Assembly: GCF_910596095.1 (NCBI RefSeq)
Contig: NC_056550.1
Coordinates: 26,589,001 to 26,653,000, forward strand
From: Thunnus maccoyii
Lineage: Eukaryota > Chordata > Actinopteri > Scombriformes > Scombridae
DNA length: 64,000 nucleotides
Direction of reading: 5' to 3'
Shown: piece after piece, positions 1-64,000 of the stretch
Layout: each line of letters begins with the position of its first letter
Position numbering within the stretch: the first letter of the stretch is position 1
Program-made: the position numbers and the translations under genes
Notes under the pieces: model-generated
What the model was told of the DNA's origin: nothing
The model's input: only the letters and a program-made list of their open reading frames with translations
The model's database searches: none

Positions 1-27
1 TTATAGAGTAAGACTTCATTGACTCAC

Positions 28-2633
28 CTCTTCCTGCTCTCTCCTCTTCCAGCGCAGCTGAGCGTTGGCCGCCGCCATCGCCTCGATCATAAAGGTGGTG
101 GTCATGTAGCTGAGGGGAGGGTTGAAAGATACGACGGTTAACGAGGTTCACGAGCTGCCATTAATCACACTGATGTTGAAATGAAGTATTTCCAACATCG
201 TCATGGCCATCGGCTGTACAATACAAATGTTCTTCATGCGCTGCAGTAGCACCATGTGTCAAACATCTTTGGACACTTTTTCCCAGTCCTGGTCCAGGAT
301 CATCACACAACAGATCACAGGCATGGACTGTAATCTCCCAGAACCGGAACATTTCAGTCATTCAGTGGCTCATTAAATATGTGACTGGAAGGATGTTGAA
401 CGTACAAACTCAGAGAAAGATAAGAAAATTTAGCAACTTTAAAAGGTTGCAAAGTAAGAAACAAAACATGATTAACTTTGCGAGGAAAGTTCTGTAAACC
501 TAAGTCAATATGATCCATGTAAAATCCAAGATCAGACTGACGTGCTGTTCAGCTGCAGTGTGTTCAGTGCTGCCTGGAAGCTTTTAGTGTGTAGTATTAT
601 GGTATTATGGTAATATCTCCACCAGCAGCACTCTAGTGTGAGTGAAGAAGAAATGTTAAAGGTTTGTATTGAGTTTAATAGAAAAGATCTTTCTCGTTCA
701 GAGTAAATAGTGTGTTTTTGTTACTTTGCCGTTTGCACCGAGCAGTTGTTGTTTTTTCCCAACATATAAGAAGTTTGTTCACCATCTATAGTTAGTTAGT
801 ATTTTCAACAATCTTCCCTAAACTGATTTTATGAGCTATTAAGTGACTGATATGTCTGAGTTCTGGGCGACGGTGATCCTGAACAGTGAAATAGTCCAGC
901 AGTGGTGAATCAGTGCTAACTGATGCCTCAGATTAAAAAATTCAAAAAAAAATGGGGGAAAGTTGAAGGTTTACTTGAGGTGTTCAAAAATTGGCGAATC
1001 ATTTTCACAAATAACAGAAACAACCTATTAAGTCTAAAATAAATAAAAATGTAGACTGGTGAAAATTAATCATCCACATATCAGGTCATTGTCATTTTTA
1101 TATCTGCAGACTGTTTTGAGTATAATTATTTAAGTAACTATTAGTCAGTATCATAATAATTAGAGAACATAACTGAACTTCTTCATATTCAGAAACAGAC
1201 AGTTATAAACCTCGTCTTGTTTCATTGTTTTGGATTCTTTATGATCAGAGTACAGTAGACTCTCTCTACTCGGTCGCAAGACTTTTACATTAGTAATTAC
1301 GTAAAGATTAACAAATTACTCAGCTGCCCGTATAGTTAACTAAATAGCTTTTACAATTTTATTTTATTTTAATATTCATGATTTGTGCTGCGATTTGTTA
1401 CTTTCAGCCTAATTCACTCTGCATGCATGAATACACTAATTATGTTTATCTTAGATCTTCCTTCAGATAGAGATGTTGTGCCGTTTTATTGCTGAAAGAG
1501 AATATAAACTGTAAAAAGAAAGCAGATGTTGCCTCCGCTGTCGTATGACGGACAGAAAGAGCGACGTCGACGTGTTTGAAATGGGAGGCGGAGGTGGAGC
1601 GGAGGACGGGTACGACAAGACTCACCTCATAAATCCTAAGAAGGAGATGAGCGCTATGCTGACCACCCAACCGGCTGAAGCGAAGGCTTTGGGCATGGTC
1701 AGAGCTCCTGTTCCCACAATCAGATTGAACATGTACACCAGCCCCACCTGGAGAAGACATGACGGAAGGTAAAGATACATTCAAGTCTAAAACCTTTCAC
1801 TTTCACTTTCACTGACCTCATTCTTCTACAAGGATCATTAAAGTTTATATTAATGACTTCTTAAAGGTCATTTTTCTTATACGCGAAATCTCAGACACAC
1901 CTGAGGTTACACTAGAGTATCAGGTGTTCGTCAGCACGCTGGTCGATAAAGATCAGACAAGTATTGTCAAGGAAGGCAACTGGGCTAATTGGGAAGCACT
2001 TATCCCTATCGGGTAACAGAGTGTTTAAATGATTCAAAGCTTTGGCTTCCTGGAAAAAAAAAACATCTGACCAGCAGAAGTTAATGCTTTGTGACGATGT
2101 CATGCTGACATAAGCAAAGTTTAGGACTTAAATGAAGCCGTTAAAGCTGAGTATAGACCATAAAGGGGCCTGGTGTGAAAGAAAGAGGATGTGTAAGCAT
2201 TTTAGCTTCCTCTTTATTATTCACTCCGCTTTTCTATGCACAATCCATATTTACAAAGAATGTTCAATCAGAACTGTAACTTTCTCTGACCTAAGTTAAC
2301 ATAATGAGCGGGCAATCTATTCGGCTCAAAAGAAGCACGTAGTTCGACGTGAATGTGCAAGAAATTGGAGGAGAATAATACAACTCCTTCTTCTTGTTTA
2401 AAGGCAGCAGGGTTTAAAACTTTCCTTTGTATTCATGAATGAATCCACTGCAGCTTCAAGCCCCTAAAGCCTGAAGAAAACTCACATTTTTACAGAGCTC
2501 TCACTTTACAGTTACAAGGCAGTTAAACACGCCTGACCTTTAATTATCCAGAGAATTAATTAACAGCAGCATCCTGCATGATACTCACAAATGCGGAGTA
2601 GGGTTCCCCTGTGTCTGTGATTCCACCTGCCAT
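28..2633 (-). CDS. tmem104: Transmembrane protein 104, first three coding exons (partial)
   Basis: Three exons join in phase: 2589-2633 (ATG at 2633-2631, 15 codons), 1626-1747 and 28-109, all with GT-AG borders. The product begins MAGGITDTGEPYSAF, continues VGLVYMFNLIVGTGALTMPK and, after the next splice, reads TFMIEAMAAANAQL. These match from memory the vertebrate TMEM104 N-terminus (MAGGITETGEL..., ...FVIEAMAAANAQL). TMEM104 is a multi-pass membrane protein of the amino acid/auxin permease-like superfamily; its substrate is not firmly known. The first membrane helix (about residues 16-35) and part of the second are visible. The exon at 28-109 ends in phase 0 at a donor, so the gene continues left of the window. 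Start choice is supported by the family N-terminus and by a splice acceptor 22 bases upstream of the ATG. Very high confidence in identity; function is known only from the family. Confidence 0.95.
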
Positions 2634-3640
2634 GGTTGATGACACTTGTCCTCACCTGAAGGAAAAAATTGTTTATCTTTGTCAAAACTCATATTTCCTT
2701 TACTGACAGTGCAGTATTGACAAAATAGGTTGTACAAAGTTTATAATGTAAGAAAAAGAACTCCAAAAAAAAAAGACAACAAGTGGTTTCCCATCTCTAT
2801 CTTGCATGGTAAAACGAACTCCAGTCACATATCTAGTAATTTAATATTTATTTTTAAATTATCAAAAAATCACATGAGTTGAAAACTAGATTCAACACAT
2901 TTCTGACTTCTTACAGGTCGCTTTTTAATTCGGCATAAACATGATCCACAAAGCAGCACGGATTATATATGAAAAATAGTCTTTTCCCACATGTTTTCTA
3001 TCTATTATTACAGTCCTATGTGGTTACAGCGACTATAGGAACTGCCAACTCTTTCTTTCTTTCTAACATTTGACGGTATATTACTGTTACAGTATGTGTA
3101 TCTAATTGTAACAACTATAAAATTCAGTTTTAGTCACAGCTTTTGTAGTGATCTCGGTGAGCTGACTTTGCCTCGCTAGCATCGCAGCTGGCAGCTTCCT
3201 TATCACACAAAACTATGTCGGGATATCATGTAAATGAATGTGACTGTTTCTAATACGCTGGTAAAAGTGAGAATTATCCCGTGGCTAGCTTCGCGACTGA
3301 CTGTCGTCGTTTTAAACAAAAGTAAACACCTCACCTTACTTCTCCCCAGTGTATCTCGCTAACTTAGCTGTTAAGCTAGCAGGACGCTCCAAGCTGTCAG
3401 TTGCATCAAATCCACACTAAATAAAAAGCAGAGCCATGTCAGCTAGCTAACATGAGCCGTTTCTTTGTTAAGCAGGAGAAGGGAAGTCAGTGTAAAACGA
3501 AAGCTCCGACAAAAACACTTTCCCATGGGCTAGCGAGGACCTTAGCTACCAGAGGCAGTAAACTAAGCATCCAGCTGACCGCACGTCAAGCTACATCTAA
3601 TACAAAACCACATTTCCGGTACTGGATTTCAAAATAAAAC
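2634..3640 (-). promoter_or_regulatory. tmem104: tmem104 5' UTR and likely promoter region
   Basis: An acceptor (TTCCTTCAG on the minus strand, 2656-2664) precedes the start-codon exon, so the 5' UTR is spliced: 2634-2655 belongs to exon 2 of the transcript. A good candidate donor for the non-coding first exon is at 3334/3335 (AAG|GTGAGG on the minus strand). The transcription start would then lie between about 3,340 and 3,650; I see no TATA box. Nothing else is supported here. The exact first exon is inferred, not proven. Confidence 0.45.
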
Positions 3641-5636
3641 TTCCTACATAACCATGCCTTTATTGCGGTGTTGGGTGACATACTGGCGCTTTTACTCTGA
3701 AGGCCATATAGGTTTGGGGTTGTTATTATTATGTTTAGCTTGATGCCCTCGTTAGCTGGTTCGCTCTGTCAGTTGTTTACTTCAATGCCGTATACGGCTG
3801 CGGTTTACTCGAGAATTGATTGAAGGGGCCCAATGAAGTCACATGTTTTATGTTTGTGTTCATCCGCGCTGTCAGATATCGTTACACTGACAACAGGACG
3901 TTCATCATTAACTACCTTCAGTATACTGAACATTATTTTAATGCACGTTGGTTAAATCAGCAAATCTTTAAATTGTGTTGTTCCCGGATTTTTTTTAATC
4001 ACCCGCCCCTCCGTGCTGCCCAGGCTGTCAAAAGGACCAACCCTTTACTGGCATGTATTGTCATATGACACGTGTACATGTCATATGACATGCACACCTG
4101 TCTGTGCTCCCATTAAATATCCATCCACAGCAACATTATACTTATTCTTAATACTTTGAATCAGAATCAGATTTATTCGCCAAAAAGCAAATTCAGTGTG
4201 GTCCAGATGTCAACAGAAAAAGCAATAAACATGAATATTAAACAATAAACATAAACACAAACATAACAGTGTAAGAAAAAGAGGGATAGTACTTTACAAA
4301 GATGCTGGGGGGTGTATTATGTGTGTGCAAATATAAGTATATAAATAGAAGTATAAAGACTGTGTGTGTGTGCATGTTGACATGATAAAGCAGAATATAA
4401 ATAGAAGTATGAATACCAATGTAGATATAAACATACATTTGAGTGTAAATAAACTATGTGTGTGTTAACAGGATATATGTGTACAGTTAACAATTAAAAA
4501 AATAAAATCAGACAGACAAAGACACAATATGAATTAGAAGGATAATTAGAGGTGAAGTGGAGCAACGAACAACCAGCTCTTCAGAGTGTGTCTGTTGATT
4601 CAGATGATATGAAATGTGTCGTTGTTGTTGCAGTCTCAGAATAGCTTTAAAGATCTTTTTTTATGGTGGGTCCCTCCAAAAATCATTACATTTCACTTTA
4701 ATTTAAATTCATTAGAAATTAGTTAATGGACAGTTTTCTTCAGGTTCCTCAATACAGCAGCTGTTATTCTTACAATAGGGTCATAATACTTTAATACGGG
4801 TATTTAGGCAAAAAAAAAAAAATCCCATTATACAAAAATCTTCCATCACAAACAGCATATAAACACCAAAACCCCTTACCTCCCCCTTACTTTTACCTCC
4901 TGTTACCTACACTACTATACATAAATTAATTTTCAAAAGAGGAGGAAATGCTTGTAATATACACACATCAATAAACGTACACTCTTTTAGTTAAGAACAA
5001 AGATCAGGAGGGTGAACATGACTGAAAAATACCTGTACTTGGGGAATATTTTCAACAAAGTTTGTAAGATCATATTAATCGAAAGTTCTTTAACGTTTCT
5101 ACACTGAGATTTTCTTTCCTTGCCGGTTTGTTTTTATTAAAAATTAAAAGAGGGATTGAATTTAATTAGTCAGATTTAGCTGAGGTTCGTGTGAACAATA
5201 ATGCCACTATTGTCCGTACTGTCAGCGAAGCAATAGTGTGACTAATCCGTTTAAATGATAGCATGAACTGACATCACCCCATAATAATCCTGTTTATTGG
5301 ATTATCCAGAAGAATCTGCTGGGAAAAGGTTCTTTTTCCCCACTCTGCCGGTCTTGACGCATGAATCTGCATCTTGTAATTTACAGTATAACAAACAGTC
5401 AATCGTCACACATCAAACAACCACAAATATTAACACAAATCAACTTGATCTTGAACTAAGAACATATCATCTCTCATCCTGATACTGTACATAACATAAT
5501 TTTCATGCTATAATCTGTATTTTGTACTTCAGTTCTTAAGTTAATAAGATCTATTCTGCACTTTAAAGGAGAAGGTTAGCCAGAGCACGTATTGGCAGGT
5601 CGTATATACGCGCATCATCTAGTTGTCAGTCTCCAA
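3641..5636. other. Intergenic interval, tmem104 5' side to 3' end of the Cys-loop receptor gene
   Basis: No coding potential was found on either strand. The interval is AT-rich. About 4,157-4,560 holds a repeat that opens with an AATCAGAATCAGATTTATT-type motif, which resembles the 3' tail of fish non-LTR retrotransposons, followed by short ATAAATAGAAGTATA-like repeats and a TG run near 4,365. The remainder is unremarkable. Confidence 0.5.
4157..4560. repeat. Retroposon-tail-like AT-rich repeat
   Basis: Starts with the tandem hexamer AATCAG before ATTTATTCGCC, a signature I associate with tails of fish LINE-derived insertions. It continues as degenerate ATAAATAGAAGTAT repeats. No open frame. 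Family assignment is from memory. Confidence 0.35.
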
Positions 5637-8600
5637 CTATGGATTCCACAATATAAACATGCACGTCATAAAAATGACACAAGTTAAAAAATAGAGGACA
5701 AAGAACACAGAGTCTATGATTTCAGCCAGACGTCTGTAGTATCCAGGCTTTGTCTTGACGTTGTCTCGTCTTCCAGCTTCCTGTTGAGCTGCTCTCACTT
5801 CCTCCAGGATTTGTTTCAGCAGATCTTTGGGCCAATCCGAAGGAGGGTAACTCTTCTCCGGTTTCACCTCGCCTGTCTCTTCTTCAGCTCCAACTGGCTC
5901 TGTGTGTGAGAAGATAATTCAGCGCTTGTAGGTTGACTGATGCATCTGTTTTTTACTTTAGGAATCATGGCTGATATTCCTATTCCCTGCTAAAGTCAAT
6001 CAGTCCCAAAAACAAGTCTTTTATCTGGCCTAATTGCTGAAGAAAATGCATCATCTGATCTGGAAACCATCACATATTGAACTCAAGCCTGACAGGATGA
6101 ATAGATCTGAGTATCAAGCTTCAATACTTCAATTAAACTGGCAGTTTCATAGTCTCATTAAGATATTTACTGATATGAATCACAATTTTCATTGCTCAGA
6201 GTAAAAGGTACTGATAAAAAAGATTTATTCTGGCATTGGTACCAAACCTAGTTACTACTGTATCGGCAGTAGTATTGAAAAAAAAAAGTAAATTATACCC
6301 AGATTAAAGGATGAAAGAACAACAATCCGTCCTCTGAAACTTGCAAAGTTAAACATGTCCATGTGTATCACAATGAAAACAAAGGATAAAACTTGCATTA
6401 TTTAGTTTTGGTTTTAGTCTGTTCATGAGATTTGTCGACAATAAGAAAATATAAAATATGACCAGCCTTTTCTTTTAAATTTGATAAACACAAGAAAAAA
6501 TATAATCAGCATTAGATTGGTTCCTCCATGGTTTCATTTGTTTCTGACTATAAAAAAAAATATATTTAAATGAACGATTATACAAATGTATCATCTCCAG
6601 TGTGACCACCACATATAGTTTAAAATACTACCTGCCTTTGAAATCTCCATTACAATACCAGGATGAAAAACGGGCTGAAAAAACTCACCTTTCTGATGGT
6701 CGGCTTCCATCTGAATATCCACATGAGCATCGACTGAGCTTTGAGCCTTCTTACCACAGGGACCCTCAAGGTCGATGAGGAAGCTCACCAACATGGCCTC
6801 CAGGACGCTTACCCCCACCAGGGTGAAGGTTGTAACACAGTAGGTAGCTAGAATAAAGGTGCAGAAACACTACTGGTGAGACGGGGGTGTTGACAGTAGT
6901 AAAAAAAAAAAAAAAAAGCCTACAGTTAAATCACCTATCAATGGCAGCCTGTCTTCAGTGGACGGCAACATGTCCTGAAGAATCAGCAGTAAGACGGAGA
7001 TGGACAGGAGTACGGTCACTTTGAAGCTCAGCTTTTCACCTCTGGCCTCATGGATGAAGAAGGAGGCCAAATCCAGAACCAGTAAATAGAAAAGGGGCAA
7101 GATTAAGATGATCACATAAAGCACTGGTTTCCTGGTGATTTTGACCTGCAAGAAACAGTCAAATTTAACGACGACGCTCGGAGAAGAGGAGAACTTCTAG
7201 AAGCTCAAATTTCATGTCATATCTTACCATGTATACAAGTCTTCTTTGAGTATGTGTGTATTGTTCAACTTCCATGTTAGTGAGCTGCCATTCTCCCTGC
7301 GTAATCATGATCATCTCAGAGTATTTAGTCAGGATCGTGTCATTGTTGAAGGTTCCAAGGTTTATAGTTTTCTCTGAAGAAGAAGAGGAAGAAATAAACA
7401 ATTACATCAATTATATTCACAAGCAATGCTAGATGTAAAAAATAAAATAGGTGAGTGTGCAGTTTACAACATTTACCTTCAGAGTTCATGGAGGAAAATG
7501 TGATATTACAACTTTGCTCATCGAAGGGGAAGCGGAAAAGATTGAGCTGACAGGTGGAGGTCAGCACCTGACGTGAGTCGGCGAGCACCAAACCGCTGGG
7601 AAACACACCGACAAACTGACTCTTCTCACTACTCCCAGCATCGGAAGCGCTGATGGGAACAAAGGAAGATTTATAATAGTAAACGGAGAGAAAAGAGAAC
7701 GTTCATTTATCAATTGAGATCTAAACATTTTTTCAGAACCAGGATTAAAGTTCAGTATTTAGAGCAGAATCGCAAAGATATTTTTCTCTAAAGCACACTG
7801 AAAAACATTATTATTTTCCTATTTCTTTATATAAAACACTCATGTAAATGGACGAGAATCAGGACGTATGTACACACAATTTTAAGCCATGTGAGGAAAC
7901 TGAAGGTTGTTTCATACAGCAAGATGTCCAGTTAAGCCAGGCTTATATCAGTATTTCATTTATTTTGATGTTTAATAATGCAGTTTAAATAAGTCTCACC
8001 TGAGTTAGTCATTAAATCTTAATCCTCCAGACTAGCCTTAAGGGTGTTTTATGAAGTGAGATTACCAGTTAAACCGTGTTTCTTTCAGTAAATTGAGCTT
8101 AATTTCAGGAAATTCAGTTTCATAAAGGAGAAGGGTTGCTGACCTACAAAACGCTGCCAAAAGTTAATTTTCTTTGTTTTTTGAAGTGATTTCACTTAGT
8201 TTTTGCTGCAATATTTTACTCTCCTTATAATCTATTACAAACGAGCTGCTTTGTGGCTGTAAACATCACAATTTTGTCTTTGCATGTCCGTTTTCTTTAC
8301 TGTGAACCGATGAGATCTGTGCTCGATGTCTTAAGTCTGTGTTTTAAAGTCATGAACGAATAGTTTTTAAACTCAGGCTTGCCGAAACAACAGTTAAATC
8401 CTGGTTCAGTTTTCACAATACATGTGATGAAATACATGTGATATATTATGTAATGAACGATATTGTACGTACTCCTCTTGGATGGTTATATCAGGGATCC
8501 AGAGCATCGATCTCGGAACGGTCAGCATGTTTATCCCACAAAAATCAGACGAATTCCAAGTTAGGAATTCATTTGTCCAACGCTGCGTAAAGAAAAATCC

Positions 8601-9643
8601 GGGCTTGAAAGATTTTACATGATGAGCAAAGTCAGAAAACTAAAAGCGAAATGATGCTGAAGTAGATACGTGTTGTGATGGAACCACTCATTGAAAATGA
8701 GTCTTACCATCTGGATCCAGATGTGGGTCTTAATAGTCTGAGACTTCTCATCCTGCAGACAATCAGCAGCACTGTGGTAAGTATTTGGGGGCGGGGGGTA
8801 TTTTCAACAAAAATAGATGTTTAATAGAAGAAAATCAATTAATCCAAATTAAAAAACACTTTTTCTCACTTAAATCTTGTGATATCTATCCATGCAAGTA
8901 GTTTGGGGTTTATTTTCCCAGGTTTTGAGATATCTGTGCCTGAGATTTCTCTACCCTCACACACTTAAAGGTGAACAGAGTTGAATTTGTGGTACTCACA
9001 GCACTGAAAACATGTAGAAATGTAGATACAACGCCCTGATTACTCTCACAGACCTCAGTGTCGACAAATTTCACTGGAACTACTTTCTACCGAAGAAATA
9101 GTTCCTGTAAGAGAACTGTCCACAGCGAGGTCTGTGCATTATCCAGAGTAAAATAGTTTTTTGATAAAACCTGTGCACATAAAACCAAAACTACCTACAT
9201 GACTGGATGTTTTCCAGTGTTTTGTGTGAACTGACCCTTTAAAATATCAACCCAGGGTCTATTTAATATACACAGAGGACTATAAATACACTTACCACTT
9301 CTAAAATACCAAACAACAACATGTCCATCTGAACTAAAGTGGATGTAGTCCAGTTTTTCACAGGTCGCATGATTGTTAGAACGTTGTTTGTTGTCGACAG
9401 GTTTAAGTGATTCAGAAGACCCAAGTAGGAGCAGTCTGGAGTCTGACTGCTGGAAATACCTGCTGGGAAAGGAGAAAAATATACTTTATAAGCAGAGAAA
9501 ACACTCATCTGAACCTTCAGAAGCAGACACAAACCCTACAGCATCTTCATTCCATCTTTATTCAGCTCAAGGAGCAAAAAAGAAACCTTTAATAACTCAC
9601 CAATTAAAGCCAGGAAAGCTAGAGTCCTGAGAGCTGCTGACAT
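5637..9643 (-). CDS. Cys-loop ligand-gated ion channel, 5-HT3-receptor-like (complete, 9 exons, 437 aa)
   Basis: Exons, 5' to 3': 9601-9643, 9296-9459, 8708-8752, 8473-8582, 7477-7649, 7228-7373, 6935-7145, 6689-6847, 5637-5899. All phases agree, and the 45-bp and 110-bp exons 3 and 4 are typical of the nicotinic/5-HT3 gene family. Visible parts: signal peptide (1-16), loop D (THIWIQMRW), loop A (SMLWIPDITIQE), the Cys-loop C154-C168 with FPFD inside, an N-glycosylation site NIT at 169, M1 (about 233-258), M2 (GEKLSFKVTVLLSISVLL, 263-288) with the cation-channel GE/K pattern, M3 (299-323), a cytoplasmic loop, and M4 near the C-terminus ending ILWNP. Pentameric plasma-membrane cation channel by family. 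Odd: the loop B Trp of 5-HT3A (in FTSW) is Met here (FSSM), so serotonin binding is doubtful. Alternatives: one of the fish 5-HT3A/C-like paralogues, or the fish counterpart of ZACN, which shares the human band with TMEM104 and TSEN54. Confidence 0.92.
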
Positions 9644-11412
9644 GGCTGTTAGTCTGATGCTTCCAGCTTAATCTGAGCAAACCCTTTTAAACTGCAACAC
9701 TTCTTGTATAAACAGAAGAACAATACAACATTTAGTGCGGAAGAGGAATCAACAGGTGTTCATCTCCAGTGTAAGAACTGGATTTGGTGACATAATACAA
9801 ATCACCTGTACGTTTCTATTGTTGACCTGCAGCCGAGGCAGAGAGTCAACATGACTCAGTGTGCACACCGCGGTCGAGGGGAAAACAGACACGTGACAGG
9901 AAATGATTCAAGGTTTTTAATTGGAAAGTAAAAAAAAAAACAAAACCCTGCACATAAGAAAGTAAACAGCAATGTTTCAGCAGCACATTTCAAGATTTAA
10001 ATAATAAAGTCTCCCATGTCTGCTCACAGTTTGTGACAGTCAGACAGAAAACATTTTTCTTCATATGATTGTGGTTGAAAACTAAAAAGATCACAACTTT
10101 CTTGCAAAGTGCAAGTTACAGACATTAAATTTGTTATACTTGAGCATCAAAGTTTAGTCTTGATTTTCTGTAGTTTGACTAATTCATCTTAACTCGAGGT
10201 TTCTAAAGACAAGGTTGAAAGATTTTAAGTGGATCTTAAGATTAATTTATTAAAAAGTTATATTTCTAATTATGCAAATGCAAGAATTTACATGACAAAC
10301 TGTTAACACTTCCCCAACACACGTTGAACATATAGTAGTGGCCCACATTTCATCCATTATAACTGCATATATGTAGACACACAGTGGCTTAATGAAGACA
10401 GTTCATACATCACCACATATTATCCCTAAAGAGTAGAAAGACTAGTCGTCCCTGTTCTCCTGATTTGAAGCTGAAACATCCCTTGATTTCCCTCAAAAAC
10501 AATGTAAATTGCAGCTATTCTTATTTAAAGATAGAATCATTTGTTTTGTGCCTGTGAAACTGTGAAATGAGTCTAAACACATTAAAAGTGCAACGGAAGA
10601 AGATTTGGGGGAACAAATGAGCGCTGTGACTAAGTCAGGAAGTGTGTCTATAAAGAGCATCTCAACTGCAGCTGAAAATCTTGTTTCTGCTGAACTCTTG
10701 TGGTTTAACTTCTCACCTCGCAGCACTGCTGAGTACAAACGATCCTCAGGGTGTGTCAGGAACTCTTCTTCTGATCACACACAACTACAACAACAACACA
10801 CTCTCTTGTCTTTAAATTAAAAATACAGCATCATTAAAACCAACAACGTATCTTTTTTTTCCCTCTTACTCTAAATCATCTTCTTTTTCTTTGTAAACAA
10901 ACCTACGTTATACAACTTTTTTTTTTGCATGGCTGCTGTAGCAACAATTTATTTCCCATTAGGATTAATAAAATACTCAATCTAACTTTAGTTGTTGCAG
11001 AAAATAAACAATAACAAGTCTGGTCATTGTAATAGTTCATAGAAATAACTCTAACTGTCTGTTTGTCCAGATTATGAAGGAAAAAGAATTTGAATTTATG
11101 TAGAATTTGAAAATTTCCATTTTTTGGCACCGCTTATAGTCGTATCAAAAAGGTCACAGTGGCAGACGACGATGTTCTACCGACTCAGGCAACAAAACTT
11201 TGGCACTAAAATGATCCTCCAACTGCAAATCACTGGTCAGACACACAAAGGAACTTTGTGTTTTTCATGATTTATTTTAATCTGCTACATCCAGCTTTAA
11301 TTGATTGATTGATATTTTTGTTTTTGTGTGTCCAGCCAGTCCAACAGATGCAGATTTATTTATTTAGAAGGTCTGGATACATGTTGGTAAAGGTTTAGGG
11401 AGCAGTGAGGTC
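9644..11412. other. Intergenic interval between the Cys-loop receptor and tsen54
   Basis: Both flanking genes run on the minus strand, so this is receptor promoter plus tsen54 3' side. No coding exon recognised. Short open frames here are chance. An overlapping pair of AATAAA signals for tsen54 (minus strand) lies at 11,355-11,364, about 50 bases past its stop codon. Confidence 0.6.
11355..11364 (-). terminator. tsen54: Polyadenylation signals of tsen54
   Basis: Two overlapping AATAAA hexamers on the minus strand, about 50-60 bases downstream of the TGA stop at 11,413-11,415. Position fits a very short 3' UTR. Confidence 0.55.
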
Positions 11413-14400
11413 TCAGGGGAAGATATCGGTGGGCAGCTGGAAGTCTTTGAAGGTATAAAAGGAGATGTCTCCGTGGTCCACCACAGCAAAGACCACCGGG
11501 ATGTCTCCGCTCTGGAAGGCTAGCAGCTTGATAGCTTGCAGGTCGGGCACGGGACCGTCGAAACTGGGACACGACAGAGAGAGAGTCAAATTATGTAACA
11601 GGAGACAGGCCAGCGTATTCTGAAACAATTAATCAATCAGTCAATCAACAGAAAACGAACCAACAATTCATTCATCAAGTAAAAATGTCGAACATTTGCC
11701 AATTCCAGCTTCTCAAATCTGAGCATTTGCTACTTTCTCTGTTTTGTATCATTATAAAATAAATCTCTTTGGGTTTTGAAACTGTGACGGGCATTTCTCA
11801 CTATTTTCCGACATTTTACAGAAGAGCCTGGACATAGTTTTATATTTTTTGCCAATTCTGAGCTTATTCTTTCAGTGAGTATCAAGTGTTATACATCATA
11901 TGATTCAGGGGAACCTGTTCCTTTCTTTCTGATGCAGTGTGAAGTTACCATCATGCATTACCTTTGTGTGAGCATACCATGTTTGACAAGAAAATCCACC
12001 TTTTCCTCAGTGAGTTACAGCCATTTATTTGCATATTGTCCTGGGTGTTTTTTTTAGTAAACAATGTGACAATATGTACATGTTAATGCTGTCTTTATAT
12101 TTTGGTCAATATAAACTCTGAGAGTAAATATCAAAGTGTTCTATATCACTGAAAAACAGACAACCTGATCTATTGATATATGGAAGACTGCAGTCGTTAA
12201 CTTTTTGTGTAGTGGGTGCTGTACAGTGACTCGAGTGAAGCCTGTAAGCTAACAAGCTTCTGTTCCTGTATCATGTGATTGCACGCACAGTAAATCAGCC
12301 CTGATGGTCATAAAGGCACCTCGGAAAGCTGAGAATCTCACAGTTGAGACAAAAGAAGCCTGTCAATATCATAAACTAAGATACTAAATGTTTTGTAGAA
12401 CATGGTCTAGCTACACTCAGGAGGGCTAAATTATTAATCAACAGGCTAGTTGGTTAACTGCATCTCTATCACAACCACTGAAAGGCAGAAAAGACAAAAG
12501 CTCCATTCATTTCAAACAACTGTGATATTTATTTAAATTGAGTCAGAAGTCTGTTGTTTTCTGTAAGCCAATCTTGAATAAACATCACTTCTTACCTGCA
12601 AACACACATGCGGGAGTAAGGTTTCCCCGGGTTGCTCTTCTTGAAATCAGCCACCGAGTCAGGTTGGTAAACACTGAAACAAATCCTCCACTCGTCTGAA
12701 CCTTTCAACCTACGTGGACAAAAACACAGAGGTCATCAATATTTCCTGAACGATGCGCTCTCCATTCATGGTACAATACAATACGCTCAGCTGTACGAGC
12801 GGCACAACGAGTCATTGACAAACACCGGAGTTACAGCATCACGCTCCTTTGTTCCTCCGTCCTTTGTAGGTTAGTAAATTAAAGATCATGACTTGTGATA
12901 ACAGAAATACAAGCTCAGTTCACATAAAGTACAAAATCTGATTTATTTTCCTTCACAAGTAACTCGGAGTTGATGTTTTCTAATCACAACGAATACAAGT
13001 TCACATAAGGTCGCATTTTTTGATTTACAATTTGGAACTGCAAACCTACAAAGTCTATTTCAAGTCTCAGATTGAAATTTGTCAGTGGATCCATGAAAAT
13101 AACTACTATACTACACTATACTATATAACATATAGTTTTCTTGGATAAACCATGATCTTAAACCTAATGCACACAAAGGTACAACAAACACTGAATCCAT
13201 TTATTAACTGCTCATGTTGTAGCTGTCAGAATTTAACACTATGTGAGCTGCTTTCTGCTGACATGTCTGTGATTTCACCACCTGATATTAGACTCAGTCA
13301 GGAGGAAACATCTGATCATTTAATGATGTTAAAGACCATTTGTACATCTCTTCAATCATACGGTGTAATCTATAACCAATAAAATGCCAATCATAAGCAC
13401 TTTCCTCACTTTATTTTACATTTAGTCTCCCCTGATTGAACTGCTGTCAGATAAGGAAAATCATTTTCACATTTTTTTAATCAATACAACAATAGGAACA
13501 GAAGTAAGTGATACCTGGAGGCTCCCTCCAGCAAATGGGTGGATTTAATCACACTGATTTTATCCAGCAGCTCCCCTGGAATAAAAAAAACCCCACAAAT
13601 GTTTAAGATCAGAAACAACTGATAATGTAGATCAGACTGAAGGAGGTCAAGCATGAAAGTTTATTCTTGACACTGGAAAGGCAAACAAACAAAAAAAAGA
13701 TCAAGAAAGTAGATTAACTGTTTTCACTCTATATGTCAACTCACCGGTGGGGATTTGTTGTCTTGGGTCATGTAAAGGAGCGACTTCGCTGTTCCACAAG
13801 TGTGCCTGTTGACCTTTACGCTTCCTCTCTCGCCTTGCCAACAGATCCCGATACTCTGCCCAGTTTCTGCACTGCCGAACCTTGAAGAAGGAACGTGATC
13901 CCCCCCGTGATGTGCCCCGTTAATACCACTTGAACATAAAAACTGATGACATTGCAAAACCTAAGAAGAGAATGAGACATTTTTCTATATGTTGAAGCTG
14001 CTACAAACCTCCTTGTCTTTGTTGACATCCCAGTGATGCCTATGCTTGTCCTGTTCCCTCTCCTTTGCCGACATCTTTACCTCTCGTAGGTTTATTCTCT
14101 GCCTCCAGGGGGCGACGTCACAGTCTCCCACAGCCAACGCCCCGGGCAGCAGAGAGGAGTCCGGGGAGGCCAGGCAGCTGGAGAGGCGCTCGCCGGAGCC
14201 CAGGTCTGGGAAAAGGATGGAGCTGAAGTCCCAGCGTGCGGAACCCGAGGCGGCGTGGTGATCCGCCTGATGGCCTGAGTCCCCGCCAACATCCGTCACC
14301 CACCAGGTCCTGCCCTCGCATTTATCCGCTGGACTTGTAGCTGAAGCCTCTGGAGAGGTCGTCACGTGCGACTCAGGAAGTGTTTTATCCTCCTCGCCTT

Positions 14401-17400
14401 CATGGCTGCGTTCATCCTCCTCCATCTTCTCTGTCGTGGATGCGTCTTGTGCGTCAGTATGACTGCAGAAAAGACACTCGTGAACACCAGTTATGGAAAA
14501 TTTCACATGTTTGAACAAAACTTTACAGATAATGAGCTGCAATACAATTTGAAATTTGCATGCCTTCATAATAATCATTATTAAGACATGAATGGCCATA
14601 AAAAGCTGTTTTTATTACTTATTAGTTCTCTGTGCAGTGCTACTACTGTGTTCTTATGACTTTATCCTAATTGCATTTATTCAATTCTAGATTTGTATTA
14701 ATTTTCTTTTGATCCTCATAACTATGTGTGTGTGTTTGTGCTCTATAAATAAATTCACTTGACATAAATTTGTCAATGAATGATCTCTGCTCTGTACAGT
14801 CTGCTCTGTTTCTGAAGTCAGTCACTAATTAATAGGTTGATCAACAGAAAATTAACTAACCCCAGAAGCCATTTATCATCTTCAATTAAATATCTTTAGA
14901 CTGTTGGTCAGACAAAAACATGTTATTTGTAATCTCTGTAATTGTGAGGGTCATTTTTCTGTATTTTTTAACACTTATAGATTAAACAACTAAAGGGGAA
15001 ATCCACTGATTTTTACACATCAAAGATCATTTTTTATGACATTGAACAAGCACAGAGAATTTATCAAAAGACATCATTAAGTTGTTTTATGAGAGTTGTA
15101 GGATTCAGAGTACAGAGCGCCCCTTAAATTAATCAAAAATATAATTAACAGATTTATCTACAGTGAAAAGAATCACCAGCCTCTACTTTATTAATTGTTC
15201 TTTATTAAGCCGATTAACAAGAAAATATAGTCATGTGCAATTATTCTTTATTTTGCATCATCATTACTGCACAACTCTAGTTTTTGCATCTTTTAAATGT
15301 GACGGATTGCACTGTGGGATTGTAGCAAACAGTAGCGTACGTGCTACGGACGTGTGTGTGTGTGTACAAAGGAAGTTATTTCCGGGCACAGCCTCTGTTT
15401 ACCTGGATGTAGGCGTGGGGCTGGTGCTGCGTTTCCTCTTCACTTGTCTCCCTGCTCTGTCATGTGACTGAGGCAGGTTGAGCTGTCTCGCATAGGACGA
15501 CGGCTCCGAACTGTAAAAAAAAAAAAGACAAAAACAACACCCGCGCTCAGCTGAACTCTAGAGCTCCACAGTAACACAAACCAAAATAACGAGTCACTAA
15601 ATATCCAGTCAAGCCATGATTAGTTTCCATAAAAAACAAGTACTACTTCAGCTGATTTCACCCATTAATCCCAGTAATAATTTCAGTTCCAGTTAACTGT
15701 AACAGCAATCTGACGTGTTTCAACTGCTGCGAATGATCGATCAGTTTCTAAAGAGTGTTCAATTTCATTTTTTACGCCAAAGTCAAGCTAAAGGAGAAGC
15801 TATGAACCCATCCTAGGCCCTTTCAGACACTGAACAAGTAACACTGCTGTCTGTTTAAGTAATGCTCTTTTGTTTTTCATCCAATTTGCTCACATATATA
15901 AAGTGTTTTTCTAGATGTTAAGCCAACTGCCTGGTATGTATCCACTTGCGTATTTCCTCGCATTTGTATAGAACAGTCTGACAGGAGTAGATTCTAATAA
16001 TCAACTTGAAATCAGCTCCCTTTCCTCAGGAGATGATAACTGAGAGATACGTTTATAAAAATGAAGGTGAACAAGACGTGCGCTTCATTTCTCGCCGTCT
16101 GTTTAACCTCGTGCTGCTGCAGACTTTACATTAACGTGACGGCATTCAGTTCAGACTTGCTGTAAGTTACTTGTTAGTCAGTCTGACCTCGTAACTTTGC
16201 CGCTTTATCTGACTCGTGTGTTTATGCAAACCTGAGACCAACATGTAAAACCGCATTTGCATTTATGTAACAAAGCGCATGTCTGAAAGGAGCTTTATAA
16301 GCAGGTTTGGATTACAGATTGATGGATGGAATACACTTTTTAAATTTCAGTCTGGACCAACTGATAGTGGATTCCCTAAAGTCTCTTGTTTACCACGTAT
16401 CACAGCTTGATTATCTCATATTTCTAATGCCGTCTGGATGAGGCATTAAGACTCTATTACCTGGGATCGAACCTGTGCACGACATATCCAAGTCTCTTCA
16501 AATGCCCGAACACCTTGGTGATGGAAAAAAAAAAAAAAGGAGGTGTTAAACCAGTTCAGCATTGTGTTTCTTTTCCAGAATATGTATCATACTTTTAATG
16601 GTACCTGATATTGCTGGAGGCTCACTGTGTTTGAGGACAGAAACCTCTCATATCCGTCCTGGATGGACAGCGGCAGGTCCTGGTAAAACACCTGCAGGTT
16701 TCCCTGTTCACACAGTACATTCATGTCATCAAATCAATATTTCACAGATCATGTGCTAGCGGAAGACTCATGGAGTGTTATACAACTGAATAAATACAAA
16801 GAACCGGTGAACCGCATCCTGACAAACAGGTTTTTTTTATCTGTCACTCACACACTCCATTAGGTAGAGAGCCTCTTCAGGGAGGAGATACTGTTTGCCG
16901 TTGTCAGAGAAGCCCATCGTCTGCCAAAACTTGCCCTGTGTAATAACATGTCGTAAGATACGTTATAATAACTTAACACAAACAAGAAAAGGAGATCACA
17001 GTGTGTCGCTCGGTGTGATCTCGTACTCACAGCTGGAGACTGAAGCTCCACAATCTGGTCACTTGGAACCCACGTGGCCTTCACGAGGCTTCCTCTACAG
17101 GAAAATAGAAGACAGTCAGCGATTTTCTTGTGTGTGTGTGTGTGTGTTTCTTACTGTTTTAGCCACCGGCTAGTCTTTCACTTTGTCTGTTTGGTGCAGA
17201 GTGAGTAGTGTGAAGTTGGTTTATCAGAGCTGGAGCTGCAAAAATAATAATCAGCAACTTGTTTTGATATCTGATTCATCGTTTCGGTCGTTTTTTTCAA
17301 GCAAAAATGCCGAAAATTTGATTGTTTCAGTTTCTTAAATGTGAATATTTGCTGTTTTTTTGTTAATTAAATATCTTTTTGGACTGTTAGTCAGACAAAA

Positions 17401-19406
17401 CAAGCAAACTGAAGACGTCACTGTGGCCATTTTTTCACTACTTTTTCACATTTCATAGTCTAAATGATTAACCGACTGATCGAGAAATTCTCCAAAAGAT
17501 TAAACGATAATGAAGGTAATCATTAGTTGCAGCCCAAATCAGAGCTTCTCTTCTACTTTTTACTTTAAAGTACTGAGTTACTGTCTCATAATGATACATG
17601 ATATCATGATGCGGCTGTGAGAAACGTCTGCTTTGAAAACCTCCTCCTCGTCGACGGATGAACGCCTACTCACAGCCTCTCCACTCTCTCCTCTGATATC
17701 AGGCTCCAGTGTTCATGTAAACTCTGCTCGAGACGCTCTCTCTGCTCATCCGAGTCATTGGGGAAGAAGTCTTTCTGTCCTCTGACTGGGATCTTGTGAC
17801 TCCTGGCCCGAGCTGCGAACAGCTCAGATGGACTGGAATAAAAAAAAAACAACAACAAAAAAACAAAAAAAAAGACATCAGCACTTAGCGCCTGTCATGT
17901 GACATTTGATGCTTTTAACACTAGATAAAGGCAAAGCATGTAAATATTGACTGAAGCGTCTGGACGTGATGAAATCTAATTTTTAATTGAACTTCTTAGA
18001 GTCGATGTAGAGGTGGTCGTCATTACAGTTTAATAAGCTTGTCACGATCAGATGAAAATGAAAGCCACCGTACTTTTTGTAAGAGAGCTTGCAACAAGTA
18101 ACTCAGTTGAATGTAAGATGTCATATCCAGAGCTTTAAATTAGAGCTTGTTATTGTTATTTGTGAAGTCTTTGTGGGAACACACAAACATTCACAAAAAC
18201 TGATGCACAAAGTTGCAGAAGTTGCTTCACATTGAATGGAGCTTGTCATATGTATGATAAGTTACAACCTTTTCAGTGTATAAAAAGCTTGTCTGAATTT
18301 TGATGCTGAAGGCTGGGAATAAATCTGAGGGGTGGTGAGATGATTAATGGGAGAGGAAAGAAGAAAAAACAAAGTTCTGATACACAAATCTGTTTTCAGT
18401 TTTTGGACTTTTTCTCTAATCTTTGATTTTTTTTGCTGAAATATTGGATCATTTGAACATTTATTGAAATGAAAGCATGTGAGAAGTTTAGAGGGAAAAA
18501 TCACTATTTGGTGGAGCTGTTAACAACTCATAGACATGTGAAATGTGACCCCGACTACACACTGCTTTTTGTAAGACGTCAAAAGCCAAAAAAGGTTGGA
18601 AACCACTGGTTTCATCTTTAACAATGTGTTGTATTTTAAAAGCTTGTTATATTATCCATTGTGTCAAATCTTCATCTGAAAAGTAACTTAAGCTGTCAAA
18701 TAAATGTAGTGTCAAATAAATGTAATATTTCCCTCTGAAATGTAGTGGAGTGGAAGTATAAGGTAGCATCACATGGAAATACTCAAGTAAAGTAGTTAAG
18801 TAAATGTACTTAGTTATTTTCCACCGCTGCATGTGACTCACTGCCATAGTTGTGTAAATCAGTTCAAGTCCTCCAAACAGCATTTACCGATTAATTCTCT
18901 CTCTTTTTTTTTTTTTTTTTTTACATTAGTTTCCCTTCCTCTTCCCACCATTGTTTTTCACCGACACACACAGAGGATGGCGACAGAGAGCCCAGTGTAG
19001 ATTACCAATGATTCATAAAACGTCTCAAAATAATATTCTACCACCGCCACACCTCTGGAAATAAACTAACCAGAGCTACGGCTATAAAGCTAGGTTATTT
19101 GTCTCAGCAAATTTTAAGTGATGTTTTCCCTGAACATAAATATATCTTGACATAACTCCAAAACTTAGCTAGTTAACAAGACTTGACAGTTAAGGTAAAT
19201 GAGCCATTTCAGCATGCGGACAGGACAACCGTTAAAGAGCTCAGACGGCTGAGAAAAAGTATAAAAGGGCCGCTGAGTGAGAATGGCAGAAAGGTTATTA
19301 CTGTCTATCTTTAAATGTATTAATATTTGATAATAAAGGCAACAACAGACCTTAATATTTCACTGTAGAACTTCTCTTGAGTGTCTGTCTTGTTTTGGTC
19401 CGCCAT
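11413..19406 (-). CDS. tsen54: tRNA-splicing endonuclease subunit Sen54 (complete, 12 exons, 512 aa)
   Basis: Exons, 5' to 3': 19351-19406, 17674-17832, 17031-17094, 16852-16935, 16605-16703, 16461-16513, 15403-15510, 14009-14462, 13745-13880, 13515-13575, 12596-12709, 11413-11563. All junctions are GT-AG and in phase; the total is 1,539 bases. The product matches human TSEN54 (526 aa) along its length: [13 protein letters not shown] (exon 2), [50 protein letters not shown], a poorly conserved acidic middle (exon 8, about residues 208-359, with [15 protein letters not shown]), and the C-terminal [16 protein letters not shown] ... [12 protein letters not shown]. Sen54 is the structural partner of the endonuclease that cuts introns from pre-tRNA in the nucleus; TSEN2 and TSEN34 carry the active sites. 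The ATG at 19406 gives [12 protein letters not shown] and is the only start upstream of exon 2 in frame. Intron 1 (17833-19350) and the last intron carry dispersed repeats. Parts of exon 2 and intron 1 are copied elsewhere in the window. Confidence 0.97.
11610..11860. repeat. Decayed copy of a dispersed 'ATTAATCG...AAGCAAAAATG' repeat in the last tsen54 intron
   Basis: Contains the same ordered blocks as 17,230-17,545: AATTAATCAATCAGTCAATC, an AAAAATGTCGAACATTTG-like block and a CATTTCTCACTATTTT block. This is one of several diverged copies in the window. It looks like a short non-autonomous DNA transposon common in fish, but termini are not clear. Confidence 0.4.
17230..17545. repeat. MITE-like dispersed repeat in tsen54 intron 2
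   Basis: Runs from GAGCTGCAAAAATAATAATC to TCATTAGTTGCAGCCC; the two ends are imperfect inverse complements (GCTGCAA...TTGCAGC), which suggests short terminal inverted repeats. Related diverged copies lie near 11,610, 14,820, 28,340, 32,700, 45,900 and 62,940. Non-coding. Confidence 0.5.
18230..19010. repeat. tsen54 intron 1 segment duplicated elsewhere in the window
   Basis: This part of intron 1 recurs inverted at 40,770-41,690 and in part at 23,945-24,318. It holds a common fish repeat (GGTTGGAAACCACTGGTTTC) and a second one (TTATTTTCCACCGCTGC...), but also what looks like unique intron between 18,831 and 18,990, so the copy at 41 kb is better explained as a segmental duplication than as two independent repeat insertions. 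Confidence 0.6.
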
Positions 19407-19489
19407 GATTACCAACCTCCCTGCCGCACATCTCCTCTGGGTCCTGGTGCCGGTCAGGTTCAGTATTTAGAAGTAGTTATAAACACAGC

Positions 19490-19865
19490 CAGCAGGGGGC
19501 GACAAAGGACATAAAGAGAAACAACAGTCAGGCGTCCAAATGAACAGTGAAAGAGGTTTTCCTCGCTGTAATCACTCCTCCTGTTCATACTGGCTATTAA
19601 AACATCCCCTTCAAATGTGCTGTCAATGTAGGTGATGGAGGCCAAAATCCACTTTTTATCATTTAGTGCCAAAATGCATTTAAAAGTTGATGTGAAGCTT
19701 ATATGAGGCTTCAGCAGTCTGAGTTAGTCATATCAAGTGGATATCTGACACATTTACAGTCTTTCTAGCATCAAATTCCCTCTTTGTGTTTCCTCGGACA
19801 GTGTTTCCCTGTTGATCTGCAGTGGAAGTATAGTAACAAAAACAGGGACTTTGACACTAAAAAGA
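19490..19865. repeat. Dispersed fish repeat upstream of tsen54
   Basis: Opens with ACAACAGTCAGGCGTCCAAA and includes ATGAGGCTTCAGCAGTCTGA; I recognise this block as a widespread teleost repeat. Its first ~60 bases recur at 37,670 and 50,480 beside the tsen54-derived fragments. Non-coding. Confidence 0.45.
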
Positions 19866-20095
19866 CTTAAATGCTGAAAGATAAATAAATACACAAATAA
19901 ATTTAACATTTATATATTTAATGTCTCATTTAATTTGTGATGCATTTATTTATGTTGGCAATTGAGCATTAAATTGCATAATTATTTATTAATTTAATCA
20001 TTTTATTATATAATTATTCATTTATTTAAGTATTTAATTATATAATTATTTATGCATTTATATATTTAGTTTCGGCCCTCAAAACCCTCCATAAA

Positions 20096-20300
20096 AATCC
20101 AATGAGAGGACCAAAACCAGAAATGAATTGATCACACTAACAAATATTGTCCGTGTATCAAAAGCCTGATATATCTTCGTTTACTTATTCTTTTTATAAC
20201 AAATAAAACCTTGAAATATTTCCAATATCCAGAATGAACTCTGAGCTTTCGTTAGCTTGGGCCTATAGTTTAATCCAGGATGTAGTGCACTAAAAAGAAA
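20096..20300 (-). repeat. Scrap of pentraxin upstream DNA (inverted)
   Basis: The minus strand of this stretch matches sequence that lies upstream of the pentraxin copies at about 45,040, 56,260 and 62,150-62,330 (shared: GTGCACTACATCCTGGATTA, ATATTGGAAATATTTCAAGG). It is the outer end of the left inverted arm, where homology to 56,387 stops. No pentraxin exon remains here. Confidence 0.7.
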
Positions 20301-20635
20301 AATAATGTGTATAAAATATAAATAATAATATAAATATGAATGAACTGATGAATTCCCACAGCCTATTTATCAGCTGCAAATAAGTTTTTTTACAATTATG
20401 GGTTTTTTTTCAATTTTTCTCTCATTTTTATTAGTTTTTTATTAGTTCATCAGGGCGACTGTGATGTTATATAGCTATTTAGTGCATATAATGCTTCATA
20501 GTTTGGCCTGTTTATATTCAAAAAGCTTTTGGATAGGGCTTATAGATCTGTTTTTATTTTGGATTGGATTTGACAGCTGTTACCATGGAAACAATCAGTA
20601 CATCTGTCAAACCTGCTACTCAGAGCTCAGTCAAG

Positions 20636-23214
20636 ATGCCGATCACCTGCAGGATTCTATTAAACTCCATTAAGACAGAAACGGTAAGAACATACAAGTG
20701 TTGTTCATCTGTTTTATACTTGTAGCTGATGATCTGCAGGTTAGAGCATCAACAAGAAAACTTAAATCACATCACAGATAGAAAACACAGGTGCCAAACA
20801 ATGTTAGTTTACTGTAAGTTTGGTTATAAATGTTATGCTGTAAAGCATTTTGGTATTTATTTAAATTAATTGATTTGCATGTTTGTTCTGTAAATTGTAA
20901 CTGGTCCTGTTGTGATGTGGATGCACTTCTTCCTCTGCAAAAGTGAAGACTCTGTGTTATGAAAGACACTGTGGAATTAACTATTTTAATAACTATTTTG
21001 ACTGAATAGTCACACTTAAATGGTTTTTATCATTTCCACTAATGGCTATTTCTGAAATATAATGCTTACAGTTAGTTCATTTGTAAACAGCAGTTATTTT
21101 CAAAAATGCTCATCATAAAGTGAAGTATGATGCCTGTGTGCCACCTGTGTGTTGCACATGTCTGACTGGATTCTTGTTTATTAGTCTATAACTGTCTAGC
21201 TAGGGTTGACAATCACTTCTAGCAGTGTATTGTTGTAATTTTTGTTAACTTGGCTGTTTTTTGTGTCTTTATTTTATGATGATAGATGGAGGAATATGAA
21301 GCAGAGGAGAAGACAAACAGCAACAGCAAAATGAGCTCATCAGCAGAGGTGAGAACCAGAATTTTAATGAAGGCTCAAGACTAAATTGCCTGTAACCATA
21401 GCAACAGTTCTGATGCTTCAGTCTCTGTTAGCAGCTAACTGACAGGTGAAACTAATCTCACCATGAGTTAAACTGACAACAAAGACATTTGAACACACAG
21501 AGAATGATTTAAACACAGTGTCTCTTTGTTCTTTTGGTAAGTGGCCATGATGTAAAAGCCATACAGCACTCACAGGTGTTTAGTGATAGAAAACTATTGG
21601 CTTGGAAAAGGATATGCCTTCTTCACCTCGTCCATGTTTTTCATGCATCAGGAAACTTCTTCTCGTATCAGTTCCACTATTTAAAACCTTCTTACACTCC
21701 TTGTGTCTTTCTCTTTCTTTCTTTTTGCATCATAGAAACAAATAAGCAAAAACTTAGCTGGACCTCATGATGAGGGTGAGGAGAGTTTCATAGGAGGACA
21801 AATGGATCCACATCAGCGAGCCGACACTGTGGAGAAAACACGTCGCTGTGACCAGTGTAAGAAGAGCTTCTCTTCCTCAGCATATTTGAAGTATCACCAA
21901 CGTATCCACACTGGAGAAAAGCCTTACACCTGTGACCAGTGTGGTAGGAGTTTCACTCAATCTGGAAATTTAAAGAACCATCAGCGGCTCCACACTGGAG
22001 AAAAGCCTTACACCTGTGACCAGTGTGGTAGGAGTTTCACTCAACTTGGAGCTTTAAAGAACCATCAGCGCACTCACACTGGAGAAAAGCCTTTCACCTG
22101 TGACCAGTGCAGGAAGAGTTTTACTACATCTGGAAATTTAAAGAACCATCAGCGCACTCACACTGGAGAAAAACCTTTCACTTGTGACCAGTGTGGTAAG
22201 AGTTTCACTCAATCTGGAAATTTAAAGAACCATCAGCGCACTCACACTGGAGAAAAACCTTTCACTTGTGACCAGTGTCAGAAGAGGTTCTCTTCCTCAG
22301 AATATTTGAAGTATCACCAACGTATCCACACCGGAGAAAAACTTCCCACCTGTGACCAGTGTGGTAGGAGTTTCACTGTATCTGGGGCTTTACAGAGACA
22401 TCGGTGCACTCACACTGGAGAAAAGCCTTTCACCTGTGAGCAGTGTGGTAAGAGTTTCACTCAATCTGGAAATTTAAAGAACCATCAGCGCACTCACACT
22501 GGAGAAAAGCCTTTCACCTGTGACCAGTGCAGGAAGAGTTTTACTCAATCTGGACATTTAAAGACACATCAGTGCATTCACAATGGAGAAAAACCTTTCA
22601 CTTGTGACCAGTGTCAGAAGAGCTTCTCTTCCTCAAAATATTTGAAGTATCACCAACGTATCCACACTGGAGAAAAGCCTTACACCTGTGATCAGTGTGG
22701 TAGGAGTTTCACTGCATCTGGAAGTTTAAAGAACCATCAGCGCACTCACACTGGAGAAAAGCCTTACACCTGTGACCAGTGCAGGAAGAGTTTTACTCAA
22801 TCTGGACATTTAAAGACACATCAGTGCATTCACAATGGAGAAAAACCTTTCACTTGTGGCCAGTGTCAGAAGAGGTTCTCTTCCTCAAAATATTTGAAGT
22901 ATCACCAACGTATCCACACCGGAGAAAAACTTCCCACCTGTGACCAGTGTGGTAGGAGTTTCATTCTATCTGGAGATTTAAAGAGACATTGGCGCACTCA
23001 CACTGGAGAAAAGCCTTTCACCTGTGAGCAGTGTCAAAAGAGCTTCTCTTCCTCATCTAATTTGAAGTATCATCAGCGCACTCACACTGTTGTAAGGCCT
23101 TACACCTGTGAGCAGTGCGGGAAGTTACATTTGATGGGACACTTTAAAGAAACATCAGCACACTCACACTGTGTAGAGAGTGCACTTGAACTGTCTGGAT
23201 CTCTTAGCTGTTAA
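20636..23214 (+). CDS. C2H2 zinc-finger protein, ZNF-A (15 fingers, 529 aa)
   Basis: Exons 20636-20683, 21286-21348 and 21736-23214 join in phase. The last exon encodes 15 complete C2H2 fingers joined by TGEKP-type linkers, followed by a broken finger ([20 protein letters not shown]) and a short tail. The acidic N-terminus ([21 protein letters not shown]) carries no KRAB, SCAN, BTB or ZAD domain. The likely role is sequence-specific DNA binding in the nucleus; the target is unknown. The first exon may be coding ([16 protein letters not shown], in frame with the next exon) or the start may be the ATG at 21286, giving 513 aa. Contact positions repeat in a few types: QSGN, QSGH, SSKY/SSEY. Its inverted paralogue ZNF-B keeps the same exon layout but different contact residues. 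Fish have large lineage-specific families of this kind, so no orthologue name is given. Confidence 0.9.
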
Positions 23215-24539
23215 AAGATGACACGTGACTTGTAAAACTTGTCATGAAAATGTTTCAATAATATTCACATGCATGCAACTTGAGGTGTGAAATTTTATTG
23301 TTGCTTTACTCCTGCTGTCAAAGCTACAGCAGCAAATATACCAGAGTTACACACACACACACAGTACACAGAGTACAAAACTCACTGAGGAGCAAGGCAT
23401 CACCACTGGCAGGGTTGGAGGTTTGATTCCCAAACTAAAGACCATTTCAAGGTTCAACGTTCAGTTTTATTGTCATTGTACAATACAGGATTACACTCCT
23501 CCCCACACACACAGAAAATGTATGAACAAATACTAAAATATTTAGAATTTAGAATTAGAATAGAATAAAAAAAATGAAATTGGCAATAAACTCGAACAAA
23601 GTATATAAACTTAGCACTAAAAGAAATCATTAAAAAAAGGTAAAACTATGACTATATGTTTTTTTTTTACAATATTTGCAAAATCAATGTAATTTGCAAC
23701 TCATAGTGCAAAAAAACTTACTTGAGTTAGTAGATGGAGTGAGTATAGCGCAAAGACAATGGTATTGTAATGAGCATAAATGTGCATAATGTGCATTTCT
23801 ACTTAAAGCTGCAACTTCTGCTCTGTGTAAAGGAGCTGTGATCAATCCCACGGAGAAGTACTGTGGAATATTCTGGCATATAGTAGACTGTATGCAGCGA
23901 TCGTGTGCCAGAATCATTATCATAGATTAATTGAATACATTCCTTACATTAATGGGAGAGGAAAGAAGGAAAAACAAAGTTCTGATACACAAATCTGTTT
24001 TCAGTTTTTGGACTTTTTCTCTAATCTTTGATTCTTGCTGAAATATTGGATCATTTGAACATTTATTGAAATGAAAGCATGTGAGAAGTTTAGAGGGAAA
24101 AATCACTATTTGGTGGAGCTGTTAACAACTCATAGACATGTGAAATGTGACCCTGACTACACACTGTTTTTTGTAAGATGTCAAAAGCCAAAAAGGTTGG
24201 AAACCACTGGTTTCATCTTTAAAAATGTGTTGTATTTTAAAAGCTTGTTATATTATCCATTGTGTCAAATCTTCATCTGAAAAGTAACTAAAGCTTATAG
24301 ATTATAGATTAATTCCTCATTATGGATTGATTAACATTTTCCATATTTTTGTTAAAATTATTGACAGTCTTCAAATGTCAAATTACTTAAAGAATGTCGA
24401 TGTATATATTCATGAACATGCTCAAACTCAAAGTTCCTACAACAATGTGCCGCCAATGCTGCAGCCACTGACTGCAGATTTTGAGTGTGTCTCTGCTCGG
24501 ATCAACTAGAACTTCACCTCGTCACACAACACTGGAACT
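23215..24539 (+). other. 3' flank of ZNF-A with retroposon tail and inserted repeat
   Basis: The flank recurs at 27,530-28,152, 41,690-42,420 and 52,497-53,409 (all inverse). Near 23,450-23,720 it carries a TTCAGTTTTATTGTCATTGT block that looks like a LINE tail shared by all copies. No further gene. Confidence 0.6.
23945..24318 (+). repeat. tsen54-intron-like insert in the ZNF-A 3' flank
   Basis: Compared with the right arm, where TTGAATACATTCC runs straight into CATTAT, this copy is interrupted by about 370 bases starting TTACATTAATGGGAGAGG. The insert matches tsen54 intron 1 (18,340-18,690). The same junction (TTCCTTACATTAATGGG) occurs in inverse at about 41,665-41,685. Confidence 0.7.
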
Positions 24540-25207
24540 GAATCTGCGGCAAGTTGTCCTTGTTCAATGCTATTTGTTTGGAAGTGCAGACATAGACAGT
24601 GTAAGTGTTTAAGAAAGCATTCACTCACATTTAACTCAGCTTTAGTTTATTTGATTAAATGTATTTCTACAGTTGGTTCCACATTTTGAGACATTTTTCA
24701 GCAAGTAATCTAAAGCTGCAGCACACAGAACTCATGAAACATTGTGTCACCATGACTAGTCTGTGACAGAGAAAATACACAAAAATACAAAAGCACTTCA
24801 CTTATTGTTGGTTTCGTCAATTAACTGCAGCACTAATGCAACAGGATTTCATGTGATCTGTGAGTTTAGTGATCGTGGTGGGGTGGGGGGTGGAGGGGAG
24901 GGGTTTCAGAAAGCAAGACTACAGATAGACCAGACTTACTTCAGTAAATCAGGCTTATTTTCAGAAAATCCTGTTTCATAAAGCAGCTTTGAATGTGTTT
25001 AATAACATCCTTATTGCAAAGAGAAAAGAGTTGAAAATGTGCAGACCAAGTCTGTCCTCAGATGAAGAGGATCAACCTTGTCTCCTAGAAATTAAAGTTA
25101 GTATAGTTTTGAGAAAAATCTAACGTCACCTGAATTACATTTTTAATCAAGATAATTAGGGAACGTTTTTAATGGACAATCACAAAATGTTCATACAAAC
25201 ATGAACA
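24540..25207. other. Intergenic, no gene seen
   Basis: AT-rich, with a G-rich stretch near 24,880-24,905 and a short block (CAGTAAATCAGGCTTATTTT) resembling sequence near 8,090. Nothing coding. Confidence 0.5.
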
Positions 25208-26880
25208 TTAATTCAATTCAATTCAATTCAATTTTATTTATATAGCGCCAAATCACAGCAAAAGTCATCTCATGGCACTTTTCACATAGAGCAGGTCTAG
25301 ACCGTACTCTTTCATTTACAGAGACCCAACAATTCCCCCATGAGCAGCACTTGGCGACAGCGGTAAGGAAAAACTCACCTTTAATGTGAAGAAACCTCAA
25401 GCAGAACCCGACTCTAAGTGGGCGGCCATCTGCTTTGACTAGTTGGGTTGAGAGAGAAAGAAAGAGAAGGTGGAAGGGGGGGGGGGGGCAAGGAAGCAGA
25501 ACAACAACAGCAACAATAACAATAGATACATGACTAGCAACAACAAACAGCAGCAAAAGCAGGAGAAGGACATCTCCACGGCAGAGCAGTCCCTGGGGTT
25601 TCCTGCAGATGAGAAAGCACAAAGAACTCCGGGGACGAAGTCAAGTTAGTAACATGCAGGAGAGAGGAGCTCAATGTATCATGGGAAGTCCCCCGTCAGT
25701 CTAGGCCTATAGCAGCATAACTAGTGGCTGGTCCAAGGCAAGCCTGGTCAGCCCTAACTATAAGCTTTATCAAAAAGGAAAGTTTTAAGCCTGCTCTTAA
25801 ACGTAGAGAGGGTGTCTCTGACTGAATCTGGAAGATGGTTCTACAGGAGATGAGCCTGATAGCTGAAGGCTCTGCCTCCCGTTCTAATTTTGGAGACTGT
25901 AGGAAGAACAAGTAAGCCTGCATTCTGGGAGTGCGGTGCTCGAGTGGGATAATAGGGTTCTAAGAGCTCTTTAAGATATGATGGTGCCTGACCATTAAGA
26001 GCTTTGTAGGTGAGGAGAAGGATTTTAAATTCACTTGTGGATTTTACTGGAAGCCAATGCAGCGAAGCTAAGATGGGAGAAATATGATCTCTTTTTCTGG
26101 TTTTTGTCAGCACATGTGCAGCTGCATTCTGGACCAGCTGGAGAGTCTTAAGAGGCATGTTTGGGCAGCCTGATAATAATGAATTGCAATAAGCCAGCCT
26201 AGAAGTAACAAATGCATGTACTATTTTTTCTCCATTTTTTTGGGACAGGATGTGCCTGATTTTTGCAATATTATGTAAGTGAAAAAAGGCAGTCCTTGAA
26301 ATTTGTTTTATGTGGGAGTTAAAGGACATATCCTGATCAAAAATAACTCCCAGACACAGTGGTGCTGGAGGCCAGGGTAATGCCATCTAGAGTAGCTATA
26401 TCATTAGATAATGTGTTTCTAAGGTGTTTAGGGCCAAGCACAATAACATCAGTTTTGTCTGAGTTAAGTAGCAGAAAATTGTAGGTCATCCAGGTCTTTA
26501 TATCCTTAAGGCATGCTTGGAGTTTAGTTAACTGATTGGTCTCATCTGGCTTCATTGATAAATATATTTGGGTATCATCTGCACAGCAATGAAAATCGAT
26601 GGAGTGTTTCCGAATAATATTACCTAAAGGAAGCATACACAAGGTGAATAGTATTGGTCCAAGTACAGAACCTTGTGGAACTCCGTGTCTAACTTTTGCT
26701 TTCATGGAGGATTCATCGTTAACATGTACAAACTGAAATCGATCTGATAAATAGGACTTAAACCAGCTTAATGCAGTTCCTTTAATGCCAATTAAATTAC
26801 CCAGTCTCTGTAATAGGATTTCCCATGAAATATCAGTTCGTATAAGCATGATCAACATTGTCATTGTTATGGCACTCAAT
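25208..26880 (-). mobile_element. L2/CR1-like LINE, 3' part with reverse transcriptase (degraded)
   Basis: On the minus strand the RT core is readable from 26,879: GIKGTALSWFKSYLSDR, RHGVPQGSVLGPILF and the catalytic block CADDTQIYL (usual YADD). It is followed in a second frame by LGVIFDQDMSFNSHI, FVTSRLAYCNSLLSG and HWLPVKSTSEFKILLLTYKA, the usual C-terminal part of fish L2-type elements. One frameshift lies between about 26,340 and 26,386, and a stop near 25,840 replaces the Trp expected before NHLPDSVRD. The 3' end has a non-coding tail finishing in ATTCA pentamers (25,209-25,235). The endonuclease is missing: 5' truncated. Clade from memory. Confidence 0.85.
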
Positions 26881-27529
26881 GCACATGGTTAAAGTTGGGA
26901 AAAGATTGTGGTCTTGGTTAAAGATTCCCTCCAGACATATATTAAAATATATATAAATACTCTGCTTAGGACAATTATGTGTGTCTGATGTGGTTTTTCC
27001 ACAAAAAAGAAGTACAATTATCACTTAAATCCTTAAAATGGCATCTCCTCCTTCTCCCTCATTAAAAATTCAAGAATCTACAAATATGCAAATATATTTC
27101 ATTTCAGAAGTTTAACTACTGGACACAAAATGTCTCCTACTTCACTGAAAAGTCCATTATGTGCACTTAAGTTTCCACATCACACTTGTGTAAGTTGAAT
27201 GTTGGACCAGGATTGACTTCCAAACTCGTTAAGTCACAAATCATGCTTATAAGCCCGCCCCTTAAAAATCTGATTTTCAATGAGCACAGATAAACTTTCC
27301 ACTTTTAGCAGATGAATATGAAAACAGCCTTCAAGTGTTAACCTCTGCACATACATCAATCTGCACAGTCACTTTCAAACATCCAATTGTAGGAACAAGA
27401 GGAAAAACAGATTTTTGAGTGGAGGGGAAGTGACGAAAACCAGAGCATGTCTTTGACTCGTAAAAATATTGCCACTGAACATAATCCAAGCAACAATTAT
27501 GTTTTTTTTTTTTTATATTCCACAGTACC
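26881..27529. other. Intergenic, no gene seen
   Basis: AT-rich spacer between the LINE and a zinc-finger-gene scrap. No supported feature. Confidence 0.45.
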
Positions 27530-28152
27530 TCTCTGTGGTACACTGAGAAGAAGTTGCAGCTTTTAGTAAAGATGCACATTATGCATATTTATGTACATTA
27601 CTATACCACTGTCTTTGCACTACACTCACTCCCACCACTGCCTCAAGTAAGTTTTACATAACTTGCATTACATTCATTTTGCACATATTGTAAAAAAAAA
27701 AAAAAACAAAAACAAAAAAAAGCTGTGTGTTTGTGTGTATAGTTATAGTTTTTAATTTATTTAATTACTTCTTTTAGTGTTCCATTTATATACTTTATTG
27801 CCAATTTCAATGTTTTATTCTATTCTAATTTAAAATATTTTAGTATTTGCTCATACATTTTCTGTGTGTGTAGCGAGGAGTATGCTACAGCTGCATTTCA
27901 TTGTACCATCCTATGTTGTATAATAAAACTGAACCTTGAAATGGTTTTTAGTTTGGGAATCAAACCCCCAACCCTGCCAGTGGTGATGCCTTGTTCTTCA
28001 GTGAGCTTAGCAAGTGTGTAAAGCAAAACTATCACAACTCAAGTTATTGGAGTGTTATTGACATATTTTCATAACAAGTTTTACAAATCACAGTCATCTT
28101 TTAACTGCTAAAAGATCCAGACAGTTCAAGTGCACTCTCTACACAGTGTAGT
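27530..28152 (-). pseudogene. 3' scrap of a ZNF gene (module of pentraxin 1)
   Basis: Inverse copy of the ZNF 3' flank: the CCAGTGGTGATGCCTTG block, the GGTTTTTAGTTTGGGAATCA block and the last codons of the ZNF reading frame (minus strand ...GTAGAGAGTGCACTTGAACTG). Only about 14 codons plus the flank remain; all fingers are gone. Best match is to 41,690-42,420 and 52,800-53,460. Confidence 0.75.
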
Positions 28153-28329
28153 AGATATAGAGGTTTTTGATGCCCTGGCCTCAATTGACCCAAAACACTA
28201 TTAGAGTAGACCTTGTGAATACAAGGCTCTTACTACTGGCTGCACCTATTATAGCTTATCCCTTAACACATATTTTAATCTAACTCTTGTATCCAGGAAT
28301 AGTCCATACATAAAACAAAGAGATGCTGA

Positions 28330-30125
28330 TGTGAATAGTTACTAGTTTCCTTTGTCTCCTATGATAGTGAACTCAGTAACTTTGGGTTTTAGACTGTTAG
28401 TCGGATGAAACAAGACATCACTATGCGCTCGGGAACTTATAATAGACATTTTTTGCTATTTTCTGTTATCCTATAGACAAAACAATATTTTTCTATTTCT
28501 GAGAGAGCCTGCCACTGTGTGTATGTGTACTGACTGTGCTCCATGCTACTCTTATAGGTGCATTATGTAATATTCTTGTGTACTTCTACGGAAGGACTAC
28601 ATTGAATGAGAAGCCTAACAACATGAAAATACGCTCTTTATTTAATGTGTATTTTTCTTTTTCTTCTGAGGAGGGTCTCTGTTTACATGTAAACTAGGGA
28701 GGTGAGACATCTAGTGAAATCATCAAATTTTGTTTCAGTGAATATTAATTTTATTCAATTATTACTTTCATTTTGCTTTTATTGTAACTGTTGATTTCAA
28801 ATACACATGTGTAACTACTGTAAGGTGATACATTTTTTTAGTGTGCACGCATTTTATTTATAGCAGTATTTTGTTATGTTTATTTTAATGAAAAAAAAAG
28901 TTGGAAAGCTTTTGTGCTGGGGACTGAGAGAGAGCCTGCCACTGTGTGTCTGTGTACTAACTATGTTCCATGCTACTTTTATAGAATAAATGTGCAGACC
29001 CTGATTCCTGGTGTTGCTGGTGTTCTTCACCCTGTGAACAACCACCATGGTACAGCTGCTACATACATACAGAGGAAATAAACCAGCGAGATGAAAAACA
29101 TGAGTGAGCTTCTTCCTGATATTTATAAGTGGTATTGATATAACTGATGCCATAAATTTACAGTTACAGGCACATCCAGTACCTAGGTTGTCCCATGATG
29201 TTTACTACACTGCTGAGTGTTTTTGATGGATCACGCCGAGTCGTCACAGTCAGTCAGGATGATAACCAAACCCCTCCGTCCCCGTTGTGAAGAAGGCTCA
29301 CTCTGCTTTTCCAGCCCGCATTGAACAGCTCTCCACTCTCCTGTCATTCCTTTCCTCTGGCTGCCTTCCTGGTCCAGTAATTGTTATTGTGCCTGTGCGG
29401 GGGTAAATAGGCAAGAGGGCCGTGTGTCGTAAACTGCAGCAAAAACCCCAGCTGAGACGCATATTCCAAATGCAATGTATATATGTCCAAAGAATGCTCC
29501 CAAAACCAGAATAATACCAGCATATCCCACCTGTCTTAATCAAAAATGATGAAATTCGGAATAAGGCCTAATTCGGAATATCCAAACGGAATATGCTGTT
29601 TACATGACCCGCATCAAATTCAGAATATTGTCATATTTGGAATAACAGGAGAATATTAGTATGCATGTAAACGTACCCATTGAGATAAAAGAATATGTAG
29701 ACAGAGGAAGAAGGAAATAAAAGCATGTAAAAACAGATTTACCTGCTTTTACCTGTTTTTTACCAAATTTATTTTCAGAGAGCACTGTAATTAAAACCTA
29801 ACTGAACTGAAGGCACAGGTGTACTGCGCTGCAGGAAGCGATCAACAGATTTTTCTTCTGCAATTATGGTAATTACATAACTGATTATTTACATTTTTTA
29901 CATATTTATGGAGTAATGTCGTGGCAATATAGAACAAAGTGAAGAAGGGAGAAGGTGATAACATAGTTGATGTTACAAATTAATACAACTAAGTACTGTA
30001 TAATCTTGAAAATTTAATGATTAAGACTGCCAAAGTCCTACACAATGATGTGTCCATGGAGAAACACTAATATGAATTTTATGAGGTCTATTGTCGAGTC
30101 TAGCTATTGGTGGGAAATAAACCTC
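28330..30125 (+). pseudogene. Relic of pentraxin intron 1, interrupted
   Basis: 28,330-28,500 matches 32,833-33,000, and 29,690-30,125 matches 33,180-33,545 and 46,360-46,620, all inside intron 1 of the intact pentraxins (for example TTTATGGAGTAATGTC and GGCAATATAGAACAAAGTGA). About 1.2 kb of unrelated DNA lies between. No pentraxin exon is left, so this is a dead further copy. Confidence 0.65.
29530..29685. repeat. Short palindromic 'CGGAATAT' repeat
   Basis: Dense repeats of ATTCGGAATA/GGAATATG and inverse forms bounded by AAACGTACCC-like sequence. It has the look of a short DNA-transposon end or MITE. Low certainty. Confidence 0.3.
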
Positions 30126-30137
30126 TCCAGCCTAAGT

Positions 30138-30880
30138 ACCTGTATCCTAGCAATGATCTCCCTCTTACAGTAAAAACCCTGAACACAAATAACATATCTA
30201 CATTACACAGAAAAATGTGCTCAACTAAAACTGAACAAACTACTGTTGGGTTTACATAAACTAAACATTTCACAGGCTCTATAATACCTGTATCCTAGCA
30301 ATGATCTCCCTCTTACAGTACACACCCTGAACAGAAATAACATCATCTACATTACACAGAAAAATGCGCTTAACCAAAACTGAACAAACTACTGTTGGGT
30401 TTACATAAACTAAACATTTCACAGGCTCTATAATACCTGTATCCTAGCAATGATCTCCCTCTTACAGTACACACCCTGAACAGAAATAACATCATCTACA
30501 TTACACAGAAAAATGCAGTTAACCAAAACTGAACAAACTACTGTTGGGTTTACATAAACTAAACATTTCACAGGCTCTATAATACCTGTATCCTAGCAAT
30601 GATCTCCCTCTTACAGTACACACCCTGAACAGAAATAACATCATCTACATTACACAGAAAAATGCAGTTAACCAAAACTGAACAAACTACTGTTGGGTTT
30701 ACATAAACTAAACATTTCACAGGCTCTATAATACCTGTATCCTAGCAATGATCTCCCTCTTACAGTACACACCCTGAACACAAGTAACATCATCTACATT
30801 ACACAGTAAAATGCAGTTAACCAAAACTGAACAAACTACTGTGGTGGTTGCACATAAACTAAACATTTCATGGGACTTAT
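30138..30880. repeat. Tandem repeat, five copies of a 149-bp unit
   Basis: Units begin with ACCTGTATCCTAGCAATGAT at 30,138, 30,286, 30,435, 30,584 and 30,733 (spacings 148, 149, 149, 149). The inner copies are almost identical; the outer ones are more diverged. No open frame. Confidence 0.95.
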
Positions 30881-31944
30881 TGTTGTCAAAATGGTCATTA
30901 ATGCTATCCGTTAAGAAATAAACTGTGAATTAAACATTCCAATCACTAATGCTAATTGCTAGCATGAATCACTAATACTTCCAGCACACACTTCTCAGCC
31001 CAACATGTACATTCAAATTCACATTTTATGTGAGTCAAAACACATTGATAATCTTTCCTGCTTCAGTGTCCAGACTGTAGTCGGACACACAGGGGACACT
31101 TTGTGTTCTGCTATAGAGCCAAGGTTGTTGCTAACTTTGGGGCTAACCCCCTTCACTTTAATCAGCAGATGGCAAACAAGACACAGGAACTTGACTTGGC
31201 TCTTGAGCAGTTGTAGCATTTATTTACTGACAAATATTCTAAACTGTACACACACTGCACTGCTATGTTCCCAGCTATACTACTAATTTCATACTCTCTG
31301 CTCCGGTTGCCAGCCTCACCTTCACACACAGGCCCTTTCTCTTGATCACACACTCGCTACGCACACAATCTACGCACTGAGCCGAGCTACAATGTATGAC
31401 ACAATATCCACAACAACTGTATTTTGTCACCATAACAGTCCCATTATACTTACCTGTGCAAAACATATTTAAAACAGTCGTCAGTGTGTTATTTATATCA
31501 TCGTGGCGTTAGCTCAGCTTGCAGTCACTGTGAACGGAGTCCTGAGTCCTGGCAGCCAGCATGTGCTTTTGATTTCGAGACCTGCTTTTTTCTGACTCAT
31601 GGTCTTAAATCCACAGACCAGAGGTCAGCTCTCATGGGCTCAGTCCAACCAATACTGTAGTAGCTGGAAATGGCAAACTGGCCCTATATCAGCTGATCAG
31701 CTGTCATTACTGATTGACCAGCATTTGTCCCGCCTTATTGTATTAATGAACTTGACCAATGACCTGTCAGGTCTGGGGAGGCCACAGTGGTGGCCAATGA
31801 GATTTCAGGGGTCGCTGTGGCTACCCCTACTTCCACTACGACCAGCTGCTGTCAGTATTAGCAATCTGGTGTTTGGTTTGTAAATGTTCACATTTCATTT
31901 TTTTCTGAGTGACTTCTTGTTCATGTTGGCAGTTTAAAGTTTCA
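30881..31944. other. Intergenic, no gene recognised
   Basis: More GC-balanced than its surroundings, with short open frames on both strands but no recognisable protein or splice pattern. It may be an old repeat, class unknown. Confidence 0.4.
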
Positions 31945-32333
31945 ACTTTCATTCTGGATTTTGGAAATATTTTAAGGTTTTATTTATTATAATAAGAAGA
32001 TCTCATTGGATTTGTAGACAACAGGAAAAATATGGAAAATCATTGATTTGCCCTTTAAAAGGCTGCAAATTAAGCAGTGGGCAGCAGTGTTTGCTATCAA
32101 TAAGAATAACAATCAGCTGCATGTGGACCGAAGAGTTCTAGAGAAGTCCTGTTCATATTTGCTTAGTTCAGTTTGGCTGCCCTCTTAACACGGATGAGAT
32201 CAAAACTGTCACAACAGTCAAATGCAATCAAACATGCAAGTAATTCTCAAGAAATTCCATAACACAAACAAGGAATAGTCAAGTGATGCTGTTACCAGTA
32301 TTTTGTAATGAGGAGGAGTTTGGGAAGTCAGGC

Positions 32334-32340
32334 TATAAAA
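32334..32340 (+). promoter_or_regulatory. TATA box of pentraxin 1
   Basis: TATAAAA in the block GGCTATAAAAACCCTCC, followed by an identical ~70-base leader in all three pentraxin copies. Transcription would start about 30 bases downstream. A GA-rich block (GGAGGAGTTTGGGAAGTC) lies just upstream. Confidence 0.8.
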
Positions 32341-32555
32341 ACCCTCCGTTCAGATTTTCTGTAGCAGGGTCCTCACAGCGGCACAGTATGTATACAGCTT
32401 CATTCTACTTTTATATCTTTATGTATTATTTTTGTACATAACAAACTACTGACAGTGGTCAAACGCTGCATTTAACTCAGAATTACAAGATGCATGAACA
32501 TATGTGCAATGACTTATGTAAAGTCTCTCATTTTCTGCAGGTTTACTTGGACAAA

Positions 32556-35500
32556 ATGAAATTTTCAGGCATTCTTTTTCTTGTTGCCATCTCCACGATG
32601 TTGGCAGGTATTTGTCTACTTTTCTTTTGTGTCTTAATGTGCATATCTGTACATACATGGAAAATATAAATGTAATGGTTTGTTTGCGAATTTAAAAGTC
32701 AATGAACTGAATGACTGAAACTAAACGATAATTTGATTTACAGAAAATTAATCAGCAACTATTTTAATAGTTGATTAATCATTTAAGTCATTTTTCAAGC
32801 AAAAATGATCTGGTTGCAGCTTCTGAAATGTTAATAGTTACTAGTTTCCTTTGTCTCTTATGATGGTGAACTAAGTAGCATTGGATTTTGGACTTTTAGT
32901 TGGATGGAACAGGACATCACTACGCACTCTGAGAACTTATAATAGACTTTTTTTTCTATTTTCTGTCATCCTATAGACAAAACAATAAGTTAATTTCCAA
33001 AACAAATTAAACATGAAAAATGAATTTTAGTTGCATGCCTAAAACTGAATTTAGGTGCATTTAAATGCCACTACGTCCCTGAAAATGACTTTGTAATTTG
33101 TTAGTTAAATTAAAGTGTAAAATGCATAACAAGTCTTCATGCTCCTTGTAATTATACAATATGGCATGAACATATGAAACACACTGAGATAAAAGAATAT
33201 GTACACAGAGGAAGGAGGAAATAAAAGCAGGTAAATCTGTGGATACATAACATGTATGTCTGCAGGGAGCGAGCAACAGATTTCCCTTCAGCAATTATTG
33301 TAATAACGCAACTGATTATTGTATTTTCTAAAAATATTTATGGAGTAATGTCCTGGCAATATAGAACAAAGTGAAGAAGGGAGAAGGTGATAACATAATT
33401 GATATTACAAATTAATAGCACTACGTACTGTATAATTATGAAAATTTTATGATTTAAATTGCAAAAGTACTATACAATGATGTGTCCAAGGAGAAACTCA
33501 AAGATGAATTTCATGAGCTCTATTGTAGAGTTTAGATATTGGGTCAATATGTTCTGAGGTGGTAAGAGACCAAATTGGGAGACAGTTGGACATTTTTTTA
33601 ATTATAACGGCATGAAGATACGTATTAGAAACAAAGTGTAAGATATGGCCTGATCTGACTGTATAGATATATTTTCTTATTCAAATGTGTGGTGGGTGTT
33701 GAGATAAACACCAAGGTATTTAAAATTCTTAGTAAGGCTCTGGTTGGCCAGAACTATGGGACGAGACATAGACAAGGGAAATACATACATCAATTCTTCT
33801 TTTTTTTTTACATTTACAGTTCAGTTCAGTTGTCACATCAGTGTTTGGATTGGAAAACTAAATATAATCAATTGGTTTTCACAGAAGCCTTTACTACTTT
33901 TGAATTACAACTGACTTAAGTTGGTCGGCTGTAGCCATTTTATTGTATTTTAATTTATCGACCTCCTGGTCCAGCAGGTCAGTTTTTATCTGAGTTTACT
34001 GACTTTCTGACTTGCATTATTAAGCTGGACAAAGTGTATTAGTTGGTGATTTAATGTGCACATCAATGATTCCACTAATTGTGTAGCCACTGAATTCCTT
34101 AATATTATTGAATCTTTTAATGTCAAGCAACATATTTCCAGTGCCACTCACATGGGTGGGGACCTTGCACTCTGGCCTGTCGGGATCAGATCATTTCACT
34201 TTTTAAAAATGAGGGATATTTCTTACAAGTGTGGTGTGCGTTTATTTTGAAAGTTTGATTGACATGTGTACTGTCAGGTGTGTAGAGACAATAAGTAACT
34301 GCAGCTGGACACAGAAAAATACTCATATATTTGAATGGAGAGTGTGAGCGAACCCACACCTTTTTGAACATTTACTGCTTCCACATAGTTTTAGATACAG
34401 ACTACATTTGAACTTTCAATGAGTCATGAGACTTTTACCTACAAATCTTGAATTTACATGTTTTTTCTATCTTTTATTATTTTTGAGATATTAGAGTGTG
34501 AGTTTGAAAGTCTTTTCTTGCTCCTCCTGTGATTTTATAATGAGTGTGTATTGCGGAATGTTTCACAGCACTGAGGGAGTGACATCACCAGGAGCAGCTG
34601 GAGAGGAGGATATTAGAGTACGCTTCTTGTGAAATCTCCTCATAAATCCCATGACTTTGGCCAAATCTTACATTAAAAATCATTTTATAGTTGGAAATTT
34701 CATGGGGAATCCATTGATACAGGTTTGGAAGTGGTCAGACTTATAGTTTAGATGTCAGAAGCCTCTGTTTGACACAAAGTTCATGCCCATAGATTGCCTC
34801 CCCATTGTTTTACATTGTAAGGGTGATGTGGCACTGCAACTTTCAGGGCTTGTAAAATCCAAACCGTTCGAGTTATTACAAAGTTTTAACAACTATTTTC
34901 AGCACAGTGTCATAAGTCACCTATTACACTTTGAAGCCGATACAATTAATGCCCTAGGAGGAGATAATGTTTGTTCGGGGGCCAAAGTTGGGGCAAAGTC
35001 TTATTTTGAAAGGCTAATTGCAGACTTCCTGTTGGATTTAGGTCAGGGGTGTCAGCATATGATTTGTAGGTATACGGCACGAATAATTGAGTTTTGGTTT
35101 GATCTCTCCACGACATTCCTACGGGCCGTGCCGGCCATTTTAATTGCATAGGTGGTGCTAGAGAGCACATTTTGGAACTTAAGGGGTTATATTTTACATT
35201 TTATCAAATGTTTCACCAGACCTGCTGTGTGTGCCAAATTTGGTGAGTTTTTGAGCATATTTAGGAGGTCAATTTTAGTGTTTAAGAGGCATAATAATAA
35301 AGAAAGAAAGAAAGAAAGAAAGAAAGAAACAAACAAACAAACAAACACACGAAAAACAATAGGGTCCTCGCCCTAAGCTGCCTTTCGGCCCCTAATAAAT
35401 TTCTGTCTTTCATATTTAAAAGCGTTTTCCAATTATATTTTTTTCATTGTTGTTGAAAGCTCATTGGAACTCTGTTCTTTGTACATTTTCCTAATAAAAT

Positions 35501-37223
35501 CTCTGTTTCTTGTCTTACAGTGAGTGATGGCATTAAGACCGTGGTATTCCCCACAAAGACATGTACCGATTATGTTGAGTTGAACCCTCTGAAATCTCTG
35601 AACTTGGCGGCATTCACTCTGTGCATGCGTGTCGCCACAGAGCTCAGTGGGCACCGTGAGGTCATTCTCTTTGCATATCGGACAACAAACGCTGATGAGC
35701 TGAATGTGTGGCGTGAACTGGACGGCAGGTAGACACTTTGTGCTCCAAACTTAAGATTAAAGCTCTGACTGAATTCTAAATATTTGACACAGTGACACAA
35801 CACTTTAAAGGCCAACAAAACAGAATATTTTGGCTTTAAGATACTAAAGATCCAAGATGAGGCAATATTTTGTCATTATATTCTCCTAAATTTCACCACT
35901 TTTATTAAACTGATGAAATCTGTAAGAAATATGTGTTAAATCCCTCCAGGATTTCAGTATTTTTGTGATTATAGCAGCCAAAAATGCTCAATTTTGCAGT
36001 GTTTTTTCTCACAATTCTGATACAGTTTGCACTGTTTTATGTATGTTTTTGTGTTAAAATTGCAGAAATTTGGAAAAATTGCAAGAAAGGAAAGTAACTT
36101 GATTTTATTTTTTTACCAATGAGGAGTCATATGTAATCACTTCCTTAGATGAGAAGCATACTGCATATCACAGAAACAACTTTATTTCAGTGCTAATTTT
36201 TAGATTTATTTTCTGAACATGAGATCCTGAATAAAATACTGTACCTGACTTTCATTTATAAGCCTTTATTAAATTAACTTTCACCTCAACATTAGCAACA
36301 AATAAGATCAGTCAATAATGCCATTGAAATAAATCCATTAACATAAAAATATAGTTTAATTTAAAGGGCCCATTTCTATGTTTTAGGTAGATTAGGTCCA
36401 TCTTTCCTGTCTGAACAACCTGTCAACTTTTTTTCTTCTGACCAATTGAATGCAAAACTCTTTGGGAACATTTGGGAATTATTTTGCTTGGTCTATGGCA
36501 TCAGTTTTGTTGGCAGGTGAGATTTGTCTATCTTCCACCAGAACTTGCAAGTTACCACCACACCAAATGCGACAAATCCTCCAAATCACAAGTGGTCTGT
36601 TCATTTGGAAATTTCATGCGGAAAAGTTGCAGTAATTTAGTAAAATTGCAAGATTTCTTGAATTTGCGTTAATTATTGTGATCACAAAAGCACAATTTCC
36701 TTGGGGGACTGACTCACATGTACCAAGCTCTTTTTTTTGCTGACATATTTTAATTTTGTAATGTTAGACCGCTGACAAATGAAATGTATATGTGTGTGTG
36801 TTTAGATTGTCCCTGTACCTTAGAACATCGGCAGGTTCAGAAGCTGTTCACTTCCAAGTCCCTCAGCTTGGTGCGCTTGAGACCCACCTTTGTGTCACCT
36901 GGGATTCCAGTTCAGGTGCTACTGCCCTCTTCCTGGACGGGAGGAAAAGCCTGACTAAAATCTACAAGAAGGGTCACAGAGTGCAGTCTGGAGGCAGGGT
37001 TATCCTCGGACAAGATCTGGACAGTTATAGGGGTTCTTTTGATGCCAAACAGAGTTTTGTCGGGGAGATCAGTGATGTTAATATGTGGGACTCTGTTCTC
37101 CCAGACAGCACCATCCAAGACATGTCCTCTGGGAAGAGAGTACCAAGAGGAAACGTTTTTGACTGGGAAGCTACACGGCTTGAAATTCATGGGGGGGCAA
37201 AGGTCCTTAATCGTGAACTGTAG
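32556..37223 (+). CDS. Secreted short pentraxin, CRP/SAP-like, copy 1 (225 aa)
   Basis: Exons 32556-32607, 35521-35728 and 36806-37223 join in phase. The product starts with a signal peptide (MKFSGILFLVAISTMLAG) and the mature chain VSDGIKTVVFP. The pentraxin signature HxCxTWxS is present as HLCVTWDS, and the disulfide pair of CRP is kept (Cys in FTLC and in HLC). The Ca-binding region reads GQDLDSYRGSFDAKQ against human CRP GQEQDSFGGNFEGSQ, followed by FVGEISDVNMWD. Pentraxins are secreted pentameric lectins of innate immunity that bind phosphocholine or sugars with calcium. Length is normal. Odd: an extra cysteine near the start of the mature chain (FPTKTCTDY) that copy 2 lacks. Intron 1 holds a LINE scrap and a ~1.2 kb element. 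Fish have many such paralogues, so no symbol is given. Confidence 0.93.
32700..33000. repeat. Dispersed MITE-like repeat in pentraxin 1 intron 1
   Basis: Contains TTAATAGTTGATTAATCATT and TTTTTCAAGCAAAAATGATC, as in 17,230-17,545; the copy at 45,900-46,170 is orthologous within the duplication. Confidence 0.45.
33940..34156 (+). mobile_element. L2-like LINE endonuclease scrap in pentraxin 1 intron 1
   Basis: In the plus strand one can read HINDSTNCVATEFLNIIESF and QHISSATHMGGD, which match the endonuclease region of fish L2 elements (GDFNIH...ATEFLN...ESFNF.QHV). A preceding stretch in another frame gives FLSEFTDF-like sequence. Heavily truncated, and shared with copy 2 at 46,770-47,026, so it predates the duplication. 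Confidence 0.65.
34157..35398 (+). mobile_element. Non-autonomous repeat element (family E1), copy in pentraxin 1 intron 1
   Basis: Begins GACCTCGCACTCTGGCC and ends near AACAATAGGGTCCTCGCCC then CTTTCGGCCCCTAAT. It matches 47,026-48,186 (paralogous position) and the independent insertion at 58,852-60,055. No protein coded. Contains a GAAA/CAAA microsatellite near the end. Class unknown. Confidence 0.75.
35300..35348 (+). repeat. (GAAA)n(CAAA)n microsatellite
   Basis: About seven AAAG units followed by about five AAAC units, within element E1. Shorter at 48,100-48,130 and 59,955-59,975. Confidence 0.9.
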
Positions 37224-37448
37224 CTATAATGGTCACATATGACATGCTGGAATAATATAGGCAGCGTCATAATGTAAAGTAAGGCCATATCAAGCTCTGG
37301 AAGTCAATGTAGACACATTAAACCTGCATGAAATATAATCAGAAGATGATTTGTTGATCAAAATGAAAGTCTGTGCACTCGTGTCAGTGTCATTAATGAT
37401 CATTTCTTACCACAAATATGGGGTCTCTCTGTAATTCTTTTTCAATCA

Positions 37449-37454
37449 AATAAA
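37449..37454 (+). terminator. Polyadenylation signal of pentraxin 1
   Basis: AATAAA about 226 bases after the stop codon; conserved at 50,262-50,267 for copy 2. Confidence 0.65.
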
Positions 37455-37721
37455 AACTTATGCATTCAATGGCTGTTATGGTGGAATATATTTCATGATA
37501 ATGTCAAACTAAGACTGCATCAGTACTCACTTAACATATACAAAACCAGAGTAGTTATTCCATGTTTGCATGTATTGCATACACCAAATCATTTTTGGCT
37601 CAGATTTTTCTAATTGATGATATGACATTAAAGGACAGGTTCACAATCTTTCAAGGCTGTCTTAAAACAACAGTCAAATGCCCAAATGAACATTGAAAGA
37701 GGTTTTTCTTGAAAGTTGCTC

Positions 37722-37982
37722 CGTTTGCTCATCTGAGTCACTGGGGAAGAAGTCCTTCTGTCCTCTGACTGGGATCTTGTGACTCCTGATGGAATAAAAG
37801 AAAAACAAACAAAAAAAGACATCAGCACTTAGCTCCAGGCATGTGATATTTGGTGTTTTTATCACCAGACAAAGGCAAAGCATGTAAATATTGACTGAAG
37901 GGTCTGGACAATATAAATGTAAAACATAATTTGAATTGAGCTTCTTAGAGTTGATGTAGAGGTGGTCGTTGTTACAGTTTAA
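37722..37982 (-). pseudogene. tsen54: tsen54 exon 2 and intron 1 fragment, copy 1
   Basis: The minus strand reads [19 protein letters not shown], nearly identical to residues of tsen54 exon 2 ([19 protein letters not shown]). It continues into tsen54 intron 1 (GACATCAGCACTTAG, GCAAAGCATGTAAATATTG, GTAGAGGTGGTCGT). The exon's first ~30 bases (ELFAARA region) are deleted, and the acceptor is joined directly to TCAGGAGTCAC. The intron is kept, so this came from DNA, not from mRNA. Confidence 0.88.
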
Positions 37983-38540
37983 GTCTGTTCAGCAGACAGA
38001 GGACGTCCGGGAAAGGCTGCTACCCAAGGTGCTGCTAACATTTGCTCAGCTTGTTTCTCTGATAACTTAAGATCTAGATTTCTGATGAATAAAATCCTTC
38101 ATCTGGTTAAAAGATATAGTTAAAATGGCCAAGATCTAAAAGGTTTATCATAAAAATGTGGCTTAAAACTGAATAAAAGTCAATTTATGACAGTTTCTGG
38201 TTGACAACCACAACGCTGATGTGTTATTTTGTGGGTGTATATTCTTTGGTAGAGGAAAACACCATTGTAGAGGAAAACCACAACGCCAAAACATGCATCT
38301 TATGTGTGTATACTCTTTGGTAGAGGGGGTATGACACCATTGGCAGGCGACCAAAACGTTACCCTGATAAAATTACATGTTTCTCTGCGCATGAAAGTGG
38401 TTGGAAACATTTGGGATAATGTACGTACACAACTCAACAAAACATACAACATCGGTCTAGTCATTTTTAGCCAACAGTGTGAGTGATATAATATCTAAAA
38501 TATTAACGTGAAGGACCCTGTGAATAATGGATTAGTAGAT

Positions 38541-40205
38541 TCACGGTCCAGGTATCATCGGATAATTTGTAATTCATTTGTAATTCAAAAACCAAAAAAA
38601 CGTAAATCTGTTGTTTGTTTCAAAACAAAAAACAAAAAAACGTTTTTGGTTTCAGAATCAAATAACGAAAAACCAATCAAACCCGGCCCATTTTTGGTTT
38701 TTGCCGATTTGTTTTATCGTTATTCCTTTTTGGATTGAATATCAAACAGGTCTGCGGACATGAAACCAAAAACGGAAGTCACATGTTTTTTTCCTTTTTT
38801 CATTCTAAACCAAAAACAAAAAACAAAATCATGTGATCTATTCCTTTTTTGTTTCCCAATGAAAATCCAGAAAACCAAATTCAAAAGACCGTGCAATTTT
38901 GGTTTAGAAATCAAGTATTTTTGTCAGTTTTGTACGATAGCGGAAGCGACTACATTAGCCTACTCATGATCCTCAGCGACCGTTACTATGGTGAAGATGC
39001 CAGTGACAGCCTCGCGCGTGTGTAAACGGGATGACGATGGGGGGCCTCATTTAAGCCCTACACTTTCACTTTCGTAATTTTCATCAAACCGGACTTTAGA
39101 TTGTGCATTTTATTCAACCTCTGCTGCTACATAATGTAGTTATTTATTAATTATTTATGTTTAATTTATTCTTGTCACCTTCATATACTTCATACACTTT
39201 GTTTCTTTGTCCATAGCACACACTATTTTCTTTACAGTTCAATGTACAGTAAAGTACGTTGATCCCAATCATAACCATAATCTGCAGTACTACACAATGT
39301 TATACTGACTATATGTTAAGGCTGTCGCTGGCATCTTCACCATAGCAACGGTCGCTGAGGATCATGGGTAGGCTAATGTAGCCGCTTCCGCTATCGTACA
39401 AAACTGACAAAAATACTTGATTTCTCAGGGTCGAAGGTGAAATAATTAAAACGGATGGCCATAACCTCTCGGAAACGTGAAAGATATTAAAATCGACAGT
39501 GAGGAAAATACTCATATTTATCCTCTTCGGTCCGCCCACCGGACTGGTAAAATTAAAATAAGGAAATAAAAACGAGGAAAATATCCTGTGAGTAAATGTT
39601 GAGTGATGTAGCGGTTATAGTTAAAAATGAGAAAATGAGAAGAAAATAAATGAGAAAAACTGCTGCAGGCGCAAAACTACTTCCAACTGAAATACATTAG
39701 TTTGAAAGTCGTGCAGAGTGTCACGGAAAATATTGTGTCCATGTACACGAATACATATAAAAATAAATTAATAGATTAAATTTCATGACTTATTCACGAA
39801 TGCCATGAGACAGACTGGCTTTTCGCTGTTGCTGAACATGAACACAAATGAGACGCTGCAGGTTTTCTCTGAGCTAATGTAGCCACTTCCGCTATCGTAC
39901 AAAACTGACAAAAATACTTGATTTCTAAACCAAAATTGCACGGTCTTTTGAATTTGGTTTTCTGGATTTTCGTTGGGAAACTAAAAAGGAATAGATCGCA
40001 TGATTTAGTTTTTCGTTTTTGGTTTCAAACGCAAAAATGAATTGGCTTGATGTCCGCAGACCTGCTCAATATTCAATTTTAAAAAGCAATAACGATAAAA
40101 CGAATCGGCAAAAACCAAAAATGGGCCAGGTTTGATTGGTTTTTCGTTACAAATGAATTACAAATTACAAATTAATTACAAATTATCCGATGATACCTGG
40201 ACCAT
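38541..40205. mobile_element. Large fold-back (long inverted repeat) element
   Basis: The two ends are inverse complements: GGTCCAGGTATCATCGGATA at 38,541 and TATCCGATGATACCTGGACC ending at 40,205. Matching arms run inward for several hundred bases (for example ACCAAATTCAAAAGACCGTG near 38,874 against CACGGTCTTTTGAATTTGGT near 39,940). A second block, from CTACATTAGCC to CACCATAGTAACGG-like sequence, occurs at 38,930-39,005 and inverse at 39,330-39,420, and its outer part once more inverse near 39,875. No transposase frame. Non-autonomous DNA transposon by structure. Confidence 0.85.
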
Positions 40206-40224
40206 CTACATGGTCAAGTAGTGT

Positions 40225-40765
40225 TTACAGATTTACAAGAAAGTTAAGTTTACATAATAGATAGACATAATGGATGTCTGTTTTTATGCTTTTTGTACTT
40301 GTCCTTCTTTTCCTTTGTTCATTGCTTGATAAATTCCATGTAGATCCTATTTTTCTTTTTACAAGCTTTTTCCAAACCATTTGATAACCATGGTTTTCCC
40401 CTCTTTTTAGGATTTTGTCTAGGCTATACTCTTTCAATGGACAATGTCAGTCATAAAGTTTCAAGAATGTATCTAAAAATGCATCATATGATTCATTAGT
40501 ATCTACATAAACTTCTTGCCAATCATGATTTAAAAGTTCTGCTTTAAGAGCCATAACTGCCTCTGGTGATTTTATTTTAACCAAGTTGTTAGTCTGCCTA
40601 TTTGTTCTTAGTTTTAACTTATTGTTCATTTTTAATACTGTAAAAACAGGCAAATGATCATTTTCATCGTTCACTAGTAGTTCACTTTGTATCTTCCCTT
40701 ACATTTATAAAAATATTGTCAATCAATGTTGCACTATTCTTTGTTATTCTCATCAGTGGTAATCT
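40225..40765 (-). mobile_element. LINE fragment, endonuclease C-terminal region and linker
   Basis: On the minus strand NSATLIDNIFINVREDT, NDHLPVFTVLKMNNKLK, LLNHDWQEVYVDTNESYDAF and EYSLDKILKRG are readable in more than one frame, a block I know from fish non-LTR retrotransposons (endonuclease end, SDHLPVF motif). No RT remains. Clade uncertain. Confidence 0.75.
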
Positions 40766-40769
40766 ACAC

Positions 40770-41690
40770 TGGGCTCTCTGTCGCCATCCCCTGTGTGTTT
40801 GAAAAACAATGGTGAGAAGAAGAAGGGGAACTAATGTAAAAAATTAAGAATTAATCGGTAAATGCTGTTTGGAGGATTGGAAATGTTCTGTTTTTAAGAG
40901 TGTTTTCTCAATGGGATATTTTGGTCACAATATATATTTAGACCATAAGTAATGCATCATCAGTTGACTGGTTTCTGAATGAATATAACATGTCTGGACA
41001 ACCAGGACAGTGAGTCACATACAGCGGTAGAAAATAACACATAATAAGTACATTTACTCAACTACTGTACTTCTTCTTCTTTTATTTTATTTGATAGGGA
41101 CGACGCAATTTAACATAGTTCTGATACAGAGCATGAAACTGATGTACTGCACAGAGAGTTTACAGCTATTGCTAATTTCCAACTCTTACTACTTAAGTAC
41201 AGTTTTGAGCTACTTGTACTTTACTTGAGTATTTCCATGTGATGCTACTTTATACTTCCACTCCACTACATTTCAGAGGGATATATTGTACTTTCTACTC
41301 CACTACATTTCTTTGACAGCTTTAGTTACTTTGAGATAAAGATTTGACACAATGGATAATATAACAAGCTTTTAAAATACAACACATTGTTGAAGATGAA
41401 ACCAGTGGTTTCCAACCTTTTTGGCTTTTGACATCTTACAAAAAGCAGTGTGTAGTCGGGGTCACATTTCACATGTCTATGAGTTGTTAACAGCTCCACC
41501 AAATAGTGATTTTTCCCTCTAAACTTCTCACAAGCTTTCATTTCAATAAATGTTCAAATGATCCAATATTTCAGCAAGAATCAAAGATTAGAGAAAAAGT
41601 CCAAAAACTGAAAACAGATTTGTATATCAGAACTTTGTTGTTTTTTTTTTTTCTTTTCTCCCCCATTAATGTAAGGAATGTATTCAATTA
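40770..41690 (-). repeat. Inverted copy of a tsen54 intron 1 segment
   Basis: The minus strand matches 18,262-18,995 in order, including CTCCAAACAGCATTTACCGA and GGCGACAGAGAGCCCAGTG. About 120 bases near 41,075-41,195 are extra. Its inner end is joined to the ZNF 3' flank at the same junction as in 23,945. Confidence 0.75.
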
Positions 41691-42508
41691 ATCTATAATA
41701 ACGATTCTGGCACACGATCGCTGCCTACAGTCTACTATATGCCAGAATATTCCACAGTACTTCTCTGTGGGATTGATCACAGCTCCTTTACACAGAGCAG
41801 AAGTTGCAGCTTTTAGTAAAGATGCACATTATGCACATTTATGCATATTACCATACCATTGTCTTTGCACTACACTCACTCCATCTACTAACTCAAGTAA
41901 GTTTTTTTGCACTATGAGTTGCAAATTACATTGATTTTGCAAATATTGTAAAGAAAAAAAAACAAAAAAACTGTGTGTGTTTGTGTGTATGGTTATAGTT
42001 TTTCATTTATTTAACTACTTCTTTTAGTGCTAATGTTAACATACTTTGTTTGAATTTTAATGTTATAATTTTATATTTAATATTATTTGCTCATACATTT
42101 TCTGTGTGTGTAGTGAGGAGTATGCTACAGCTGCATTTCATTGTGCCATCCTGTATTGTATAATGACAATAAAATTGAACCTTGAAATGGTTTTTAGTTT
42201 GGGAATCAAACCTTCAACCCTGCCAGTGGTGGTGTCTTGCTCCTCAGTGAGTTTTGTACTTGAGTGTGTGTGTGTAACTGTGGTGTATTTGCTGATGTAG
42301 CTTTGACAGCAGGAGTAAAGCAAAAATATCATTACTCAAGTTATTGGAGTGTTATTGACATATTTTCATGACAAGTTTTAGAAATCACGTGTCATGTTTT
42401 AACAGCTAAGAGAACCAGACAGTTCAAGTGCACTCTCTACACAGTGTGAGTGTGCTGATGTTTCTTCAAAGTGTCCCATCAAGTGAAACTTCCTGCACTG
42501 CTCACAGG
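41690..42508 (-). pseudogene. 3' scrap of a ZNF gene (module of pentraxin 2)
   Basis: The minus strand from 42,508 encodes the ZNF terminal broken finger (CEQCRKFHLMGHF, then SALELSG) and the 3' flank of ZNF-A/B. All complete fingers are missing; at 42,509 the sequence changes to LINE-related DNA. Confidence 0.8.
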
Positions 42509-42509
42509 T

Positions 42510-42940
42510 ATGACATCTGGCCCCCTTTGTTGACAATTTTGCTGCCTTCTTAAATAAGCCGCAGCTTGTAAATCAGATGGCTTCCATCCTTCCCAGGAAG
42601 GCTCACACCTTTTATCAACAAACATTGAACTGACTTTGCATTCCTGTAAAGCCTATCTTATATGCTGACCTGGCTGGCATGGTTGGCATGGTTGGCATGG
42701 TCAAAGTGGTGTAAATATTGGCAATCTGAAGCTAATTCTCTTGTACTTGTTTTATTACCATGGGCCTGGCTTTAGAAATGACACTACTAATCAAGTTTTA
42801 GTTGATACTCTTCTTGACTTCCTAAACTGCAGAGGTCTTGGATTAATCCACAGGAATTTGGGAAGCTTGGTACCAAAACTGGACTCCATTAGAATCTGGG
42901 TCCAACAAACAATTCCAACAGTTTGATCTGTTCCTCTCTG
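42510..42940 (+). mobile_element. 5' part of a jockey/Rex1-like LINE, first copy
   Basis: Reads DTTNQVLVDTLLDFLNCRGL then LVPKLDSIRIWVQQ, the region just before the endonuclease. It duplicates 43,400-43,800 and breaks off after 42,920. A small TGGTTGGCA triplication lies at 42,673-42,703. Confidence 0.6.
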
Positions 42941-43235
42941 TGCTGTGTTATATTTTATATTTTAAATTACACTCTGTGTGTGTGTGTGTTTGTGAACCAC
43001 TTTGTAACTGTGTGTTTTAAAAAGCGCTACATAAATAAAGTTTTACTTACTTACTTATCTTGAATGTCTCTTATATGAATACAGAGCTGGGAAAGATTGC
43101 ATCCACCTACTATGCTCCTCATAGGGGGAATAAGCTTCGGGACACCCTTAAGTTAGAACATTTTTTAAACCTAGAACATTTTAAGATTCTGTTGAATGAT
43201 GTTTTATACAATGAATACTCCTGTTTTTCTTAATG

Positions 43236-44884
43236 TGTTTAATGTAGCTTTGACAGCAGAAGTGAAGCAAAAATATTGTAACTCAAGTTATTGGAGTGTT
43301 ATTGACATATATTCATGACAGGTTTTAGAAATCACATGTCATCTTTTAACAGCTAAGAGAACTAGACACTTCCTGCACTGCTCACAGGTATGACATCTGG
43401 CCCCCTTTGTTGACAATTTTGCTGCCTTCTTAAATAAGCTTTGTTGCTTGTAAACCAGATGGCCTCCATCCTTCCCAGGAAGGCTCACACCTTTTATCAA
43501 CAAATGTTGAACTGACTTTGTATTCCTAAGCATATCTTATCTGCTGACCTGGCTGGCATGGTCAAAATGGTATAAATATTGGAAATCTAAAGCTAATTCC
43601 CTTGTATTTGTTTTATGACCAAGGGCCTGGCTTGAGAAATGACACTACTAATCAAGTTTTAGTTGATACTCTTCTTGACTTCCTTAACTGCAGAAGTCTT
43701 GGATTAATCCACATGAATGTGAGAAGGTTGGTACCAAAACTGGATCCCATTAGAATTTGGGTCCAACAAACCAATCCAGATATTTTACTTCCAACAGAAA
43801 CCTGTTGTCTGATAAAATTAAGAATGATGTCATTGCACTTGACGGTTACAATACATATAGGGTGGACTGAACTACAGGGCGGGAAGGAGTTGTTATTTTT
43901 ATGAGAAACTCTTTTGCTGCGTCTGTGTTGCACTCTGTGTCTCTGCCAAAAGAATTTGAATTCCTAGCTTTAAATTCCTAGCTTTTAATAATATGGTGCT
44001 AATCGGGGCCTATTGCCCCCCGTCTGTTCATCAAAGTACCTTAGATAAATTAGTAAATCTATTACCTGAGTATGAGGCTTCTGAAGTTTTGCCCATCTAT
44101 GACCTTAACCTTGATTGTTTACATTCTTCTTCTGAGGGGCTAAAAAAATCATTGTATTGAATTAAATTTATAATCCTAACAAACAAACCACATAAATTCA
44201 CAGCCAGTGGTGTGTTTGCACTAGACTTAAGTGATCATTGTCCAGTTTTCTGCATTAGAGATTCCAGACGAAAAATATTCCATCACATATCATTATAAAG
44301 AAAGACCTTAAACATTTTGCTGAGCAGGCTTTCCCTCATGATAAAGCCATTTCACAGATGCTTTTAACTCCTTGGCAAATAAACATGCTCCCTTTAAGAA
44401 ATACAGGGTAAGAAATAGATTGAATCCTTGGTTCACACCTGAAATCTCAGAGATGTTAAGATTAAGGGATGTAGCATGGGCAAAAGCACAAGGCTCAAGA
44501 GTCCTCTACAGATTTGCAGATCTTGTAGTAGTTGTAGTGGTAATCCAGGAACATTTTGGAAAACAATTTTGGATTTTGGAAATCTGTGATATTTTTAATA
44601 TTCATTTTATTTCTTCTGGGCACCCGTTTGAAAATCAAAATCTATCTACACTTACCTCAGTTGAAGATGAGCACTGCATTTTAAACCCCCATCAGTCTGA
44701 ACATAGCACATTGACAGCAGCATGCAAGGTGGTCAATAATGTAATCTGTTCTCTGGATAAGAAGGAGTGTTGTATTGCCCTGTTCATTGATTTGTCTAAA
44801 GCATTTACTGTTGACAAAGTTTTGTCTAAATTACAGGCAGATTTTTTGGCAATTCAAAAGGCCCTGAATAAACTTAAACTTTGA
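43236..44884 (+). mobile_element. ZNF 3' scrap plus jockey/Rex1-like LINE fragments, second copy
   Basis: 43,236-43,400 repeats the ZNF 3' scrap in shorter form. From 43,602 the LINE endonuclease is readable (LGLIHMNVRRLVPKLDPI, later ALDLSDHCPVFC-like), then NRLNPWFTPEISEMLRLRD and HSTLTAACKVVNNVICSLDK...CIALFIDLSKAF, where the RT begins. The RT palm is deleted: the frame jumps from LSKAFTVDK to LSKLQADFLAIQKALNKLKL. Several frameshifts. Inactive. Confidence 0.7.
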
Positions 44885-45513
44885 CTAATGATATGTTGTT
44901 CACCAGATCCCAAATGAAAAATCCACTTTGTTTATTAGTACAATATCTCAAAGTAAACTAACATTGTTTGGCACCTGTTTGACACAAATGCATGTAACTG
45001 GTTTAGCAGTTATCTTACTGGCAGAACTCAAGCAATAGTTCAGTGTTCATTCTGAATATTGGAAATATTTCAAGGTTTTATTTATTATAAGAAGAAGAAA
45101 AGAAAATGTATCAGGCTTTTGATACATAGACATTATTTTTTAGCAGGATCAATTCAGTTTTGGTTTTGGTCTTCTCATTGGATTTGTTGACAACAGGAAA
45201 AATATAGAAAATCACCAGATTTGCCCTTTAAAAGGCTACAAATTAAGCAGTGGGCTCCGGCCTTTTGTGCCCTCTTATGTTTCCTATCAACAAGAATCGC
45301 AACCATCTGCCTGTGAACAGAAGGGTTATAGAGAAGCCCTGTTCATATTTGCTTTTAATCCAGTTTGTCTGCCCTCTTAACACTGATAAGATCAAATCTT
45401 GTCTAAATAGTGACATGCATTTTATATCAAGCAATTACATAAAACAAACAAGGAATAGTAAAGAGACCCTGTTGTCAGTATTTTGTGAAGGGGAGGAGTT
45501 TGGGAAGTCGGGC

Positions 45514-45520
45514 TATAAAA
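45514..45520 (+). promoter_or_regulatory. TATA box of pentraxin 2
   Basis: Same block as copy 1 (GGCTATAAAAACCCTCC), with the upstream GA-rich block GGGGAGGAGTTTGGGAAGTC. Confidence 0.8.
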
Positions 45521-45735
45521 ACCCTCCGTTCAGATTTTCTGTAGCAGGGTCCTCACAGCGGCACAGTATGTATACAGCTTCATTCTACTTTTATATCTTT
45601 ATGTATTCTTTCCTACATATCAAAACTACTGACAGTGGTCAAATGCAGCATTTAACCCAGAATTACAAGACGCATGAACATATGTGCAATGACTTAAGTA
45701 AATTCTCTCATTTTCTGCAGGTTTACTTGGACAAA

Positions 45736-48700
45736 ATGAAATTTTCAGGCGTTCTTTTTCTCGTTGCCATCTCCACGATGTTGGCAGGTATTTGTCTACT
45801 TTTCTTTTGTGTCTTAATGTGCATATCTGTACATACATGAAAAGTATAAATGTAATGGTTTGTTTACGAATTTAAAAGTCAATGAACTGAATGACTGAAA
45901 CTAAACGATAATTTGATTTACAGAAAATTTTTAAATTTAACTATTTTAATAGCTGATGAACCGTTTAAGTCATTTTTCAAGCAAAAATGATCTGGTTGCA
46001 GCTTCTGAAATGTTAATAGTAACTAGTTTCCTTTGTCTCTTATGATGGTGAACTAAGTAGCATTGGATTTTGGACTTTTAGTTGGATGGAACAGGACATC
46101 ACTACGCACTCTGAGAACTTATAATAGACTTTTTTTCTATTTTCTGTCATCCTATAGACAAAACAATAAGTTAATTTCCAAAACAAATTAAACATAAAAA
46201 ATGAATTTTAGTTGCCTAAAACTGAATTTAGGTGCATTTAAATGCCACTACGTCCCTGAAAATGACTTTGTAATTTGTTAGTTAAATTGAAGTGTAAAAT
46301 GCATAACAAGTCTTCATGCTCCTTGTAATTATACAATATGGCATGAACATATGAAACACACTGAGATAAAATAATATGTAGACAGAGGAAGGAGGAAATA
46401 AAAGCAGGTAAATCTGTGGATACATAACATGTATGTCTGCAGGGAGCAATTATGGTAATAACGCAACTGATTATTGTGTTTTTAAAAATATTTATGGAGT
46501 AATGTCCTGGCAATATAGAACAAAGTGAAGAAGGGAGAATGTGATAACATAGTTGATATTACAAATGAATACCATTAAGCACTGTTTAATTATGAAAATT
46601 TTATGATTTAGATTGCAAAAGTACTCATTTACAGTTAAATGATGTTCCTGGAACCAGTTTAATAAGGAAGTAAAATCAGAGGAGAGTTTAGTGTTTGTCA
46701 CATCAGTGTTTGGATTGGAAAACTAAATATAATCAATTGGTTTTCACAGAAGCCTTTACTACTTTTGAATTACAACTGACTTAAGTTGGTCGGCTGTAGC
46801 CATTTTATTGTATTTTAATTTATCGACCTCCTGGTCCAGCAGGTCAGTTTTTATCTGAGTTTACTGACTTTCTGACTTGTATTATTAAGCTGGACAAAGT
46901 GTTATTAGTTGGTGATGTAACGTGCACATCAATGATTCCACTAATTGTGTAGCCACTGAATTCCTTAATATTACTGAATCTTTTAATTTCAAGCAACATA
47001 TTTCCGGTGCCACTCACATGGGTGGGGACCTCGCACTCTGGCCCGTCGGGATCAGATCATTTCTCTTTTTAAAAATGAGGGATATAAGTAAGTAACTGCA
47101 GCTGGACACAGAAAAATACTCATATATTTGAATGGAGAGTGTGAGCGAACCCACACCTTTTTGAACATTTACTGCTTCCACATAGTTTTAGATACAGACT
47201 ACATTTGAACTTTCAATGAGTCATGAGACTTTTACCTACAAATCTTGAATTTACATGTTTTTTCTATCTTTTATTGTTTTTGAGATATTAGAGTGTGAGT
47301 TTTAAAGTCTTTTCTTGCTCCTCCTGTGATTTTATAATGAGTGTGTATTGCGGAATGTTTCACAGCACTGAGGGAGTGACATCACCAGGAGCAGCTGGAG
47401 AGGAGGATTTTAGAGTACACTTCTTGTGAAATATCCTCATAAATCCCATGACTTTGGCCAAATCTTACATTAAAAATCATTTTATAGTTGGAAATTTCAT
47501 GGGGAATCCATTGATACAGGTTTGAAAGTGGTCAGACTTATAGTTTAGATGTCAGAAGCCTCTGTTTGACACAAAGTTCATGCCCATAGATTGCTTCCCC
47601 ATTGTTTTACATTGTAAGGTGTGATGTGGCACTGCAACTTTCAGGGCTTGTAAAATCCAAACCGTTCGAGTTATTACAAAGTTTTAACAACTATTTTCAG
47701 CACAGTGTCATAAGTCACCTGTTAAAGTTAGAAGCCAATACGATTAACGCCCTAGGAGGAGATAGCGTTTGTTCGGGGGCCAAAATTGGGGCAAAGTCTT
47801 ATTTTGAAAGGCTAATTGCGGACTTCCTGTTGGATTTAGGTCAGGGGTGTCAGCATATGGTTTGTAGGTCTTGATTAGACGAATAATTGAGTTTTGGTTT
47901 GATCTCTCTACGACATTCCTACGGGCCGTGGCGGCCATTTTAATTGCATAGGTGGTGCTAGAGAGTGCATTTTGGAACTTAAGGGGTTATATTTTACATT
48001 TTATCAAATGTTTCACCAGACCTGCTGTGTGTGCCAAATTTGGTGAGTTTTTGAGCATATCTAGGAGGTCAAATTTAGGGTTTAAGAGGTGTAATAATAA
48101 AGAAAGAAAGAAAGAAACAAACAAACAAACACACGAAAAACAATAGCGTCCTCGCCCTAAGCTGCCTTTTGGACTCGGTCCCTAATAAATTTCTGTCTCT
48201 CATATATATAAGCGTTTTCCGATTAGATTTTTTTCATTGTTGTTGAAAGCTCTTTGGAACTCTGTTCTTTGTACATTTTCCTAATAAAATCTCTGTTTCT
48301 TGTCTTTCAGTGAGTGATGGCATTAAGACCGTGGTATTCCCCACAGAGACAAATACCGATTATGTTGAGTTGAGCCCTCTGAAATCTCTGAACTTGGCGG
48401 CATTCACTCTGTGCATGCGTGTCGCCACAGAGCTCAGTGGGCACCGTGAGGTCATTCTCTTTGCATATCGGACTCCAGACGCTGATGAACTGAATGTGTG
48501 GCGTGAACTGGACGGCAGGTAGACACTTTGTGCTCCACACTTAAGATTAAAGCTCTGACTGAATTCCAAATATTTGACACATTGACACAACACTTTAAAG
48601 GCCAACAAAACAGAATATTTTGGCTTTAAGATACTAAAGATCCAAGATGAGAGATATTTTGTCATTACATTCTCCTAAATTTCACCACTTTTACTAAACT

Positions 48701-50036
48701 GATGAAATCTGTAAGAAATATGTGTTAAATCCCTCCAGGATTTCAGCATTTTTGTGATTATAGCAGCCAAAAATGCTCAATTTTGCAGTGTTTTTTCTCA
48801 AAAATTCTGATACAGTTTGCACTGTTTTATGTGTTTTTGTGTTAAAATTGCAGAAATTTGGAAAAATTGCAAGCAAAGGAAAGTAACTTGATTTTATTTT
48901 TTTACCAATGAGGAGTCATATGTAATCACTTCCTTAGATGAGAAGCATACTGCATATCACAGAAACAACTTTATTTCAATGCTAATTTTTAGATTTATTT
49001 TCTGAACATGAGATCCTGAATAAAATACTATACCTGACTTTCATTTATAAGCCTTTATTAAATTAACTTTCACCTCAACATTAGCAACAAATAAGATCAG
49101 TCAATAATGCCATTGAAATAAATCCATTAACATAAAAATATAGTTTAATTTAAAGGGCCCATTTCTATGTTTTAGGTAGATTAGGTCCATCTTTCCTGTC
49201 TGAACAACCTGTCAACTTTTGTTCTTCTGACCAATTGAATGCAAAACTCTTTGGGAACATTTGGGAATTGTTTTGCTTGGTCTATGGCATCAGTTTTGTT
49301 GGCAGGTGAGATTTGTCCATCTTTCACCTGAACATGCAAGTAAGTTACCACCACACCAAATGCGACAAATCCTCCAAATCACAAGCGGTCTGTTCATTTG
49401 GAAATTTCATGCGGAAAAGTTCTAGTAATTTAGCAAAATTGCAAGCTCTCGCAAATGTTGCAGAGATTTCTTGAATTTGTGTTAATTATTGTGATCACAA
49501 AATCACAATTTCCTTTAGGGACTGACTCACATGTACCAAGCTCTTTTTTTTGATGACATATTTTAATTTTGTAATGTTAGACCGCTGACAAATGAAATGT
49601 ATATGTGTGTGTGTTTAGATTGTCCCTGTACCTGAGAACATCGGCAGGTTCAGAAGCTGTTCACTTCCAAGTCCCTCAGCTTGGTGCGCTTGAGACCCAC
49701 CTTTGCATCACCTGGGATTCCAGTTCAGGTGCTGCTGCCCTCTTCCTGGATGGGAGGAAAAGCCTGACTAAAATCTACAAGAAGGGTCACAGAGTGCAGT
49801 CTGGAGGCAGGGTTATCCTCGGACAAGATCTGGACAGTTATGAGGGTTCTTTTGATGCCAAACAGAGTTTTGTCGGGGAGATCAGTGATGTTAATATGTG
49901 GGACTCTGTCCTCCCAGACAGCACCATCCAAGACATGTCCTCTGGGAAGAGAGTACCAAGAGGAAACGTTTTTGACTGGGAAGCTACACCGCTTAAAATT
50001 CATGGGGGGGCAAAGGTCCTTAATCGTGAACTGTAG
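45736..50036 (+). CDS. Secreted short pentraxin, CRP/SAP-like, copy 2 (225 aa)
   Basis: Exons 45736-45787, 48311-48518 and 49619-50036; each has exactly the size of its copy 1 counterpart (52, 208, 418), all in phase. Signal peptide MKFSGVLFLVAISTMLAG; signature HLCITWDS; both conserved disulfide cysteines are present; the Ca-binding block reads GQDLDSYEGSFDAKQ. It differs from copy 1 at few positions: FPTETNTDY instead of FPTKTCTDY, SPLKS for NPLKS, RTPDAD for RTTNAD, YEG for YRG and TPLKIHG for TRLEIHG. Role as for copy 1: secreted calcium-dependent pattern-recognition lectin by family. Intron 1 carries the same LINE scrap and E1 element, so the duplication is younger than both insertions. 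Confidence 0.93.
46770..47025 (+). mobile_element. L2-like LINE endonuclease scrap in pentraxin 2 intron 1
   Basis: Paralogous to 33,940-34,156, with the same truncation points; slightly more diverged from a coding frame. Confidence 0.55.
47026..48186 (+). mobile_element. Element E1, copy in pentraxin 2 intron 1
   Basis: Same ends and position as the copy at 34,157-35,398, but about 60 bases are missing near 47,085. Non-coding. Confidence 0.75.
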
Positions 50037-50261
50037 CTATAATGGTCACATATGACATGCTGGAATAATATAGGCAGCGTCATAATGTAAAGTAAGGCCA
50101 TATCAAGCTCTGGAAGTCAATGTAGACACATTAAACCTGTATGAAATATAATCAGAAGATGATTTGTCGATCAAAATGAAAGTCTGTGCACTCATGTCGG
50201 TGTCATTAATGATCATTTCTTACCACAAATATGGGGTCTCACTGTAATTCTTTTTCAATCA

Positions 50262-50267
50262 AATAAA
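50262..50267 (+). terminator. Polyadenylation signal of pentraxin 2
   Basis: AATAAA about 226 bases past the stop, as in copy 1. Confidence 0.65.
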
Positions 50268-50534
50268 AACTTATGCATGCAATGGCTGTTATGGTGGAAT
50301 ATATTTCATGATAATGTCAAACTAAGACTGCATCAGTACTCACCTAACATATACAAAACCAGAGTAGTTATTCCATGTTTGCATGTATTGCATATACCAA
50401 ATCATTTTTGACTCAGATTTTTCTAATTGATGATATGACATTAAAGGACAGGTTCACAATCTTTCAAGGCTGTCTTAAAACAACAGTCAAATGCCCAAAT
50501 GAACATTGAAAGAGGTTTTTCTTGAAAGTTGCTC

Positions 50535-50870
50535 CGTTTGCTCATCTGAGTCACTGGGGAAGAAGTCCTTCTGTGACTCCTGATGGAATAAAAGAAAAAC
50601 AAACAAAAAAAAGACATCAGCACTTAGCTCCAGGCATGTGATGTTTGGTGTTTTTTTCACCAGACAAAGGCAAAGCATGTAAATATTGACTGAAGGGTCT
50701 GGACAAGATATATGTAAAACATAATTTGAATTGAGCTTCTTAGAGTTGATGTAGAGGTGGTCGTTGTTACAGTTCAAGTCTGCCACAAACAGTTAAAAAG
50801 GAAAACTACTGTACTTTTCAAACTTATAATAGAGCTTGCAACAAGACAATCAGATGTTACATCCAGATTT
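50535..50870 (-). pseudogene. tsen54: tsen54 exon 2 and intron 1 fragment, copy 2
   Basis: Paralogue of 37,722-37,982 at the same place after pentraxin 2. It keeps more of intron 1 (GAGCTTGCAACAAG, ATCCAGATTT... to about 50,870) but has lost part of the exon (CTGTCCTCTGACTGGGATC is gone). Non-functional. Confidence 0.85.
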
Positions 50871-51369
50871 ATCAATTTTGAGGTATTTCAGTGATACAGA
50901 GGTCAGGATGGTTCTATTCTGAGCTTTATACTAACAGTAGTATTTCCAATCAGTTCTTTGAGACACAGGAAGCTAGTGTGAATAGCTAAGAACAGGACCA
51001 GTTGGTTAAACACACAATATGTTATTTCTGCCGCTAGGGGTCCCTCAATCAAAATGACCCAGTGATTAAAACAGGAAAAAATATTGAATAAAGCAGTTTC
51101 ACGTAAAAAATCTGTGTTTCTCTGATGCTGTTCAGCAGACAGAGGACGTCCAGGAAAGGCTGCTACCCAAGGTGCTGCTAACATTTGCTCAGCTTGTTTC
51201 TCTGATAAAGATCTAGATGTCTGATGAATAAAATCCTTCATCTGGTTAAACGACATAGTTAAAAATGGCCAAGATCTAAAAAGTTTATCATAAAAATGTG
51301 GCTTAAAACTGAATAAAAGTCAATTTATGACATAACCACAATTTCTGTTGCCTGCTCTTCTGGGTAATC
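50871..51369. other. Spacer with a repeat shared with 37,983-38,180
   Basis: The block TCAGCAGACAGAGGACGTCC to AAAATGTGGCTTAAAACTG occurs after both pentraxins. A 117-codon open frame on the minus strand is present here but is not intact at the other copy and overlaps repeat-like sequence (CTGCCGCTAGGGG), so I do not call a gene. Confidence 0.5.
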
Positions 51370-51373
51370 TTCA

Positions 51374-51560
51374 GTGGTGGAAGAAGTATTCAGAGCCTTT
51401 ACTTCAGTAAAAGTAGAAAAACTGCAGCCTAGAACTACTCCATTACAAGTAAAAGTCCTGAATTCAAAATGTTATTTAAGTAAAAGTACAGAAGTATTAT
51501 CAGCAAAATGTACTGCAAGTATCAAAAGTAAAAGTACTCATTATGCCGACTGGCCTCTTT
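51374..51560 (+). repeat. 'AAGTAAAAGTACT' dispersed fish repeat
   Basis: GTGGTGGAAGAAGTATTCAG through AAAAGTAAAAGTACTCATTA. I recognise it as a very common teleost repeat. A related, inverted block lies at 18,735-18,825 and 41,205-41,330. Confidence 0.55.
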
Positions 51561-51639
51561 TAGAGTGTTAAATTATTACAGTATATTATATTGTTTGTTT
51601 TTAATCACTAACAAATAGATGTAAGAGCATTTTAATGTT

Positions 51640-52480
51640 GTAGTTCATCAATGTGGAGCCAAGGGTGAATGGCTGGGCAATGGCTGGTTTGGGGGTGATG
51701 GACAGAGGAGGAGCTGCCGGGGGTAAGCGGGGCTTTGCTTTTCTGCAGCCGAGGTGCGAGGCAGAGGAGCAGGGAGAGTGCATGCCGTGGAGGGATGGGA
51801 AGGGTTGTAATTGAGTGATGAGTGAGCTGCTAAGACTCGGCAGTATAGCTCAGGATCCAATGATCTCCAGTACGTGCCCTGGTTGAACTGTTGCAGGCGT
51901 CTGGCAGCTAGAGAGGTGAAAAGCACAATGTATGAATAAAAGCCATTGCTGTCGAACTGCAAGGCCAGTTCAAGGATCAACGACAGGTAGTCGTCGAGCT
52001 CGGACCTTTGGTCAGGGAAAGCAGATCAGATGACGTCTCAATACAATGAGAATGAGAAAGTGAATTTAGCCACCGTATCGTCTTTGGAGCGAGCCAGAAG
52101 TGGTTGTTTAAGTTCCAAGGGACCGAATGGGGACATGAGGATTGGTTGAAGATGGGTGAATAAGTTAGGCGTGGTCGACGTAATTATCGGTGAGAATCTG
52201 CTGCCTGAGCGTAGGTGGTACAGGGGAGGGTCGGGCAGATGCAAGAGGGCACACTGGAGGTAAAGCGGTGGCCAGGATGGCACCACTGAAGGCTTCTGTT
52301 GTTGGTACCAGGATGGAAGCATCATAGGTGGCTGAAAAAGAAGGGATGGCAAAGATAGGTGCAAGAGAGGAGGAAGAGATGCTGGGATAGAGGGATGTAT
52401 GTGCACGAGTAGTAAGTGAAGCTAGAGAAAAAATAGATGGAAGAGGTGGCTATGGGGCAGAGAGAGCCTGTGCTGAGGTG
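51640..52480 (-). mobile_element. Fossil of a protein-coding mobile element, class unresolved
   Basis: Minus-strand sequence rich in Pro/Ser codons, with a recognisable block (LAARRLQQFNQGTYW, LDPELYCRVLAAHS) that I associate with an open frame of fish retroelements or tyrosine-recombinase elements. Base composition is clearly GC-richer than its neighbours. It is broken and incomplete; neither ends nor terminal repeats are visible. It abuts the inner end of the right inverted arm. Confidence 0.4.
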
Positions 52481-52496
52481 GAAGCTGATAGCTGAA

Positions 52497-55400
52497 AGTT
52501 CCAGTGTTGTGTGACGAGGTGAAGTTCTAGTTGATCCGAGCAGAGACACGCTCAAAATCTGCAGTCAGTGGCTGCAGCATTGGCGGCACATTGTTGTAGA
52601 AACCTTCAGTATGTTCATGATATATATACATTGACATTCTTTAAGTAATTTGACATTTGAAGAAAATCTGGAAAATGTCAATCAATCTATAATGGGGAAT
52701 GTATTCAATTAATCTCTAATAATGATTGTGGCACACCATAGCTGCATACAGTCTACAATATGCCAGAATATTCCACAGTTCTTCTCTGTGGGATTGATCA
52801 CAGCTCCTTTACAAAGAGCAGAAGTTGCAGCTTTAAGTAGAAATGCACATCATGCACATTTATGCACATGTCTTTACCATACCATTGTCTTTGCACTTCA
52901 CTCACTCCCACTATTCCCTCATTAAGTTTTTTTGCACCACGACTTGCATATTACATTGATTTTGTAGATGTGTGTATATAGTTATAGTTTTACCTTTTTT
53001 TAAATGTTTTCTTTTAGTGCTAAGTTTATACACTTTGTTCGAGTTTATTGCCAATTTTAACATTTTATTCTATTCTAATTTAAAATATTTTAGTATTTGT
53101 TCATCCATTTTCTGTGTGTGTAGCAAGGAGTGTAATCCTGTATTGTATAATGACAATAAAATTGAACCCAAAACCTCGAAATGGTCTTTAGTTTGGGAAT
53201 CAAACCTCCAACCCTGCCAGTGGTGATGCCTTGCTCCTCAGTGAGTTTTGTACTCTGTGTACTGTGTGTTTGTGTAACTCTGGTGTATTTGCTGCTGTAG
53301 CTTTGACAGCAGGAGTAAAACAACAATAAAATTTCACACCTCAAGTTGCATGCATGTGAATATTATTGAAACATTTTCATGACAAGTTTTACAAATCACG
53401 TGTCATCTTTTAACATACAAGGGATCCAGACAGTTCAAGTGCACTCTCTACACAGTGTGAGTGTGCTGATGTTTCTTTAAAGTGTCCCATCAAATGTAAC
53501 TTCCTGCACTGCTCACAGCTGGGAGGCTTTTCTCCAGTGTGAGTGCGCTGATGTCTCTTTAAATTTCCAAATAGAGTGAAACTCCTACCACACTGCTCAC
53601 AGAGGTACAGTTTTTCTCCAGTGTGAGTGCACTGATGTCTCTTTAAATGTCCAGATAGAGTGAAACTCCTACCACACTGGTTACAGAGGTATAGTTTTTC
53701 TCCAGTGTGAGTGCGCCAGTGTCTCTTTAAATCTTCAGGTTGAGTGAAACTCCTACCACACTGGTCACATCTGTAAGGCTTTTCTCCAGTGTGAGTGCGT
53801 CGATGTCTCTTTAAATTTCCAAGTTGAGTGAAACTCCTACCACACTGGTCACAGGTGTAAGGCTTTTCTCCAGTGTGAGTGCGCCAGTGCCTCTTTAAAT
53901 CTTCAGGTTGAGTGAAACTCCTACCACACTGGTCACATCTGTAAGGCTTTTCTCCAGTGTGAGTGCGTCGATGTCTCTTTAAATTTCCAAGTTGAGTGAA
54001 ACTCCTACCACACTGGTCACAGGTGTAAGGCTTTTCTCCAGTGTGAGTGAGCCGATGTCCCTTTAAATGTCCAAGTTGAGTGAAACTCCTACCACACTGG
54101 TCACAGGTGTAAGGCTTTTCTCCAGTGTGAGTGAGCCGATGTCCCTTTAAATGTCCAAGTTGAGTGAAACTCCTACCACACTGGTCACATCTGTAAGGCT
54201 TTTCTCCAGTGTGAGTGAGCCGATGTCCCTTTAAATGTCCAAGTTGAGTGAAACTCCTACCACACTGGTCACAGGTGTAAGGCTTTTCTCCAGTGTGAGT
54301 GCGCCGATGTCTCTTTAAATCTCCAGGATGAGTGAAACTCCTACCACACTGGTCACAGGTGAAAGGTTTTTCTCCAGTGTGGATACGTTGGTGATACTTC
54401 AAATATGCTGAGGAAGAGAAGCTCTTCTGACACTGGTCACAGCGATGTGTTTTCTCCACAGTGTCGGCTCGCTGATGTGGATCCATTTGTCCTCCTATGA
54501 AACTCTCCTCACCCTCATCATGAGGTCCAGCTAAGCTTTTGCTTGTTTGTTTCTATTATGCAAAAAGAAAGAAAGAGAAAGACACAAGGAGTGTAAGAAA
54601 GTATTAAATAGTGGAACTGATACAAGAAAAAGTTTCCTGAGACATGAAAAACATGGACGAGGTGAAGAAGGCATTTCCTTTTTCAAGCCAACAGTTTTCT
54701 ATTACTAAACACCTGTGAGTGCTGTATGGCTCTTACATCATGGCCACTTACCAAAAGAACAAAGAGACACTGTGTTTAAATCATTCTCTGTATGTTCAAA
54801 TGTGTTTGTTGTCAGTTTAACTCATGGTGAGATTAGTTTCACCTGTCAGTTAGCTGCTAACAGAGACTGAAGCATCAGAACTGTTGCTATGGTTACAGGC
54901 AATTTAGTCTTGAGCCTTCATTTAAAAGAGTGACCAGAACTAAATACATACACATTTTTAGAGACCCTTTCCAAATGAAATCAGTGTTGTATAATGTCAC
55001 TGATACATGTAGCATGTTTCTTGTCCCACCAACATTTCTCAGGTGTGTTGTCTGGTTCTCACCTCTGCTGATGAGCTCATTTTACTGCTGTTTGTCTTCT
55101 CCTCTGCTTCATATTCTTCCATCTATCATCATAAAATAAAGACACAAAAAACAGCCAAGTTGACAAAAATTACAACAATACACTGCTAGAAGTGATTGTC
55201 AACCCTAGCTAGACAGTTATAGACTTATAAACAAGAATCCAGTCAGACATGTGCAACACACAGGTGGCACACAGGCATCATACTTCACTTTATGATGAGC
55301 ATTTTTGAAAATACTTGCTGTTTACAAATGAACTAACTGTAAGCATTATATTTCAGAAATAGCCATTAGTGGAAATGATAAAACCATTGAAGTATGACTA

Positions 55401-56387
55401 TACAGTCAAAATAGTTAATTCCGCAGTGTCTTTCATAACACAGAGTCTTCACTTTTGCAGAGGAAGAAGTGCATCCACTTCACAACAGGACCAGTTACAA
55501 TTTACAGAACAAACATACAAATCAGTTCATTTAAATAAATACCAAAATGCTTTACAGCATAACATTTATAACCAAACTTACAGTAAACTAACATTGTTTG
55601 GTACCTGTGTTTTCTATCTGTGATGTGATTTAAGTTTTCTTATTGATGTTCTAACTTGCAGATCATCAGCTACAAGTATAAAACAGATGAACGCTTGTAT
55701 GTTCTTACCGTTTCTGTCTTAATGGAGTTTAATAGAATCCTGCAGGTGATCGGCATCTTGACTGAGCTCTGAGTTGCAGGTTTGACAGATGTACTGATTG
55801 TTTCCATGGTAACAGCTGTCAAATCCAATCCAAAATAAAAACAGATCTATAAGCCCTATCCAAAAGCTTTTTGAATATAAACAGGCCAAACTATGAGGCA
55901 TTATATGCACTAAATAGCTATATAACATCACAGTCGCCCTGATCAACTAATAAAAAACTAATGAATGAATCATTCTCATAAATGAGAGCAAAAAAAACAG
56001 AATTGTAAAAAAACAAAAAACACTGTTATTTGCAGCTGACAAACAGGATAATTAGGCTATGAGAATTAATCAGTTTGTGCTTCAAGACTTGCAATTTAAA
56101 CACAAAAGAACATTTACTCAAGTATTGTAAGCCTACTCTACTTTACTTGCGTAGTTTCATTTTATTCTACTTTATAGGCCTACATCTACTCAATGTCAGA
56201 GGGAAATTTTGTTCTTTTTTGTGCACTACATCGTGCATTAAACTATAGGCCTAGGCTAACGAAAGCTCAGGGTTTTATTTATTATTAAAAAAAAGAAGTA
56301 AAAGAAGATATATCAGGCTTTTGAAACACAGACAATATTTGTTAGCCGGATCAATTCATTTTTGGTTTTGGTCTTCTTATTGGATTT
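52497..56387. repeat. Right arm of the ~4 kb inverted duplication
   Basis: Inverse match of 20,096-24,539. Contains the ZNF 3' flank, ZNF-B and the upstream DNA that leads into a pentraxin promoter region. It lacks the tsen54-intron-like insert of the left arm. Confidence 0.85.
53410..55756 (-). CDS. C2H2 zinc-finger protein, ZNF-B (11 fingers, 416 aa)
   Basis: Exons 55709-55756, 55063-55122 and 53410-54552, in phase, with the same splice positions as ZNF-A. The N-terminus is [20 protein letters not shown] (one residue shorter than in A), preceded in frame by [16 protein letters not shown] if the first exon is coding. Eleven complete C2H2 fingers with TGEKP linkers, then the same broken last finger ([20 protein letters not shown]). 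The DNA-contact positions differ from ZNF-A: three consecutive fingers carry QLGHLKGH, and a two-finger unit (QLGNLKRH + QPEDLKRH) is repeated. This points to recent internal duplication of fingers. Nuclear DNA-binding protein by family; no effector domain is seen; target unknown. Confidence 0.9.
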
Positions 56388-56690
56388 ATAGACATTTTGC
56401 CCTTTAAAAGGCTGCAAATTAACCAATTTGCTCCGGTCTTTTGTGCCCCCTGATATTTACTTTCAACAAGAACCTCATTCATCTGGATGTGGATCGAAGA
56501 TGTCCAGAGAAGAACTGTTCACCATAAGTGGACTTCATGTGTTTAGTTTTGTTTTTAGTTCAGTTTGTCTGCCCTTTAAACATTGATTAGATCAAATCTT
56601 GTCTAAACAGTCAGATTATGTCTCAATCCATTACATATCAGAAGCAAGGAACAGGAAAGAGATGCTGTGATCAGTATTTTGTTTTTTAAC
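56250..56690 (+). promoter_or_regulatory. Orphan pentraxin upstream region
   Basis: Matches the DNA upstream of pentraxins 2 and 3 (CTTTAAAAGGCTGCAAATTA, ATCAAATCTTGTCTAAACAGTCA) up to GATCAGTATTTTG, some 35 bases before the TATA box, where an unrelated sequence starts at 56,685. The gene it once served is gone. Confidence 0.75.
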
Positions 56691-57424
56691 AATATATTTA
56701 TTGGTATTCAAACATCATCATCAAATTGTACAGTGAACAGCAGTTACATAAAACATAGCAAACATTTTTCACCCTGTTCTCTCTCCCATCACCCCATCCC
56801 TATCAACTGAATACAGACATTAAAAATAAATTAATAAATAAATTAATAATCATAACTAGAATATGTTTGCATTTTCTGAAGAAGATGGGTGTGACAGCTG
56901 GAAGCCGTTAGCTGCTGCGACTGCTCCAGCAGCAATTTTTTAACTCTTATAGCGCCACCTACAGGTGAAAATTGTATCAAATGCTGCAGACTTGTTCAGC
57001 ATCCCCATCTGTACAACTCTGCTGAATTTGGTCACCATGGAATATTACATATAAGAGATATGGCAGTTAATAAGTAGTATGGTGGTGTTTTACTAATGGC
57101 CACAAGGTGGGGCTATTGGTGCCATGACTTAGTATGTCCTGCACATTCTCATGGAGAACTTGTGTACCAAGTTTCATTTTTATTAAAGGCAACAGAATTA
57201 CAGAAATATCATGTTATAATGTTACTTTAGCACCCTCTCTGGATAGAATTGTATGAAATGTTACACACTTGTGCAATGTGGCTGTTTGTACAACATTCCC
57301 AAATTTGGTTGCAATCTCTCACTCTATGTTGTTCAATGGATTATGTTTTTCAATTGTGAAAGCATTGGATCGGCTATAATTAAAATGACGACATAATGTT
57401 GACTAGTGCCTTGGTCCACAGACT

Positions 57425-57620
57425 TTCTGGGTAGTCAAACATGAACTTGACCATAGCCTACCTTTTTATGAACACCTGCTCTGTTATAAATCAATGACAG
57501 TTTGTCCAAACATCACCAAACAGTCTGTGTTGCCTTGAACCCTGGGATAACACCCCTACACTTGTGCAATGTGGCGGTGTGTACAACATAACCAAAACAG
57601 CTGATATCAACTGAAATGCG
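57425..57620 (+). repeat. Direct repeat, first copy
   Basis: GGGTAGTCAAACATGAACTT to GATATCAACTGAAATGCG; second copy at 58,258-58,450 with a few percent difference. Class unknown. Confidence 0.8.
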
Positions 57621-58257
57621 TTGATTTGAAAACTTGGAAGCTGACATGTAAAATGAACTGGGAGCTGAAGTGCATTAGCTGAAGAAGCTGAGAGCTGCAA
57701 ACACTGTTTAAAGGTAATCCACCAATCAGAATTATCTCTGTGTATGTGGAGTCTGAATATGCTGAGTCATTTTAAGGCAGAAGTAGTGATAAGGTGAGCA
57801 GTCACCATAGACATCCATTATAAACTCAGAAAAGGATTGAAAAAAGTATACAATTTAAACTGTGATAATTCAAAAACTGTAAGTCCTATTGCTCTACAGT
57901 ATAGTTAAGATGTTCAAAAGAGCACAAATTTGTCAACGTTTCAATGTGTAAAATGTGTGAAATTTAAAAAAAACAATGAAAATGAAGCATTAACATTAAT
58001 GTTGTTTCCTATGGTGCAGTCAGAGAGACACAAGTAAGAACTAACTTATAAAACTGTTGGTGTTTGGCTTAGTTTTTACCAGCAGTTACAGCTGTTGTTC
58101 AGTTAGGTGACATTTGTTATCTCCCTGAATTCTGGACACTTTGTGTTTGAATTAGTACTGTCAAATTAACATGTTAATTTTTGAATTAATTTGACATTTA
58201 ATGTGTTAAAAACTAAAGATAGGCTAAATTTTGGCGAGGGAGAGGTCCCTTTGAACT

Positions 58258-58450
58258 CTCTTCTGGGTAGTCAAACATGAACTCGATCTTGGTGTACCTT
58301 TTTATGAACAATTGCTCTGTTATAAATCAATGACAGTTTGTCCAGACATCACCAAACAGTCTGTGTTGCCTTGAACCCCAGGATCACACCCCCACACTTG
58401 TGCAATGTGGGATGTGTACAACATTACCAAAACAGCTGATATCAACCGAA
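58258..58450 (+). repeat. Direct repeat, second copy
   Basis: Same block as 57,425-57,620 (TATAAATCAATGACAGTTTG, CACCAAACAGTCTGTGTTGC). Confidence 0.8.
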
Positions 58451-58737
58451 ATGCAAGATTCACATGATTTATTTATTTTGTGTTCATGTAATTTATTTAG
58501 CAGTGTTGGTGACACCGCGGTGACTCAACAGTAAGTTCACACACATGAATGAAAATTTAGTGTGTAAAGACACATCTACTGAAGTGATACTGAGACACAG
58601 ACTTCTGAAACAGCCCCACATACTAGATACATTTCACGAGACCAGCGTTCTTCAAATAAATCTGGCAACAACTGGAAATGTGATATTGATTGGGGTATAT
58701 GGTGGTCATTATGTTTTTACATTCTGTTCATGTAAAG

Positions 58738-58851
58738 ACTGAATATAAACAGGCCAAACTATGTAGCACTATATGCACTAAATAGCTATATAATATCACA
58801 GTTGCCCTGACAAAACAAATAAAAATGAGAGAAAAAAAAAACAGAATTGGA
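58738..58851 (-). pseudogene. Scrap of the ZNF 5' flank (last module)
   Basis: Matches 55,870-56,015 in the same orientation (AATATAAACAGGCCAAACTA, GCACTAAATAGCTATATAA). The ZNF gene that should lie to its left is missing. Confidence 0.75.
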
Positions 58852-60055
58852 ATTAAAGCTGAAAGCAGCATTTTTCGGGACCTCGCACTCTGGCCCATCG
58901 GGATCAGATCATTTTGCTTTTTAAAAATGGGGGGTATTTCTTACAATTATGGTGTGCTTTTATTTTGAAATTTTGATTGACATGTGTACTGTCAGGTGTG
59001 TAGAGACAATAAGTAACTGCAGCTGGACAGAAAAATACTCATATATTTGAATGGAGAGTGTGAGCGAACCCACATCTTTTTGAACATTTACTGCTTCCAC
59101 ATAGTTTTAGATACAGACTTCATTTGAACTTTAAATGAGTCACGAGACTTTTACCTACAAATCTTGAATTTACATGTTTTTTCTATGTTTTACTGTTTTT
59201 GAGATATTAGAATGTGAGTTTGAAAGTCTTTTCTTGCTCCTCCTGTGATTTTATAATGAGTGTGTATTACGGAATGTTTCACAGCACTGAGGGAGTGACA
59301 TCACCAGGAGCAGTTGAAGAGGAGGATTCTAAGACACTTCTTGTGAAATCTCCTCATAAATCCCATGACTTTGGCCAAATCTTATATTAAAAATCATATT
59401 TTAGTAGGAAATTTTATGGGGAATCCATTGATAGAGGTTTGAAAGTGGTCAGACTTATAGTTAGTCAAACGTCAGAAGCCTCTGTTTGACACAAAGTTCA
59501 TGCCTCCCCTTTGTTTTACATTGTAAGGGTGATGTGGCACTGCAACTTTCAGGGCTTATAAAATCCAGACTGTTCAACGACTGTTTTTTCAGCACAGTGT
59601 CATAAGTCATCTATTAAAGTTTGAAGCCGATACCATTAATGCCCTCGGAGGAGATAGCGTTTGTTCAGCGGCCAATATTTGGGGCAAAGTCTTATTTTGA
59701 AAGGCTAATTACAGACTTCCTGTTGGATTTAGGTCAGGGGTGTCAGCATATGATTTGTAGGTCTTGATGAGATGAATAATTGAGTTTTGGTTTGATCTCT
59801 CTATGACATTTCTATGGGCCGTGGTGGCCATTTTAGTTACATAGGTGGCGCTAGAGAGAACATTTTGGCACCAGACCTGGTGTGCATGCCAAATTTGGTG
59901 AGTTTTTGACCATGTTTACGGGGTCAAATTTAGGGTTTAAGTGGCGTAATAATAAAGAAAGAAACAAACAAACACACGAAAAACAATAGGGTCCTCGTCT
60001 AAGGGCAAGGACCCTATTGTTTTTTACAGTAGTCCTCTGCCTTTTGGGCTCGGTC
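58852..60055 (-). mobile_element. Element E1, independent insertion with readable ends
   Basis: Inserted in the ZNF 5' flank: CAGAATTG precedes it and TTATTTGCAGCTGATAAACA follows, while the right arm (56,010) has these joined by only a short A-run. Ends: AATTAAAGCTGAAAGCAGC at left, CTTTTGGGCTCGGTCCCC at right. A near-perfect hairpin (AACAATAGGGTCCTC / AGGACCCTATTGTT) lies at 59,982-60,022. Non-coding, class unknown. Confidence 0.75.
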
Positions 60056-60209
60056 CCCAAAAAACTTATTTGCAGCTGATAAACAGGATAATTAGGCTGT
60101 GGGAATTCATCAGTTCATGCTTCAAGACATGCAAATTAAACACAAGAGAACATTTCCTTAAGTATTGTAAGCCTACTTTATTCTGAGGAACTTTACTTGA
60201 GTATTTTTA

Positions 60210-62090
60210 GGGCCTGAGCCCCAAAGGAGCGAAGACCCTCTTGTATCAGTTCTGTTTCTTTCTTTCTTTATTAATCCGCCACTTCAACCCTAAATTTGAC
60301 CCCCTAAACATGCGCAAAAACTCACCAAATTTGGCAAGCACATCAGGTCTGGTGAAAGATTTGATTAAATGTAAAAATTATCCCCAAAGTGCCAAAATGT
60401 GCTCTATAGCGCCACCTATGTCACTAAAATGGCTGCCACAGCCCGTAGGAATGTTGTAGAGAGATTGAAACAAAACTCAATTATTCATCTCATCAAGACC
60501 TACAAATCATATGCTGATACCCCTGACCTAAATCCAACAGGAAGTCCACAATTCACCCATGAAAGTATGACTTTGTGCCAATTTTGGACATGGAATAAAC
60601 TCTATCTCCTCCTAGGGCGTTAATGGTATTGGCTTCAAACTTTAATACATGACTTATCACACTGTGCTGAACAAAAGTTATTAAAAACTTTGTAATAACT
60701 CGAACGGTTTAGATTTCGTAAGCCCCAAAAGTTGGAGTGCCACATCACACCTTACAATGTAAACCAATGAGGAGGCAATCTCTGGGCATGGACTTTGTGC
60801 CAAACTGGGGCGTCTGACGTCTAAACTATAAGTCTGACCACTTTCAAACCTGTATCAATGGATTCGCAATGAAAATTCCTACTAAAATATGATTTTGAAT
60901 GTAAGATTTGGCCATAGTCATGGGATTTATGAAGATATTTCCACTAGAAGACTGCCCTGAAATCCTTCTCTCCAGCTGAGAGGGAGAAGGAGGGAAGAAA
61001 GTGGGGGGATGGGTGTCATGGTTAAATGGAGCTCATTTTTGAAGGATACAGCAGAAAGGTCTATATACATACAGTACATTATATACAAACTTTGTATGAA
61101 GTTTGGTGTTATTATCATTTATTTTACAATGAAAATGGAGAAAATGGAAAAAATGGAGTGAGAGTGACAGTTTAGTGATAAAGTGCTGCAGAAAAATAAA
61201 ATCGAAACTAAAATTTGTAGCTCTGTACTGCAGTTTTTCCTTTATTAGGGCCCAAGCACCTAGCGGTTGGCTCACACTCTCCATTCAAATATAGGAGCAT
61301 TTTTCTGTGTCCAGCTGCAGTTACTTATTGTCTCTACACACCTGACAGCAGTGTTCAATGCTTACTTTTTTGTCAAGGAGTACATGTGTCATGTTATCAT
61401 TTTTGGCGATTGCCGATATATGCACATATTTTTTCCCACTTGGCTGAGGAAACTATTACACATACAAGCATAGATTGTACTAAGTATGATCAAAAAAGAC
61501 AATATATGAGGGAAGAACTCAGGAAGACTGGAGTTCCGGAGATCAGCATTAAGACTTTAATGAACCTGCCAAGTGGGTGGAGTGGCAGTTTTTGGGGGGG
61601 TTTTTTGAGTTTATTAGACAGACAGGATTGATGTGTAGGATTTAATATTTGGTCCACAGTCCGAAGCGGAGCGGTAATGTGCCTAATATGCTATAATTAA
61701 GCTATCATTGAAGCGTGTGGCTGTGGCGTGGCGTTGAGTTTTGATGTTTCGCCATGACAGAGGAAACTGCTATAACTTTAGTGCAAATGCTCCAATCTGC
61801 ACCAAACTTTGCATGTTTGAGTCCCGGCCTGAACACGTCCTCATGACAATATTCAGTCAGTGATGCAAACTGGCTGAATAGCGCCCCCTACGAAATTGCA
61901 GCAAAGCAGCCGCAGCAGCGGGCAAAATAGTGGACAAAGGAAGTGATGTTTATCTCCTTGCACTGTCTGAAAACAGCCCAGGTCTGAAGACATCTACATG
62001 CCTGTGACAGAAGCCCTTCGACTGCGCCACGGCCCGACGTGCATAAAGGTGCAAAGGCCCGTTCAACGCCGCTTGCAGCTTTAATTATTT
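60210..62090 (+). mobile_element. Element E1, second insertion in opposite orientation
   Basis: Starts GGGCCTGAGCCCCAAAGG and ends GCTTGCAGCTTTAAT, the inverse of the ends of the previous copy. 60,240-60,960 is the inverse of 34,800-35,300 (GGAAGTCCACAATTC, GCGCCACCTATG). An inner boundary near 61,250 (GGGCCCAAGCACCTAG) suggests a second related element nested or in tandem. The flanking DNA is contiguous in the right arm at about 56,150. Confidence 0.65.
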
Positions 62091-62591
62091 TATGCTACTG
62101 TATAGGACTACACCTACTCAATTTCAGATTGAAATTCTGTTCTTTTCAGTGCACTACATCCTGGATTAAACTATAGGCCTAGGCTACCGGAAGCTCACGG
62201 TTCATTCTGGATATTGGAAATATTTCAAGGTTTTATTTATTATATCTTCTTTTAGTTCTTTTTATATCAATCTTTTGATACACAGACAGTATTTTTTAGC
62301 AGGATCAATTTATTTTTGGTTTGGTCTTCTCATTGGATTTGTAGACATTCTTTTGTGCCCTTTGATATTTGCTTTCAACAAGAACCGTATTCATCTGGAC
62401 GTGGATGTAAGATGTCCGGAGAAGACCTGTTCACCATACCTGGACTTTGTGTGTTTGCCTGCCCTCTAAACATTAATTAGATAAAATCTTGTCTAAACAG
62501 TCAAACAGATTTTGTCTCAAGCCATTTCATAACACAAACAAGGAACAGTAAATAGATGTTGTTAGGCTGTTATCAGCTTGGGCGGTCAGGC

Positions 62592-62598
62592 TATAAAA
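62592..62598 (+). promoter_or_regulatory. TATA box of pentraxin copy 3
   Basis: GGCTATAAAAACCCTCTG, with the common leader after it. About 20 bases of the upstream GA-rich block present in copies 1 and 2 are deleted here. Confidence 0.7.
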
Positions 62599-62813
62599 AC
62601 CCTCTGTTCAGATTTTCTGCAGCAGGGTCTTCACAGCGGCACAGTATGTATACAGCTTCATTCTGCTTTTATATCTTTATGTATTCTTTTCTATGCATCA
62701 GAACTACTGACAGTGGTGAAACACTGCATATAACTCAAAATTACAAGATGCATGAACATATGTGCAGTGAACTGAGTAAATTCTCTCATTTTCTGCAGTT
62801 TTGCTCGGACAAA

Positions 62814-63899
62814 ATGAGATTTTCATGCGTTCTTTTTCTCATTGCCATCTCCATGGAGTTGGCAGGTATTTGTCTACTTTTCTAGTGTCTTAATGTGCAT
62901 ATCTGTATATGCACGGTATAAATGTAATAGTTTGTTTGCAAATTTAAAAGTGAATGAATTAACTGACTGAAACTAATCGATAAATTGATCAACAGAAAAT
63001 GAATCAGCAATTGTTTTAATAGTTGATTAATCGTTTAATTTTCTGATATATTTATTATATATACACAGTAAATATGTAAATAGGGATGAAATAACAGCTG
63101 GCTGAAATGGAAAGAAGAAGAAAACCTAATTCTGTTGGTAGACAAGGTAATACTGAGACTTTAGTACCACATTAAAAAGCAGTGAAGATACTTGGAAAAT
63201 GATTGCAAACAAAATGAACGCAGGCTTTTGTGGCATCAATGAATTTTTGTGTTACTTGTGTTGCTGGCAAATAAAAGCAGTGTTACATCCAAACAAATGT
63301 TCAAATTAAATTCAAACAATAGACTAACAATACTTTACTCTGAATACATATACAGTATTTCATTACTGATTACATTTTGTACAGTAATTCCTTAACATAT
63401 CTCAGAAAGTTTGCTCACCTCTGTCTCTGTACACTTCTGAAGCTCCCTTAATAATATGTCTAAGTTATAAGAATTTGTTTCAATTAGAAGGTTTGCAAGT
63501 GTATATATGAAGAGAGTGTAAGTGATGGATTTTCATTTTTACTTTTAGGGTCCAGAATCCATACTTAAACAGTGTATTTGTAGTTTATTGACATACTCTC
63601 ATATTTCTACACATTTGCCGATTGGATGTTTTTTATGGTTAAAAGCTCTTTGGAACTTTCGTTAATAAAATCTCTGTTTCTTGTCTTTCAGTGAGTGTTA
63701 CCATTAAGACCGTGGTATTCCCCACAGAGACGGATACTGATTATGTTGAGTTGATCGCTCGTTAACCTCTGGACTTGGCGGCATTCACTCTGTGCATGCG
63801 TGTTGCCACAGAGCTCAGTTGCAAGCGTGAGGTCATCCTCTTTGCTTATCGGACTCCAAACGCTGATGAGCTGAATGTATGGCGTGAACAAGACGGCAG
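62814..63899 (+). pseudogene. Pentraxin copy 3, probable pseudogene (exons 1-2 in window)
   Basis: Exon 1 (62814-62865) encodes MRFSCVLFLIAISMELAG; exon 2 (63692-63899) has the expected 208 bases and intact splice sites. The frame reads VSVTIKTVVFPTETDTDYVE and then hits TAA at 63763-63765, where copies 1 and 2 have Lys (ELNPLKS/ELSPLKS). After the stop the frame continues as PLDLAAFTLCMRVATELS. Intron 1 is only 826 bases because the LINE and E1 insertions are absent. Exon 3 would lie right of the window. The upstream GA-rich promoter block is also missing, so loss of function is likely. Confidence 0.85.
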
Positions 63900-64000
63900 G
63901 TAGACACTTTGAGCTCCACACTTTGTGAAATCCACTTAAGATTAAAGCTCTGACTAAACTCTAAATAATTGACATGTTGACACATCACTTTAAAGCCCAA

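Follow-up and report, generated by a model that had tools for sequence, protein, structure and literature searches.

An apparently decaying cluster of back-to-back zinc-finger and pentraxin genes in Thunnus maccoyii, with probable copying of single genes between its modules

Copying between the members of tandem gene arrays is a well-known process. Local duplicates constitute a large share of gene duplications among the tandemly arrayed genes of vertebrates (excerpts of PMC2547482). In zebrafish, seven CRP/SAP copies are clustered on chromosome 24 (excerpts of PMC5446266), and the FiNZ-ZNFs are a large, fast-evolving C2H2 family of fish (excerpts of PMC10547256). The locus described here resembles the fish CRP/SAP clusters in its locally duplicated short pentraxin genes and shares with fish CRP/SAP the signature HxCxTWxS and two cysteines; its three coding exons are those of most salmon CRP/SAP genes and of spotted gar CRP, whereas the zebrafish CRP/SAP genes have two (all from excerpts of PMC5446266). 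In its zinc-finger genes, as in FiNZ-ZNFs, the N-terminal coding sequence is short and a single finger-array exon comes after it, but in FiNZ-ZNFs a single FiNZ exon with a 28-aa domain precedes the fingers and here there are two short exons, the comparison being one of exon layout (excerpts of PMC10547256). Furthermore, the repeated unit consists of two unrelated, divergent genes, unlike the vertebrate tandemly arrayed genes (excerpts of PMC2547482). Among the neighbours given in the legend to Fig. 4 of PMC5446266, IKZF1 is the sole zinc-finger partner named; tsen54 and a 5-HT3-type receptor are both absent from that list. Judged from listings, no head-to-head zinc-finger/pentraxin pair is named in the open-access literature searched, and a term search of the main text of two zebrafish CRP papers (PMC7912335 and PMC6336239) found no mention of chromosome or zinc.

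Across five modules (Table 1), the whole stretch of DNA analysed, 64 kb in length (the window), contains three CRP/SAP-type pentraxin genes, of which two are complete and one has a stop, as well as two C2H2 zinc-finger genes, both complete. A first-pass annotation had listed these modules, and its inventory is largely right: ZNF-A, ZNF-B, pentraxin 1 and pentraxin 2 are complete three-exon frames, and the zinc-finger 3′ scraps of modules 2 and 3 are real. The pentraxin-upstream region it had assigned to modules 1 and 4 is confirmed, since pieces of one interval of about 1 kb are recognisable in all five modules, consistently in the expected orientation. In module 5, pentraxin 3 does carry a stop, but what had been called a zinc-finger 5′ scrap consists of two pieces of 5′ flank, both non-coding. 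As far as it can be seen, module 5 has no intact gene, and the states of modules 1-5 in the 64-kb window were accordingly corrected to Z, P, P, Z and none (Z, intact zinc-finger gene; P, intact pentraxin gene), and in 0 of 5 modules do both genes occur together.

Table 1. Features of the five modules (positions within the window)
Module	Feature	Position	Strand	Remarks
1	Interval, truncated	20092..20302	-	85% to 45037-45185, 82% to 62140-62343, 76% to 56209-56390; no pentraxin exon found
1	ZNF-A, complete frame	20585-20683, 21286-21348, 21736-23214	+	3 exons, 546 aa, 15 C2H2 fingers
2	ZNF 3′ scrap	27515..28149	-	last 51 coding bases and 3′ flank
2	Interval	31948..32330	+	reaches pentraxin 1 TATA motif; internal gap versus module 3
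2	Pentraxin 1	CDS 32556-32607, 35521-35728, 36806-37223	+	complete 225-aa frame, 3 coding exons
3	ZNF 3′ scrap	41318..42509	-	degenerate last finger, C-terminus, 3′ flank; repeat insertion common to ZNF-A
3	Match to ZNF intron 1	44947..44978	-	30/32 bases, ~60 bases left of interval; weak lead
3	Interval	45037..45510	+	upstream of pentraxin 2 TATA motif
3	Pentraxin 2	CDS 45736-45787, 48311-48518, 49619-50036	+	complete 225-aa frame, 3 coding exons
4	ZNF-B, complete frame	55709-55807, 55063-55122, 53410-54552	-	3 exons, 433 aa, 11 C2H2 fingers
4	Interval	56209..56682	+	adjoins ZNF-B 5′ flank; no pentraxin exon found
5	ZNF 5′ flank, inner piece	58740..58825	-	90% to ZNF-B 55872-55956
5	ZNF 5′ flank, outer piece	60058..60207	-	matches 56014-56157
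5	Insertion inside interval, ~1.9 kb	60208..62086		inverted copy of repeat T; flanks match module 4 56157 and 56159
5	Interval	62087..62588	+	upstream of pentraxin 3 TATA motif
5	Pentraxin 3	exon 1 62814-62865, exon 2 63692-63899	+	one in-frame stop in exon 2

The pentraxin frames have GT/AG intron borders in pentraxins 1 and 2, with TATA motifs near 32331 and 45511, respectively, and the third exon of pentraxin 3 is expected past the window end (64000). The Pfam Pentaxin domain (PF00354) is matched by exon 3 of pentraxin 1 (4.1e-34) and exon 2 of pentraxin 2 (6.6e-9), the best PDB match of exon 3 of pentraxin 2 is "C-reactive protein" (4pbo/4pbp), and the signature HxCx[ST]WxS is present as HLCVTWDS and HLCITWDS. 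The products are short single-domain proteins of 225 aa whose N-terminus, MKFSG[IV]LFLVAISTMLA, is signal peptide-like by sequence. With both domain and signature, pentraxins 1 and 2 are classed as putative short pentraxins of the CRP/SAP type. Outside the three genes, tblastn for further pentraxin exons in the window gave only matches of E 1.6 or worse. In ZNF-A and ZNF-B, two short N-terminal coding exons stand ahead of a single exon with tandem C2H2 fingers joined by TGEKP-type linkers (PF00096/PF13465 matches). Probes from zinc-finger exons 1 and 2 match only these two genes within the window, and probes from intron 1 and the pre-finger stretch found elsewhere only short matches of 32, 53 and 88 bases; the 32-base one, in module 3, may be real. 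It is situated where a head-to-head zinc-finger gene would be expected relative to the module 3 interval. The module 3 zinc-finger 3′ scrap is partially repeated at 43243-43778.

In modules 2, 3 and 5 the interval runs without a break into the pentraxin promoter region, and in modules 1 and 4 it adjoins the zinc-finger 5′ region; in module 4 it breaks off just before the expected position of the pentraxin TATA motif. The opposite orientation and the interval of about 1 kb that characterize a divergent pair are both seen, but within the window never with both genes in one module. Because no module in the window holds both, the loss of genes, as opposed to truncated duplication, is inferred rather than seen. 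The ancestor proposed in the first-pass annotation, a zinc-finger gene and a pentraxin gene diverging from this interval, nevertheless appears well supported by sequence, since in module 5 a zinc-finger 5′ flank, the interval and a pentraxin follow one another, with zinc-finger sequence on one side of the interval and pentraxin sequence on the other. Module 5 is collinear with module 4 from 55872 (55872-55956 being 65 bases upstream of the ZNF-B start codon) to the interval, across two insertions, one of which is a repeat copy at 58877-59997 that separates the two flank pieces.

The window is rich in repeats, which include a reverse-transcriptase element, repeats S and T and small intron elements; Rfam at gathering scores gave 0 matches over the whole window. 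Two stretches, 58877-59997 and 60230-61348, were considered as remains of a pentraxin intron and rejected: their matches to pentraxin intron 1 run in opposite directions, both stretches finish within or close to an AAAG/AAAC tail, and nothing similar is listed for intron 1 of pentraxin 3. They look like copies of one interspersed repeat, T. Similarly, 18343-18794 was discarded as zinc-finger 3′ flank; it proved to be one of the copies of repeat S, a repeat which interrupts the ZNF-A flank relative to ZNF-B.

All divergence comparisons were made over short lengths in one window of one genome. The shared intervals differ by 13-30% (12 comparisons), whereas pentraxins 1 and 2 differ by 2-7% and ZNF-A and ZNF-B, from exon 1 through exon 2, by 2.6%. 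Interval ages are uneven, modules 4 and 5 being 13.1% apart on the pentraxin side and modules 1 and 3 13.8% on the other side, and the module 5 zinc-finger flank is 8-10% from both ZNF-A and ZNF-B. The recently copied tracts cover one gene each and end in or near the interval. That of ZNF-A/ZNF-B ends near 20429 and 23657: to the left of a change point at 20429, 56 of 308 positions differ, as against 22 of 912 to the right, with 0/1000 shuffles as strong; on the 3′ side ZNF-A resembles ZNF-B up to 23657 (only 12/56 informative sites go with module 3) and beyond it the module 3 scrap (24/30 informative sites), a switch matched by 0/1000 shuffles. In addition, a repeat insertion with an identical left junction is present in ZNF-A and module 3 and absent from ZNF-B. 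The finger block, however, is only about 87% alike, with 15 versus 11 fingers, so the zinc-finger block as a whole does not have the look of recent copying.

The pentraxin 1/pentraxin 2 tract begins at about 32.3-32.8 kb and reaches 38.2 kb. Modules 2 and 3 differ at 38/208 positions on the pentraxin side of the interval, 26/1074 in intron 2 (Fisher 6.5e-16 between these two) and 9/477 in the 3′ flank. The boundary is graded (77, 81.5, 91.5 and 96.5% over successive 200-base steps), the automatic change point, 32781, lies within intron 1 and outside the interval, and two steps inside the block drop to 87 and 89%. Comparisons with pentraxin 3 likewise show less divergence in the stretch from promoter to intron 1 than in the interval (25.0% to 10.8% for modules 2 and 5, P 0.001; 24.3% to 15.5% for modules 3 and 5, P 0.055), and the control of pentraxin 3 against pentraxin 2 also shows a change point (2/1000 shuffles as strong), so constraint accounts for part of the gradient. 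The possibility that one recent tandem duplication of 13 kb produced modules 2 and 3 was rejected because their zinc-finger scraps differ by 11-13% (23/204 and 24/186), more than their pentraxins.

The locus looks like an ordinary, decaying gene cluster made of old copies of a back-to-back pair, and we consider, with a probability of roughly 0.75, that the pattern can be put down to single-gene copying within an old array and ordinary decay, with no need for promoter competition. The ancestral unit would have consisted of a C2H2 zinc-finger gene and a CRP/SAP-type pentraxin gene, divergent, with about 1.1 kb between their start codons. This unit would have multiplied locally to at least five units, one now inverted, long enough ago for the intervals to reach their present distances, and the units would afterwards have decayed through deletion and repeat insertion. 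Meanwhile, copying between units would have proceeded in tracts covering one gene each, ZNF-A/ZNF-B and pentraxin 1/pentraxin 2, so the intact gene of each unit would reflect the last tract copied or spared there. The process would be gene conversion rather than partial duplication or replacement, in the order given, and with no selection against the pair.

That no module has more than one surviving gene, as the first-pass annotation stated, is true of the modules of this window, yet it is not a striking pattern: with fixed margins (2/5 zinc-finger and 2/5 pentraxin genes intact) the probability of no overlap is 0.30 (0.38 for 4 of 10), and the intact genes, being two recently copied pairs, count as fewer than four independent survivals. 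Chance, which it had allowed for, would together with single-gene copying give about this outcome, and its suggestion that the pair is not tolerated together lacks support for the same two reasons. Such intolerance would mean that the genes cannot be kept together, for example through promoter competition or through silencing of the pentraxin by the zinc-finger protein or by zinc-finger transcription, and that selection removed one gene per pair. That none of the five units has the two genes together, with the states given above, would fit, as would the short interval, the pentraxin TATA motif lying within about 1 kb of the zinc-finger start codon; but neither gene looks intact in module 5, which intolerance does not predict, and the ancestral pair must presumably have lasted long enough to be multiplied. 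We therefore regard intolerance as very improbable. The fuller proposal, of a zinc-finger gene and an immune pentraxin gene functionally incompatible across one short divergent interval, at which competition would occur and copying between modules would stop, with the array repeatedly resolved to single-gene modules, is equally hard to credit.

It is also conceivable, if unlikely, that the scraps mark where partial duplications ended and that some modules never had both genes, loss being unneeded for modules 1, 2, 3 or 4. The module 1 and 4 intervals stop upstream of the pentraxin TATA motif at differing points, the zinc-finger 3′ scraps in modules 2 and 3 stop within the C-terminus and the degenerate last finger, and each of them could equally be the tail of the unit to its left. 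Module 5, on the other hand, with its three elements in line, shows that one unit or more formerly extended across both sides, the 32-base intron 1 match lies left of the module 3 interval, and the ancestor must in any case have included at least one full pair; some scraps may still be duplication end points instead of lost genes. Unrelated dispersed repeats, or an artefact of assembly, are very unlikely as the source of the shared pieces. Repeats do abound, and 56115-56231, in the zinc-finger flank-interval stretch of module 4, has 74% matches at 41190-41308 and 18704-18795, but the interval proper was found, in a within-window comparison (E 1e-10, 120 bases or more), only beside zinc-finger or pentraxin genes and in consistent orientation, and the differences between modules are unlike those of uncollapsed haplotypes as the source of an array.

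If strict exclusion held over many modules in related fish, the array would be a natural test of promoter interference between neighbours. As it stands, single-gene copying would make this locus a compact illustration of an old local duplication becoming a patchwork, in which the distances indicate single-gene tracts refreshed later than the intervening DNA. Copied genes do not represent independent survivals, so module counts alone can mislead about "reciprocal loss".

In this window of vertebrate, evidently fish DNA, the inventory of five modules in the first-pass annotation, each with traces of a zinc-finger (ZNF) gene and a pentraxin gene, was largely correct. There are two complete pentraxins, two complete ZNFs and a third pentraxin with a stop, all of them predicted from the sequence. 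Pentraxins 1 (module 2) and 2 (module 3) lie on the plus strand, each with a complete three-exon frame of 225 amino acids; exon 3 of pentraxin 1 matches Pfam Pentaxin, and the best PDB match of exon 3 of pentraxin 2 is to the "C-reactive protein" entries 4pbo and 4pbp (6e-36), which we take to be zebrafish proteins. Of pentraxin 3 (module 5), exons 1 and 2 are seen, the latter interrupted by a single in-frame stop; an exon 3 would have to be past the window end. ZNF-A (module 1, plus strand) and ZNF-B (module 4, minus strand) also have complete three-exon frames, in which two short coding exons at the N-terminus precede 15 and 11 C2H2 fingers at 21736-23214 and 53410-54552, respectively. The ZNF 3' scraps, or gene fragments, start inside the C-terminus in module 2 and inside a degenerate last finger in module 3. 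Adjoining the latter is a local duplication of ~430 bases (42485-42917 and 43365-43778, 88%), in which part of the scrap's end is repeated.

Three comparisons were used: the window all against all, the five intergenic regions at high sensitivity, and a multiple alignment. One interval is common to all five modules in the orientation proposed earlier, although module 2 retains only part of it. In modules 2, 3 and 5 it continues into a putative pentraxin promoter, where a TATAAAAA motif is conserved (at 32331, 45511 and 62589), and on to a predicted 5' untranslated exon and an acceptor immediately ahead of the start codon. The interval ends right before the TATA position in module 4 and further upstream still in module 1, and in these two modules the ZNF 5' flank adjoins its other side. 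Module 5 is the key piece for the head-to-head arrangement. The ZNF trace announced there as a 5' scrap is present, but it is non-coding flank, and in a probe search of the window ZNF exons 1 and 2 were found only in ZNF-A and ZNF-B. The two parts of this flank (table) are separated by a copy of repeat T, and the interval restarts at 62087 (equivalent to 56159 of module 4) past an insertion of ~1.9 kb, inside which another copy of repeat T lies; thus ZNF flank, interval and pentraxin are collinear, separated by two insertions. As a caution, sequence resembling 56115-56231, the stretch where the second insertion sits, recurs at 74% in 41190-41308 and 18704-18795, and this stretch, which in modules 4 and 5 separates the ZNF flank from the interval, may itself be a dispersed repeat of small size. 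In addition, ZNF intron 1 matches 32 bases of module 3 in the expected orientation, ~60 bases left of the interval (E 2e-7 when that part of module 3 was searched). This match and the inner flank part of module 5 strengthen the head-to-head ancestor and leave the odds of intolerance unchanged. The sum of the parts in module 4 (55807-56682) and module 3 (45490-45736) gives ~1.1 kb from start codon to start codon.

The earlier suggestion that the two genes are not tolerated together is unsupported. The intact genes in modules 1 to 5 are ZNF, pentraxin, pentraxin, ZNF and none, and the chance of zero doubly intact modules is 0.30 with two of five of each gene intact, or 0.38 with four of ten slots intact, both values presupposing independent survivals, an assumption that does not hold. 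From exon 1 to exon 2 the two complete ZNFs show 20 differences in 778 sites, and pentraxins 1 and 2 differ at 8/161 at the start of intron 1, 8/208 in exon 2, 26/1074 in intron 2, 9/477 in the 3' flank and 21/288 from the TATA motif to exon 1, whereas twelve pairwise comparisons of the two interval blocks range from 13.1% to 29.5% divergence. Consequently, the survivors look like two recently copied pairs. Differences between pentraxins 1 and 2 at 7.0 of 159.5 synonymous and 13.0 of 515.5 nonsynonymous sites neither prove nor exclude constraint.

The divergence between ZNF-A and ZNF-B falls at 20429 from 56/308 to 22/912 (none of 1000 shuffles equally strong). Pentraxins 1 and 2 are 93.5-99.5% alike in aligned 200-base steps from ~32.5 kb to 38.1 kb (33.5-34.25 kb omitted), with two exceptions of 87 and 89%, and 38/208 sites differ on the pentraxin side of the interval between modules 2 and 3. 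These changes suggest tracts of one gene each, one end of which falls within the interval or close to it. At the opposite end of its tract, ZNF-A switches partner at 23657, informative sites grouping it with the module 3 scrap over ZNF-B in 12 of 56 cases before and 24 of 30 after (0/1000 shuffles), in agreement with an insertion of repeat S common to ZNF-A and module 3 and absent from ZNF-B. Against such tract ends, however, likeness at the pentraxin 1/2 boundary changes gradually, with a formal change point inside intron 1, at 32781. Because comparisons with pentraxin 3 drop at the same stretch (P 0.001 and 0.055; control change point, 2/1000 shuffles), it is partly constrained. The intervals are also mosaic (modules 4 and 5, 13.1%; modules 1 and 3, 13.8%), the module 5 ZNF flank being only 8-10% diverged from ZNF-A and ZNF-B. 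A further point against single-gene tracts is the finger-containing block, in which ZNF-A and ZNF-B are only ~87% alike; rapidly changing finger arrays would give such a value, but an incomplete tract would too. Given 15 against 11 fingers, and 94-99% likeness in 150-base steps between exon 1 and the finger exon, the arrays appear to evolve more quickly than other parts of the gene.

The array would thus be an old local one of a divergent ZNF-pentraxin unit, the units decaying through deletion and repeat insertion and single genes later being copied from unit to unit by gene conversion, or by partial duplication with replacement, which would leave single-gene modules without any incompatibility. 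Some scraps could instead be duplication end points, in modules that never contained the pair. Promoter competition between the two genes is an improbable alternative that nothing here supports, and module 5, where both genes seem broken within the window, is not an especially good fit for it.

Coordinates of flank parts, neighbouring genes and repeats
Feature	Position	Strand	Remarks
Module 5 ZNF 5' flank, inner part	58740-58825		90% to ZNF-B 55872-55956, starting 65 bases upstream of the ZNF-B start codon
Module 5 ZNF 5' flank, outer part	60058-60207		matches 56014-56157
tsen54 exon	17670-17894	-	PDB tRNA-splicing endonuclease subunit Sen54, 3.7e-10; left of array
Cys-loop receptor exons	6873-8639	-	Pfam Neur_chan_LBD and Neur_chan_memb; left of array
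Reverse-transcriptase element	26340-26888		Pfam RVT_1
149-base tandem repeat	30137-30870		4.9 copies, 97% matches; between module 2 ZNF scrap and pentraxin 1
Repeat T	34271-35332, 47089-48154, 58877-59997, 60230-61348	both	AAAG/AAAC tail

Several further internal matches look like interspersed repeats, including T, S, the reverse-transcriptase element and the 149-base tandem repeat. Past the 3' ends of both complete pentraxins are fragments with 75-76% similarity to the tsen54 region, in the same orientation (37718-37987 and 50584-50856); a piece of tsen54 was apparently carried along when the pentraxin unit was duplicated. The Cys-loop receptor resembles one of the 5-HT3 type.

Fish CRP/SAP genes are described as clustering locally, such as seven copies on zebrafish chromosome 24, with three coding exons in most salmon genes and gar CRP and two in zebrafish (PMC5446266); unlike here, tsen54 and a 5-HT3-type receptor are absent from the neighbour list in a figure legend of that paper. 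Fish zinc-finger families, FiNZ-ZNFs among them, are described as large, many members being under positive selection (PMC10547256). A search of a set of open-access papers turned up no account of ZNF and pentraxin genes paired head to head. The array fits a familiar pattern, in which genes of a local array are born and lost while sequence is exchanged between copies.
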